Position numbers and translations under genes: made by a program. From contig JABAKD010000019.1 of the NCBI GenBank assembly GCA_012845835.1, positions 6,902,994-6,966,993 on the forward strand: a stretch of DNA of 64,000 nucleotides. The letters run 5' to 3'. The DNA is from Undaria pinnatifida. Its lineage: Eukaryota; Sar; Phaeophyceae; Laminariales; Alariaceae. Shown here in pieces: positions 1 to 64,000 of this stretch. The notes beneath the pieces were generated by a model. It did not search any database. It was given only the letters and a program-made list of their open reading frames with translations, and was not told where the DNA came from. Every line of letters starts with the position of its first letter. Within the stretch, counting starts at the first letter, position 1.

Positions 1-3000
1 GGAGGTGCACGATTGCCGATACCGGCATTATTACTATTACTATAGTCTAGATACAGGCGGCGCGAAACGAGCTGAAACTTCGTGAGCGTCGGGAAGGTGG
101 TGAATGGAGATAATGTTTGCCTATATGGGGTGTGCCAGGACAAAGGATTTCGAAAATGGTAATTTGAACTTTCAAGGGGTTGACCCTCTTGTTGCCGAAG
201 CAGAGGGTGACCCTCTTGTTGGCGAAGCGGATACGGAACACACATATGACCGTGTTTTTCGAATTTTCCCGAGAGTTTTTTTTCAAATCGATAGTCCAGA
301 GCAACTGTAAACCAGGGCCAACGGTATGCGTTGGCGTGCTGTTCCCCGTGTGCTGCTTCATTGCCTAGGTTGCATCGTATTACTCTAAAAGTTCACTCTT
401 TGGTTCTCCCTCTCGGGTAAAACCAACGAATACCAGGCATCTAATTATAATAATGGCGCCAATTTTCGAGGGCACCTTGTTCGAGACTTTGCAAGCGATT
501 TCGCAAGCTCCTCCCGTGATGACCGCGAGACAGGCAACCGACAACGACACGTACACGTACTCTTGGGAAGCAGTCAGGGACCCCCCTCGCCCCAGTGATC
601 CACTTCGTTATTAATTCAGACGGTATATTTATATTGTGCAATGCTTGCCGCTCATAGGCTTTCACGCCTGCCAACAGTGTCGTCGAGGAATGCGCGATGA
701 AATTAGCGACCTTTACGTATAAGACGGGAAAACGCGAGACTGCTTTATCCGCCTCAACACCCAAATCCCAGCATTTACTGTGAAAATGCAGCGCCAACAA
801 CGCGCTGGCGTGCTGTTCCCTACGAGGTGGGTGGATCAGCGCCAACAACATGCGTTGGCGTGCTGCTCCGCAGTGCACTAAATTATTTTCGTACGAGGTA
901 AATATCAACTTCAGGGACACGAACTCTGAACGACGTGTGCTGAAAAACTTGCAACTCAAGACTGATTTTTTCTTGCCGGATTCAACATTTTTGGCGTTAC
1001 ATGACAGTTCGTGCGGTAGATAGCTGCACACCCGATCGACCGAGCGACGAGATCGTTGGACCCGCAAACGTTCCCAATTTATATCTCACCAGTACTGGTA
1101 AAATATTTATAATACCCTGGCAAAACTCTACTGGACAGCAGGACATGAGTGTGCTGTACGCGCAGCGCAAATGCACGGCGTTGGCGGTCTGTTCTGCCAC
1201 AAGGGCGAGTGTTGTCCGGATTTTGTTTTATTGTACATAAATGCTGTCCAGATTTTGGTTTGTTCTAAAGAAACGCGTAAAATACGTCACTACCAAAACA
1301 GCTGTGAACTAGATCATTCTGTCATAAAACTAATACCTCGAAGCAATCTGCAAGCGCGGCAAAAGCTTCGATCGCGCGTGGATGGTCGTACCCATACTGT
1401 CAGGAGCAGTAGCATACCGTCGTGGGTGTTTCACGTGAGACTGCAGCATGTTTATCGAACGTGCTCTAAGTCGAAACGTGGTGTGGGACCTGGGACAACT
1501 ACCTCTGCAACCCTGCGTCCAAAACAGTTTGCCTGTTGTTGCGTTTCTCTTACATATTCATGGCACCCACCAAAAACTCGCTTATTGTATCAGCGTGTAC
1601 CAGGGGAAAGTAACACACATGCGGAAATGAAAGCAGGGAGCTGTGGTCGGCAGGGCACGTCTTGCGTACACACCCCTGGGTTCATGTATTCTGACGACCA
1701 CAGAGCGCAAGAAAGCTCGTCGCGAAACCGCGACAGCGATTACACAAGCCCGCAAAAATGCTCGCGTCGCACCGGTACACACTACACAGTGACAACGCAA
1801 ACCTGCCTCCCGCGGGCCTCAGCGGGCCTTGACAAGAAAAAAACGTTGCCAGAAAAAAAATCCTCAATTTTTCGAACCCACGCCGAAAACCCCCGAATAT
1901 ACAAAACGGCATCGCCTTGGGGGAAGGGGCAGGGATTGGGACAGGGACGGATTTCCGTCCATCTCGCCGTCTGCACGAAACAACCGTGTACAGAAGTACC
2001 GCAACTACAACAATTTAGTGCTACCATTACGGAGGTTATTAGCGACGCACCACGCACGAAAAACAAAACACAAAATCCCCCGAAAAATACGACAAACAGT
2101 CGCCAGAGCACGAAAAAAAAGAAAATGTCTCCAAAGAACACAAAAAAAAACACGGCAGCTTCCAAAAGCACGACAACACACGGCAGTCTGCAAAGCACGG
2201 GATAAATAAGTCTCCAAAGCAGCAAGAACAAAAAAGCAGTCTCCCAAGCACGAAAAGCATGTCTCGTGAATAACTCACAAGGATGGTACGCAGCGAACCG
2301 GCAACGGCATCGCCGTCTCAACGAAAATAACGTCAACGCAAACAAACCGGAGATACGGAGGGAGGGAGAGGATGGGGGGGGGAAGGGGGGGTCCGCCTCT
2401 ACTGTTCACCCGCGAGCGCTCCCAAGGCTCACCCGCAAAAAAGTGTCCAAGGTTCACCCGCGAGTGCCCCAAAGCAGGCGGCACTTCACCGATGGGCGAC
2501 GAAAGCCAGAAAAAAGCAGAACTCTGACTGCAACTACTGAATCGCAAGTGCTGTGCCACTAACTAATAAACGGTCAGCAACATAGAGCGAGCTCCACCGC
2601 TCTCTGTGAACAACCGTCCGACCAATCTAAGTGTTATCATTCCCGAGGGGTTGGGGGTAACTCCGAAAGGAACATTGCAAGTAGCCGCCAAAGTTCGACC
2701 TGGCCGCCTTCCAGCCACCTCTATACAATCGTTGCATACGAGATACGCACAGCACCCCGTATGGAGGAATCCATCATATCATAGGAACCGGGGCTGATCA
2801 ACTACCATGAAAAGAGCACGACAGCCGACAACCCCCAACAACGCGATACCCATTCCTTAGACAGAGTGAGAGCGACAGCCGACACCTCCTACAACGCGAG
2901 CGACATTATACAACGCGAGCGACACTCCCCAACGCGCGCCCCAATAAGACTCTCCGCACAGCAAGCGGGACAGCGTTGGCACATCCACCACGTTGCCTCT

Positions 3001-3589
3001 TGTTTTCTGTTAGGTGACGCCTTGTCTTGGCTATTTCAGCTCACGACGCAACGACAGCCGATACCTCCAAACGCAGCACTCCTCAATAAGCGCCCCACTT
3101 CAGCTCCGCCGAGCGAGCAGGGGAGCATGTCCACTAACACCCAAAGTCCTCGTCGGCCACGTGCTCGCTCGTACTGGCGGCGCGAAGCTACATTCTTCCA
3201 GCTGCCAGAAAGATGCCCGAATCACGCTACGTTCAAGTAATCGGGGGAATTGCGCCGCTCTTGGTGCTGCGCTTGCCGCCCTCTTCGCCGTCACCATTGC
3301 CCGCCCGCCCGCCCGGCGCGAGACGGCGGGTTTCCCCCTAAGCCCACCTTACCCCTTGACCGCTTGGTTACGATGACACCTTTGCTTCTCACTATTCCAG
3401 CTGACGACGCTTGGTTTTTTGGTGACAGTCTGGCTGCGCTAATTGAACCCACGACTCTTGGTCTCAGTGACGCTTTTGCTGCGCTATTTCAGTTCGCATA
3501 ACTTTTTTTTTTTCGTGATTCCATGATGCGGTACTGCAGCTCTTGCTTTTTTTTTTTTGGTGACCCTTTGCCTCGCTATCATACTTCAT
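1..3589. other. Region downstream of YKT6, no gene recognised
   Basis: I see no conserved protein motif or coherent exon chain here. The longest reading frame (1171-2205, +) is made of low-complexity A-rich sequence and has no recognisable domain. The stretch 2000-2260 is A/C-rich (runs of aaaacacaaa type). From about 2995 onward there are degenerate copies of the YKT6 terminal-exon region, listed separately. Confidence 0.5.
2995..3589 (-). repeat. Degenerate copies of the YKT6 terminal-exon 3' region
   Basis: The sequence around the YKT6 stop (ggtgac...gctat...cagctcacgacgc on the plus strand, about 3558-3604) recurs in degenerate form near 3012-3055, 3367-3410 and 3422-3500. All copies are in the same orientation and lie downstream of the gene. 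They extend the pattern of local exon-edge duplication seen in the introns beyond the end of the coding sequence. Confidence 0.55.
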
Positions 3590-3727
3590 TCAGCTCACGA
3601 CGCAGCAGCTGTTGGTCTTCCTCGCCTGCTTGTAGAACATCTTAGATTGTCGGCTCAAGTCGTCCGATCGGTCCACCAGCTCGTCGAGCCTTACTCCTCG
3701 TTCCAACACGTTGTCGATGGTTCGGTG
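3590..3727 (-). CDS. YKT6: YKT6 exon 6 (SNARE core, CAAX box and stop)
   Basis: 138 nt including the TGA stop. It starts [11 protein letters not shown], with the zero-layer Arg in LERG, and ends [10 protein letters not shown], a CAAX-type farnesylation motif preceded by a second cysteine. The acceptor is AACAG. A second, broken copy of the first two thirds of this exon sits 230 bp upstream in intron 5. Confidence 0.95.
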
Positions 3728-6281
3728 CTGTTTTCATCGTGGTAAAATTGATGACATGCGAGAGAAGAAAAAAGCGAACCGAACAAGTTGAGACGAAAAA
3801 AAAAGTTTGCGAAAAAACTAAGGGTGATAAATAAATACCAGGTAAATAATCATTATGAGTACGCTCGATTGTCGGCTCAAGTCGTCCGGTCGGTCCATCA
3901 GCTCGTCGAGCCTTAACGTGTTCCAACACGTGGTCGATGGTTCGGTGTTGTTTTCATTCATTGTCTTTTTGCGAAAAGCGAGCGAACAACGCAAGGCGTG
4001 AACCGTCAGGTATCGGGCGGGGCACCACGCGCAACCTCGCGTGTTGGCGTGTTTGGTGCATGAACAGACCGAAAGAACGAGAAAAATAACAAGAACGAGC
4101 GCAAGAACAAACAACACACAAGAAACACAACAAGAGCAACAACAAGGGCAAGAATACGAAACAGGAAAATAACGAAAACAACAACAATAACGAGCGCAAG
4201 AACAAAAAGAACAACAAAGATAACGAGAACAAGAAAAATACACGAGCATAACAAGATGAGCAACAAGGACAAGAAGAAAAACATGAGCAAGAACAAGCCA
4301 AACCAAAAACACTGAACTGTGAACTTGAGTAATAAGTGATTGAGCAACCGCAACTTGATGCTGCTCACCAGCACTTCCGTCGTCTCATCCAAATCGCGCT
4401 GAATCTTCGTGATCTTGTCCGCCTTCGCTGGATCCTGTTCGCGACGGCGGGTAAACGGTGCAACGGTAAAACGGGCAAACGAATCAGTTGCTCGCCTGAA
4501 AAAATGCCGTTTCATCAACTTTATTTTTGCCGTTTTTTTTCCCTCTTTCGTGCGTGCGTGTCCTCTCTCTCCACCCCTCTCTCACTTGATAGTCCGCGAT
4601 ATTTTCAATGGGAGCGGGAACCCGATGGCCTCGTCTCGGATCTCGGAAAACATTCGTAAGAAAAAAAAACAGTCCCATAATCCGTCTGTTGTTCTCCTTT
4701 TCGTGCATGCGTGTCCTGCCTCCTCCCCCCTCCCATTTAGCGTCACTTTCTGACTCGTTCAGCTCCTTCCACTCTTGGGTGTTCACTCCTCCCCTCCCTT
4801 CCGAAAGGGATAAGATTTCGCACTTTTTTTAATGTAATACCTGGTACTCCTATTAATAGTACGTGAGAAAAAATGTACTGGTATTGGGTGCCAACATGTT
4901 GGGGGGCGTCTCCACAGCAGTCGTGTAGCACACACTCTAAGACCACCCCTGAGACAAGCCGAATTAAGTAGTGTAGTCTTGCCTCTAATCTGTCTTACCT
5001 TTTACTACTGCGGTCCTATCCTAATTCCAAGTAATTTTTCGAGTGATACGTCGATTTACCTGGTCCTATCCCCCGAAAAGTAATAAACCGGACGGTCTTA
5101 CGACGTCCAAGCACAGCGACAAAACGAAATACAGGCGCGTTCTTATCATGGTGCCAGCATGCAGCACAGCGCAGTGCAAGCTATGCGCGTTTCTTACAAG
5201 CACTTGCATTGGACATAGACCGTAAAATCGTCGTCAGCTAATCCAGCAGCCCGGGTTGCTTCGTATGAAGGATGTTGCAATCGTCAGTTTATCCGTCAGT
5301 TTTTCTCTCGGAAGCACCACAAGGCTTCAAATGGGCACACCACGCTGTTAGGAGCAGGAACGGTGCTCCGTCTCGAAAGGGATGTCAATGGTCAATGGTC
5401 GAATGTCTAAGACAAGCAACAAAATGAGCATCCCCCCCGCCCCCACGCCCCCCCCGCTGTCTCTCACCTGATAGTCAGCGATCATTTTTTCCATGGGCGG
5501 GAAACTGATAGCCTCGTGTCGGATCTCAGACTGCCACTGGACTTGCTCGCCGTATTGTTCCAACAACTGCAAGAGAGCCAGGATAGGGGAGACGAGCAGC
5601 GGGAGAGAGGGGGGAAGAGGGCTGTCACCCGCGTGCAATACACGCGACACTGCCGTCCGCCGACTTAGTTTCAATCGTTTGGCAAACTGATTGAAAAAAA
5701 GTTCAAGCTGGCAAGAAATTTATGGCGTGTCAATAGTAGCTCGGTTGTAAAAAACAACGACTCGTCTGAACGAGCAACACAAAGAAAGGCCACCGGTGAT
5801 GGATACTCCATCTGAGTTCCTGCACGGTGTGGTTGTTGAAGGTTTGGGCTAACAACGTTTTTCCACATCTCAACATTTTTTCACGTCTGTGCATTGCGTC
5901 GTTTTCTAACTCGGCTTCATGTAGAACAGTGGCTTGCCTGCGTGAGCAACACAAAAGCCACTCGTGTTGGGTACTCCATATGTGTTTCTGCACGGTGCAG
6001 TGGTAACACGGGTTGGGTTAACAACATTTCCACATCTGTGTCGAGCGTCAATTCTAAGTCGGTTGCAGAACACATGTGACATATAGCACAAGAACTCACC
6101 TGAGTGAGCAACACAAAGGCCACTCGTGGTGGGTACTCCAGGTCCGCCGTCACCGTACCCGCCAAGCCGTCTTGCCGCATGTACACGTGCACGTTATAGT
6201 CTGCCCCAGTATAAAGCGGTCGCGGTAGTAGTAGTAGTAGTGGCAGCAGCAGTAGCAGTAGCGGTAGTAGTAGTCGTAGTC

Positions 6282-6312
<31 letters not shown>

Positions 6313-9300
6313 CAGCAGCAGTAGTAGTAGCGGTAGTAGTAGTCGTAGTAGTAGCAGTGGTAGTAGCGGTAGTAGCAGCAGTAGCAGTAGCGGTAGCAGT
6401 AGCGGTAGCAGTGGCAGTATCAGTATCAGTAGCGGTATCAGTAGCGGTAGCAGTATCAGCATCAGTGGCAGAAGCAACAGCGTAAGCGGTAGCATTAGTT
6501 GAAGTGGCAGTAGAAGTAGTAGCGATAGCAGTAGCAGTAGCAGTAGTAACGGTAGCAGTAGCGGCAACAGTAGCGGTAGCAGTAGCGGTGGCAGTAACAG
6601 TAGCGGTAGCAGTAACAGTAACCGTATCAGTGGCAGTACCGGTATTCGGTAGAGGTAGCAAGGAGTCGCCTGCCTATAAATGCGGTCAAAGTGGGGGTAC
6701 CGCCCCTAGCGTAGCCTCAAGTTAACCCTAGCCCTAGCCCCAATGTTTTCGCTGACCTTCGTGTTGTACGCTTTGCCTCTGGCCGGGTTGCGTGCGCTTA
6801 ACGATAGTCTTGCTGAAAAACGTACACAAATCCTTGATCCTGTCACGTCATGCACACCACAGGGACGAAACGGGGAGGTAAAGAGTCAGTCATCCCAAGC
6901 CCCAAGCAAAACGGACACGAGCTTCTCAAGTCATACCGGTAGTTGCGCACCTGGCGCACCAAAAACAGCACTCCCGAGTATGATATAAACACAGATGCTT
7001 TTTTGTGCTGGGTGGCCACTACGACTAGCCCATACCATTAAACTTTCGGGGTAGGTGGCCGCCACGACTAGCCCAAGCAGGAACATAGATACACGAGTAT
7101 TCAGCCAGGTTGGTTCGGGGCTTCTTTCTATTCCCTGCGTCACTCCCGTTGTGATAGTACTACTGTAACACGACTCCCAAGGGAAATCTTGTCGACTAAC
7201 CCATAAACTCGTTTGGGTTGGTCGGTGTTGAGAGTTACGTGTTTTCTCTATAGTTTGCACAAGGGTTTTGTCCCCCTCTTCAACTTGCGACACCCCCGAT
7301 ATTCCAAGCCGCCAACCTCAACCCCGAAGGCGAGCCTTGTTGACTATACAATCACGCAATTACCCACTATAAGGGCGTTTGCAATTCCCAAAAATTACGT
7401 TTGGTTGGAAAACATCTAACAGCAGTGTCATTCAAACCGACGAACTTCATGACCCAAGGCTAACCAACCAACGAACAAAAGCAGGTTTAGAAACATTAAA
7501 AAATGGCACGGAAAACATATTTCTGACCAATTTTTTCCGCTGCCTTTTCGTGGGTTAGGTTGGTTGGCCTTAGATTGTGACACCCGACGGTTTCAATACT
7601 ACTAGTAGTGTTAAATGTTTTCCTACCCAAGTCCTACCTAACCCACATTGTTATCTCGTAAAAACGTTATTGGGTGCTTTATGCGGTGGTTGGACTGAAC
7701 GTACCCCCGGCGGACACCCGCGCAGCCGCTCCCCTTCGCAACCCTCCACGCTCGTGCTGCACTAGATTCATTCTTCGTTTCCGCCCTACTTCAGTGTAGC
7801 CCTTCAGCCCTTGAATCGCCTCTCTTAGTATGTAGCCTATGATATCTCCCTTTGGCAAATCAACGGGGAAAATTGTCTGAAAAAAACGACGATTTCAGGA
7901 TCATCGACCACACCAAGCATCTCGGGGCGCTGGGGTAGAAGGTGTGTCCTATTAACACCTGCAATGTAAGGAGCTGCTCGACCCGCGCGTATCATCGGTC
8001 ATACCACGGCGAAGCCCTTTGAGCCGCGCTCAAGCCATAGAGACGTTCGATAAATAAGACTGCGCACCTCGATTTTGTTCGTGCTTTTCTGGCCACCCAG
8101 AGGGCTAACATAGTCTCGATAAACACAAAAAGTAGTCTCCGAAAATACAGGGTAGCCTCCAATGACGGGTTTAGAGCCAACCCCTACCCTCCAACGCGCT
8201 GGCCCTGTGTTATTATAGTCGTTACTGAAGCGACCATGGACCCTGGTACGTACTACGGATAATTATTTTTTATCTTGAAGAACAGGCAAACACGTTGTTC
8301 ATTGTGACCGACCGAATTAGCCATGGCCCTCTACCGGCCGCGCGCCGAGTGCCGACTACAGAAGAAGAGGAGAAACGGGGTGTACGTTCGATTGAGCCAC
8401 CAGCTACGCGTGTACGGGCGCGCGAGAATATGACGGCAGAGTTACACGAGAGGACAGCCCTACTGCTTTCTGCTGCAAACACGGAGATTCACTGTAAGCA
8501 GCATCAAGTACAAAACAAAAATGGGGCAAAAAAGCAGCCGCCTATGTGTAATAGCGAGTGATTCAAGTTACTTTGTGGGATGGTCTTACCAGCGATACGG
8601 GGGCTCAAAATCGAACACAGTCGTAGCGTAGAGGAGCTCGCCTGAAAAGTGGGGGTGTTTGATGTTTTTGTGCGATTTCATGCCTTTAACAATTGATCTC
8701 CGCAATACAGTACGGACAGAGTACGTGACACACTAATATTTTCGTAATTACTGCTGTGTGGCAGTTGAAAGTCGGTTGCAAGCTCTGTGCTTCTTGCTTT
8801 CTCTGCGAGCAACGCTTGCGTCACGCGCGACGAGCCCTCGTCCAAGCGGGTTGGAAGCCTTGGACTCGGCCCAAAGCCTCTAAAGCTACGTTCGTGGCGT
8901 TGCACTCAGCCGACAGCTGCTAAAGCGATAGCAAGCGTAGCCGTTGTTGGCAAAATGTCATCGATACCGCGCGCTCCTGTCATTCGCCATGCTATGGTAC
9001 ACGCTGCTGGCGGGCAGGACTAAGAAAGTGCCACGCCGATTTGCGGTGAGAAGAGGCAGCAATGATAGCAGGCAAGCCAGCGTCGGCGTTGTTGTAGGAT
9101 ACTGCAGTGGTGCGAATCTATTAATAGTGCCTGGTAGGGGTGCGTGTGCGTGCGTGTGTTTTTGTTGCGAGACGAGCGATGCGATGGGTTCACAAACGTT
9201 TTCGACCGAGCAATCCGACTGGCACATCCAGTCGAATCGACGACTTTTTCGACTGGATGTGCGTGCGAGTCGGATCGCTTAGTCGCAAAAATTTGAGTCG

Positions 9301-12300
9301 AAAAAGCTCTTTCGACTGTTTAAGAAGCCTACCGATTGGGTCAGTCGAAAAGGCTTTAAAATCCGACTGTGTAAGAACTGGCTTCAGTCGAAAAGGTTTG
9401 AGTTGGAATAGCTATTTTTCGGTTGTTTAAGACGCCCGACTTGGTATTCAGTCCCATTGGGCCTTTTTCGACTGACGGATCCGAACGTATAATAATTGGC
9501 CTATCCGATTCTGTTATATTCAGTGCCCACATGTAGGTATAAAACTCAAGCAGATGCCATGTGCAGTGCTTCGTTGCTAGGCGACATGTGCTTGGTACGC
9601 CGGACAACATTCAAACCCACATAATCGGAATACGACTTTCTAAAAAAAAAAAGGCCATCTCTAATAACACCGTTTCTGAATCCGAAAAGGAACGTTCTCG
9701 GATCGCAAAACCGGTTTGCAACTCTCATAGAACCGAAACTGGTGATTTTCCACGCTTCAATTTTCGGATATCGTTTTCGGGACGGCCCCCACCCGGAAAT
9801 GGGGGTCCGGTTTCGGAGAAAATTGTGTCCGAAAACGGCCTCTGGATTTGCATCATGACGGGTTTCCATACGTCGTGGGAGGCAACAAGCGTGTAAATAA
9901 GCCGAAAGCAACAGTACAATACCCAAGAACACGCATCTGCTGAGCAAGTGACACAACGTATCATAAGTGTACTCGTACTGCTGCTGACTGTGTACCGCTA
10001 CCCACTCGCACACACCTTCGGCATCACCACGAGCCGATGGGATTGGATGGTGGGGGTGACGACTACGAGAGCCTTGCTACTCTCCTCGTAATCGCGATTG
10101 CGTCATTCGCCAAACGCAAAACGCGCACTTGTCGTCGAGGACGAGGACAGCCGCCCACTGAGCTACGTAGTCACGTGACAACGTAGCCCAGTGGGTAGTG
10201 CGCTATAATCAACAGTCTGCGACATGCCGTTGTTGTTGAGGCACGGGATCGACGAGAGCGAGGGGGAAGAGAACCCTCCTCAGGTGAAGCACACACGGCA
10301 CGTTTTCCCTCGCCCCACCTGCAAAGCTTCATCTGGGTGCCCTGAGATGGTCTGGTGCGGCAACCTCAAACGAGTACGTAGTCAAGCGATCGCCGTCTGG
10401 TTGCTTATTTCGTGACAACTCCGTCCGAAAACAATTTTTTTAGGGTTTCATTATGACGGTTGTCGATCAGATTCTGCCCGTCTGGTTCTGAGACCCGAAA
10501 ATGCCAGAAACGGTGTTATAAGAGACAGCCTAAAGAGCAGTATCGGCTGGAGAGAGGCGTACTGGGTCTGACACGTCCTGCTCTTGCAGGGAGTAGAGTG
10601 AAATGTTTTTCGGCGGGAACTACTACCTGGTATGATATCTCCCAGAACGGCACTTCACTGCTGCTGTTGCCGTCCTTCTTGCATTCCGTACAGAGTACTA
10701 AACTATAGCAGTGCAATGTGTGCCACGTACTAATAATATAAATATTAAGGCTGACGGTGTACCACAAGTACTCTTGTTGTTGTTGTTGTCTTCAGATAAA
10801 ACCGTTCTTTCTACCCAACATCAGTACACCAAGAGTCCGTGCTGATTCATCCTGGAGGGATACAAGTTCTGTGGTCACAGACGACTGCTGTGAAACAGAG
10901 TAAACCAAACAGTCGCAATTCCTCAAGGCAAAGCAAGTGGTGTGATAGCGTACCGCGTACGAAAACACAACAAAACAAGCCAGACCATTTAAAAAAAGAG
11001 AAAAAAAGGGAAAAAGAAGAGAAGAAAATAAAAGAAAAAAGAAAGCAAAGCAAAACAAACGACAGGTGTGCTGAAGAACGTGATGCAGGAAGATTCAAAA
11101 GGAAAGCAAAGGCTGCAATCACCGTACGTATGTGCTCAGGAGAAACAGATATACCTGTTGCATGGGAAAAACAACACGATGAAGATAACTGCTGTTGCAA
11201 GACAAAACAACACAAAGAAGGCAACTGATATTTTACGGACAAAAACAACACGAAGAGGAAGAAGATACCGGCATAAGGCCGGTGGGGAGGGAAATAAGGA
11301 AGCAAACAAACAGAAAATGAAGGAAAAAAAAGAAAAAAGAAGGGACACAGCAAGTCATCACGTACTACTCCTGTGTCGCTTTCGTGCTACCCCCATTGAA
11401 CTCAACGAAAGCAAACAAAGCAGAAACCACCACTCGCTGTAGAGGGCTCAGGGCTGCAGCACACGCTCAACTTAATTAGTCGAACTGGTACCTTGCCACA
11501 CGATCTGCCACTTCGTTTCTGTATTCATCTACAGCTGTATCAGTACGGCTGCTCTCCCCCCCTCCGCCCTCCAGGTTTCCCCTCCGGTTTCCCTTGACTG
11601 CTGCTGCTCTCGGCGAAGCGCGTCTTTTTTTCTTTTTACAAGATACCTGTAGATGTACAGGATGCTACGAATAATAAGAAACAGGGTGAGATGTGGTGAT
11701 ACTCGGAGTAATATAAAGAAGAGGCGCTGGTATTTACAGCAGTTACATAATAAATCCTCGAGCTGTTATACTGAAGTTAGTATGAAACGCACGCTCTCCC
11801 AAATAAGAAACCTAGCTGTTTCTTATTTCTGATTCAGGTGTCTGCAGGAGATCTCTACATCTCCATTCCAGCTGCTGGTACGGTAACGACTCTATTAATT
11901 TACAACTCTAATTTTTAGTACGCTATTTTCTCGTACGTCAATGCCAAGTTTTATATAGTGAAGGTTGGCGTCTCGCCGTAAAACGCATCTAGCACGCCTC
12001 GGCGAGATCGTAGCTCTATGCGACATGGCACGAAGGACCTGTACGTCTGTGTTAGAAGCACACAGTTCCATGTCACAGCGCCCTGCGCTTTGTCTATTTC
12101 CAAGCCGAGTTCTACTCAAGAGTATGGTAAGTAAGGGTCTCCCGATAGTGCCGTTTAATAGTGCCTAAATCCTTTATAATGCCCAACAACTCGCTGGCAA
12201 GACCAGAAACATTGATGATACAAGAAGCAGTACGGGTTCACATAGTGCCGGTGTCCCGTATAATACCGGTAGTGCTGCCTGGCCATAGCGGCACTATAAG

Positions 12301-12477
12301 AAAAGCGCGCAAACAAAGTACAAAGTACAAAGCAAAGCGAAACAAAACAAAGTCGCCGGGCACCTACCCCTGTCGCTGGAAGAACCCAAAAGACGCCAGC
12401 TCGGTGACTTGCGACAGCATCACGGGTTCCGCCGTATCGCGGTTGTATCGCAGCGTGCAAATAGAGACCACCTTCAT
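3590..12477 (-). CDS. YKT6: YKT6, prenylated longin-domain R-SNARE (complete, six exons)
   Basis: Exons on the minus strand: 12477-12368, 6839-6757, 6200-6100, 5566-5468, 4434-4369 and 3727-3590, totalling 597 nt for 198 residues plus stop, the usual YKT6 length. All junctions have AG acceptors and GT donors with matching phases. The N-terminal longin domain spans residues 1-131 (motifs FGFFQR at 31-36, [35 protein letters not shown]). The SNARE motif covers about 132-190 ([29 protein letters not shown]), with the zero-layer arginine at about residue 163. The protein ends KKTNSCC-like (here [10 protein letters not shown]), where Cys-195 is the CAAX prenylation site and Cys-194 the likely palmitoylation site. 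The known family role is membrane fusion in ER-Golgi, endosome and autophagosome traffic, cycling between cytosol and membrane. Intron 1 is 5.5 kb. The gene is divergent from TM9SF. Confidence 0.95.
3866..3957 (-). pseudogene. Exon echo: broken copy of YKT6 exon 6 5' part in intron 5
   Basis: The segment matches exon 6 from its acceptor side through SRQS at about 90% identity. The acceptor AG has become AA (acaa for acag), and 2 nt are missing where exon 6 reads CGAGGAGTA, which shifts the frame. It is in the same orientation as the true exon and lies immediately upstream of it in transcription. It cannot act as a normal exon. Confidence 0.9.
3960..4330. repeat. CAAGAACAA-type low-complexity tract in YKT6 intron 5
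   Basis: About 370 bp of A/C/G-poor-T sequence built from loose CAAGAA and AACAA words; read on the coding (minus) strand it is pyrimidine-rich TTCTTG. It fills most of intron 5. The long reading frames in both strands here are artefacts of this composition. Confidence 0.85.
4369..4434 (-). CDS. YKT6: YKT6 exon 5 (first half of SNARE motif)
   Basis: 66 nt, phase 0 at both ends, encoding [20 protein letters not shown] then VL. This is the start of the R-SNARE coiled coil (DP..ADK..KIQ.DLDET is near invariant in YKT6). Donor GTGAGC. Reading through the donor gives VSSIKLR, which is not SNARE-like, so the splice is required. Confidence 0.95.
4580..4760 (-). pseudogene. Exon echo: degenerate copies of YKT6 exon 4 3' end in intron 4
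   Basis: On the minus strand 4650-4583 reads like exon 4 (GAGATCCGAGACGAGGC... for GAGATCCGACACGAGGC) and keeps the donor GTGAGAG, but the frame is broken before the splice site. A further, weaker unit follows at about 4760-4700; the two units share a CGTGCATGCGTGTCC-like segment just below the copied donor. Confidence 0.75.
4985..5125 (+). repeat. Dispersed repeat (CGATTTACCTGGTCCTATC family)
   Basis: This shares the order 'gacgagccgatttccctggtcttatc', 'ccgaaaag', 'aaccggatggtctta' (written in parts) with copies at about 17135-17300 and 23605-23800. The copy here is the most diverged. No coding content is seen. The ending motif resembles pogo/Tigger-type transposon termini, but the assignment is tentative. 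Confidence 0.6.
5468..5566 (-). CDS. YKT6: YKT6 exon 4
   Basis: 99 nt, phase 0 at both ends, acceptor CTTGCAG and donor GTGAGA. It encodes [12 protein letters not shown], then [14 protein letters not shown], the last helix of the longin domain and the linker that leads into the SNARE motif. A degenerate copy of its 3' end lies in intron 4 at 4580-4650. Confidence 0.93.
5766..5990 (-). repeat. Exon echo array: two extra copies of YKT6 exon 3 3' end in intron 3
   Basis: Exon 3 ends at 6100. Two further units, ending at 5938 and 5766, repeat both the exon end ([13 protein letters not shown] in frame, then [13 protein letters not shown]) and the intron sequence between them, so the array has a period of about 160-170 bp. 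The first echo has a GC dinucleotide in place of the GT donor (CGCAG/GCAAGC); the second has lost it. The duplication unit clearly spans the exon-intron junction. Confidence 0.9.
6100..6200 (-). CDS. YKT6: YKT6 exon 3
   Basis: 101 nt encoding [14 protein letters not shown]...[16 protein letters not shown], the conserved core of the longin domain. The acceptor (GGGGCAG) lies only about 18 bases from a 440 bp trinucleotide satellite that occupies the rest of intron 2. The donor is GTGAGT. The exon's 3' end is repeated twice more in intron 3 (see 5766-5990). Confidence 0.95.
6218..6660. repeat. Trinucleotide satellite (GTA/GCA/GCG) in YKT6 intron 2
   Basis: About 440 bp of imperfect GTAGTAGCAGTAGCG-type triplets. 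Because the unit is three bases, every frame on both strands stays open, which produces poly-Val/Ala and poly-Thr/Ala reading frames that are not genes. It begins within 20 bases of the exon 3 acceptor, so on the coding strand the acceptor's upstream context is (CTA/CTG)n. Confidence 0.95.
6757..6839 (-). CDS. YKT6: YKT6 exon 2
   Basis: 83 nt with acceptor GACAG and donor GTCAGC. It encodes [16 protein letters not shown] and then [11 protein letters not shown], the longin-domain segment written in many YKT6 proteins as FFSRT...RTPPGQRQSV. The phase-2 start and phase-1 end agree with the flanking exons. The codon spanning the next junction is GAC (Asp-65). Confidence 0.95.
9190..9480. repeat. 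Short irregular repeats built from AGTCGAAAA/TTTTCGACT
   Basis: At least six occurrences of gtcgaaaa or ttttcgac in both orientations, spaced 25-60 bp, for example a palindromic block at 9228-9255 (gtcgaatcgacgacttttt). Lies in YKT6 intron 1. It could form multiple hairpins. No coding content. Confidence 0.7.
10798..10980 (-). repeat. Dispersed repeat, inverted copy of 22700-22892
   Basis: Its reverse complement shares the segments around 'gaatcagcacggac', 'tggtttactc' and 'gtggccacagag' with 22700-22892 in the same order. It lies in YKT6 intron 1, and its partner lies in TM9SF intron 6. No open reading frame of interest. Confidence 0.75.
10985..11345. repeat. Purine-rich low-complexity tract in YKT6 intron 1
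   Basis: Interrupted runs of aaaaagaaaagaagaaa; on the coding (minus) strand this is a long polypyrimidine tract. It produces spurious Lys/Glu-rich and Phe/Ser-rich reading frames. Confidence 0.8.
11745..11835 (+). repeat. Dispersed repeat with TTCTTATTTGGGAGAG core
   Basis: Shares 'gctgttatactgaagttagtat', 'cgcacgctctccc' and 'aataagaaacc' (in order) with 54775-54900 on the same strand, and with 40445-40560 and 45545-45660 in inverse orientation. Four copies in 64 kb. Function unknown; a small non-autonomous element is likely. Confidence 0.75.
12127..12310. mobile_element. Degenerate CACTATAG-type MITE remnant
   Basis: Contains several 'gatagtgccg', 'atagtgccgg' and 'ggcactata' words in opposed orientation, as in the better preserved copies at 42921-43134 and 46188-46400. 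It ends about 60 bp from the 3' edge of YKT6 exon 1, in intron 1. Confidence 0.55.
12368..12477 (-). CDS. YKT6: YKT6 exon 1 (start codon, longin domain N-terminus)
   Basis: The exon begins with ATG and encodes [11 protein letters not shown] followed by [10 protein letters not shown]. This matches the strongly conserved first beta strand and the SFGFFQR segment of YKT6. It ends in phase 2 (GG) before a GTAGGT donor; the next exon supplies the single base that completes Gly-37. The Met-Lys start fits family members, which begin MK. Confidence 0.93.
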
Positions 12478-13411
12478 CCTGCCTCCAAGCTTTGTCTCGT
12501 GCTTTGCTTTGTCGTTGCTTCGTTGTGTTATGTGTTGTTTTTTGTGGGCGGTGCCTCGGAACCCTATCCCCTCATCCCTGCAGGAAAAACGCCTGTTCGT
12601 CAACAAAGTATCGCCTCTCCCTACCCCATATGCCATCCCTTGCAGGCTGCGGAACTGCTCTAGGTCAAGACTACCTGGCCGACTCCGAAAGGGTGAGAAT
12701 AGAAGCAGATAGATCGAGGTTGCGCCCGGCTGAGTTAAGACCATATTTTGTGGGCGAGTGGCATTGCACCCCCCCCCCGAATAACATCAGAGGCAGGTGG
12801 TGAAACGAATCAGCGATGTTCCATTCCAGCTGCGATCCGGCCACCTCGCAGTGCGCAGCCATCTCGGGCATTCCCGCGCAGGTACCTTGACGGCCTCGAG
12901 GGAAAATCTACGCTCTCAATGCTTTCCTTGCCGCGGAGAAACTGCAGTGTATATTGCCGTAGTTTTGCGAGGTTCGAACCTGCCAGCGATAACAGACCAA
13001 TCTCCAACACCGCCTGCCCGCACTTATTTCTGTGTGAGGTTTCGCTGTACACTCACACTATACAGTGCTGGTATGTGCCAGCCAAAAGCAGCGGCAGTAT
13101 ACCAGACACCGGCATTAATGGGTGTTCTAGCGATGTCATGGGTTCCAGTCTTGCGGAGTGATTTAACCGGCACTACAACGGAATTGCGGCACTATTCAAA
13201 CGGCACTATATAGAGAGTGTGCTGCTTTGCAAACTCCACATCCCCATCTCAGCTCGATTCTCTGATGCTTTCGTTCGTGTGCGAGAGACGTCCCTAACCG
13301 AGTCCCCCCGCCCATGCCTTTCACCCCCTCCTCCATCCCCACCCCCTCCCCCATGATCTGTGCATTGCGCTGTGTTGCTGCCCGTCGCGGAGAAAAGATC
13401 CAGAGGGGATC
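12478..13411. promoter_or_regulatory. Head-to-head intergenic region between YKT6 and TM9SF
   Basis: 934 bp separate the two divergent start codons, so both promoters and both 5' untranslated regions must lie here, unless there are upstream non-coding exons. I see no clear TATA pair. Both margins are C-rich (12768-12777, 13305-13350 plus strand). A degenerate palindromic repeat (13065-13212) occupies the middle. The bidirectional promoter is an inference from layout. Confidence 0.6.
13065..13212. mobile_element. Degenerate CACTATAG-type MITE remnant in the shared promoter region
   Basis: Shows 'gctggtatgtgccagcc', 'accggcactacaacgg', 'gcggcactattcaaa' and 'cggcactatatag', which are the recurring words of the MITE family seen intact at 42921-43134. 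Termini are eroded. Confidence 0.5.
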
Positions 13412-13605
13412 ATGGAGCTGAGATGGGTAGCGCTCGCCCTCACCGCAGCGGGGTTTCTGCCAAGTGCGGTGGTGGATGGCTTCTACCTGCCTGGCGTGGC
13501 CCCTGTCACCTTCGAGTTTTGCCTGAACGTGGAAGTGAAAGTTAACAAGCTCACCAGCGTGCACACGCAGCTGCCTCTGGACTACTACTCAATGCCTTTC
13601 TGCCC
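13412..13605 (+). CDS. TM9SF: TM9SF exon 1 (signal peptide, start of luminal domain)
   Basis: ATG begins [19 protein letters not shown], a signal peptide likely cleaved near VVDG, followed by [30 protein letters not shown] and PFC. These are the classic N-terminal nonaspanin motifs. Donor CC/GTGAGT, phase 2. Intron 1 is 4.5 kb and carries a 0.4 kb dispersed repeat and a 158 bp tandem duplication. Confidence 0.96.
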
Positions 13606-16600
13606 GTGAGTGGGTGTACCCTGGTTACATGGCAGCGCTAGCTATGTGTAAAGCAATCAGGGGTGGTGGTGGTCGACGTTTTCGTTTTTTTTTTTGTTGG
13701 TGCTCTTTATTTGTGTTGACTCTGCTACGCTTCCATTTTGCACTTCGCACGCTTTTGTGTATTTTGGGGCATTCTGGGCATTTTCGCCCATGTGCCGCCA
13801 TTTTGGTTTGTTTTATTGATCGTTTTTCTGGTGAAACACACGGCTGTAAATTATGAATCTGGAAGGTCGCAAGCAAGAACGGCCACGCATTCCTCCGTTT
13901 TGCAGCAGAGGTCGGTGTGTTTGGTGTTTGGTGTTTGTGGTTTGTACATACGAATATACATCATTCCTCGTACCTGGTATACCAGTACCTGGCATATATG
14001 TCCATGAAGAACATTTCTACCCTCTGTCGGCGGGGGTCGTGCGAATTTTGCTTTCACCACAGCAAAAATGTTCCTACTCGAATTCCAAGTATCAGGTATG
14101 CATCGTAGTGTGTCCCCGTAAAAGGACACGTGAACAATTCTCGTAATGTATTATAAAAATATAAATACAATTCAGCTGTGAGATCGAAGATTTCGTCGAA
14201 ACTCATCTTTGCAAGCTGTGTGTGATACCCCGATGGCGATATGTGCATGTACCAGGCATGCTATTGATAGTCCCACTCCGATGCTCTCGCACCCAAAACC
14301 GATGAAACTGAGTCCCGGTGTGGTCCAAATCAGCTGCTGCTCGTCAAAATGGCAAGGACTGTTTTCTATTTCTTTGTGGCAAAAGTGTTTTGTTTTTGTT
14401 CTGTCTATACCCATTATTTGCCATCCAGCGCATCCGATTTCCGTCCTGGTTCTCACGACTAGGCCTAGGTGGAGACAAGCGTTGTGTGGTCACAAACCAC
14501 AAGGCGAGATTATGTCATACGTCGCAAACACACCAGTACGAATGACCAATGAGCAACATTTGGTACTCTAGCTAAGATTTGGCACTGACAACGCAATGTG
14601 AAGCGTACTGGATACGAAAATCAAAACATACTCAAGACAGCAAACGAGGAAGCAGGCGTGTTGCAGGTCTGAGGTTGCAAGAGAGAGAAAATATGAAAAA
14701 AATGTACGCAAGTGCGTACGTGCATACGATATGATCCGCCGTCCAGCAAAATCAGTCTCTGGTCAGTTTTATTTTTTATTTTATTTGGTCTTGACGTCAT
14801 CCGGATTGCCGGGTGCCATCAAGACGGCCACCGCATTCGTTGCCTGCACCCGGGGAAAAATGCCTGCGGAAACCGGAAACCCTAGTTGCAATATTATCTG
14901 AGACGTGAGACGTGAGAGGAGAAAGAGGGCGGAAAGTAGGTTGTCCCTTGCTCGTCCAATATCGATATGATACGTACTGCTGTGCCAGTAAACGCTGTAC
15001 CTTGGTAATGAGCAGATGGGATGAATGTTAGCCTATTAATAGTCTTTTTTTTCGGAACAATCGCGGGGCAGCCATTACTCGAACTAAAATGCTGTGTAAA
15101 CGTAACGTCATACCAGTATATATCATCAGACGTCGGCGTTTGGCGGCTGATGTTATATGGCCATCGTGAATAAAGTTGGGTACGTACAATTTGTCAGCCG
15201 CTCGCGACTCCCCTCGAATCCAGGTACACCACCATCCACCGAACTGGACCAAATACCGGGTATAAAATAGTGTACTCGCTACGAAAGGAATTCGGGCATC
15301 AGGATATTTATAGCTGCTGTCAAGGTGTCTGCGTTGGAGAATGATGCATGGTCGTTGTACAAATCTCAGCAGTAGCTAGCAGCAGCAACCAGCCAGCAGC
15401 ACGCAGCCAATAGAGGCAGCAGCAGCAGCGGCACGGTGTGTGATGCGTACTCTTGGAGCCCTTTCGAGAAACTACTCTGCGCCTGCGCAGGTCGACACGT
15501 CCGCGGCAGTGGGCCGGTGTTGTGTGTGCTCTGTTGTGTTAGGCCTGAAAAGACTCGTGTGTGATTTTTTGTGAACGGGCAAGGCCCGGGGGCATAAACC
15601 CCAAGTAGATTTTTGGACAAGCCATAGCATGATGTACAATACAGTATTAGTACAGCAATCAGTACCGCCATACTTATTTGCAACTCCATACGTACAACCC
15701 TCCCAGTAAATGCATAGCGAGCAGCTGAGGACAGGGAGGCAACAAAATCCCCGTCGTTGTTTGTGGTCAATTTCTATCTTGCACATCGGCCCAGACCAAC
15801 CCCGCCCCATATTTAACCCTAACCCCAACCGTTTGGGGGGCTCGAGGTCGGCAAGGGCAGTCGCGCGGCCCCGCGACGTGTGTTGTGTTCTGGTGGCGTT
15901 TTCACCGAAAGAGCGGGGCGGGCGATATGATAATACCGCACACCTACTGCTGTAGTTTGTTTTCGTTCCACCATTGAAGTTAGCCATGAGCCCCAAACGG
16001 AGGGTGCGCTTGAGTGCCTTACCACCATACCTGGTACTGTAGTGTGAATAAATGGTGAAAGTCTGCTGCCCGAAAGGGGACGAGTTTATTACTCTGGCCG
16101 ATTTCGATTGTAAGTGGGGCGTTTGCGCCTTGACAGACAGCCTTTACGGCGAAATCCCGGGGCCAAGCAAAGAAAACACCTGTGGTAACTGGTACTGTAG
16201 TGTGAATAAATGGTGAAAGTCTGCTGCCCGAAAGGGGACGAGTTTATTACTCTGGCCGATTTCGATTGTAAGAGGGCGTTTGCGCCTTGACAGACAGCCT
16301 TTACGGCGAAATCCCGGGGCCAAGAAAAGAAAACACCTGTGGTAAATGATAAACGCCTTTCCGCATTGTTGAGCCGCAGAGAAAAGAGTTGTCCACACAT
16401 TAATGTAGGCTTTTTTACCGGGGGTACAGGGTGCAATGCGTCTAGACCGATTTAGACGCCTTGGCAGACTGCCAGGACTAGCTGACCGCTTCAAGCTTGC
16501 CTCGTCTCGGAACAAATTTTGCTGCTGCTGCTGCTGTTCTGATTTTAAAAATGCCACAATTGTACCGCATATTCACCGGTCACGCTTACTCCACAAATTG

Positions 16601-19600
16601 ATGATTTTAGCTCAAACCCAAAAACAAAAACACGGTCGTGGTCTCTCTGTAGTGCGGTTCCTGCCAGATGACAAGGCCCGCACCAACGTCGGACCCTGAG
16701 CTATCCCAGGATGGTGGGGTGCTCCGTAGGTCGAGTTATTGGCTCGTGACAATCGATTTTCACGGTAATAAAATGGGCCCCCCGCGGTGTCGTAAATCAG
16801 AGGTTATTTACGACATTTCTGTAGCAAATGAGGAATTACAACACCGATGTCGTAAATAGCATGAGCCGTTGAAAAATGGTGCCCCAAGAGTACCTCGTGA
16901 TCCGTGCATAAACAAATCGAGGTTCATAACCTATTGGTAATGTGCTGCATGCGTTAAGGTACCACACTGTCGCGGGACCACGAGTAACTGGTTCAACTGA
17001 TACTGATTCCCTATTCTAGTGGACGCGGTGGTTGATTTTGTTTTCGCTGGCCTGTGCCCACATGCCGACCCCAAACGACTTGTCCTTTTGTGTTCGTATG
17101 GTGTGCCCACTTTGATGACCGCCCCGTGACGAGCCAATTCGGGTGGGTCTTATCTCTGCTACCGTTGCTGTGACACTTCTTTTGCTACTGCGAAAATTAT
17201 CATTTTTCTTTAATTTGTACTTTTTTTCGGTGACGAGCCGATTTCCCTGGTCTTATCTCACGCATTTTTGAACCGGATGATCTTAAAGTGAGTACACCAC
17301 TGTGTTCGTATTTATGTATATACGGCGTAGCGGGGTGTCCCGTGTTGGTTTATCCCTGAACAGCAGTATCATGATGTGCTTGTGAACGTGCGGGCGGCAC
17401 GGCTGTGCTAATGATGGCATAGAGAAGTGTTGTGTTTTTGTTGTTGTGATATTTTGCTACCGTCGCGACGTGGTTTGCTCCCCAAAGCTGGACAGAAGCT
17501 CTTGCGTGATACGATCAAGATAGTATAGCCGTCGCAGCGACGAGGGTCTCGCGCTGCAGAATATTTGTGCAGAGTATCTTTCTTTAGCTTGTGGGGCGTA
17601 TTTTGCCGGTCTATGACCACGGACGTACAGTGTAAATGCAGTGCGACTTGAGCGATCTCGAAGGAGATCCGTCCCTTTTTTCTGGCGCCATGTAAGTTAG
17701 AAACGCGTATGTGCTGTTATTATTAATAGTATTGAGTTATAGTGGGTACCCCGATTGTAGGAGCACCCAAGATAAGAGCATTCGAGAATTAACCCTTTCA
17801 GCACCGCAGTCCCGACATGGGAACGAGACACTTCGAGTTAATCTAGGACTGACTCTGTTTTGGAGCTGGAAATGGGTGAAGAGCGGTTAAATGGGCATGC
17901 CCCGCCTCTACTAAAAACTTCATGTTGCTCACTACAGACAAGAGCAATGTGTAGTTCATGAGCGCTTGTTTCGGCTTGTCGTGGGGTGCTCTTTAAAAGG
18001 GTTACCCGCTACTCTTTTGTAGCAGATCTAGGGGAGCGATTATTCAGTGTCGTCCATCTTCATCAAACCCTTCCTGCCGTGCTGCTCTCTGTCTTTGGTC
18101 TTTTTTTTCTGGGTTTTATTTTGCAGGCCAGAAGGCGGTGCGAAAATGACTTCGGAGAACCTGGGGGAGTTTTTGACCGGGGATCGCATCGAAACGTCCC
18201 CGTACAGCATCTACATGCAGCACAACATCTCGTGCTCTGCTCTCTGCCGGGTGGGTGCTTTTCCGTTGTCTTGGTTACTGCGTTTAGTCGTGAGGGCAAA
18301 GATGGCAGAGCTGTCGCTCGCGTGGAAGGTGTTTGTAACTGCCGTGAAGTTTGATGCGTTGCGCAAAAGCCATCTCGAAAGGGGACTCTACTTTTCCCAC
18401 GGCGTAGATTAGGAACTCGCATTCGCTCGTAGTAATGTGTTTCTGCTTACTCTGTCCCCTTTGTGATACTTATGTACGTACCGGGTACCATATGATATTC
18501 TGAATGATCAGTAACAGGTATCAATACCACGTTTCACCCCCTATATCATGCAGATATACAGCCACCAGTGTGATGTTATATGATAATCTGTCTGTGTTTT
18601 CGAGATGATATCTAGGAACCTCTATGGTGTGTTGTACGTGTGGAACGTTTCATTTTTTGGTGTGTTTCTTGGCTACATGTAGATGTTGAGTTGGACAAGG
18701 GTGTGACCCGACCGCGACGAAGAACCTCGCATACATTCGTTCCTACAGATGCACAGATCCTACAGCACGATTGATCTGTCCAAAATGATGCAGATGGACC
18801 TGCATATGCTTTATTTATTATCCGTATATGGGGATCTGATCCATCCGATGTGTGGAATGTTTTGTGTTTCTCACTATTAATAGGATATTTTACCCAGCGG
18901 CCCCGGCTGCGTTATGTGTGCTGTTGCTGTAACCGCCATACCTGCTAGCTTTTCGCCCTTGTGTTATTTTTCTCGTCTGAAGTTCCTATAGGAGGACTCA
19001 CGTAGTTTTTTTTTTGTCGTACATTGACATCTGTATATTGGCGGGTAGCGTTTCAGTTTTTAGTTTTTCAAGAGGGGGGAGAGGGGGGGGGTAATTAACA
19101 ACTTGTCGAAAGAGGGGCGCGATATCTGTTCAAAATGATGCAGATCGATTCATAGAGGTCCAATCCGCTAAACGTTTGGAGTGTTTGGTGTTTGGTGTTC
19201 ATTTTCACTATTAATATTAACTTTGCTAGCTGAAGCTGGACATGGATGACGCCGACTCGATCAAGCAGCTCGAAGACTTGCTCCTACAGATGCGTACATC
19301 CGCTTTAGACCCTGTATGATGTATATGTCCAGCATTTTGCCGATCTATCCAGGATCTATGCGACTTGCCCGAGGTATGAAATATTTCGTGGTTTTGGGGT
19401 ACTGTTGCTGTCGCAATTTATAGGTGGAGCTGGACGAGGATGACTCGGCCATGATGAAAAAGGTCGAAAACTTGAAGAAGGCTGTGAGGGGAGGCTACCG
19501 CCACAACTGGATCATCGACAACCTTCCTGCTGCGTCGCTCACGGAGAACGAGGTGAAAGCGGTGTCTGCTTTTATTTTTTTTCCCATAATTTTACGATGT

Positions 19601-22600
19601 TTACTATGTTTCCCTCCACGCTGCTTGCTACCTGTCGCTAGCAAAGCATGGTCATACTAGGGCATTAATTAGGGGTTCGGCATGCGACGCAAGGCCTGTT
19701 AAAGCCTCCTGGAGGGCCGCCGGAGGCGAAAACATATATTTTGAAGAATGAAGAATAGTGACTCCCTGCTAATGCCAACGTCAACAGGACTAAGACGTTC
19801 AGCCTTGTTCTACGCGCGGAAACTGTATAACCCGCATTAAGGGAGACAAAACCAGACATCTGTGGAATTCAGTATGCATTAAACGGTTAATAATTGTTAT
19901 AGTGTGAGTTAAACGGTTGGAGTGGGCTACTTGGGTCTACTGGGTTCGTACGCAAGTTCGTGTGTTCTCCCTGTGTGTATGTGGCAGGCCAGCGGAGGTC
20001 CAGCCCAGGCCTGATGCTCGGGTTTTTAGTGCTGTCGAGTCATGATGGAACATGCGGTGGACGCCGATCGCTACTGTTGCGAAGTGCGAAAAAATGAATA
20101 TATGCGCGATAGCATAGGGTCTGGCTAGTTTGCTCAAACGAGCTTCGATGTGACTCTGCTCGTTCTTGCTTATTAAGGTGGGAAGGTAGGTGGCTGCATG
20201 CTATCCGAACCCAGCACAGGCCATACGGGCTGACACGATATACCCATCCATGTAGTGGTTATACGCCTGAAATCCATGGAACAAAAAATCCGCCGACTGC
20301 GATTTAGAATAAAAAGACCCGCCGGAAAACTGAACACGAAATTTTGCCGACGTCCTGCGATTTAGAGAAAATGACCGCCAAAAACAATATCGCCTGCGGC
20401 GAAAAAATAACGCGCACCAATAATTTTAGGCTGCGGCGAAGAATGTTGAGCGCCCTAAATCGCGTGTTGCGCAGCGCGCAACCTGCCTCGCGGCGACTGT
20501 TGCGGAAAGCGGTTACGTTGGCCCCACATGTTGCGCCCGCGCAACAGCTAATTAATGCCCTGATTAATACATGTGTGGCGACCGTTTTTGGTATTTTGTT
20601 TTTATTTGGTTTATTGGTGTCACCCTCCCCTCCGTCCATACCGTCCCATACCTTACCCTCTCTTGCTCTTCCTCCCCTTCCCTCTTCCCCTCCTCTCTCC
20701 CAACCTCCCCCCCCCCTCCCCCACCCCAAACGCGGTATTTCTTGTTTGGCGTCATCAGGCGGGTGGAACGGAAACGTACTACTCTCAGGGTTTCCCGGTG
20801 GGCGAGTATGACGCGGACACCGGAAAGGTGTATGTCAACAACCACGTCCACATGGTTGTGGACTATCACCCTATGGAAATTTCGGAGGTGAGGTGCCGTC
20901 CCTTTATCGTATACCTGTACATACTTAATGTCACTCTGTAGAGGGGAGTAATCGGTATGATACCACGGTATGCACATCACGTATTGACAGCTAGCTTGCC
21001 AAGATGATCTTCGACGAAGTCTTCGATCTCACAGCTGTACTTGTAGGGTATTTTTTATGTTTTTCAATGTGCTTGTGGGACGATAGTCCCGTAGCAGGTT
21101 GATCTCGTTCTTAGATGGGTGTGTGGAGACACGCCGAAGTGGGTCATGTGCGTAACCGCACGCTCGAGGGTCAGCGATGAAGGAACACCTCAGAGTGCCC
21201 TCGAGGAGCCAGGATGGCCTTGAAGGATTATAGTGACAACGAGGCGGTACGATCTAGGGGATAGGGTCTGGTATCCACATATTGAATAATTTATTTGCTC
21301 GGGATTCGAGACGACGATATAGGGGGAGGGGGTACTACATTTGTTAGCTTATCAAGCCTTTTCGGGATTCAGGAAAACGATATTTCCACAAGCTGTACGC
21401 GAATAAACACTTACACTTGTACAATTTACGATGGTCGTGGACTGCCACTGCAACCTATGAAGATTGGAGAGGTTTGCCAGCCACTTAAAGTTGAAGGTCG
21501 AGGGCTCTACAAGTACAGTGTTGTCCTGCTGTGCTGCCGCTGCTGTTGATCTCCGTAATTTTGAGCTCTGGTGGCAGCACTTAAGGCTTGGGCTCTACTC
21601 TAGTCGTTACCGGTGGAGCACACTCCCCAATGCGTCGTGTTAATAAACACCTCACCCCGCTGCGTCTTTTTTGTATTGCCATTTTCCCGCGGCGTTCAGC
21701 AACCCGCCTCGAGAGTGGTGGGCTTCAAGGTGGAGCCGTTTTCCGTGAAGCACAGATTCCAGTCGCCCAACGCGTACTGGTCTGGAGCGCCGGCGGACAT
21801 GCCTCCCCTCAGCACCTGCGACAAGGACAACATGGTTGACCCCGTCAAGTTCTCGAAGGTGTGTCAAGTGTCAATGGGACGCGTGGTACGATAGGGATAT
21901 GGAGGGGTACCCGGTTTATGAGGGTGCATAATACGAAAAAATGATGTCAACATTAACCCGACGTAAGAGTGAAGAATTGATGAAAAGTTTCCAAAAAGTC
22001 TTGAAACTGGCGAAAAATCAGAAAGACGACAGGTGAGACCTTCACAATGGCACATAAAAGATGTGTGCAAAATTGAGAATTCATGGTACGAATAAAAAAA
22101 CGGCGTAGACATTCGCCGGGAAATATATATATATATTTTACGTGAACCAGCTTGTATTAGTTTTAGCTTTTGTCCCTCTCCATACGGGTTGTATAGTATT
22201 GGTACGCAGAATGATTAGATTGTAGACCGAAATCGCCCTTGGTAAAATTATCCTCTTTACCCTAACGACATCTAGAGGAGTCGTATTTATTCCAAAAGCA
22301 ACACATCTGTAAAACCGCGCGACCGTAGTATCGCGCAGCTTGCAAGGATGAGTATCCACCCTTAAATTAATCGAACTCACCGCTGACGTATTTGAAACAA
22401 TTTTTACAAAGTATCCCAACAATCCCCCCGTTCCTCCGTGCCCTCGGCTTCGGACAGGATCATGCCCTCATGCAGGAGGTAGCCCCGGGAGAGACGATCA
22501 TCTTCACCTACGACGTTTCCTGGAAGGAGTCCGACACACACTGGGCCAGCCGCTGGGACATTTACCTCACAATGAACCACGCCGTGAAGAACAGGGTGGG

Positions 22601-25600
22601 TTATTGTTGGCTCTTGCTATGGTTTTGTGGCGATAGTGGCATGACATTCTTCAGGCCCCCTGCCGTTTTGTTTCGTTTTGTTTTTTCTTTTTTTCATGGT
22701 GTAGGTTGTTTTGTTGTGGTCTCGTTCGTATCCGATAGGCTGGAATTTCACTTGCTTCACTTTGATTAATTACGACTGTTTGGTTTACTCTTGTCTCACG
22801 AAGCGGTCTGTGGCCACAGAGTTTGTGTCTCTCTGGGATGAATCAGCACGGACACTGGGTGTACCGAGGTCGTTTCGTAGAAAGAACAGTGGCTTGTTTG
22901 GTATCGCTGTCTCCCCAAAACCAAATTATTGATTGCTCGTAATAATGTCGTTTCCCCAAAGACCGAAAACATCAACTCTAGTGCATATGAGTATCGGTAT
23001 GGGCATGAAAGGGTTACAGTAGCGGCTACGGTCTAATAAGAGAAGATGTTCAAGAGAAAGTACGGGTTTAAGAGAGGTGAATTGGCTGGCACGACCAAAA
23101 TCGATTTTAGAGAGAAGTGGTCTCATGTCTAGGATTTTCATTTATATCGAGCGACTGGAAATCACACCACATAGCCATCACACGCATCACACACAGCAGT
23201 TGCAGACACCATGCCCTGCGCAGAGGGCAGTCGCTGCACAGCTGTCCCCGACCACACGCCAGGCCCACCGAAGTTCACAAATCACCAATGCAGAGGCGTC
23301 TGCGGGCAGTACCTCCATGGCACTTGTGGTGTGGTGGACCCGCTCGGGACCAGCGAGATGCACCGCATTTGCCACACCTGTGCGACCTCCCGCGAGAGTG
23401 AGATATGATTTAAGAGAATATTCTTTTATACCGTAGCCAACACAGTATAACAGAAAGCCGGATTTAAGAGAGGGAAACTCGGCTGGCACGGACCTCTCTT
23501 AAACCGTAGCCGCTACTGTAAATATATTTCAAGTTAACTCGTTTGGGTTTCAGAACGGTACGTTGATTCAACAGTGACGATTGCGAAACAGCAGTGGTAA
23601 ACCTACTGTAAGACCATCTCGGGACAGGCCTTTGCAGTGGTCTTATCTATCTCCCGTGTGTGACTTTGACTTTTGCTACTCAAAAAGGATCCCCGCTGGT
23701 TTTAAGTAGTTTTTTCTAAGGGGACAAGCCGATTTCCCTCGTCTTATCCACCGGAAAGTCTTACACCGAAAAGTCTTGAACCGGATGGTCTTAAACTGGG
23801 GGTATATGCCGCTGTAGCGGCCACACGAAGCTGGCCGAGCTGAGGCAAAACAATGTTAGGAGCGCTATAGGACATGCGCACGACATGTTGGTTCTCGTAC
23901 TGCAGCACGCTTTTGCTAGGCTGCTGATAACATGGCACTTCCCGGGGAGGGGGGGGTGTAGATACGAACGGACCCTAACATGATTTAGTCTACTGCCCTT
24001 CCACTCTCACCGGCACGAGTCGATCTCACGGCTTTCGATCTCACGTTTTCGATCTCGCGCGGTCTGTTTTCCTTGTGATGCACGACATACGATGCTTGCA
24101 GGTGCACTGGTTTTCTATCGTGAACTCTCTGCTGATCGTGCTGTTCCTGACGGCGATGATCGCCATGATTCTCATCCGTAACTTGCACCGCGACATCATG
24201 CGCTACAACCGAGTGCCCACGGACGAGGAGAAGGCGGAAGAAAGAGAGGAGACGGGCTGGAAGGTACGGTAGGCTGCCACGGCAGTTGTGTTTGTGGGGG
24301 GGGGGGGGCGGTGAGCGGAAGGGGGGGGTTCCGTTCATGGCGGACGTAGCGGGGGGACTGTTGTTTGCAGAGTAGCGAGCGGAGACGGACTTGAAGGTAC
24401 GGTAAAGTACGGTACGACCACATATGGCAGGGCTGTTTGAGATGCCGCCTTCAAAGCGGTGGACGATGGGGAACTGGAGGAGGAGAGCGGGCGGGGGGGG
24501 AGCGGAAGGGGAGAACGAGGAGGGGCTGTGGGGAGGGGTGTACTCATTTGTTGCTTGCCATAGTTTTTTTACCGTTGACACGCATCCACGCACCCCTTTA
24601 GAGACGGAGCACCGTTCAAGGGGGAAGGGGGGTGGGGGGTGGGGCACTATTGTTAAGCCCTTCCTTCAGCTGTCATCGCTTTTTGACAAGAGCGGGGTAT
24701 AGTTCCGTCGATGTTGGACAGTTCCTTGGTGCAGGAACCCCGTCAGTCGGAGGCATGTTCGCGCATAAATGGTATCCCTATCGTGGCACGTCTCCGACCC
24801 ATCAGTTCTACCCCAGCTTGAACTACGGGTACTTCGTGCAACATGGTTTGACGTTGTAAGGACGTTTTAGTTTTGGGTTTGGGTTTGCACGAGTAACGCC
24901 CGCTTGTTTTTTCTTTGTTTTCCCGCCCCTTGCAGCTCGTGCACGCCGACGTTTTCCGGCCGCCTTCGAAGTTCCCGATGCTTTTCTGTGTGCTGGTCGG
25001 GACCGGCGTTCAGCTGCTGTGCATGGGCGTCGTCACGATCGCCTTCGCGGCCATCGGGTGAGGGTGTCAGCGTTGAGGGTGATTTGTTTTTTGTCCTCAT
25101 GTACCGGTATATTTGTTAGTACGTTTTTATAACATGATATCTGGTGTACAGGATCTCCCTTGGAGAGGTAGACGAAGAGGGCAATAATAGTGTGTAAATC
25201 CGTTTCTTGCGCAAGTACAAATTTGGTGGGCTTGGAACCTCCCGCCAACGTTTCGGGTAGGTTTACCAGGTATAAATGAGACATCATAAACCGGTGTACA
25301 AGGTCAAAAGTTTTGACAGGTTGTGGATGTTATTTGAAGCGTTCGTGTTAGTAGTGGTCCGTCTATCATATACCGCCGGTATGCGCCGGCCGGAAATGCC
25401 TGCGCTATTGCGACGACCGGCGCACCTCCACATGCTACACTTCGTATGCAACTAATCTTGTTCCTGTCTGTTCCCTAAAAGCGATTTCACAGGCGAGATA
25501 CATATTATTAAAGTATTCTAACAAGGTCAGCTGTGAGTTCGACAAATTCAGGGTCGATAGTCGTCTTTGCAAGCTGCGTCGTACACCGGTCGCCCTTTTT

Positions 25601-28600
25601 AGTAAGTTGTCATTTATATATAGCCGGCGCTATGGAGGCTCTACTGCTGTATAATAATGTTTGTATTTCAGTATACATATGTGCGATGTAGACGTTATTG
25701 CTATGTTGCAAAAATAGTCCAAGTCTAAGTCCAACTATAATAATGTTTACTCGAAAACTAAGGAGTGTGTGGTAAGTTTTTAGGTTTACGTGCAGCGCGG
25801 CCGGCCCGGGGACCCCTATGATGCTACAATCTTCTCTCCTATTCAGCTGTGAGGCACAATTTCAACAAACATGTATCGTTTAAAGTTTTGACGGTCTGAG
25901 GGGATCCCGCTTGTTGAGCCGCCAATCGCTTGTATTAGTGCTGTAACACGGCGCGCTTAACGTAATCAAAGCGTTTGTGTCGGCATGGTATGGTACCAAT
26001 ATTATACGCCCCACCCCACCTGTGTTGATCAGCAAGAGCGCTAGCTACAAGCCTGGCAGCTACGTTAGTGCCTTGTGCTCGTGCAGCCTGCTACCACTGC
26101 TCAAATGCGTAATCGTCTTGATGCACGATGCGTAATCGTCTTGATGCATGATGATTCCTTCTCTTGTTCGGGGGCTTTCTACCCGGGGCTAGATCACGCC
26201 ATTGAGACATGCGTATACATGTCATCCTCTCTCTCCAACACACCTCAGTTTTCTCTCCTGTCGTTATACAATCTCTCAACTAAGCGTGCGGGTGCTTTTA
26301 CCGTAGACCTACTGGCTAATAGGGACAAAAATGTCACTGCGGTTGGTCGCTATTTCTGCGTCCCAGAAGGGGTTGCTGGAGGTTTTTTTTTCAGGGCTTT
26401 CGCGGGACGGGTCGGGTTTCTTGTCGCGAGTCGGGTCAGATCAGGATGACCGGACCGGACCCGACCCGACCCGTGGGATTCGAAAACTTGCTGACCCGAC
26501 CCAACCCGGCCCCCAACCGCTAGACCTCCTGACCCGACCCGACTGGATCCACGTGAGTCTAAAGTCTAAAACCCCCCCGATGCGGCCCGCGGGTGAGGTC
26601 ATATCCCGTGAAAAACCCTGACTGTTTTCGAAGTGAGATTGCGAGGTCGTGGACGTGGCCCTCGAAATGTTGTTGTAAATTTCATTTTCTCGTAAAGCGA
26701 TGTAGATTGTCGTGTTACCAGGTTACGTGATATACCCGGTACGTGTTGTGTAGTTGTAGGTGAGGTCGGCTCGGGGACCCTGAGAATGCCACAATCTTGT
26801 CTGCTATTCCCCTATTCAGCTGTGAGGCACCATTCAACAAACTTGGCATCGTTTAAGTGTTTAGCAGTCTGAGGGGACCCCGCTAAATGATGTGACAATT
26901 GCTTGAGTTGTGTACAGGTATGGAGGTGCTAACAAAGCCCGCACGTGTTTTGTAGGCATGCTATCATACCGGCCCTCCTCCTATATGGCACGCTGATCGT
27001 ATTCGCGTGAGCATGCTTAAGAGTCATGCCATGGGAGGTCGGGTGGCGCTGGGGAGCAGCCGGTGATTACAAAGGCCTCACTACCTCACACAAACAAAAA
27101 ACGGACATTTTCACTATGTAAGCGTAATATTAGGAGCGACGTGGGTTTCTAATTTACGATGGCGACAAAAAAACTGGGGCTCCTTTCCCGGCTCGCGTGC
27201 CCTATTGTCCATGCCCCCGTGTCCCGTCCAACGACTGGAATCTCCCGAAAAATCTGACTATCGAGGAGATACCAGGATCGCTAATAATGGGAAAAGCTGC
27301 ACTAGTAGCTATATACTGTACGCGACAGCGCTTACGATTTGGGCAGTTAAGAATTTCAGGCTGGAGCTTTAGACGAAACTAAGAACGTGGCCTCTTTCGT
27401 ACTGATAATAGTGTAGGACACCCCCTACCTTGCGTGATAATTCCAGCCTGGCCAGAAGTATAAGAGATTCTTAGGCCCTCTAGGACTAGGCTCTTCGCAG
27501 CCCGCTAGTCGAGCCGCCCGCGCGCGCGCCGAGACTGTCACACGAAAGTTGGGTCCGCACAGCAGACGCGGCGCGTTTCTTCGCCCAAAAAGACTTCTTG
27601 TGCAGAAGTGCGGCCCTCAGCTAAACTCGCACCGCGGCCGTGCCGCCTCCCGGTAACACGCTGGGGACGTCTGTCCTTACACTAGAAAGGCCCCTTGGCC
27701 CTCAGAACATGACCGCTATTGTTCGCTCGATGCAATTTTCACCCTGGTCGGGTGGTCCCACGCCCTGAGAGCAGTCAAAATTCAGTATGTAAAAATGATC
27801 ACAAAAAATTGTCACTAAATTAGCGTCGAAGTGCCCTGCGGGAATAGCGTACTTCTGTACTTCTCTGAAAACGCCCCAGACAGCCGCGGGCTTGGGAAGG
27901 CGTAAGATCTCACAGCTGAGGACCCCAGGCGGCGTGCAGGCTTCATGCGCCTACCGGCGTACCCCTGTAGGCCGAGTCCAGAGGTGTTGCCAGGTGTGCG
28001 TATGAGCGTGCGTGGCTGTGCTATACAACGCCCTGCGTTCAAGTTCGGGGATGCCTTTTTTCATCCGCGGGCTGAACAAAACGGTCTGTCCGGTGAAAAA
28101 TACGAGAATTGATCATTTTTTATATCACAAAAAACCCCTTGAAGTCACAGAAGGGCTTAACTGGTGTCGCATACTGTATAACTGCCACCTCGTCTCGACC
28201 AACCGCTTCCTATTCACTTCGTACGCACTGATTCATTGCGCGCGGCCTTTTGCACGGTGGGGCTCCCAGTTTAATGGATCGAGTCGCCAGAAAATGCCCG
28301 CATGGATATCAAACCCCGCTGTAATCCGGTATATATAGTGCGATACCTCAATAACATCGGTCCCCGCGTTAGGGAGCTACCGCATTTTTATTTGGCCCTT
28401 GGCATCGAAAACTGCCTTTAGCAGTATGGTAATTTTTCGTTGCCTGCGCGTCTTCATTTCGATGGCGGCCCTCACTAGACCGCGGGCGACGCCCCCTTTG
28501 TATGTACTGTATTGTAGTCGCGCGCGGTTAGCTCGGGGACCCCTATGATGCCACAATCTTCTCTCCTATTCATTTCGTGAGGCACAAATTCAACAAACAT

Positions 28601-31600
28601 CGTATCGTTCAAAATTTTGACGGTCTGAGGGGACCCCCGTGATTGAGCCGCCATAGGGAACACAAATTCACGAGCGGTGCCGGAAGTATCCAAAATGTCT
28701 ATCCTTGTCAAACTTGTACGCTGTTTATGTAGGGAGCAGGTACCTAAAGAACGGCAGGGTTGTGCTTGATGCCAAACAAAAAAAAATTGCGACTATGGCC
28801 TAGGGGTTGTTCGACACCACCGTACTACCAGGTATTAACATGAAATATGTCAAGTAGAAGGCACTTCCACCCTTTGACGGACGGCAATCTTCCGATAATG
28901 TACCTTGACTGACGACAAGCTACTAGGTTTTTGTGTGGAACGATCGGTTTGACATCCTTGACCGCTGGACGTTTTCCCTTGACCGACCGTCTCCTGACAT
29001 ATTTGATGAACATCGCTTGTCTGCTATTCAGGTGATGAGATGATAATGGCCACACGCGTTGTTGTTTTTTTGTTCGCTCTGTCGGGTTCCCAAAAGGTGT
29101 TGTAACGGTCTTGGCGTTCCTACGTTCATACTTCGCGGGGATTGGGCGCGCTGAAATTGGCGGTATTTTCATTCTATTGCGCGCTCGTGCCCTAAAGTGT
29201 GTGCGTGTGTACAACTTGCCCCGGCTTCGATAAAATGGTTGATATTGCACACAAACGCCTCATTATTACAGTAGTGGGCCCCGGCACTACAGCGGTAACA
29301 GGCACTAATCCGTATACTATGATACCGCTACTGGTTGTTTCCATCTGCGCCAAGCGATTTCACAGGCACTATAGCGGGCAACTGGCCCTGTAGAGGGACC
29401 GCTACTTTACTTTTGTTGCCTTTATGGGTTGTTTTCGCCTTTTTTACTGAGATGCCTCCGGTCTCTTCTCGCTCCCTCCTGTGTGTTGTCAGCTTTGTAA
29501 ACCCGTCCAACCGCGGCAGCCTGGCGGTGTCCATGCTTCTGCTGTACGTGCTCATGGGGGTGCCGGCGGGCTACTCTAGCTCCGTCCTTTACAAGTCTTT
29601 CAAGGGGCGACAGTGGCAGCAGTGCACCCTCATGACGGCCCTGCTGTTCCCCTCGGTGTGCTTCTTCGTGTTCCTCTCGCTCAACCTCATGTCGCAGCGA
29701 TATCATTCCACTCAGGTATGTTCATTCCACTCAGGTATGTGTGCATGTGATGGTGGTGGTGTATTAGGGTTGGGCACTGATAGCCTCAATCAGTAGATAT
29801 TGTACTACCTTCAACAGCAACCAGTACTAAGGATTGCCGCAGTATCCTGGGTACTGGCCCTCCCGAGACGATTTTGATGAGTGTCCGGTTCGTAGTGTGA
29901 CGTGTTTCTTGGACGTACGCAAGATCTAACCTACTAGCAGCATCTGCTGGCAGGCTCAATCGGCAGATAGGTAACACCAGTAGGTTTTAATTCTGCCAGT
30001 ACAGAATGTGCCAGGGACCAACCCCATGTATCATGACAAGTTGAGTACCAGGTATCTATAGTATTATGATAATGATTATGATGGTGATGCTTGGTCGTCT
30101 TCCTGTCACTCAACCTCATGTCGCAGAGATACCATTCCGCTCAGGTATGCTAGAAGGCCACTCTGACAAACCTATCCTTGTGTTTTTGTTGGGCGTGTGT
30201 CATAATTTTGGTAAAAACGTGCTTGTTACCTCTGACAATATCCCCTCTCTGTCTTCATGTTGAGCGGTTGTCCCATTTTGGAATATAATACATGTCTTTT
30301 GTTTGGGAGGTGTCGGGGGGGGGGTTCATGCTGCAGATGCTTGCGTTATGGTTCTGCATCAAGCGTTGTTTACTGTTTTTTGTCACGTTGCTGCCATCAA
30401 GACCAATGCTTCAAAAAACAAGCCCATGAACCAATACGCCTCGTTCCTAACAGACCACGGATTACTATTCGGTCGGTTTCCGATCTCTGTGAACCCTTTC
30501 GTTGTCTTCATATGCAGGCGGTGCCTTTCGTCGAGATCCTGGAGGTGCTCGCGTTGTGGTTCTGCATCAGCGTGCCCATGGTGTTCCTGGGGGCCTACTT
30601 CGGCTACCGGAAGCCCGTGGAGCCTTACCCGGTGGTGACATCCAACATCCCTCGCCAGGTTAGATGGAGTGCGGTCCTCTACGGTGTGACTTCTGCCGTA
30701 CAAGTAGTAATATATGAGATGCAGCGCGCGTGTCGTGCACCGTCTTGCGTTGAGGTTCGAGTAGTCGAGGAGAAATTACGACGATTTCGGGTTAAGGACC
30801 CCCCGTCGTTCAGGAAATATTTCCGACGAAAAATGCTACCCTCTATGTTAGCATGCCTTGCCATGACTATGTTTCCCTGCCTCAGCTGCTCGGGTTGCTG
30901 GGTAGCTTTCACTTTCCCCTTCTGCTGAAATGAAGTCCCTCGTTTGTGACATGTTTAAAGAATGTTCGTTTTTAACGAATACCTGTCACAGTGGTCGGGG
31001 AGGTTTTACATGTGACTGGTAATGAATTGCGTGTAACGAACGAATGCCTGGCAGGAGATGTGATCGTTTTTATTTGAATGAATAATAAGTAGAGCTATGA
31101 GTCAGCACGGCACGGCTTAAGTCGCCGACTAGTTACTAGTCGGAATATTAGTCGTTTCCCGGAGATACAGGCTATCCGACTGATCGGGTTTCCATGCTTG
31201 CAGGGGTGATTAATTGATGCGGCTTGTATGTTTGCTTTTGTAGGCGCTGGTGGGGGGGGCTGATTTGGCTCGCTTCGCTGGCTTAAGTTCGGTTGCTACG
31301 TCGGCTGACGACTAAAGTCGGTTCGTTAGCTAACGGTACCTACCGATTAATTGTTAGTTGTGAAATCCTACTGACTCACAGCTCCAATACTATCGCGTAG
31401 TCATCGCTTTCAACTAATAATAATGTTTTTTATCATTGTTGCGTACAACCCTCCCTCTTTTTGTTTTATTTATTTACAAACATCTTTGGTTCGTTTTTCA
31501 TAAACAATCGTTTACGTTTTTTTTGTGTACGCTTCCTTTTTTTGGGCAGATCCCTGACCAGCCGTGGTTCTTATGGAGCTGCTTCACCATCGCGGTGGGA

Positions 31601-33034
31601 GGCATCCTTCCCTACGGCGCGGTTTTCATCGAGATGTTCTTCATCCTGCAGTCCCTATGGATGGGCAACTACTACTACGTGTTCGGGTTCCTCTTGCTGG
31701 TGTTCATCATCCTCATTGTCACCTGCGCTGATATCGCGATGGTCTTCTGCTACTTCCAGCTCTGCGCCGAGGATTACAACTGGTAAGGGCCGTTATTGAC
31801 TACATGTAAGATCGAGAAGAAAAAAAGTTGCCACATCTCCATAGTATGAAAGTTTTGATGTTTGCTCAAATAGCCATGTTTAGCCAAGGTTTTTTGGGGG
31901 GTATTTCCGTAATCCTTCATTGGCAAGTGTAGTTTTATTTGCTACAGGTGTGATTTTGGTTTTGCTAAATTTCTCAACACTTCAAAAAACTACTTGCTAA
32001 GTTGGCATTTTTTTGCCCATTTGCCCCATGTCGTTAGGCCCTTCAGAGCCCTAAACCCCTCATTATACTAGTTCCAAGTAAAATGTCGCCAAAAACGGGT
32101 TTCCAGTTGTAGAAGGGTTAGAATCCGCCTTAAATGTGGTGTCGTAATTGATCAATATGGTTTTGTTGCGCCTGGCGTTTTGCTGCTCGAATACGTTCCT
32201 AGCCGAAGTACTTTTTTGTCGCGTGTTCTTTTCCATCCGCCAATGGCATAGTAGTTAGTCCCTCTGTTGAGGAGCTTCCGCCAGACAACAATGGTTCAGC
32301 AAACAAATGCCACTCGCTGTCGTAGCTTCGATGTTTTGCCGGGGGAAGCGGGGCGAGCCTATCCGCATACGTTCCCGTCCGAATATGCATCTGTCCGAAT
32401 GCGTTTCCATTCGGCTAACTTCCCGTTTCTTCCGTCGCAAAACCAAAATTCGGTCGGATTGTTTTCAGGTGGTGGCGTTCGTTCCTGACCGCGGGGTCTA
32501 CGGGGGGGTGGGTATTCGCGTACTCGGCCATCTACTTTAGCAACCTCCAGTCGACCATGTTGGCTACGTACGTTCTGTACTTTGGTTACATGGCGCTACT
32601 ATCGGCCGGCCTGTCCGCGTTGACGGGGTGCATCGGATTCTACTCCTGCCTTTGGTTCACAAGGAAGATTTACGCGTCCATCAAGGTGCGTTTTGTGTGT
32701 GCTTGCCAAAGATGTTGGTTGACGGTCTAGTTTCGACCCGTCGAGGCGTTTTTAGACTTGTCATACTAGTTTTAGTGTGTGGAGTTAGTTCCTTGACGGC
32801 TGTCCGTCAGCGGGCAAGAGTGCCGTCAACCCCGACATGTTTGATGTTTGCCTCCTGGTTCAGCGCATGTTACGATATCATTGAGGTGTGCCTTTTTTTT
32901 CGTACAAGGAGCGCCTCGCTTTTTGTCAAGAGCTCTCGTGCATGAGCCTCACCCAAAAAATAGTGATGTGGAGAAGATTGAAGAAAGTTCTCCTCGATGA
33001 GCAATCCATCCCATGTCCCGTACAGGTAGACTAG
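13412..33034 (+). CDS. TM9SF: TM9SF (nonaspanin/EMP70) membrane protein, complete, thirteen exons
   Basis: Exons: 13412-13605, 18127-18250, 19424-19552, 20759-20887, 21700-21858, 22476-22595, 24102-24263, 24936-25057, 29493-29715, 30518-30658, 31550-31782, 32469-32685 and 33026-33034; 1962 nt, 653 residues plus stop, within the usual 580-660. All phases match. There is a signal peptide at about 1-22, then a luminal domain with [42 protein letters not shown] and ASRWD. The first membrane helix is at about 286-310 ([16 protein letters not shown]), followed by eight predicted ones. Family signatures seen are [33 protein letters not shown] and [11 protein letters not shown]. The C-terminus is KVD, matching the known KxD/E COPI-binding signal. 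The family acts in Golgi/endosomal sorting of membrane proteins. The exon 6 acceptor is ambiguous: 22458 would add six residues. Which paralogue (TM9SF1-4 type) cannot be settled here. Confidence 0.96.
14735..15145 (+). repeat. 0.4 kb dispersed repeat, copy 1 (TM9SF intron 1)
   Basis: About 90% identical over 390 bp to 63618-64000, starting 'aatcagtctctggtcag' and running to 'atcggcgtttgg'. Copy 1 has a small extra block with CTATTAATAG at 15033-15042 and an extra 'accagt' near 15113, both absent from copy 2. No reading frame is conserved between the copies. The right edge of copy 2 runs off the window. Confidence 0.9.
16032..16346 (+). repeat. Tandem duplication, period 158 bp
   Basis: Two units (16032-16189 and 16190-16346) starting 'tggtactgtagtgtgaataa' and ending 'aagaaaacacctgtggtaa' differ at only a few sites. 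Lies in TM9SF intron 1. The junction falls at a TGGTACTGTAG word, part of a TACCTGGTACTG palindrome. Confidence 0.95.
16788..16815. repeat. Perfect 10 bp inverted repeat (hairpin)
   Basis: TGTCGTAAAT and ATTTACGACA are separated by 8 bases; a third TGTCGTAAAT occurs at 16848-16857. Lies in TM9SF intron 1. Confidence 0.8.
17135..17300 (+). repeat. Dispersed repeat (GACGAGCCGATTTCCCT family)
   Basis: Partner of 23605-23800 and, more distantly, of 4985-5125. Shares 'gacgagccgatttccctggt', 'cttatct' and 'gaaccggatgatcttaaa'. Confidence 0.75.
17797..17895 (+). repeat. Dispersed repeat, partner of 33095-33185
   Basis: Both contain 'agcaccgca.tcccgacatg', 'gacta' words and 'gttttggagct.gaa.tgggt' in the same order. 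The second copy starts about 60 bp after the TM9SF stop codon. Confidence 0.7.
18127..18250 (+). CDS. TM9SF: TM9SF exon 2
   Basis: Acceptor TTTTGCAG; the first base completes Pro-65. Encodes [20 protein letters not shown], then [10 protein letters not shown] and CSALCR, the conserved SENLGE..GDRI block. Donor CGG/GTGGGT in phase 0. Confidence 0.96.
18683..18753 (+). pseudogene. Exon echo A: degenerate copy of TM9SF exon 3 5' part
   Basis: Shares GTTGAGTTGGACAAGG with the exon 3 start (VELD) and, further on, tcctacagatgc with echo B. About 4 nt longer than echo B, so frameshifted. The sequences before echoes A and B are also related (aaaatgatgcagat, tcactattaata), which suggests a tandem duplication of a few hundred bp. 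Confidence 0.6.
19230..19293 (+). pseudogene. Exon echo B: copy of TM9SF exon 3 5' part with intact acceptor
   Basis: Directly after TTTGCTAG comes [20 protein letters not shown] in phase 0, against [20 protein letters not shown] in the true exon 3. The reading frame runs to a stop at 19317 and no second half with IIDNLPAA exists. It lies 194 bp upstream of exon 3 in intron 2. Inclusion would truncate the protein, unless spliced at a GTAT after residue 29. Confidence 0.8.
19424..19552 (+). CDS. TM9SF: TM9SF exon 3
   Basis: Acceptor TTTATAG, phase 0, VELDEDDS then [19 protein letters not shown]. The IIDNLPAA block is the conserved ..NW.LDNLPVA motif of nonaspanins. Donor GAG/GTGAAA. Confidence 0.94.
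20759..20887 (+). CDS. TM9SF: TM9SF exon 4
   Basis: Acceptor ATCAG preceded by a long C-rich tract. Encodes [17 protein letters not shown] and [20 protein letters not shown], matching the GF.VG...YI.NH....YH block. Phase 0 at both ends, donor GTGAGG. Confidence 0.95.
21421..21477 (+). pseudogene. Exon echo: degenerate copy of TM9SF exon 4 3' end in intron 4
   Basis: ATGGTCGTGGACTGCCACTG followed by caacctatgaagattggagagg aligns with the exon 4 end, ATGGTTGTGGACTATCACCC followed by tatggaaatttcggaggtgagg. The donor GT is retained (GAG/GTTTGC) but a small insertion breaks the frame. Confidence 0.75.
21700..21858 (+). CDS. TM9SF: TM9SF exon 5
   Basis: Acceptor GTTCAG, phase 0. Encodes [19 protein letters not shown], the conserved RVVGFEV.P.S..H segment, then an acidic loop with a single Cys. 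Donor AAG/GTGTGT. Confidence 0.95.
22476..22595 (+). CDS. TM9SF: TM9SF exon 6
   Basis: Encodes [20 protein letters not shown] then [12 protein letters not shown], the family block FTYDV.W..S..KWASRWD.YL. Acceptor ATGCAG at 22475; an alternative in-frame acceptor (GGACAG, exon start 22458) would add DHALMQ. Donor AGG/GTGGGT. Confidence 0.93.
22700..22892 (+). repeat. Dispersed repeat in TM9SF intron 6, partner of 10798-10980
   Basis: Reverse complement of the element in YKT6 intron 1, sharing several 12-20 bp blocks in order. No gene content. It begins about 100 bp after the exon 6 donor. Confidence 0.75.
23014..23521 (+). mobile_element. Small DNA transposon with 19 bp perfect terminal inverted repeats
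   Basis: The left end TTACAGTAGCGGCTACGGT (23014-23032) and the right end ACCGTAGCCGCTACTGTAA (23503-23521) are exact reverse complements. If the outer TA is a target duplication, the termini start CAGT, as in Tc1/mariner-pogo elements. Sub-terminal motifs 'tttaagagag' and 'ggctggcacg' occur inside both ends. The interior holds a 65-codon cysteine-rich reading frame rather than a transposase, so the element is non-autonomous. It lies in TM9SF intron 6. Confidence 0.85.
23211..23408 (+). CDS. 65-aa cysteine-rich (C4HC3-like) zinc-finger ORF inside the small transposon
   Basis: The frame starts MPCAEGSRC and contains [15 protein letters not shown] and [10 protein letters not shown]. Spacing is C-x5-C-x17-C-x3-C-x4-H-x2-C-x14-C-x2-C, a cross-brace pattern like PHD/C4HC3 fingers. 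It ends with a stop just before the right sub-terminal repeat, so the ORF fills the centre of the element. This may be a captured or left-over DNA- or chromatin-binding module of a former transposase. Expression is unknown, and it may be only a relic. I do not recognise the family with certainty. Confidence 0.45.
   Translation: MPCAEGSRCTAVPDHTPGPPKFTNHQCRGVCGQYLHGTCGVVDPLGTSEMHRICHTCATSRESEI
23605..23800 (+). repeat. Dispersed repeat (GACAAGCCGATTTCCCT family)
   Basis: Matches 17135-17300 in the order of 'gtcttatct', 'acttttgctact', 'gccgatttccct.gtcttatc' and 'tgaaccggatg.tcttaaa'. It adjoins the small transposon at 23014-23521. No coding content. Confidence 0.75.
24102..24263 (+). CDS. 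TM9SF: TM9SF exon 7 (first transmembrane helix)
   Basis: Acceptor CTTGCAG, phase 0. [20 protein letters not shown] then [18 protein letters not shown]: the family-defining first helix and the cytosolic R.L..D..RYN segment, followed by an acidic loop [13 protein letters not shown]. Donor GTACGG. Confidence 0.97.
24374..24405 (+). pseudogene. Exon echo: copy of TM9SF exon 7 3' end in intron 7
   Basis: GGAGACGGACTTGAAGGTAC repeats the exon 7 junction GAGACGGGCTGGAAGGTAC, including the donor GTACGGTA, 130 bp downstream. It is preceded by a plausible acceptor (TTTGCAG at 24370), so it forms a 23 nt micro-exon-like cassette. One frame has a TGA. Confidence 0.65.
24936..25057 (+). CDS. TM9SF: TM9SF exon 8
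   Basis: Acceptor [27 protein letters not shown] then [19 protein letters not shown]: the conserved W/V.GDVFR.P....L...VG.G.Q segment and the second membrane helix. Phase-2 donor GG/GTGAGG. Intron 8 (4.4 kb) is the longest downstream of intron 1. Confidence 0.96.
25525..25595 (+). repeat. Short dispersed element with CAGCT...AGCTG ends
   Basis: About 55 bp of the form 'cagctgtgagttcgacaa...gtcgata..cgtctttgcaagctg'. Related copies lie at about 14174-14225, 20995-21030 (inverse), 22322-22385 (inverse), 34875-34925, 50690-50745 (inverse) and 51105-51145. The ends are short inverted repeats. The spread over both intronic and intergenic DNA argues for a very small mobile element. Confidence 0.6.
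25798..25925 (+). repeat. 125 bp dispersed repeat, copy 1 of 3 in TM9SF intron 8
   Basis: Runs from 'cggggacccctatgatgc' to 'gtctgaggggatcccgc'; copies at 26762-26890 and 28527-28655 share most of the length in the same orientation. The ends are weak inverted repeats (GGGGACCCC / GGGGATCCC). All three copies sit in the same intron. Confidence 0.8.
26400..26550. repeat. CCCGA-pentamer dispersed repeat
   Basis: Built of (CGACC/GGTCG) pentamers around 'cgtgggattcgaaaacttgctga'. Similar blocks: 37380-37475, 38565-38665, 47500-47665 and 49865-50030, each with 'gacccgtgagatttcgaac' or a close variant and 'ctcctgacccgacccg'. The pentamer runs vary in length between copies. Confidence 0.8.
26762..26890 (+). 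repeat. 125 bp dispersed repeat, copy 2 of 3
   Basis: Same family as 25798-25925. Includes 'ccacaatcttgtctgctatt', 'cagctgtgaggcacc' and 'gtctgaggggacccc'. Its middle overlaps the CAGCTGTGAG word of the 55 bp element family. Confidence 0.8.
28527..28655 (+). repeat. 125 bp dispersed repeat, copy 3 of 3
   Basis: Same family as 25798-25925, with 'ctcggggacccctatgatgc' and 'gacggtctgaggggaccccc'. In this copy CAGCTGTGAGG is replaced by catttcgtgagg. Confidence 0.8.
29267..29410 (+). mobile_element. CACTATAG-type MITE next to TM9SF exon 9
   Basis: Begins TACAGTAGTGGGCCCCGGCA and ends with 'gtagagggaccgctactt'. It carries the family core 'gccaagcgatttcacaggca' and 'ggcactatagcgggcaact'. The element ends about 83 bp before the exon 9 acceptor, so it forms part of the 3' region of intron 8. 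Confidence 0.75.
29493..29715 (+). CDS. TM9SF: TM9SF exon 9
   Basis: Acceptor TTGTCAG; the first C completes Gly-380. [39 protein letters not shown] and [15 protein letters not shown]. Matches the family blocks NP..RG.L and G..AGY.S..LYK.F.G. Donor CAG/GTATGT. An identical CATTCCACTCAGGTATGT follows 19 nt later, giving a tandem donor whose use would shift the frame. Confidence 0.97.
30094..30144 (+). pseudogene. Exon echo: in-frame copy of TM9SF exon 9 3' end in intron 9
   Basis: Encodes [16 protein letters not shown] followed by GTATGC, against [22 protein letters not shown] in exon 9, a single residue difference over 16. No acceptor lies at its left edge. The high identity and the preserved donor suggest a recent or constrained duplication. 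Confidence 0.9.
30331..30366 (+). pseudogene. Exon echo: copy of part of TM9SF exon 10 in intron 9
   Basis: Reads [11 protein letters not shown] against [11 protein letters not shown] in exon 10. It lies 150 bp upstream of the true exon and has a CTGCAG acceptor-like edge at 30336. The copied part covers only the first third of the exon's conserved block. Confidence 0.85.
30518..30658 (+). CDS. TM9SF: TM9SF exon 10
   Basis: Acceptor TATGCAG, phase 0. [35 protein letters not shown] and SNIPRQ: the family block AVPF.T...L..LWF.ISVPL...G.Y.G.....IPRQ. Donor GTTAGA. Confidence 0.97.
31094..31388. mobile_element. 300 bp element with AGAGCTATGAGTCAGCACG-type ends, in TM9SF intron 10
   Basis: Left end agagctatgagtcagcacg and right end ctactgactcacagctc form imperfect terminal inverted repeats. 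It contains several 'agtcggctgac' and 'cgactaaagtcgg' words and a G-run. An inverted copy lies at 34155-34495, where the G-run has become a 22-base C-run. Confidence 0.8.
31550..31782 (+). CDS. TM9SF: TM9SF exon 11
   Basis: Acceptor GGGCAG, phase 0. [59 protein letters not shown]. Matches the G.LPFG..FIE...I..S.W...YY.FGFL block and the LC.EDY.WWW junction. Phase-2 donor TG/GTAAGG. Confidence 0.97.
32469..32685 (+). CDS. TM9SF: TM9SF exon 12 (last two membrane helices)
   Basis: Acceptor TTTTCAG; the first G completes Trp. [54 protein letters not shown] then K. Phase-0 donor GTGCGT. Reading through the donor gives [10 protein letters not shown]... and a stop, which loses the family's C-terminal acidic residue, so the splice to exon 13 is required for KxD. 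Confidence 0.96.
32855..32887 (+). pseudogene. Possible exon echo: weak copy of TM9SF exon 12 3' end in intron 12
   Basis: The stretch reads [11 protein letters not shown] followed by GTGTGC, against [18 protein letters not shown]. The identity is low and may be chance, but its position, orientation and donor fit the echo pattern in this gene. Confidence 0.35.
33026..33034 (+). CDS. TM9SF: TM9SF exon 13, micro coding exon (Val-Asp-stop)
   Basis: After CCCGTACAG comes GTA GAC TAG in phase with exon 12, so the protein ends SIK-VD. Nonaspanins end in K-x-D/E, which binds coatomer and holds the protein in the Golgi. Lys-651 comes from exon 12 and Asp-653 from this exon, so the sorting signal exists only in correctly spliced mRNA. 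The exon continues as 3' untranslated region. Confidence 0.88.
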   Translation, partial: VD

Positions 33035-34154
33035 AAAACATGTTGCGAAAGTGAAGAATTGAATTCGGACGAATTTGGTTTATTAAAACCCTTGACCGTT
33101 TTAGCACCGCACTCCCGACATGTGGACAAAGTCCTTGGAGACAGACTAGGATACTGTTTTGGAGCTAGAAGTGGGTTAAGGAGCCCGGTCGTTCAGCAAA
33201 CGTCTCTTAAAAAATGAGTGCTATTAATACCTTCGTCGTAGGACGCCGCGGTTGTGTAACGAGTCAGTTTGTTACGTGCGCATCGGCCCCGAAAGATGAT
33301 TGATTAGCTCCTGCAGTTGTACGGAATGTTTGGACTCAAAAGACGGGGTGCGAGGATAAGAGGTACTGTTGTAGCGCTTTTGGCAAATACTTTTTTCTGG
33401 ATGACGGGGCTCCTTAATTAACGCCTTTAAGACTGGAAACCCATTATTGGGGGACAAAATTACTTGGAAATAGTATATGGCAGGGTTTTGGGCCCCTCAA
33501 GATGTTATTCGTAACCCTAAATCGTCGGAACGTGAGCATTGTTTTAAGTGTGAATATTTGTTGTACCTAAGGCCATGGGTTTCATCACCGGTTTGCGCTT
33601 TCAGTTTAGGCTAGTCATATTAAGCTTTGGGGGGAGGTTTAGCTTGATCCTCTAGTGAAGAACCTCAGAAAGTAAAACGTTTTTCAGTGTGATTTTTTTG
33701 TACACAAGTACCTATTTGGGGGGAGGTGTAGGGGTCAAGTCAAGCCAATGAGACCCTTGCAGGGAAAAAAGAAAGGTGCACCTCTATCGTAGCGTTTGTC
33801 CGAAAAGAAAAGTGCATCTCATGCATGCTACCATAGAGGTAGTACCTTTTTTGTTTTTCCTGCAAGGTTGTTGGCTTGCATCTGACGCACGCTACGATTG
33901 AGGTAGTACCTTTTTTTTTCCCTGCAAGGTTGTTGGTTTGAGGAGCTGAATACCTAATTCATCCGAGAAGTAGGTTTTGAGATACAAAAAAAGATAGTGC
34001 AAGCCGATGAACCAACCCCGCGCCCGAGGGTTGAAGTCGAATGCTATTGTAAAGCACAACAGGGGTTTGGCAGTTAGGGCCTCGGTGGAGAAACCCAAAA
34101 GTCGACGAAGTTGTGCGGAAATAAGTGCTGCGCTTATCGTACGGTCGTTTAGAG

Positions 34155-34495
34155 CTCGTTTAGAGCTGTGAGTTTGCAGGATTTCATGACTACTAATTAA
34201 TCCGTAGATACCGTTCGCTAACTGAGTTTATTCGTAAAGTCGGCTGACTTCATTCACCAGCCAACCTGTCGACTAAAGTTACGCGAGCGAAGCGAGCCGA
34301 ATCACCCCCCCCCCCCCCCCCCCCCCCTAGCGCCTACAAAAGAGAGAATACAAGCCGCACCAATGTATACTCCTGTGAGCATGGAAAACCAACAAGTCGG
34401 ATAGTCGGTATGTCCCGAAAACGACTTTTAGCCGGACCAATAACCAGTCGGCGACTTGGAAGTCGTGCTGACTGACAGCTCTAGCGCTTATCGTA
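34155..34495. mobile_element. 300 bp element, inverted copy of 31094-31388
   Basis: Starts 'agagctgtgagtttgcagg' and ends 'cgtgctgactgacagctct'. Interior blocks match the reverse complement of the intron 10 copy (gcgagcgaagcgagccgaatc, gcgcctacaaaag, acaagccgca). A 22-base C run at 34306-34327 stands where the other copy has a short G run. Confidence 0.85.
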
Positions 34496-34550
34496 GCGCG
34501 TCTGCACTCCTATACCGTAGCACGGCTTCGTCGTGGCACTGTCATGTGTA

Positions 34551-34620
34551 TACACAAGCGCCCTAGGGACCCATACACAAGCGCCCTAGGGACCCATACA
34601 CAAGCGCCCTAGGGACCCAT
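34551..34620 (+). repeat. Three tandem copies of a 23 bp unit
   Basis: Unit tacacaagcgccctaggg plus accca, three perfect copies. The unit includes the palindrome CCCTAGGG. Similar but degenerate sequence follows at 34703-34735. Confidence 0.95.
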
Positions 34621-36987
34621 TGCGCCACGCTTTGACGCTCAACTGTGTTGTGCTATTTTTGAGTGAGCTGGGAGGCCCATGACGCTTATGATGTACCAGG
34701 GTATACACAAAGGCCCTTGTGGGGCCCTTTGCGCCATCTTATGACCCTCGACGGTGTTCTGCCTTCTTTGTGGGATGAGGAACGCCAATTACGTTATGAT
34801 GTTTATAGCAACACACTACGCTACGCTTTATTAACCCTCAATTTTTTTTTCAAGATGAAAAAATACAATCGCAGCCAGAAAGAATTTCAATCAAAATTCA
34901 CCTTTGCAAGCTGTGTGTGACACTGCGATCGCTAATTCACTACTGTGTTGCCTTGCTTGTAAGAGACGATCAGCTATGATACGTGTACACGCCCTTGAGG
35001 ACTCGTTAGATTGGCACATGACACTTGCGTGTAAATGTGGTGAGTTGAAGCTTAATTTTACCCACCGGAGGATAAAAACATGTCCCAAAATTAAAAGCAA
35101 TGCATTACGCCACGTTTTGACCCTTGAACACTTTGTGCCTTCCTTGTTGCGTATGTGCCTTCCTTGCCTTGTCACGTCTGTCTTTGGTCTGCGCTTTTTC
35201 GTCTCTTGTTCCGACACAGGTGGACTAATGTGCTGATGGACCACCAAAATGTACCGATTTGACTAAAAATGTACTGTTGGAGTAAAAAAGAATGTGCCGA
35301 TGGGATACCGGTGAGAAGCCGTCGGATCTTGTCAGATGGGCTATTGACGGTTGTGGCCGAGAGGGCTCCATGGTTGCATCATACGTGCGCGGAGGAAAGT
35401 GAAAGCTGGTATTTCGGAGACAATCAGGCGTTGTGGTAAGATCCTTCCCCCTAACACCCCCCCCCCCCCCCCACCGCCGCCGCCGCCTCCCCTTCCCGAC
35501 GGGATTCGGTGTAGCGGGACCATACGTGCGCGGAGGAGGGAAATCGGGGCGTTTGGGGCGTAATGAGGCGTTGTTGTAAGAATCCCCCCCTGCCCAAATG
35601 TTGGTGTCTCTATTAGGAGTAGGAACGGCGCTCCGTCTCGAACGGGTCGCGTTGTCAAATTATATTACTACGAAAGGCAAACAACTAGAAGGAGCATTTT
35701 TCTTAGGCAGGGCGTTGAAATTGAGGCGTTTCGACAAGGAGGGAGGGGGAAGGCAGAGAGGCTTATCTTCGCGTTGCTCTTCTCGGCGTTTTTTTTGTTT
35801 TGGAAAGACTGATGGTGCTCTGTTCGACGTGATGTGGCGTGTAGGAAGAGCAGTGCGGGGTTGGGGCGAGGAGGGGGGCGGCTGCGCTGCGATTACTGAC
35901 CTGTTTAGTGTGATACCATAGTCGATTGGAGTGTTTGCTACTGGTCGTGTCTGGCTCAGCGGTTTGTCCTCTATTTTTGTTGCGTGGAAAGAACATGCGC
36001 GCTGGGGCGAAGGGGGTGACGGGTGGGTGGATTTGGGGGAGGGAGGGGGCCGATAGGAGACGTATTTGTAGACGAAGGCGGGTCCTCCCTTATGAAGTAC
36101 TACGGTTGGTCCAAATGAACGCGCCGCGTGTCGACCTAGGTTGTGATGGTCGGTGTGACTTGTGGCGTGGAGTGCGCTGGTGAGACTCGACTAGTATCGT
36201 GCCGAAAAATAATATTCATTTTTTCCCTCCGATTTCTATTTATTTTTTGGGTGTACGGTGGGTGTGATGGGTGGTGTTCACGTGATGGCTCACGTGTTCC
36301 TCCTCGACCTCGTGTACGAAGCGAAGACTCCGCCCGCTATAGGTGGCATGGTATACCTTGTGTGGTGCGTGGCTTTGCTTTATTGTGTTGTCAACCACTT
36401 TTGGTTGTGCTGCCAACTGCTTGCTTGTGTTGTTAAACCATTCATTGCTTGTGTTTTCGACCATGCAAATGCTTTGATTGCGATGCCAATCAACTCTAGC
36501 TCGTGTTGGTCAGCCAAACAATTGTTTGTTGTTGTCGACCGTTCGTTGATGCGTACTTTCGAAACTACAGTAGCAACCATCGCGTGTGTCGTCGACGATG
36601 GCGTGCGAAAGCCACGTCAGAGGTAGTGCTCACAGACAGGATTTTGACAACGTGAAACACGACTGGGTGGCACCGTATCGCCCATGTGACCCCGGTCAAT
36701 ATGGTGTGCCACCCAGGGAGGAAGACGTCGTACGTACGAAGTCAAGCGAACGCTGGAATTAGGGGTGTTAGTTTTGTTTGGTCTGGTGAAGGGGGAGAGT
36801 TGTATCCATTTCGGGGGTTTCAATAGGAGGGAAGGCGGATGTTTTCGAGGTTTTGCCGCCAGCAGCATGTCGCTACACCAATGAAATGTACAACAGCAGC
36901 GGCAGCTCGGTAGTTGGAGCTGCCGAGTACATGACTTGGCGCCGCGTGGCCCGTGTTGTGCAATAACAGGGGGGACGAAGGTTATCA

Positions 36988-37030
36988 TGTATGCCGGGGG
37001 GGGGGGGGCGGGGGGCGGGGGGGGGCGGCG
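36988..37030 (+). repeat. G-rich tract, candidate G-quadruplex
   Basis: More than four runs of at least five G separated by single C or gcg. Other homopolymer tracts are at 34306-34327 (C22) and 58261-58278 (C18). Confidence 0.7.
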
Positions 37031-39315
37031 ATAGTTTTGAAGAATCTCGGAGACGTGACCGGTAAATTTTGTATCCCTCGATGCTTCTACTCGTACGTAC
37101 TGTAGGCTGTAACCCCTATCCGTACTTGCCGTAGGTTGTAAGCTCCCTCCAGAACTCCACCCACGTTTCGGGGCCAAAACTACTTGAAATTAGAGTGGGC
37201 TAATTTTGCCAGTAGTGAAAAGAATTCGTACCTCGAGGGGATGAGCGAGTCACACAATAATACACGGCACGAGCATCTGCCACTGTGCAATAAACTCTTC
37301 AGCATCATTGCCTATGGAAGGAATCCTCGCCAAAATCTAAAATTGGATATATATACACATATATTGAGGAGATTTCACAAGTCGGCTCGCTTCTCGCGGG
37401 TCGGGTTCGGGTCAGGATAAAACCATGCACGACCCGTGAGATTTCGAACACCTCCTGGCCGAGCCGCCTTTACCGCAATTCTGGATTATTTTAAAGGATA
37501 AAGTATGATGATCGGGGAAATTGGTTTTGCCCACGTATGCTTCCAGTATTATGATACGGAAATATCAAAAACTGCCCCAAACAGTACTTTGGACCCTAGC
37601 CCCATGACCCTACCCGTAGAACTCTGTCCGGAAAAATCCTACTTTTTTTTTTGCTGGAGAATGTGTTTGAGCACACGTTAAAAGTCATGTATCAAAATAT
37701 TCCCTGATTTCCATTGTTGTTCTCACATTAACTCGCATAATCAAATCCGTGGTCACAGGGCAGGTTTTGCACTCTAGAGTGGAAGAATACCCCAGGGGGA
37801 AAAAAGCACAACCGAAACCAAAAGTGGTACACGTATAGTCTAAATCATAGCTGACGCAATTCATGCCTCCGGACGCCAGAAAAATATAAAAAAAGTGAAA
37901 TCGGGAGTCAGCCTGCGATGTGTGAAATCCATACTGCTACAGACGTCGATCTATTCGCGCCTGGAAAAAAACGACTACCCCGCTTGCCACCCAGAGAAGA
38001 CTACCACGTATATGTTACACGTGGTACATATCACTACGCATACACACGTCAGACTCAAGTCAAATGGAAAAAAGAAAGAAAAAGAAAAGACAAAAAGACG
38101 CACAGCAAGGAAAGGGAAGGAAAAGCACCATACTAGCAGACCCTAGGAACCGACTAAAGACGGCATTGGGCTCATTGAGGGTATCAAGTGCATCAATGGT
38201 GCTGGGGGGAGAAGGCGGCAAGGCGAAGAAGTCAGGGCGGCGTTACGCTGACTTGTGACGGCCATGGGAAGGCCCACAAGCTTCAAGACGATGATGGCCG
38301 GACCCAGACCTCAGCCTCCTGGGCATGACGCCCCCCGTCCCCCCTTCCCTCCTCCCCCCTCCCCCCTCGCCTCCCTCCCCCCGGCCGAGTCGAGATGCCG
38401 ACGGTGGATGGCGCTGCCGCGGTCTTTGCGTGTCGTCCTGCAGCTCTGCATCTCTCCGTGTCGTGCCAGTTCCGCGTGAATAAGTCTGCTCCCTCCTCTG
38501 CCCGTCGAATCCATGTTGTCCTACCCTGGTAGATTATATTCTAGACGCCCCGTGAAGGCTGCTGTCCTGGCCCGACCAGACTCGCCCCGCGAGATTTTGA
38601 AGATCTCCTGACCCGACCCGCAGGTGGGGTCATGACCCGTGCTGGTAGGGTCATGACCCGTGAAAAGACCAAGGTTGCTACGGCACGGGGGGGGTACCCC
38701 AACATTTTACCTACCTAGTTTTCACCACTCGCGAGCACACGAGTAGTCCTCCCATAAACGCGTGCTACGATAAAGAGTGTGCACCTCTTTTTTTTCGGAG
38801 GCTTCCTCAGTTTGGGAGCTTAAGACATGTATGTCCCAAAAAAGTGAGTTTGGAGGAAAATCAAACTGCTACGAACCACCAGATGAAAAATCCCATCGCC
38901 CAGGTACACAACAACAACAAACTCATTCGAAAACTGAGGGGGGCGTATTTTTCGACGATTTTGGGTTAAGGAGACCTGCCATTCAGAAATCATTTCACAC
39001 GAAAAGTGCTACTTCTATCGTAGCACGCGCGTCCTTAAGGCCGTCTGAGTAAGGCGATATCCCGATATAAGGCGGTCACGATCGCATGGCACCACTGAGG
39101 AACACCACTCATAACCTGGACTGAATAGGGCGGCTTCCCCCAACAAGGCGGTCATGTTGCTCTGGCACATCTCACCGCCTTGTCTCTCGGACACGAAGAC
39201 TTCAGGCGTTTTCTTGTGTGGCTCAGCGTAGTTGACCCCACTCCATCGCGGATTCATGTCGCATCACTAAAACATCACTAAAACAACAGCACGCGAGCTT
39301 AAGATCGCAAAGGAA

Positions 39316-39372
39316 CGGGGGGATCACTCGCGCGAGGGGATCACTCGCGCGAGTGACCACGAGTGACCCCCA
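39316..39372. repeat. CACTCGCGCGAGTG palindrome cluster
   Basis: Two copies of TCACTCGCGCGAG in tandem, then a variant. A related, more perfect hairpin GGGGTCACTCG-CA-CGAGTGACCCC lies at 52908-52931, and a half copy at about 53054. Confidence 0.8.
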
Positions 39373-39984
39373 TGTCCACGGCGAAAAAACGACCAAAAAC
39401 TGGGGTCCCCCGCCCTACCGCTGCCTGGGGATCAAACGATTTTTTCCGACAAGAGGGTCTGTGTGATGGTGCCTTCCAACAGGCAGGGTTGCGGGGCTAT
39501 TATATCCTGTTTTTCGCGAGTTCCTACGTAGCATCAGGAGTTAGTTCTATTCCGCACAAAAAAAGTTTATTTTTCATAAATACATTGAACGCGCAACTCG
39601 ATGAACAATTCACTATCGGCTAGGTTTACATATTATTCATATACTTCGATGTATATATTGATGTCATTGATAATAGTGGGTGAGCGAAAACAAATCCGCG
39701 CTGCCCGTCCGTCTGTCTGTCTGACCATCCGAAAAACTAAAAGGGCCGTTCCTAACGAGCACCACAAATGTCAGGAATCCTGACAGAAAAACGTGACATT
39801 TTCACGAATGAATCGTGTTATTTGCCAGGAATCCGAGGACTTTTGAATCGCTTTGACAACACTTCCCATCAAAATTGGTGCCAGGATTCCCGATTAAAAA
39901 AAACGCGATTTTTTTTTGGAAGCGTGACATTTCAGATTTTCAAAATGTCAGGAACCGTGACATTTTGTCAGGATTCTGTTGAAG

Positions 39985-40330
39985 AATTAGTGGGGTATTA
40001 GTCCGTTTGACCACTTGCCAAAGGTGAACCAATAGCTTACCCAAATGAGCCTTACAACACTCTCCCCCTCTGAAACGGCGGGATAGCAGGTCGGCCGGAT
40101 ATTCGGGCGGACCCTGTCAATATTCAAGCCGTTTCATTCCCTGGGTATACCGGGGAGAGTATTTTTCAAGTTCGACATGGGATGTAGAATTTGAACTTAC
40201 GACCCCAAAAAAACATCGTCTGTCGACGACGTCATTTGCTAAGATATTAGTGGGGTATTAGTCCGCTTGACCACTTGCAAAAGGTCAACTCCAATAGCTT
40301 ACCCAAACTAAGCCTTACAACAATTCGTGA
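39985..40330 (-). repeat. tRNA-related SINE-like repeat, copy 1
   Basis: On the minus strand it shows a tRNA-like box A region (GGCAAGTGGTCAAACGG), a long variable-arm-like stem around GACGTCGTCGAC, and a T-arm-like GTCGTAAGTTCAAATTC, then a body shared with 59140-59570 ('aaacggcttgaatattg', 'ctgctatcccgccgtttca'). The arrangement head-body-second head suggests a composite or tandem insertion. Confidence 0.7.
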
Positions 40331-40444
40331 TCTTTTTTGCGTTCGTTAGGAACGACCCTCTAAATAAATGTCCTAAAAAAATGGTGTACCAAAAACACAA
40401 CAGCTTCGCCTCCTAATTGGAAACGGAAATACTGACAAGGCTGG

Positions 40445-40560
40445 GTTTCTTAATTGGGACAGGGTGCGTTCTACACTAACTTCAGTATAACGGTTCCCGG
40501 ATTTCTTATATCCCTGAAAATATATAGCCTACCAGGCCTTTCTTGATTGCTTGGTTTTAC
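40445..40560 (-). repeat. Dispersed repeat, inverse copy of 11745-11835
   Basis: Shares 'gggtttcttaattgggacag', 'cactaacttcagtataac' and 'ccggatttcttata' with the family in inverse orientation; 45545-45660 is a sister copy. Confidence 0.7.
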
Positions 40561-40741
40561 TAGCCTAATAGGCGCCCCGTGCTGTATTATTAGTAATAGT
40601 AGAGGGCACATGTGTATTGTACCACCCGTGAGTCCCGGTTGGCTCCGACCCCCAAGAACGTATTTTGTCCCGAAAAAATGGCTCGTGCTTCCTTGGAGTA
40701 AGCCACAGCGATTCCCTGCTGGGAAGAAGAAGCCGGGGGAG

Positions 40742-40997
40742 TGTGGCCAATGTCCTGGGGATGGAAAATTGACGAGTGGAGTAGGATAGATTATACGGCC
40801 CGGTAGCTAAAATGGAAAGAGGTGGGGAATTGAAATGGGGGAATGGTTCGCACAGGGTCGCAGGAGGACTGTGGCCAATGTCCTGGGGATGGAAAATTGA
40901 CGATGAGTAGGATAGATTGTACGGCCCGGTAGCTAAAATGGAAAGAGGTGGGGAAATGAAATGGGGGAATGGTTCGCACAGGGTCGCAGGAGAGATA
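40742..40997 (+). repeat. Tandem duplication, period 128 bp
   Basis: Two units starting 'tgtggccaatgtcctgggg' and ending 'cgcacagggtcgcagga'. The second unit continues into about 70 bp of flank (tacggaatggtatatata...). Diverged single copies are at 44180-44395 (same strand) and at 51310-51545 (inverse), so this is a dispersed family that duplicated locally here. Confidence 0.9.
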
Positions 40998-42920
40998 CTA
41001 CAGCGTTACGGAATGGTATATATATTCGATTTACGTCGGACCGGCTACGCTTTATTGCCGGTGGGCAAAAGTAACAATTATTATGATAATAATTCCCTTC
41101 CACTGCTAGCAGCTGCTCCATTTGATTTTGATTATTTTTTTCGTGAACACTGGACTTTCGTTCAGAAAAATGCAATTAAAGCATTTTGGCCCACACCTGA
41201 TGATGGAAAAGCACGAAATTCAAAGGAGGAGCAGTTTAGGGAATGCGCCTTTTTGGCTTGCCCTTAAGGAAGAAGACGTACACATTTTCCAAGCCAAACA
41301 AACCACACAATGGGCGTGAATATCCCAGATTTAGCGAAGCTCATCGTAATATCTTAACTGTGTATATGGGGCCATGTGCATGCCTTGTCTCTTTTATAAT
41401 GGAGGCCGAATTAGGTGATGGTAATGATATATCGATCGTTCGGCCATGCCGCAAGGGACGTTCACGCCAAGTATCAGCAACACCCCGCTTATCGGACTTT
41501 TGCGAAGGCTTCAGTTTTGACACTTGACGGCAAATAAATGGGGTTTTTTCGACTTTCTCAGATTCCAAAATTCTCACGTCGGCAAATAAAATAAATGCGC
41601 TGCATGCAGGCTCAGCAACGCTGCTGCCAAATTGAAGTTATAACATTTCCGAATTATTTGAGAATAATATGCCAGACGAGTTTGAAAAAGCGATTATTGG
41701 GCAGCCCAGCTCGTACTATAGACTACACGTGTACTACTACTGCTGCTATGAAATTCGTGTCGTGTGCACATAAACACCTACAACTCCGTAACTACGGAGA
41801 GAAATGTAAGGATCGTTTGGAATTTACATTTATACCCCCCACTGGTCCGTACACTTCGGTTCGGAGTGAGTGGTACATCACAGCTGTTAGGGGTTGCACT
41901 TTTTTGGCCAAAAAGTCCCTGGGCGATTGAGCTCCTTAAGAGAGGAACTAAACTACGGTTAGTTGAGCAGTTTGACGAGTACACATTGTTTTAGAACTAG
42001 GGCATGGAAGCTTGGTCAGGATGTGTGTGCGAACGGATGCCTTCACAGCCTATTGTGTCGGGTGAGATATTTAGCTCCTCATGCGAGGACCTCAGGGACT
42101 TTTCCTGCACCCCTGCCGTGGGATGGCTCAGGTGTCACCCTTTTACGAACTACCCGGGTACTCGCGAGTACTACTCGGCTTGTAATACCCGTCAAGGGCA
42201 CGACTAACTCTTCACACTCGCCGAGTATTCGGGCCACGGGTACCCTGTTTGAATGAGTGCCCAGGAACCCGTTGGTTTACCTTGGGAACTCCGGGGATGG
42301 CAACATATAATCCCCTAAATCACGTCCCCTGAGCCGTATTTGTTACATCTTTTCCAGGAAACCCTTCTCAGAATAAAAAGGCTGTCTCGCATGTCCCGGG
42401 TACCCGGGTACCCGTTAGTTTGCCTTGGAAACTCCGGGAATGGGCATGGCAAATTGTCAATATCTTGATCACGTCCCCGCTGGGGGGCGTGTTTCGTACC
42501 GTTGCGTTGTTAACCCTCCATTCGTTCCAACCACGATCGATCAAATTTGTCCCGGATACCCGGGTGTTAGACGGGTACCCGGATGTTGGACGTGGGCACC
42601 CGACTGTTAAACGGGTACCCGGGTACCCGCAAAAAATAGTCATGAGCACTGGGCAGTACCCAGGTATTTTTTCCCCGAAGTCAAAGGCTACCCTTTTACC
42701 ACGGGCACTCGGCGGGCAACACCTCTAATCACAGCAAACTATTACTAATACGACGAGTACTGCTATGCCCTACCCATAATACAGTACCACTATGCACAAC
42801 GCAGATCTAGCGCCACCGGCGGAGCCATGGCCGTACCGCTAGAAAAATAAAAACGGAAACCATGTGTAAGGTTTCTATAGGTGGGCCTACTTTACTCCAA
42901 TTTCACGCCCCAGATATAGC

Positions 42921-43134
42921 TACAGTAGTGGTCCCTCTATAGTGCCGGTTGCCGCTATAGTGCCGGAATTAACGGCACTATAGCGGAAACCGGCACTACT
43001 CCGCATACTGCCGCTACTGGTTGTTCCTATGTGTGCCAAGCGATTTTATAGGCACTATAGCGGCCAACTAGCACTACTCAACCAGCACTATAGAGGGACC
43101 AACCACTACTATAGAGGCACCAGCCACTACTGTA
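42921..43134. mobile_element. Best-preserved CACTATAG-type MITE
   Basis: Ends TACAGTAGTGG / CCACTACTGTA are perfect 11 bp inverted repeats, next to TCCCTCTATAGTGCCGG on the left and 'cactatagagggacca' on the right. The core includes 'gccaagcgattttatagg'. CAGT after a TA dinucleotide is typical of Tc1/mariner-like elements, so the TA may be the target duplication. No transposase. Confidence 0.8.
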
Positions 43135-43666
43135 ATGTACACCCCCCTCACACAAAAAAACACCTACTGCTGTGCTCACCGATCATGACCTTGACAATGA
43201 CTGCCGACTGCAACGAAGGCTAAAAAATATCAACATGCTCATACCCACTCGATCGCGAACGAGTGCTTGCCCAGCGCCGCGCAACTATAAACGTAGATTG
43301 TCCCCAAAAACATGGTTACAACGGATAACGTGAGGGGGGCAAACTCTCATGCCTAGACCTACTTGATCGCGGACGAGTCATTTACCAGGCGCCGCGCAAC
43401 GATATTGAAGGCAGCGTGATGAAGCCATGAGCGAGCGCGGGATCAGACAGCCAGCAGGCACACATACACGCCGGGTGACACGGTATCCCCTCCCCCCTCC
43501 CCCCCGATGCGGCGTAATGGTTTACAGCAAGCGTCCCCTCATTATCGCTTGTCTAAACAACATGAACCCGTCCTCTTCTCTCAGAACGCATCAGGCGGGC
43601 AGCAAGAAACTAATGGAACAAATACAACTCTAAATACACCCTTATACCTTCACACGGGTTGATGAC

Positions 43667-43760
43667 CGATCCACGCGACGAATACGTAGCTCAGGCAGGT
43701 CACCGCGAGCAGACCACCAGTCAGTGCGAGGGGATCCATATATCCTTCCACACTGTACCC
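43667..43760 (-). CDS. Possible terminal exon of the amine oxidase (membrane-anchor-like)
   Basis: After an acceptor-like CGGGTACAG on the minus strand, one frame reads VEGYMDPLALTGGLLAVTCL then SYVFVAWIGHQPV and a stop: a hydrophobic helix of about 20 residues. The phase (2) does not match the last confirmed exon (45818-45702, ending in phase 0), so another exon would have to lie between. A second candidate end is AIRSGVFRSQ... on the minus strand near 44060. Neither is proven. Confidence 0.25.
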
Positions 43761-44179
43761 GACAGCCACCCCGGGGAAGAAGGCAGGGTGTCGCCTGGCG
43801 ACCACAGGTCGATATGGGGGCGAAAAGCATCCCCCGCCAGCCTAGATTTCATCGCCCCTCCAGGGCAATACCTTACGCTCACGATACCAGCCTATAGCGT
43901 GCTTGGTGGGTGCGCGTGGATGAGCACGGGCACGCCCCAATACCCTGTGCGCTGGTTACCGCACAGCAGTCGCACGAACTAGGGCATCTTGTTCTCGCCC
44001 GTAGCGCATGTGTTTTCCTTTGCCTCGGTGTGTTGGCTCCGGAAAACCCCGCTACGGATAGCCTGTACGCACGAGAGGAACACGTGGCGGTTATTAATGA
44101 ATTGCGCCGAGTGCACAGGTGAAAGCTAGCCCTGAGAGACCGCCAGGCCGCTATGGGGGAAGGGAGGAACAAGCCGGAG

Positions 44180-44395
44180 GACTGCGGCCAATGACCTGGG
44201 CATGGAACATTGATGAGGGGTATCATATATTATGGCTGTAAACGTGAAAATATATGGGAAAGGGGAATTGGGAAATGGTTGGCAAAGAGTAATAGGAGAG
44301 ATGCTATTTATTTACGGAAGGATGCTCTTTTTATACCGGAACGGTATCTGCGTTACATTGTCGGAGGGAAAAAAATATAATATTAACATAAGGTT
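44180..44395 (+). repeat. Diverged copy of the 40742-40997 repeat family
   Basis: 'gcggccaatgacctgggcat', 'gggaattgggaaatgg' and 'aggagagatgct' follow in the same order, and the homology continues into the flank seen after 40997. A third copy, inverse, is at 51310-51545. Confidence 0.75.
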
Positions 44396-45117
44396 TTTGC
44401 GCCTGACGACGCAACGCTTTGTCAAAGCGATCCTAAGACCATGTCCCAAAGAATGCACCGTGTTCTAATTGTAGTGGTTGTATTAGGCTCGTTTCGCTAG
44501 TCAGCCGACTTGCTGACCTACATGGGGAAAATCGTGCCTGCTGTAGAAGGCAAAAATGCTTGGCACAGGGTATCCAAAAAGCCTTCGTAACGAAAGCAAA
44601 AGATAATACAGAGTCCAGCACATCCAGTGGGAATGAAACGTAGCACGGAAATCATACACGAACACACCGTTTGTACCGATTAATATTACGGAGGACGATA
44701 GTAAATAGGACCAAATATTGTCAAGTAAAAATAGATGAATATATAGGTTTTTGTCTCCACCGTAGGTCCTATTTACTAGGGTCCCCCGTAATAGCTGAAG
44801 AAAAACGTCTGTGCCGATTAATAGCTAAAGCTTCATTAATTACTTATTAACGTTACCCCCCCTATGTTTGATCGTGATCGGTATACTTGTACCAAAGGGT
44901 GAGCATGATTGTGTGCGCGGTCACCAAGAGGGGAGGGCGAGCGTCGCGGGGGGGGTTGATGCAATCGTGCAATTGTCTTCTTTTCTTTTTTAGGGGAGTT
45001 TTTATTGAGGGGGGTAGTTAATTAATCATTTTTGCGAAAGAGGGACACGATATGATGTGTGGCCCGACAGCTCGAACGATTCCGTTCACCACATGTCGCC
45101 ATACATATCATACTCGT

Positions 45118-45314
45118 ATTATAGTAGTTGTACCTCTATAGTGCCCGTATGCGCCAGCCGGAAATACCGTCACTATTCGCAGCGGCAGCCGGCACTACTC
45201 CGTATACTGCCACTATTCGCTGTTCTCATCTGTGCCAAGGAATTACACAGGCACTACAGAGGGCAACCGGCACTACAGAGGGAAAACGGCAATATAGAGG
45301 GACCTCTGCTTTAG
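45118..45314. mobile_element. CACTATAG-type MITE
   Basis: Begins TATAGTAGTTGTACCTCTATAGTGCC (in parts) and ends 'tatagagggacctctg'. It has the core 'gccaaggaattacacaggca'. Same family as 42921-43134. Confidence 0.75.
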
Positions 45315-45544
45315 CAAGCATTATCTAGTGGCGAAATATCCTCCACACAAGTTGAGCATCAATCGGGTTTTTTTCGCTAAGATCTCACAGGGCAACGTGT
45401 ACGCTGTGGCTTATTAGAACGTAAACTTCCTGTCCCAGCAAAAACCACAAATGCGGAGTCCTGTACGGCGTTTCACGGGGTGCGCGGATGTTCACCCGTT
45501 CTAGTACAGTACAAGACAGCTGATTAAAAACGTAAACACTCTCC

Positions 45545-45660
45545 CAGGCCGGTTTTCTTATTTGGGAGAGGCGTGCGTGCGTTCTGCGCTATTTAATAAC
45601 TTCAGTGCAACGACTCCCGGACTTGTTATATTCCCGAAACTCTCAACCTGCCTTTCTTAT
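45545..45660 (-). repeat. Dispersed repeat, copy of the 11745-11835 family
   Basis: 'ggttttcttatttgggagag', 'aataacttcagtgcaac', 'tcccggacttgttata', in the orientation of 40445-40560. Ends about 40 bp below the last confirmed amine oxidase exon, inside its next intron. Confidence 0.7.
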
Positions 45661-45701
45661 TACCCTGTTCTTAGCGCGTGTCCTGTGTTGTTTTACCTTA
45701 C

Positions 45702-45818
45702 CTCTTCTGCTACCCTTTTCCCTGCGTTGAAGGCACCCTCCATTAGCCCCGCGTGATCCCTGTCAGTCTCCGCAGCGGACAACCACACCCTCGGATGCCC
45801 GCCCGAGGTCGCGGAGCC
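45702..45818 (-). CDS. Amine oxidase exon (flavin loop near the C-terminus)
   Basis: Acceptor TTGACAG, 39 codons: GSATSGGHPRVWLSAAETDR, HAGLMEGAFNAGKRVAEE. Matches the family's G.L.FAG.ET.....GYMEGA..SG.RAA, except that the usual FAGTET is LSAAETD; the Glu and the GLMEGA helix are kept. Donor GAG/GTAAGG, so at least one more exon is expected. Confidence 0.9.
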
Positions 45819-48800
45819 CTGTCAACCGCAAAAACATGTGGGGGGGGGGTAGTGGAGGGGGGGCGTTAATGTAGGGGTCCCGTGGCAGTTTCAGAGAACA
45901 AAAATGGGTAACTGTTCCCGCATCTTCTCGACACAACGGCATTATACGGCATTATACGTATGAAGGGCATAATAGGCTGTAAAATATATACTTGGGAGGG
46001 GAGTTGGAGGGGGCTGGGGGTGGTTGGGGGGGGTTGGGGGGGGGGTGCTATCAGATTCCACCCCAGCGGCAGCATACATTAAGACATGATAGATTGCGAA
46101 ATACCGTATACTTGGGTACGGGGGAGGGGTGGTTTCAGAGGCCGAGTTGTCAGTTTCAGGAATAACAGCTGAGCATATGTCTCAACGTACAGTAGTGGTC
46201 CCTCTGTAGCGGCAACCGGCACTACGCCGCATACTGCCACAACTGGTTGTTCCCATCTGTGCCAAGCGATTTCACAGGCACTGTAACGGGCAACCGGCAC
46301 AAAAAAGGAACTTCAACTGTACACACCTGTGCCAAACGATTTTACAGGCACTACTTGTATGGCAACCAGCACTCAACCAGCGCTATAAAGGAACGCCTAC
46401 TCTACTCACAAAGGGCACCCTCAGCTCGGCGCGTCCCATAGAGTCGTGCCCTCCCCCCGCAGCGCCTCCGTTGCCACTGGTGAGCGGCTGTTCGCTCCAG
46501 CGGTGAGAGGAGAATGTCAAAGGAGATCCGCCCTCCGCCCCAAACATGCGCGTCAGCTGCTCCAACACCTGTGTGTGATATCATACAGGGAAGACAGCAA
46601 CAAAAACACTCAACTTTATAACGCAAGAAACTAACATTTGATTGAGAAAAGGTCATGTGGGTCAGCTGCTGCTGCGTCAACATCTAAGAGGGAAAAAACA
46701 AAAAGGTCAAGTTCGTTAGTCAACTCCCGCAACACCTAGATGGAGGGGACAAAAAACAAAGAACAAAAAGCGAGGTCATCTGCATCAGCCGCATACTGCA
46801 ACACTTAAGACAGAGGGGGGAAATACGAGGTAGCGTTATATGATGTCCCCGTGTCCCCCTCTCTTTGCTGCAGAGGCGTTACTGTTCCGCTCGACGGGCA
46901 ATTCCTTATTCTTCGGCCGAGGTGCATTGTTTTTGATTTTCCCTGCAAGGGTCTTGGCTTGAGGAGTTCTATAACCCACCGACAAAACTGGGCTTGATAA
47001 CAACGAAAGGGCAACGCGATGCACAATGGCATATGCCCTAGCCTAGGTATAAAACAAGAAAAAAATGAACAAAAAAGAATAAAAAAAAACGAAATTCCGG
47101 CGATATTTTGGGTTAAGAAGTCCCAAAATTCCGAAAATATGTGTTTTCGCCAAGAAAATGCTACTTTTATCGTGTAGCAGGCGTCATGTCTGCGTTACTA
47201 TCATACCTGCTGCAACACCTCCTGGAAAAAAAAAAAGGTCTTGGTGGGTCAGCTACTGCAACACCTATAACATAAGGGGGGGAAAACGAGGTCGAGTCGC
47301 CCTTACGCTTTATACGAAGCTTCGATTACGCTAGTTTTTCGTTTTAAGCAAAGATCGGGCGTTCGTAAGAGCACAAAAGTAGAACAATTGTTTGCGTTGG
47401 AGGCCAACGAGTTTAGTTGGGGGGGGAACACGGTAGCGTATCTTTGTCATCTTCCTTGGCCAGCAAGAAACATAAAAAAATCAGCAGGGTTTCCACAGGG
47501 CTTGATCCGATCCGCGGGCAGGGCCAGGAGATGTTGAAAATGTCATGGGTTTAGGCGGGTAGGGTAAAGTCAGGCCACGTCGGGCCAGGAGCTTGAAAAA
47601 AAAAAAAACGGGTCAGGTCGGCTCACCCCGACCCGACCCGACCCGACCCGACCCGCGAGAAATAGCCAGATCCGCTGAAGGCCCAGATAAGCAGAAAGAA
47701 AGAACTGAAAGTGAAACTGCCTATTAATAGTCGTGCATCAGTGACGCTCCGTTCCGTGAGGTGGAAGGAAGCTGCAGGCCAGGCTGGTGGTAGCCCCGGT
47801 CGATGCGTATATTTTCGTTGAGATAATTGCAGAAACATTCTCAACAGTTTTTGTAGAGCATCTCATCGTCGAACAATTCACAGAAAGAGTGCTTGCTGCA
47901 GATGCAAAAAGGGCGTGGTGGCAAAAAACACGCTTGGCATGCGCGAGAGAAACAGCACCGATCGTCGCCATTTACTCTGCCGTGCATGCCACGCATGCAC
48001 ACACTAAAATGCATGCTACTAACAGTACTAATAGTACTAATAGTACAAACAAAACGGTAGAGGTCTGCGCACCATTTTTTCCTGAGGCCCCTAACCGTTT
48101 GAGGAGGTCTACTTGTCTTTTACCGCCTTCACTACTGGAGACCCTCTTTCGGGGACAAAATTACTTGGAATTAGTATAGGGAGGGATTTTGGGGCTCGAA
48201 AGGGGTTAAAAGGCAATAACGTATTTTTTCTTGTGGTAAACTGAAAGAACAACTCGATGAACAGACCCATGGACTAGCCATAAGAAACAAATAGTGTTAC
48301 ACTGTGAGTGGTGCAAAACAAGGAAATGGCGCATTCCGACAATTTTGGGATAACGCCTTCACAACAACTGGAAACCCTCTTTGGGGGACGAAATTACTTG
48401 AATTCAGTATAGGGAGGGATTTTGGGGCTCCAAAGGGGGTAAGGCAAAAACTTTTTTTTCTCGTAGTATTCCGAAAGTGCAACTCGATGAGGGAGGGATT
48501 TTGGGGCTCCAAAGGGGGTAAGGCAAAAACTTTTTTTTTCTCGTAGTATTCCGAAAGTGCAACTCGATGAACAGACCCATGGCCTAGCCATAAAAAACGA
48601 AGAGTATTAAAAAACAACTAGGACTATACGTAGTGGTGCAGAACAAAAAATGGCGCATTCCGACGGTAAGACACAATAGCATTCATTACACGTAGTGGTG
48701 CATAGCAAGAAAATGGCGCATTCCGACGATTTTGGGTTAACGCCTTCACAACTGGAAACCCTCTGTCGGGGACAAAATTACTTGGAATGTGGTATAGGGG

Positions 48801-51800
48801 GGGGTTCGGGGCCCTAAAAGGGGGTCAAGGAGCCCCGTCGTTCAGCGTTGTTTTCAGCCAAAAAGTGGTGTTGTATACCTTAATATCTCCATCGTAGCGC
48901 GCGCCACCAGCACCCGCCGGCCGTGCTGAGCGAAAGAGAGCTGATCGAAAAATGAAAAATCAGCGCAAGGACACATTCTACGATAAAGGTGCCCCATTGT
49001 TTGTTTTGGGAGGTCCTCGCGGGAGAAGCTGCATGTTTCACCTTAAAAAAAGCGTTGTTCTTTTTTTTCAACAAACTGAAGTCGCAATCCAATGAACAAA
49101 CAAACCCGTGTCGCAGCAATACAAACCCCGTCATTTTGAAGAAAAAAAAAAAAGAATTATTTTTCAACCATTTTGGGTTAAGGAACTTCGTCACTCCAAA
49201 AAAAAAAAAGGGTCGAAAAGAGCTACTACAGTGCTTTTATCGTAGCACGCGTCCAAGACATCGTGGCCTTTTCCCCAAACGCGTGATTACCTGTAGGCGA
49301 AGAATGTCGTCGACAGGCGGCTCTCTGCCGCCGATGCCGAACACAAAGCCGCAGAGCGCGTGGGGACCCTCACCGCCGTCCGGGCCGGACGAGTCGTATA
49401 ATTGTTGGATGGGTCCCCCCCCTGAGCTCAGCGCGTTGCCACTCATCCCTTGTTCCCTCCAGAACGGCCGCGGGTACGTGATCAGGACCTATACATTGAT
49501 TCGCCGAGAGAAAAACAAAACACAGGATATTACGATACGTGCAAAATGCGAGTTTTTTTTGGGGGGGGAGGGGGGCGGCGCCAAAAATGATGGTCAATTT
49601 TACAAAGCGCGCTGCGGATGACTAGTAATGGTTTGTTTTTTTTTGGCCCGCGTACCGATAGAAGGCATGCATCGTACGCCGGTCTTTTTTCGTCGGATGC
49701 TTCCTCGCCCCCTCGCGAGATCAATTCATTGCCACCCATCCCTTTGTTCCCTCCAGGACAGGCGTGGGCACGTTACCAGGGCTTATCTACGTTGTTATTC
49801 GTTATTGGAGGAAAGAATCGCCCGTTATTATATACGAGTGCCAAATCTATACTTGTTCGGGGTCTTCATGCGTCAGGTCTAAGTTCTCACGGGTCGCGTT
49901 GGTTGAGGGTGACTCGACGCGACCCGTGAGATGTCGAACACCTCCTGATCCGACCCGATTCGCCTCGCAAGACTTTGGAAACCCCCTAACCCCGACCCAC
50001 GGCGGGCGGGTCGTGACCAGTGAAAAAAAAACTGAAAAAATTGACGGCGCCAAAAAAAACAGCGGAACATTTGTGGTTCTAGGATAAGAAAATGAAGGCC
50101 TGCTCCATTCAAAGACCGACGGAATTGACTGCCTTGTACGTTGTAGTCGTGGCCCTCCATTTAAAAGGATAAAATGAAGGTTTGGGGGTTTGGGGGATCG
50201 GCAAGAGGCGAGGAGGAGGAGGAGGGGGGGGTGGGGGGTGGCAGATGCACACCCACGGCGTGAGGATGGAGCCTGGACGCGGCATAAGATTTCGGGGTTA
50301 AAGTAGATGGACATGTAATGGGAAGGAACGGTGGAGCAGGGAACGGTAGTAGAAGGTGGATTACAGCGATACTACCGTAAGCCGCAAGTAGGGACAGGGG
50401 GGAGGTAGGTTTCGTGCATATATTTCCTGTCTCGTAGGTTTTCCCCTGGTTTGCTTCTCGTACTTTTTGGGAACGTCTTGTGATTAATATGAGGTATCGA
50501 CGTTGAAGCTCGTGCTGCACATTCCATTGCCGGGTAGCAAACGTGATCATATTGGAGGTTTGTTAAGGAGCCCCGCAATTACTGGGTTACCTTCAATAGG
50601 GCATAAAGTTAGTTTTTCCATAGCCAAATATGCTGTTGTTGATGTTCACCCCTGACAACATCCGTAGAACAAACGAGCGGCCGGTGTATCACGCAACTTG
50701 CAAAGATGAGTATCAACCCCAAATATATCGAACTCACTCTGTTTAGAAGTTTATTTTTCAAATATAATGATCCATGAGGCCAGATGCAGCCGTTCCAGCA
50801 CATTTTTTCCGCAGGGGAAGATGGATGCTACAGGATTGATATCGAATACCAGTGACAATAATCCATGGGTATCATCGGTAGTGTTCTGCCGTCTGCTAAG
50901 AAACATTTCTGACAGGCAACGAACGTTCCTATAGGATGGGAGCTACGATAGGAGGTACCTAAAACTTTTCGGCTAGAAAGAAAAAACCGAACCACGGGAC
51001 TTCTTAAACCCACCATCGTCGGAAACTGCGATAAAACAGTTGCTGCATTTTTTTTTGGTTGTATGTACACCTGCAGCCCATGGGATTCTAACTAAAATCG
51101 TTTTAACAACGTCAGTCGTGAGTTCGACAAGTTTGGGGTCTGCTTACCGGGTGGCACTTTCGTACGTTCTCCATATTTTTTTTCAACATTTTCTGAGTGT
51201 AGAGCTCTCTCGAGTGAAAGGCCGTAACATGCAGCCAGCCAGCTTCCACGACAACAACTCATCAGCTGGTTGATCAGGACCGATCGTTTTGTAGGAGAAA
51301 AAACACACACCGGTCGTCGTCATTATGTTTGCCCTCCGACCACGTACGTAGCGCAGAAGCCGTTCCGATATGGACCGAATATCCTTCGGTAAGGCAGCAG
51401 TATCTCTTCTATGACTCTCGGCCAACCAGTCCCTACAATTTCTCCTCCCCACGCCTTTTCGGTTATTGGCTGTAACACAGTTTATCCTATTCCTCATCAA
51501 AGTTCCATCCCCAGGTCATTTGGCCGCAGCCCTTTGGCTTCTTCAATCAACTGTGTCGTCGGAGGAAGCATAATGCGATAGTGGACCTACTGTAAGTTTC
51601 AACAGGCCCCTCCAGTTGAGGAGTTGGATCACAATATCTCACACAATATCTCACACAATATCTCACACAATATCTCACACAATGTCTAACACAATATCTC
51701 GCACAATATCGCACACAATATCGCACACAATATCGCACACAACATCTCACACAACATCTCACACAATATCTCACACAATATCTAACACAACATCTCACAG

Positions 51801-54800
51801 AATAGCCCACACCATATCTCACACATCTCACACAACATATCACACAATATCTCAAACAATATTTCACACAATATCTCACATAAAAAAACGAGCGTGAAGA
51901 ACCCTCGAATGAACAGTCTCATGGCCTCAGCGAATGCAACGAGCAGAATCAACTAATGTATTTGCCTTCCAGCAAAGTGCAGTGCACGATTCATGCTGGG
52001 ACGCCAAAAAAAAACGGGCACACGATGCTCCAAGTACTGCCACTCTCATCCCCAATTAATTATCCTTCCCAGCGTACGCTCCCTTCAATATGCACTACTA
52101 TTTTACCTCCGTTAAAACATAATTATTGTACACACGAAATCATCTTTGACTTACACATTATTCTATCGAATCGCCTTGCGTCCTACATCCGCATCGGTTA
52201 CAGGCTATCGAATTAATGGTGACCTCGGGGGAAGCATGCAACCATTGTGCATGGTGCACATAAGTCGCCTGACGGTGATTGGTCGCCTGAGGGAAGAGCT
52301 CAACATCTCACCCAAAACACTAGCGTGGAGAGAGAACCCTTGCATGAACAGTTAGTCGCGGCCTAGCATACGCAAGAACAACACTGAAAAAAATACAAAA
52401 TGGTGTTCCAACGATAGAGGCGTTTTCTGACGTTTTCGTTCCTGAAAAGACGAGGCTGCCTGAGCCCATAATCGTCGGCATGCCATTCTTTTTTTTTCAA
52501 AAGTTAATTGTTTGTATACCTCGGCCATGGGCTTGCCAATAATCGGATTGCACTTTTTTTTAGTCTACCCCAAATCAGTTTTTTTTTTTTTGTTAATAGT
52601 ACCAGGTATGCAGGTCCTCAAGCGAAGTGAGGAGCCTCATGCATAAGGAAAAACCCGGTGCGCTTCTATCGTAGCACGTGTGTCCAAAGTTGTAATGGAC
52701 GGTGTCCCAGCCATATCAAGCACGTCTCCGGTTGACTAACTAGTTGATTAGTATCATACTGCCAGTCATAAATATTTTGTCCCAGGCGCCACCTGCAGCA
52801 TGGCACGCGTCGGTGACTAGTATTAACAGTACTTGGTTTTCTTGCTGGTAACCAATGCTACGGTGTGCGGGGTGGGTTACTTTCGGGGCGTTGCTTTTCA
52901 GTCGCTCGGGGTCACTCGCACGAGTGACCCCCCTGATCCATACCGTCAAAGGCTTTCGTCCTGTTTTAATGTGTCGGTATGAATTCCCAATGGGAAGGCT
53001 AGCTACACTGCGCCAAGCAAGCCGCCTACCGTGTTTTTGTTCGCGAGGTACAGAGTCACTCGTGCGACTGGTGGAAACCCAGCAGTGAAAGGGGATAATA
53101 ACATCCCGCACCCTTGATCTTTGTGCAGCATCTCATCATACCTTGGTTGTTTGCGCCATCCAGGTCGGAGTGGCCTGGGCAGCCTTGGCCAGGTGAGGCG
53201 GCATGCTCGGCTCCCACGTCATGACCGGAGGCAGGGCAAGCCGCGGAGGAATAGCTAAGAACACCGCACCGGCCCGCCAGCTTTTCTTGTCGCCTGCCTT
53301 TTAGAAGGGGAACAAAAAAAAACGACGGTTGTATAAATCAATTTACTGTTGTTTTCATCTGTTATCCGACAACGTGCAGCGTTAGTGTCAACAAATAAAA
53401 GACATGATGAAATAACCGAAAAAATCCAGACGACGAAAACTAAAAGCGTAAAACGTAAAAACATGGTCTCCGGCCCGGAAACGTGTGCTAGAACATGCAG
53501 ATCATTCCCGAAAGCATCTCGATCATCAAGGGGGGATCGGTGATGTGTCCGACGCGTGGGTTCAACTGTCAGCAGGAAGTGTAGTACGTAGTCGACCCAC
53601 ACCTGCACACCGTCTAACCGAACCGCACCAGCATGGGTTGCGGACAAGGAGTGCGTTAGGGTACTACAGCAGAATAGAGGAGCCGATGACGCCATTTGTA
53701 AAGGTATCAGAGGGTACTAGTCCACTGGACTACAACTGGTGAAGCGGTTAATCGATTACGTACCCAAACCAAGCCCGACGACAAAAAGCCGGTAGGCGGC
53801 GTACTACGTAGTCGAGCCACACCTGCGCCCCGTCCAGCCCATACTGGGCAGTTTTCTAGGTGATGAGCCCCGCGGGTCAGAAACTGACGCGCACGTCGCG
53901 ACGAGAATAGTGGCAGTTTTTGCCAAAAACGGTTCTGTTTTGACGAGTGAGCGCTCCTTCACCTCAGCAAAAGAAGCTACCAAATACCCGTATCGTTGGA
54001 CCAATATCTTGCGTTTTATTACGCTACTTCCCACCAAGGGATTGATCTGATTGTCCATTGGATTGTGCTTTGATGTATTTTCGAGGATAGTGTTCGGCGG
54101 GGTGGAGAGCTCCCCAAATGAGCAGCATCAGAAAAGTTAGGCGCTAATCGCTATCCTAGCGCGCGTCAACTATTCAATCTAAGCGCTAGTACAGTAGTAC
54201 TCATTGTTCAGTGCTGCGGTCGAGGCAGAAGTTTAAGGGCGAAAGGGTGTCTAAATGGCGGGCTTGTCAACCGGGGAACTAAGGAACTACCAAATACCAG
54301 CATATATATACATATGGAACACCGTTTGTGCTTCCTATGGTATTAACTGTACACCTAGCCCATGAGACTCTCCTTTGTCAATGTTAAGTGAACACTGTCA
54401 AAATGGAGCTGTAGGTGTGGTATGGAATGCTTCTGAGTTTGTGGATTTTCGGAAAAACTCAGGTTCACCCCTCTACCGCCGTGGCGTGTATCTCGTAGCA
54501 TAGGCAACGTCGACCCTCACCTGCACACCGTCCAACCGAACTGCGTCGTCATGGGCTGTCGATATATGTTCGACGGTGCAGTCGAGCTGCACGTTCACCC
54601 CCTTGGTTCGAGCGTGGCTGGCCAAGGCATTTGCGATAGCCGCCGCCCCGCCCTCAAAGCGAACCTTGGCCGAGTCGAACGGTTGCGGAGTCCTGCCGAT
54701 AGTTGCAGACGCGTACAGTACGGGACACCAAACATGAAACAGGGCAGTAAGAAAACGTGGGTGATCTTGACAGGAACATGATAAATCCGGGAGCTGTTCT

Positions 54801-55882
54801 ACTGAAGTTAGTATAGAACAACGCACCCTCTCCTAAATAGGAAACCCAGCCCGGGTCAATATTTGTGTTTCTTATTGGGTGTCCTGTATTGGTGTGCTGT
54901 GAGATACCATCTACTGCTTTGAAGTTCGCCGCAAGTGGCAGGGACGGCAAGCAAACCCAATAGCTCTATCTAGCCGCTACCACACAAGTAACACCCGTCT
55001 ACGCATGTTAAAGTCAAATAGCTGGACCGGACTGGACCGGAACTAGCCGGACCGGACCCATACATTACCGTACCGTACCTGATCGTGCCCCACCGCACCG
55101 TGCCAGACCGGACCACAAATCGGACCACGGACCGGATCAAGGACCGGATCACGAACCGGACGACGGATCGGACCATGGCCTACACCGCGGACCGGACCAC
55201 AGACTACACCGCGGACCGGGTCACGGAACACACCGCACCTAGTGAACGAGTTGCCATAGTCATTGAGGTTGATGCCAGATTGGACCACAAATCGGACCAC
55301 GGACCGGATCAAGGACCGGATCACGAACTGGACCACGGATCGGACCATGGCCTACACCGCGAACCGGACCACAGACTACACCGCGGACCGAGTCACGGAA
55401 CACACCGCACCTAGTGAACGAGTTGCCGTAGTCAATGAGGTTGATGCTATCGTTGTGCTGAGGGAAATATGTCACGTATCGTGCCCTACCGTACCATACC
55501 TACCGGATCGGCCCGGACCCGACCGCGGACCGCACCACGTACCACACCGCACCTAGCGACCGGGTTGCCGTAGTCGACAAACTTGATGCCATCGTCATTG
55601 CTGAAAGAAAACGTCACGCACCGTACCCTACCGTGCCGTACCATACCGGACTCGCCCGGACCAGACCGCGGACAGGACCACAGACCAATCCTCGGACCGG
55701 GCATACTGACCATACTGCGGACTGGACATCATGGACCCCGCACCTAGTGATCGAGTTGCCGTAGTCAACGACGTTGATGCCATCGTCGTGCTGAGGGAAA
55801 GATGTCACGCCCAGTCTTTGCGCCAGAGCCGGAACCTCGTGGTGGGAGGAAGTCCAGCACCACGCGCCGCCAACATCAACAC
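45702..55882 (-). CDS. Flavin amine oxidase (FAD-dependent, COG1231-like), 5' and 3' ends not established
   Basis: Minus-strand exons: 55882-55744, 54692-54521, 53297-53142, 49488-49291, 46568-46410 and 45818-45702, giving 313 residues in one phase-consistent chain. Motifs in order: DVGGAWCWTSSHH (flavin-contact region after the FAD dinucleotide fold), KVRFEGGAAAIANALA, AGAVFLAIPPRLAL, PTWMAQTTK, PRPFWREQGMSGNALS, QLYDSS, VLEQLTRMFG, and the C-terminal flavin loop RVWLSAAETDRDHAGLMEGA then FNAGKRVAEE. Known members oxidise primary or polyamines, with FAD as acceptor, releasing H2O2. The N-terminal 60-70 residues with GxGxxG must lie upstream; I do not find them to 64000. The repeat nest at 57-63 kb may separate them, or the gene may be broken. 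Substrate unknown. Confidence 0.88.
46188..46400. mobile_element. CACTATAG-type MITE abutting an amine oxidase splice donor
   Basis: Begins TACAGTAGTGGTCCCTCTGT, has 'gccaagcgatttcacaggca' twice (the second as gccaaacgattttacagg), and ends near 'ccagcgctataaagga', about 9 bp below the exon that ends at 46410. The element fills a third of this intron. Confidence 0.75.
46410..46568 (-). CDS. Amine oxidase exon (LEQLTRMFG block)
   Basis: Acceptor ACACAG, 53 codons: VLEQLTRMFGAEGGSPL, HRWSEQPLTSGNGGAAGG and ELRVPF. Corresponds to L..LFG..A..P....W..E..T. Excellent donor TTT/GTGAGT. Intron 591 bp, mostly a MITE. The exon's 5' edge is echoed about five times upstream. Confidence 0.88.
46650..47275 (-). 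repeat. Exon echo array: about five copies of the 46568 exon's 5' edge
   Basis: The true edge on the plus strand reads 'gtcagctgctccaacacctg'. Degenerate copies with the acceptor side are near 46659-46682 (gtcagctgctgctgcgtcaac), 46718-46737 (gtcaactcccgcaacacct), 46784-46803 (gcatcagccgcatactgcaac), 47211-47226 (ctgctgcaacacct) and 47251-47270 (gtcagctactgcaacaccta). Each is followed by an A/G-rich stretch, as the true intron is. All lie in the intron just upstream of the exon in transcription. Confidence 0.75.
48110..48860. repeat. Cluster of 'GGGGACAAAATTACTTGGAAT' repeats with an 80 bp tandem duplication
   Basis: Four units near 48125, 48365, 48490 and 48745 share 'actggaaaccctct', 'gggacaaaattacttggaa' and 'gggattttggggctc'. 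The second is immediately duplicated: 48412-48490 and 48491-48570 are identical except for one extra T. Related single copies are at 33435-33500 and 37160-37195. It lies in an amine oxidase intron. Confidence 0.85.
49291..49488 (-). CDS. Amine oxidase exon (YPRPFWREQGMSG block)
   Basis: Acceptor TGTATAG, 66 codons: VLITYPRPFWREQGMSGNAL, QQLYDSSGPDGGEGPHALCG, FVFGIGGREPPVDDILRLQ. Matches Y..PFWRE.GLSG, DAS and the GFV segment. Donor CAG/GTAATC. A broken copy of the first 100 bases lies upstream at 49695-49795. Confidence 0.92.
49695..49795 (-). pseudogene. Exon echo: broken copy of the PFWREQGMSG exon 5' part
   Basis: On the minus strand it gives LVTCPRLSWREQ, then, after a one-base shift, MGGNELISRGGEE, against LITYPRPFWREQGMSGNALS SGGGP in the true exon (written in parts). 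It lies 210 bp upstream of that exon in the same intron. Confidence 0.85.
51310..51545 (-). repeat. Inverse, diverged copy of the 40742-40997 family
   Basis: On the minus strand: 'gcggccaaatgacctgggg', 'aggataaactg', 'gaagagatactgctg' and 'accgaaggatattcggtcc', in the order seen at 44180-44395. Confidence 0.65.
51620..51885 (+). repeat. 12 bp satellite (CACAATATCTCA)n
   Basis: About 22 units of 12 bp with single-base variants (atctca, atcgca, atctaa). Because 12 is a multiple of three, both strands stay open, giving ISHT and RYCV repeats that are not proteins. Lies in an amine oxidase intron. Confidence 0.95.
53142..53297 (-). CDS. Amine oxidase exon (VFLAIPPRLAL block)
   Basis: Acceptor CTAAAAG after a T-rich tract, 52 codons: AGDKKSWRAGAVFLAIPPRL, EPSMPPHLAKAAQATPTWMA, QTTK. 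LA.PPRL and TPTWM are family hallmarks. Donor AAG/GTATGA, phase 0. Confidence 0.92.
53590..53847 (-). pseudogene. Exon echoes: two copies of the AVRLDGVQ exon end with donor
   Basis: 53645-53590 reads GAVRLDGVQ-like with GTGTGGGTCGACTACG beyond the splice point (the frame has one TAG); 53847-53800 reads YGLDGAQ followed by GTGTGGCTCGACTACG. The true exon has AVRLDGVQ/GTGAGGGTCGACG. Both lie in the intron directly downstream of that exon, and both keep the CAG/GT. Confidence 0.88.
53690..53790 (-). repeat. Diverged tRNA-related SINE-like fragment
   Basis: 'gatgacgccatttg', 'gagggtactagtcc' and 'gcggttaatcgattacgtacccaaacca' match parts of 39985-40330 and 59140-59570. Confidence 0.5.
54521..54692 (-). 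CDS. Amine oxidase exon (RFEGGAAAIANALA block)
   Basis: Acceptor TCGGCAG. TPQPFDSAKVRFEGGAAAIA, LASHARTKGVNVQLDCTVEH and AVRLDGVQ: the substrate-domain entry and the V.L...V..I beta strands. Donor CAG/GTGAGG, phase 0. Its last 30 bases with donor are copied twice in the next intron. Confidence 0.9.
54775..54900 (+). repeat. Dispersed repeat, copy of the 11745-11835 family
   Basis: 'ataaatccgggagctgttct', 'actgaagttagtataga', 'cgcaccctctcc' and 'tttcttattgggtgtcctg'. Same orientation as 11745-11835. Lies in an amine oxidase intron. Confidence 0.75.
55020..55740 (-). repeat. Exon echo tandem array: copies of the DVGGAWCW exon 3' half plus GGACCG-rich spacers
   Basis: The exon end near 55744 (plus strand 'cacctagtgatcgagttgcc', 'gtagtcaacgacgttgatgcc') recurs at 55550-55620, 55405-55477 and 55233-55278, each followed by GGACCG/GATCACGG-rich spacer. 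Two units have a period of 172 bp. All three echoes keep the donor (CTAG/GTGCGG) and the minus-strand frame FVDYGN / LIDYGN / NDYGN. Confidence 0.92.
55744..55882 (-). CDS. Amine oxidase exon (DVGGAWCW block)
   Basis: Acceptor CTTGAAG, enters in phase 1. VDVGGAWCWTSSHHEVPALA then QRLGVTSFPQHDD and VVDYGNSIT. Corresponds to D.GG.W.......L...LG...F.QY..G in the family. The phase-2 donor AG/GTGCGG joins the next exon's G to form Arg. Three degenerate copies of its 3' half form a tandem array downstream. Confidence 0.85.
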
Positions 55883-57284
55883 CTTCAAGAGAAATAGGGG
55901 TTGCGAATTTATGTAAACGCCATGTTTAGGGAAAGGTTGGTGAGTGGGTTGGTGGGTGAGTGGGTATGCGCCATGCCTCTGGATTTTCTGCAGTAAATAT
56001 GTCGGTATTTATGTACTTTTCCATATACTTGCGTCCGTTTCTGTTGCGTTCTGTCCTGCCCTGTCCTGTCCCATCCTGGCCTATCATGTCATATAATTTC
56101 CTGTCCAGTGCAGTCTTGTTCTGTTCCATCCTTGTTTTTCGTTGCCGGGGTTCTTGGCGTGATTGTGACTGGTCTCCTTTTAACGGAACGAGTGGTGTTG
56201 GAGCCCTCTTTAAGTTCACACCTCGTCACACCAAGCAGACTACGGTACGGGAGTTAATCCAGCAAGCTGCTGCGTACTATTAATATCTGGTAGTTGTAAA
56301 CTGCCGGGATACTCGGCAATGCAAAAGGTGCGTTTTGAAAATCCAAAGCTAAAACGTGAGAAACGATAATAACCGAATGAGCTCGGTTGGGTCCTCTGCT
56401 TTTTGTCGTCGTATTATACCTGGTAGCGCTAAACGATACCATAGCCCTGACTGGCCGTCGGGTAGACTCCCTCAAAGGCGAGTGTTACTCGCAGTATTAT
56501 TTCATTTGCTATCCGACATGTGCGGCGTTAGATGCGAACCAGACGTACAGCAGTGCATGACATATGTGCAGATTGCATGTGCTCATGGATCAAGGATATG
56601 CCGAAAACGTAGCAAACGTAACAAAAACGTAACATGAGAACATCACTCCATTCACGTTTTCTCACGGAACTAGAACCAAAATGGATACCATGGTACGACG
56701 CATACAGTACCTGGTACATAACAGTACCCGTAACTGACACAAGATATCTCCCGTACATGCGAAATCACAGCCCCCACAGGATACGACACCCCGGTGATAA
56801 TTTTGAGCGTTTTTGACAAACCATCGATTTATCACCCGGGGTACATGATATAACACACCCCGGTGATATCGTAGTGCAGATTTGTGGTTTGTGGCTTCGA
56901 TTTTTGGTCGTGGTGTCTCTGCGTAACTCTTTTTTGGTCGTACCGATAGCGAGGTAGGTTTGCAGCAGCCCACGTTCGTGTGGGGGCAGGACGGACGGCG
57001 CAGCCACCGCCTCGTATCATATCGGGCGAGGTACCTTCGACTTAGTTATTTTATTTTCTATGCTCCAATCCAAGTTGAGGAGGTTGAGTCATCACCGAGG
57101 TCATGTGCTAAGGAGTGTCGTCACTTGCCCATCCTGCAACTAATCCTGTGTGCATTAAATGAACTGCAATTAATCTACCTGGATCATTTATAACTACAGT
57201 ATGAACACGATACCACGGTAATGCCATTTGTTATAAGCTCCTATTAAGTGAACATGTTTTTGACTTTCCTACTATAGACTTACT
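55883..57284. other. Region upstream of the first visible amine oxidase exon, no exon recognised
   Basis: This should be an intron or the site of N-terminal exons of the minus-strand oxidase. I searched by eye for a GxGxxG dinucleotide fold and an EARxRxGGR segment on the minus strand and found none. There are short 'ctgtcctg' repeats at 56050-56120, and a palindromic pair 'caccccggtgataat' / 'tatcacccggggtacatgat' at 56790-56860 whose words recur at 59795-59850. Confidence 0.5.
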
Positions 57285-60200
57285 TACTTAGATATTTTTG
57301 CTGAACGTGCTCGGTTGGTGCATCCCTGGCATTTCCGGGGTCGGCCGGTCCACCTTTTCTTTGATTTGTTGCTCCGTGTTGGTGCATCCTTGGCATCTCC
57401 GGGGTCGGACGGTCCAGCTTTTCTTTGATTTGTCGCTCCGCCTTATTATTTTTGTTTCTGTTCGTCTTGCCAGTTGTTTCTTGACTTTTCAGTTGCTTCC
57501 TCCAAATTTGGTTTCTCTGCCAACACGATTTTGAACCTTTCCGCGATTTTTTCTTCCTTTTTGTGTAGTAAGTTGAACTTCGTACCATTTGCCGCTAATT
57601 TGCCGCGTGTGCATTACTTGCGGAACGGTCCAGCTTTAGCTTTTCTTTGATCCCCACCATTTGTTTTGTACTTGACGGAGTTTCACCATTTTAGCTGAGA
57701 TCTATGTTTGGCTCATCATCTCCGCTCAGCTTCGCCCACCACCCCACACTAGTGCTAAAAAAGCTCAGCAGCGCAGCGCCGTGCAGTGCCGTGCCCTGCG
57801 ATGCCCTGCCGTGCTCTGTAGCTCAGCTCAGCAGCGCACCGCAGCGTTAGCTCAGCAGAGCGCAGAGCCGTGCGGTGCCGCGCTTTGCCGTGCTTTGCCA
57901 TGCTGCGTGCTTTGCTGTACTTTTACTAGTTCGTACATGCCAAGAACATTCATTCGGAGTATCATGCCACGTACCGGTACTATTAATAAGTTTGTACATA
58001 TTACGTTGTTGGATCACAAATAATGCACCCCCAGCTCAGGTCAGCCCGGCTATATATAGCTCAGCAGTGCAGCACAGCATAGTGTGGTGCCGTGCCTTAC
58101 CCTTCGTTTTGCGGTGCTGTGTTGTGCGGCGCTGTGCGTTCTTTTGAACATACAGCAGTAGTACCAGGTATGATACAGGTACCAAGTACCATTATTATGT
58201 ACGTGTTGTGTTCTCGTATTCTTGCTTCCTTCAGGTGGTTGCCCTCTCTCGGTCCCTATGCCCCCCCCCCCCCCCCCCGCAAATATCACACGTGCCGCCG
58301 CTCAGAACGTGACATCAACAAGCACCCAGCACAGGGCAGGGCAATTAGCTCTGCACAAGCACCTCTTGGCATTATCACTTCGCTGTTCGCACCAAATAAT
58401 CACGGGCCTCTTCTTCCTGCCCCCTTTACATGTTTCAGTTGCGTTCTTCCTTGCGCGAGCGTAGCGGGCGGCGTCAGCCGCCCGCAGAGCGGCGCCCTGT
58501 GCTTTCTTTGGAACAAACAAAGTACCACCAGGCAGCTGGTATTAGGCGAAGTACCAGGTACTAGGTACCGGTGGTACGTGTGTGTTCTGGTCTTTTTGCT
58601 TTCGTCGTTGATTTTGTTCTCCATCTCGGTCCTTTTCGCGTTTTTTTCTTCGCCAATTACACCCGTACTACTTACTCTACCGCCGATCAGAACGTGACAT
58701 CGCCAACATACAGCACAGCACAGACAGCGCAATCAGCTCCCCACAAGTAACTCTTGGCATTATCAAATTGCTAGTTGCACTAATTCATGGGCTTCCTCTT
58801 TCTGCTCCCTTCATATTTAGTTGAAATCTTTATTGCGCGAGCGTAGCGGGCGGTGCCGCCCGCGGCGCGGAGCCCTTGTAAAATTTACATGTGGCGATGA
58901 TTACTTTGACAAATTACTCAACTACCTAGACTATATTATACACTACGTTATCATTTAGGTTCGAACTAAATTTGGCTTGCAAATATTCATGATTTTTAAA
59001 ACAAATTTAATGTTTGAAATACATCTCATAAACGAGAGGTTGGGCCCCTTTATTTTACAACAACCCGGTATTACAGGTAGGTACCTCAAGCAGGAGTGCG
59101 GGGCAACTGCAAGTGTTCGTGCAGGCGTGCCACTGTCAAGGTATTAGTAGGGTATTAGTCCGTTTGACCACTTGCAAAAGGTTTACCAACAGCTTACCCA
59201 AACTAAGCCTTATTACACTCTCCCCCCCTGAAACGGCGGGATAGCAGGTCGGCCGGATATACGGGCGGACCTGACAATATCCAAGCCGTTTCATTTCCTG
59301 GGGATACCGGGGAGAGTATTTTTCAAGTTCGACATGGGAAAAAGTCTGAACAAGTTCATTACCGGGGAGAGTATTTTTCAAGTTCGACATGGGAAAAAGT
59401 CTGAAAAAGTTCATTATGGTGGATGCGGGGTTTGAACCCACGACCCAAAAAAAACATGGCCCGTCGACGATGCCATTTGTTGAGAAATTAGAAGGGTACT
59501 AGTAGTCCGTTTGACCGCTTACTTGCAAAAAGTTAACCAATAGCTTACCCAAACTAAGCCTTGTAACACCACACCCCTTCAAGTGCGCGGCAGCAGCGGT
59601 TCAACTGTTATCACACCCGCTTTTATAACCCCCCCAAACACACCCTGTGGGTGTTCGGACGTGCTATCACACCCCTTTTTATCACCTTCCCTCATTTATC
59701 ACACCCACCCCCAAACACACCTTGTGGGTGTTCGGACGTCCTGTCACACCCCCTGGTTTATCTCACCCCCCTTGTGCCCCCTGCGAGCTGCACTTTATCA
59801 CCCGGGGTACACAAATATCACACCCCCCACAGGATACCATACCCGGTGATAATATTTTTGAATCCCAAAATGTTCCCACCGGGGTGTGTTATCTTGTGTC
59901 AGTATTTACATACCTGGTAGGTTCTACAACGGCTCCGCGCCGCGGGCGGCTGACGCCGCCCGATACGTTCGCGCAAGGAAGATTTCAACTAAATATGAAG
60001 GGAGCAGAAAGAGGAGGCCCATGAATAAGTGCAACTAGCGATTTGATAATGCCAAGAGGTGCTTGTGCGGAGCTGATTGCCCTGTCTGTGCTGTGCTGTA
60101 CGTTGGCAATGTCACGTTCTGATCGGCAGTACAGTAGTACGGGTGTAATTGGCGAAGAAAAAAAAGCGAAGAGGACCGAGATGGAGGACAAAATCAACGA

Positions 60201-61264
60201 TGAAAGAAAAAAGACCAGTAGACTACACACACGTACTACCGGTATCTAGTACCTGGTGCTTCGCTGAATACCTGCTGCTTGGTGGTACTCTGTTTGTTCC
60301 GAAGAAAACACGGGGCGCCCGCACGCTACGCTCGCGCAAGGAAGAATGCAACTGAAACATGTAAAGGGGGCAGGAAGAAGAGGCCCGTGATTATTTGGTG
60401 CGAACAACGAAGTGATAATGCCGGTTGCCCCGGTGACGTATCAGGTTATCCTCGAGCCTGGTATAGGTCAGTTTCGTGAGTTCGAGCCCCGCCGAGTGCA
60501 TACTCGTACAATATAAATTCGTTCGGACTTTTTCTTGTGCACAAATTGACTTGCGGGAAGAGAGAGCATGAGTTAGCAACACTCGATGAAAAATCGACGA
60601 GCAGTGGGATTGCTGAACCCTATGCGCGATAAAAATTGAAGGCAAGAACCGGGGGGGAGAAGGGACGACACCTGTGACCACGGCTTGTCCAGAATCTGGA
60701 AAGTAAAAGTGTGAGAAAAAAAAAAAGCCAAGAAGTGCTTGTGCAGAGCTATTGCTCTGCGCTGTGCTGGGTGCTTGTTGATGTCACGTTCTGAGCGGCA
60801 GTACGTACGTGTGATATTTGCGGGGGGGCGGGGAACATGAGGACCGAGAGAGAGGGCAACCACCTGAAGAAAAAAGACGAGAACACAACACGTCCCATGT
60901 ACTAATGGTACCTGGTACCTGTATCATACCTGGTACTACTACTGGTGTATGTTCAAAAGAACGCACAGCGCCGCACAACACAGCACCGCAAAACAAAGGG
61001 TAAGGCACGGCACCGCACTATGCTGCGCTGCACTGCTGAGCTATATATAGCCGGGCTGACCTGAGCTGGGGGTGCGTTGTTTGTGATCCAACAACGTAAT
61101 ATGTACAAACTTATTAATAGTACCGGTACGTGGTATGATACTCCGAATGAATGTTTCTGGCATGTACGAACTAGTAAAAGTACAGCAAAGAAAAGCTGGA
61201 CCGTCCGACCTCGGAGGCGCCAGGGATGTACCAACCGAGCGCTTTCAGCAAAAATGTCTAAGTA
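57285..61264. mobile_element. About 4 kb element with long terminal inverted repeats and nested inverted copies
   Basis: The left end 57285 (tacttagatatttttgctga, then gtgcatccctggcatt) is the reverse complement of the right end at 61264. Further inside, 57900-58500 and 60280-61190 are inverted copies of each other: a GTACCGGTACTATTAATAAG block, a 'gctatatatagc' palindrome, GC-alternating 'gcagcgcag' sequence, and a C/G run. GC-rich hairpins (GGGCGGC-GTCA-GCCGCCC type) occur at about 58465, 58850, 59950 and 61285. A tRNA-related SINE and a 'caccctgtgggtgttcgga' doublet are nested at 59140-59750. No transposase is seen. Confidence 0.75.
59138..59570 (-). repeat. tRNA-related SINE-like repeat, copy 2 (better preserved)
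   Basis: On the minus strand the T-arm region reads GGTCGTGGGTTCAAACCCC followed by GCATCCACCA, an almost perfect tRNA 3' half ending in CCA. The D-arm-like GCGGTCAAACGGACTA and a long variable arm (GGCATCGTCGACGGGCC) precede it, which fits a class II (Leu/Ser type) tRNA origin. The body contains a 54 bp direct duplication ('ggggagagtatttttcaagt'). Confidence 0.75.
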
Positions 61265-61439
61265 AATACAAAGGCTCCGCTCCGCGGGCGGCTGACGCCG
61301 CCAGCGACGCTCGCGCAAGGCAAGGAAGAATGCAACAAAAAACATGTAAAGGGGGCAGAAAGAAGGAGGCCCATGATTTGGTGCAAACAGCGATTTGATA
61401 ATGCCAAGAGCTGCTTGTGCAGAGCGAATTTTCCTGTTG

Positions 61440-61785
61440 TGCTCAGCTGTGCTGTGTGTTTTTGTTACCGGTGGTACGTTCTGATTGGCAGTACGGGGGT
61501 TAATTTGCGTGGGGGAAAAACAGGGGCCCGTCAAAGATCAAATACATGTAGAGAAAGAAAAAAGAAGAAAAGTAGTACACAACAACACGTATTATACGGC
61601 ACTGCTCTATGTATGTTCGAAAGAAAGCACACAGCGCAGCACGACACAGCGCCGCAGCGAAGGGCACGGCACCGCACCGTACGGCTCCGCACGGCTCCGC
61701 ACGGCGCTACGCTGCGCTGCCGGGCTATATATAGCCGGACTGATCTGAGCTGGGCGTGCATTGTGATCCAACAGCGTAGTACCTG
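61440..61785 (-). repeat. Fourth, diverged copy of the GTACCGGTAC / TATATATA repeat
   Basis: Same order of blocks as 60780-61190 (gtacgttctgatt, 'cacaacacgta', 'atgttcgaaagaa', 'gctatatatagccgg', 'tgatccaac'), but lacks the TACCAGGTATGATACAGGTA block and has a different palindrome where the others have TATTAATAAG. Confidence 0.8.
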
Positions 61786-61788
61786 ATG

Positions 61789-61990
61789 GTATGTACAAAC
61801 CTGGTATAGTAGTACCGGTATGTACTAGAAGCCTCAAGGTCTTCCCGTTGGTTCGAATCCCGGTGTCATCGGGTGAAAAAAACGATCCTCATACGAGTAT
61901 GGTATGTACAAACCTGGTGTAGTAGTACCGGTATGTACTATAAGCCTCAAGGTCTTCTCGTTGGTTCGAACCCCGGTGTCATCGGGTGAA
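61789..61990 (+). repeat. Tandem duplication, about 114 bp, with tRNA T-arm-like sequence
   Basis: Two units starting 'gtatgtacaaacctgg' and ending 'aaaaaacgatcctcat'. Each contains GTTGGTTCGAATCCCGG or GTTGGTTCGAACCCCGG, the classic T-arm of a tRNA, without a D-arm. A third degenerate piece (gttggttgaatccaggggtc) is at 62080. Confidence 0.85.
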
Positions 61991-62303
61991 AAAAACGATC
62001 CTCATTAAAGAAAAATAATAGAGATAATTTTTACTTTGTGGTCTTCTAGTAGATAGACTGTCCGCTTATACGCCTGGTTTTCGTTGGTTGAATCCAGGGG
62101 TCATATGAAAAAGAATTGAACCTCGTAAAAAAAATTATATATATTGGTAAAAAAAGAGTACTGGCAGATACACCACTGCTGCTGTGACATATTGTGGTAA
62201 CAACTGAAAAACGAAAAAAATACAATAATTGTCGTACCTGGCCCACAGCTTCAGCTTGCTCCTGTTGCCTTGTGTTGTGTGCCCTTGGGTGCATAATTAC
62301 AAA

Positions 62304-62385
62304 AAGCTCGCATGGACGTCTATTAAAATGCAAGTTCAACTCCCTCGCATGGATGTCCATTAAAATGCACGTTCAACTCCCAAAA
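62304..62385 (+). repeat. Tandem duplication, 40 bp unit
   Basis: 'ctcgcatggacgtctatta' ... 'aaatgcaagttcaactccc' followed by 'ctcgcatggatgtccatta' ... 'aaatgcacgttcaactccc'; a third, partial 'aacttcaactcccaaaa' follows. Confidence 0.9.
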
Positions 62386-62634
62386 AAGCAAAGTTGCAAC
62401 TTCAACTCCCAAAATCAAATTTTGGACAAAAAAGTGTAGACTAAATAAATTAAAAAAAGTCAAAAAAATGTTCAGAACATGAAAAACGAGTTCGAACGAA
62501 TCAAATTCAAAGGAGATAGTAGAAAATGAACGAAGAAACAACTGAAAAACGAAAAAAATGCAATAATCGACGAAATGGAAGAACCAACAAAGCGTGGAAG
62601 AAAGCAAAGAAAAGCTGGAACGGTGAAAAAAATG

Positions 62635-63025
62635 TTGCTAAGAGGTGCTTGTGCAGAGCTTATTGCCCTGCGCTTGATGCTTGTTGATGTCACGTTCTGA
62701 ACGGCAGTACGTGTGATAAGAACACAACACGTACATAATAAATGGTACCTGGTACCTGTATCATACCTGGTACTACTGCTGTATGTTCAAAAGAACGCAC
62801 AGAGCCGCACGACACAACACCGCAAAACAAGGGCAAGACACGGCACCGAATTATGCCGCGCTGCACTGCTGAGCTATATATAGCCCGGCTGACCTGAGCT
62901 GGGGGTGCGTTGTGATCCAACAACGTAGTATGTACAAACAACGTGTACAAACTTATCAATAGTACCGGTACGTGGGATGATACAGCAAATGAATGTTACT
63001 GGCATGTACGAACTAATAAAAGTAC
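62635..63025 (-). repeat. Third copy of the GTACCGGTAC / TATATATA repeat
   Basis: Direct copy of 60735-61180 with high identity (gatgtcacgttctga, 'tggtacctggtacctgtatc', 'gctgagctatatatagcc'). Differs by missing the CGGGGGGGCGGGG block and by an extra 'aaacaacgtgtac' at about 62938. Confidence 0.9.
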
Positions 63026-63100
63026 CGCAAAGCACGCAGCACGGCAAAGCAGCAATAAAGCACGTCAAAGCACAGCGCTGCGCTCTGCTTAGCTAGAGCT

Positions 63101-63333
63101 GCAGGGCATCGCAGGGCACTGCACGGCGCTGCGTTGCTGCGAGCTATAGCGCTGCGGTGGGGTGCTGGGCGGGGCGGAGCTGATGAGCCAAGCCCAGATC
63201 TCAGCTGACGAAACTTCGTCAAGCACAAAAGAAATGGTGGGCTACAGGGCATCGCAGGGCACTGCACGGCGCTGCGTTGCTGCGAGCTATAGCGCTGCGA
63301 TGGGGTGCTGGGCGGTGCGGAGCTGATGAGCCA
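63101..63333 (+). repeat. Tandem duplication, about 143 bp, GC-alternating (GCTGCG) sequence
   Basis: 'cagggcatcgcagggcactg' ... 'gcggagctgatgagcca' appears twice. Other 'gcagcgcag/ctgcgctg' words occur throughout 57770-58130 and 61010-61030. Confidence 0.9.
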
Positions 63334-63400
63334 CCTGAGATGCCAAGGATGCACCAACGGAGCGCTTTCAGCACAAAGATATTTCTCCCCAGCAACTAAT

Positions 63401-63630
63401 TTTCTTAAGGAACTTCGGGACGGTTCTTTTCGCCAGCAACTAATTTTCTTTTCGGCAATTACGGGCTGAGAAGAGCTGAGAGGGGGGAGGATATGCCGAG
63501 CGAGACCTCCGAGGGGGTCGGGAACTAAGTAATTAGACTATGTCCATAATTTTCTTAAGGAACTTCGGGACGGTTCTTTTCCCCAGCAACTAATTTTCTT
63601 TTCGGCAATTACGGGCCGAGAAGGGCTGAG
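63401..63630 (+). repeat. Tandem duplication, period 150 bp
   Basis: 'tttcttaaggaacttcggga' to 'gggctgagaagagctgag' (63401-63480) is repeated at 63551-63630 with three changes. The second unit runs directly into the 0.4 kb dispersed repeat. Confidence 0.92.
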
Positions 63631-64000
63631 AATCAGTCTCTGGTCAGTTTTATTTTTTTATTTAGTCTTGACGTCATCCGGATTCCACGGGTGTCGTCAA
63701 GACGGCCACCGCGTTCGTTGCCTGCACCCGGGGAAAAATTATCCGTAAACCGGAAACCCTAGTTGCAATACTATCTGAGACGAGAGAGGAGAAAGAGGGC
63801 GGAAAGTATGTTGTCCCTTGCTGGTCCAATATCGATATGATACGTACTGCTGTGCCAGTAAACGCTGTACTTGGTAATGAGCAGATGGGATGAATGTTAG
63901 CCTAGTATTTTGTTTCGGAACAATTGCGGGGCAGCCATTACTCGAACTAAAATGCTGTGTAAACGTAACGTCATATATATCATCAGACATCGGCGTTTGG
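63618..64000 (+). repeat. 0.4 kb dispersed repeat, copy 2 (runs off the window)
   Basis: Partner of 14735-15145, in the same orientation. Compared with copy 1 it lacks the TTAATAG-type block at about 63902 and the 'accagt' block at about 63973. The rest differs by scattered substitutions. Confidence 0.9.

Follow-up and report, generated by a model that had tools for sequence, protein, structure and literature searches.

A study of fly regulatory DNA reportedly found that local sequence duplication can give rise to similar sites next to each other, and small tandem duplications are said to have been treated by Messer and Arndt in 2007. As described in the relevant excerpt of Schimmel et al. 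(2021, PMC8355091), small tandem duplications arising from the repair of staggered breaks are direct, adjacent and short, with little or no homology at the join; the excerpt ranks them first in frequency among the short insertions of the human genome, in a passage that concerns insertions of <100 bp. The excerpted text of Pace et al. (2009, PMC2671141) describes repair-mediated proximal duplications of about 150 bp, in which exons, partial exons and splice sites were copied. It gives 824 human events, obtained by a method that detects only insertions into transposons and with tandem copies excluded, and only four partial exon/intron donors. According to part of a review (PMC3443670), introns can be gained by tandem genomic duplication, where a duplication inside an exon yields a new intron. 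Among the matches listed from the open-licence literature, none described exon-edge echoes for brown algae.

Here, we analyzed a 64,000-nucleotide stretch of the Undaria pinnatifida genome (the window; assembly GCA_012845835.1, contig JABAKD010000019.1, positions 6,902,994 to 6,966,993). The first-pass annotation of this DNA had claimed that introns of YKT6, TM9SF and an amine oxidase hold degenerate copies of the nearest exon edge (echoes), left by tandem duplication across the splice junction. Our results indicate that short tandem duplication is very probably frequent in the kelp nuclear genome and leaves decaying echoes at the exon edges that it straddles.

Echoes in YKT6, TM9SF and the amine oxidase

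The YKT6 and TM9SF gene models were rebuilt from brown-algal homologues. The YKT6 model has six exons on the minus strand and the TM9SF model has 12 exons on the plus strand; both reading frames are uninterrupted and all 16 introns are GT-AG. The exon edges of the amine oxidase were tested without a full gene model. For each YKT6 and TM9SF exon edge, unmasked alignments were made to as much as 3 kb of the adjacent intron, with 25 dinucleotide shuffles per edge and a score floor of 88 as controls. Ten of the 32 edges passed, and eight of these had been named in the first-pass annotation. The passes of two YKT6 edges were rejected as low-complexity matches, that of exon 1 to A-rich DNA and that of the exon 3 5′ edge to a GTA microsatellite. 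The whole window gave no matches when scanned with Rfam (gathering threshold) and with ARAGORN.

All echoes claimed for YKT6 (minus strand) were recovered by the edge test. The 3′ end of exon 3 (6100-6200) was echoed at 5918..5978 (82% over 61 nt, score 206, shuffle maximum 73) and again at 5748..5810 (73% over 63 nt, score 152); the donor GT was lost in the former and the donor in the latter. The echo of the exon 6 5′ end (3590-3727) occupied 3865..4005 (80% over 144 nt, score 409, shuffle maximum 84), with the acceptor AG lost. The 3′ end of exon 4 (5468-5566) matched 4560..4647 (74% over 94 nt, score 224, shuffle maximum 73), where the donor GTGAGA was kept. This echo lies 883 bp from its source, inside a 1033-bp intron, a distance that counts against the explanation we favor.

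The echoes claimed for TM9SF (plus strand) were also recovered. Upstream of the exon 3 5′ end (19424-19552), we found echoes at 19172..19280 (64% over 111 nt, score 165; acceptor AG kept) and 18636..18736 (score 143; acceptor lost), both with shuffle maxima of 79-86. The exon 4 3′ end (20759-20887) had a weak echo at 21431..21491 (64% over 64 nt, score 93, shuffle maximum 75). Two echoes were found for the exon 7 3′ end (24102-24263; shuffle maximum 88), at 24367..24404 (79% over 38 nt, score 118; donor GTACGG kept) and at 24461..24540 (score 107; donor lost). The freshest echo was an exact 19-bp tandem duplication across the donor of exon 9 (exon 29493-29715) at 29703..29740 (TRF, 2.0 copies, 100%), which leaves identical twin donors 19 nt apart. 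The exon 9 3′ end was echoed once more at 30083..30192 (74% over 110 nt, score 259), with its donor kept (GTATGC), and the exon 10 5′ end (30518-30658) at 30265..30366 (65% over 105 nt, score 132, shuffle maximum 86), with the acceptor lost.

For the amine oxidase (minus strand), edge alignment confirmed three claimed echoes of the exon 3′ end at 55744, two of that at 54521 and one of the exon 5′ end at 49488. The echoes of 55744 were located at 55357..55476 (80%, score 360, shuffle maximum 89), 55493..55624 (73%, score 297) and 55185..55277 (77%, score 252), the last within a 172-bp two-copy array at 55101-55447. Those of 54521 were at 53591..53646 (80%, score 181) and 53811..53852 (76%, score 110), with a shuffle maximum of 90 for each. 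The donor was kept in all five. The 49488 echo at 49690..49846 (68%, score 261, shuffle maximum 82) had lost its acceptor; two further matches to this edge scored 87 and 85, above the shuffle maximum of 82 and below the applied cut-off of 95. The “about 5” copies proposed for the exon 5′ end at 46568 reduced to one or two borderline copies at most, at 46654..46723 (score 91) and 47244..47289 (score 84). Neither score reached the best of 40 shuffles across 2.7 kb (98), and both were above the best across 700 bp (81); with a shorter query, 47244..47289 scored 83 vs a shuffle maximum of 77.

In a stricter run with simple sequence masked and shorter queries, four of the 32 YKT6 and TM9SF edges were strong (≥120) and three were weak (77-93); the TM9SF exon 7 3′ query was mostly masked in this run. 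Non-adjacent introns scored at most 89 and inverted matches at most 84.

Exon edges outside the window

The outside sample comprised 111 conserved exons on 16 contigs, drawn from five protein families and clustered by gene. Its core of 79 exons consisted of six TM9SF matches (eight loci were cut from 32 matches, and two of them lay inside the window), 30 of 57 CCT, 30 of 34 tRNA-synthetase and all 13 RPB2 matches. The sample was completed with 21 of the 32 MCM matches and with 11 more CCT or synthetase matches within the fetched stretches; 130 kinesin and 75 myosin matches were left out.

With edges taken as the ends of Pfam matches, which are not proven junctions and of which some cross in-frame stops and may include intron, 14 of 105 exon 3′ ends had a copy within 1 kb downstream and nine of 103 exon 5′ ends had one within 1 kb upstream (score ≥110). 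Copies in the expected direction were found at 23/208 edges vs 4/209 in the wrong direction (Fisher p = 1.1e-4). Inverted copies were found at 0/208 edges at scores ≥110 and 1/208 at ≥90, and the far controls gave the same counts (0/208 and 1/208). About one in nine edges was affected, and 18 of the 111 exons carried an echo. At one CCT exon, seven copies followed the exon end in steps of about 83 nt. The first run on 79 exons had given 12/77 and 7/72 toward, 1/77 and 2/72 away, and a background of 12.1%. The four wrong-way copies at sampled edges are an observation that counts against our explanation.

The claims on the geometry of the echoes were borne out. Copies of 3′ edges lay downstream and those of 5′ edges upstream, inside and outside the window; their orientation was direct, they were local, adjacent and specific to their own exon, and the pattern persisted beyond the window, at sampled exons on 16 contigs. 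An origin from introners or transposons was disfavored by the far controls, which gave 0/208 at exon edges and 10/3347 for non-coding segments (≥110), and by the low scores of non-adjacent introns (≤89).

Exon edges compared with non-coding DNA

In the non-coding segments of the sampled loci, local copies were present in 418 of 3347 cases per side (12.5%), compared with 11.1% at exon edges (p = 0.59; bootstrap 95% interval of the difference, -0.059 to +0.034). We observed no excess of copies at exon edges over the non-coding background, either inside or outside the window. The suggestion that echoes are a property of exon edges or introns was not confirmed, as the non-coding background is equally rich.

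These figures bear on a process specific to exon edges, in which splice junctions would be hot spots, e.g. through R-loops or co-transcriptional breaks, and intron growth would be tied to splicing. The echoes do span the junction, and several repeats stand behind some exons. However, exon edges showed no excess over the background, and DNA between the genes of the window had local copies in a larger share of its segments (69/302) than the three genes themselves did (61/415), which makes such a process highly improbable. In our preferred reading, echoes stand out at exon edges since exons carry coding sequence. They are also expected to stay visible longer than background pairs, since the exon side diverges on one copy only, and the equal observed rates may conceal a true deficit at exon edges.

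Arrangement of local repeats

Local direct repeats held about 15% (14.9%) of unmasked bases, vs 0.8% for inverted repeats. At offsets of up to 1.5 kb, 250 kb contained 193 direct and seven inverted pairs. Spacings were commonest at 100-300 bp (95 of the 193 direct pairs), and the direct-pair rate dropped from the 100-200 bp bin to the inverted-repeat level at 1.5-3 kb. Identity was 60-90% in 166 of the 193 pairs, far below that of a false duplication. An assembly artefact, for which we found no supporting point, is hence extremely unlikely, especially since the published assembly used PacBio long reads, which should span such distances.

Adjacency was assessed in 192 pairs with offsets of 60-700. 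Fifty-one of them were separated by <40 bp, 122 were testable spaced pairs and 19 were not testable. Homology of the spacer with the flank beyond the other copy was detected in 54-63 of the 122 testable pairs vs 3-5 of 111 controls, and 105-114 of the 192 pairs were demonstrably tandem. No spacer homology was found in the remaining 59-68 testable pairs, some of which may be spaced captures instead of tandem copies. Recent tandem cases in the window had units of 172, 126, 113, 79 and 55 bp (TRF list), and one region held a further case of 370 bp. In a small set of 11 two-copy cases (period ≥48, identity 84-100%), the matched length minus the period ranged from -7 to +3, with the lower end set by the required match of ≥0.9 period; this range suggests that no long pre-existing homology was used at the join.

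The pairs lacking spacer homology would suit spaced capture at break repair by synthesis-dependent strand annealing, known from vertebrates, in which a break in the neighbouring intron is filled with a copied piece of an exon edge. In their distances (a few hundred bp) and lengths (near 100-160 bp), the kelp copies also resemble the published proximal duplications. As we infer, though, capture predicts copies on either side and on either strand, in conflict with the 23/208 copies toward the intron, 4/209 away and 0/208 inverted, and with the overall ratio of direct to inverted pairs. Moreover, recent copies adjoin their source. We therefore regard spaced capture as an unlikely main source of the echoes. 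The earlier proposal of tandem duplication across a splice junction agreed with the direct copies, their direction, the homology through the unit in many pairs, and the arrays; the special status it implied for exon edges (11.1% vs 12.5%) did not hold.

Fate of the echoed splice sites

In a set picked by hand from exons already known to carry an echo, the donor GT was kept in 28 of 37 echoes spanning the donor, and the acceptor AG in six of 15 spanning the acceptor. L063 (ambiguous donor), C18, C20 and C31 were excluded, L008, L070 and L080 contributed their 3′ edge only, and TM9SF exon 4 was under the score floor. Donor retention did not differ from that of the exon dinucleotides of the same alignments (66%, p = 0.30) or of the last 12 nt of the exon (72%, p = 0.72), where the yardstick rates were computed with the TM9SF exon 9 end at 29709 and the donor count with 29715. 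Acceptor retention was compared with 65% for exon dinucleotides (p = 0.057). The donor exceeded the dinucleotides of intron positions 3-14 (51.5%, p = 0.004), which we read as two-sided divergence of the intron, although it could alternatively reflect maintenance. Of the two yardsticks, exon dinucleotides are the fairer one, as constraint acts on the exon copy as well.

Judged from these alignments, the echoed splice sites appear to drift like the adjoining exon sequence, with no clear sign of selection. It is accordingly very unlikely that selection maintains the echoes, be it as functional decoys, as alternative splice sites or as mutually exclusive exons; the donor excess over intron positions would speak for such maintenance, and the match with exon dinucleotides and the retention of only six of 15 acceptors speak against it. 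The proposed reservoir of decoy splice sites is present as sequence, but retention of the sites gives it no clear support.

Proposed origin and meaning of the echoes

We favor short tandem duplication, with units of about 20 to about 400 bp, that would be largely indifferent to the sequence struck; its frequency we infer from the standing pattern of copies. Where a unit straddles an exon-intron junction, the adjacent intron would gain a copy of the exon end, splice site included. Splicing would continue at the site adjoining the full exon, as suggested by coding continuity and in line with the claim that the exon-proximal site is still used, so that the copy would be tolerated and the intron lengthened. 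Subsequently, the copy would decay neutrally while the exon remains constrained, and some units would re-duplicate into arrays, with up to seven decaying exon ends in the array followed furthest. Since recent junctions lack a long overlap, and in view of what is published for other organisms, the duplications probably arose by break repair, through fill-in and end joining at staggered breaks, or by slippage.

Echoes were also proposed as a mode of intron growth. They do add intron length, but the rate at exon edges is no higher than the non-coding background. We tentatively suggest, as a possibility that we hold less likely than its opposite, that the introns and genomes of kelps grow in large part by short tandem duplication, which plants decaying exon ends, some arrayed, with donor- or acceptor-like sites by a sizeable minority of exons (18/111). 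The spliceosome would have to ignore these sites via position or exon context, and some might become alternative sites.

The echoes provide a readable record of intron lengthening, in which the age and fate of each can be judged from its divergence because exon-derived copies have a known ancestor. They also offer natural tests of spliceosome choice among similar sites about 20-900 nt apart. Should other brown algae be equally dense in such copies, short tandem duplication would rank, beside transposons, among the leading sources of their non-coding DNA.

Comparison with known systems

As in fly regulatory DNA, local duplication in the kelp yields similar sites nearby; the kelp copies, however, carry splice sites and not transcription-factor sites. 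Judged by the excerpted text of Schimmel et al. (PMC8355091), the kelp copies are like small tandem duplications in being direct, adjacent and short, and may share with them the scarcity of homology at the join. They differ from the insertions of <100 bp discussed there in that their spacings are commonest at 100-300 bp and they hold about 15% of unmasked bases. The proximal duplications in the excerpts of Pace et al. (PMC2671141) are likewise local and take in partial exons and splice sites, whereas the kelp copies are largely tandem and occur at about one in nine sampled exon edges. Finally, in intron gain by tandem duplication, as outlined in the consulted part of the review (PMC3443670), a short tandem duplication also yields a second splice site; in the kelp, the junction pre-exists and the intron is lengthened.

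Exon echoes and gene models in the window

The sampled genome comprised 511,146,479 bp in 68 contigs, and the window corresponds to C25:6902994-6966993; the published Undaria pinnatifida assembly (PacBio and Hi-C) is described with 511,280,173 bp, 114 scaffolds and a GC content of 50.14% (PMC7058681). YKT6 and TM9SF were modelled by tblastn with brown-algal relatives, followed by inspection of splice sites. YKT6 lies on the minus strand (exons 12477-12368, 6839-6757, 6200-6100, 5566-5468, 4434-4369 and 3727-3590), and TM9SF, with 12 exons and a start codon at 13412, on the plus strand. The best named matches of the TM9SF protein were from Ascophyllum nodosum (77%) and Ectocarpus fasciculatus (79%). 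Both translations were uninterrupted, with GT-AG at 16/16 introns. The amine oxidase was represented by exon edges from the first-pass annotation rather than by a full gene model; splice motifs fit at the exon 3′ ends 55744 and 54521 and at the 5′ ends 49488 and 46568. A long GTA/AGTAGC microsatellite (6225-6638), beginning ~25 nt away from the acceptor of exon 3, occupies most of YKT6 intron 2. Between oxidase edges 54521 and 49488 lies a 12-bp minisatellite, CACAATATCTCA, with ~21 copies (51630-51880).

The first-pass annotation proposed that introns of all three genes carry echoes, i.e., degenerate local copies of the adjacent exon edge with its splice site, and these were mostly present. 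All eight edges named in YKT6 and TM9SF scored above 25 shuffles of their own intron. A stricter run on 32 edges of these genes, with masking and shorter queries, returned 4 strong edges and 3 weak ones. In this masked run the echoes were, as claimed, direct and confined to the adjacent intron, where scores reached 268, versus at most 89 in non-adjacent introns and at most 84 for inverted matches. Among the oxidase edges, three echoes of 55744, two of 54521 and one of 49488 were clear; for 46568, one or two borderline copies were found instead of about five. Moreover, we observed a fresh echo absent from the earlier list, an exact 19-bp tandem duplication (29703-29740) that spans the TM9SF exon 9 donor and creates two identical donors. 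Splicing at the second donor would insert 19 nt and change the reading frame.

Exon edges compared with other DNA

In the window DNA, local direct copies are the rule rather than the exception, as follows from 822 segments of 120 nt compared with 2 kb on each side (copy score ≥ 120). Direct copies were found downstream of 10.2% and upstream of 10.1% of the segments, inverted copies in 2.3% on each side, and copies in far stretches in 0.2-0.6%. A copy on either side was present for 69/302 segments between genes and 61/415 inside the three genes, the latter count including oxidase exons and using approximate limits for that gene. Several three-copy direct-repeat families, spaced by ~0.7-1.4 kb and one with a TATATATAGC motif, lie at 60012-62913 and may represent a small mobile element family.

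Outside the window, Pfam matches to TM9SF paralogues, CCT chaperonins, class I tRNA synthetases, RPB2-type RNA polymerase subunits and MCM helicases located 111 exons, which lay on 16 contigs in 51 regions totalling 215,774 bp; edges were the ends of profile matches, and families and genes were clustered. At a score ≥ 110, 14 of 105 testable 3′ edges had a downstream copy and 9/103 5′ edges an upstream one (toward), compared with 1/108 and 3/101, respectively, in the reverse direction (away). The proposed directional rule therefore extends to outside exons (toward versus away, p = 1.1e-4). Neither inverted copies nor copies elsewhere reached this score (0/208 each). Non-coding segments of the same loci gave 418/3347 direct, 49 inverted and 10 elsewhere, and in this comparison the supposed distinctiveness of exon edges disappeared (toward versus background, p = 0.59). 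The picture was the same at thresholds of 90 (toward 28/208, away 5/209, background 552/3347) and 150 (21/208, 4/209 and 269/3347). When whole regions were resampled, the difference of toward from background ranged from -0.059 to +0.034 and that of toward from away from 0.050 to 0.138. At least one echo was carried by 18/111 exons, spread over 10 of the 16 contigs. The equal rate may mask some selection against echoes, since exon copies diverge one-sidedly and stay visible longer.

Nature of the local copies

When the window and 46 regions (250 kb in all) were compared with themselves, 193 pairs with offsets of no more than 1.5 kb were direct and 7 were inverted. The density of direct pairs was highest at 100-200 bp (95/193 at 100-300 bp; median 291) and fell to the inverted-pair level at 1.5-3 kb. 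With all 51 regions included, direct copies covered 33,505/225,562 unmasked bases (14.9%) and inverted copies 1,777 (0.8%). Direct pairs at offsets of 60-700 numbered 192, of which 51 were separated by < 40 bp. The spacer was homologous to the flank past the other copy in 54-63 of the 122 spaced pairs whose flanks were long enough for this test, depending on the cut-off, versus 3-5/111 controls. The most recent duplications were plain tandems: among two-copy cases with a period of at least 48, match minus period ranged from -7 to +3 nt (11 cases), and a match so close to the period suggests that no long pre-existing repeat was required.

Entire arrays lie behind some exon ends. Downstream of the CCT exon at locus L028 there are seven decaying copies in steps of 78-87 nt (~83-nt units; first offset 190), the units being decayed exon ends, several with a donor-like site; the CCT exon at L013 has three decaying copies behind it. 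Two kinesin loci ~29 kb apart on contig C2 (16034374-16037637 and 16063521-16066784) had identical scores in three listed matches each, and are probably a recent segmental duplication.

Fate of echoed splice sites

Retention was scored in echoes hand-picked from exons already known to have one. Donor GT was retained in 28/37 donor-spanning echoes, compared with 66% of exon dinucleotides in the same alignments (p = 0.30), 72% of those within 12 nt of the junction (p = 0.72) and 51.5% of dinucleotides at intron positions 3-14 (p = 0.004). The last difference is the sole result that could suggest maintenance, and we hold the intron positions to be a less fair yardstick than exon dinucleotides because both intron copies drift. 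Acceptor AG was retained in 6/15 acceptor-spanning echoes, compared with 65% of exon (p = 0.057) and 40% of intron dinucleotides (p = 1.0).

Mechanism and known systems

Across the sampled DNA, duplication is local, direct, largely tandem and indifferent to exons, with copies that drift. The directional rule results from tandem geometry, as a contiguous unit over an exon 3′ end puts exon sequence downstream only. The duplications probably arise by slippage or when breaks are repeatedly repaired with fill-in and end joining. As reported in PMC8355091, small tandem duplications form by a mechanism of this kind in human and mouse cells, where Pol alpha-primase fills in 3′ overhangs before the ends are joined. 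Vertebrate proximal capture, as described in PMC2671141, likewise duplicated splice sites; however, the two-sided placement that capture would be expected to give was not seen in the sampled DNA. Intron gain by exonic tandem duplication, as presented in PMC3443670, is a sister process located inside exons.
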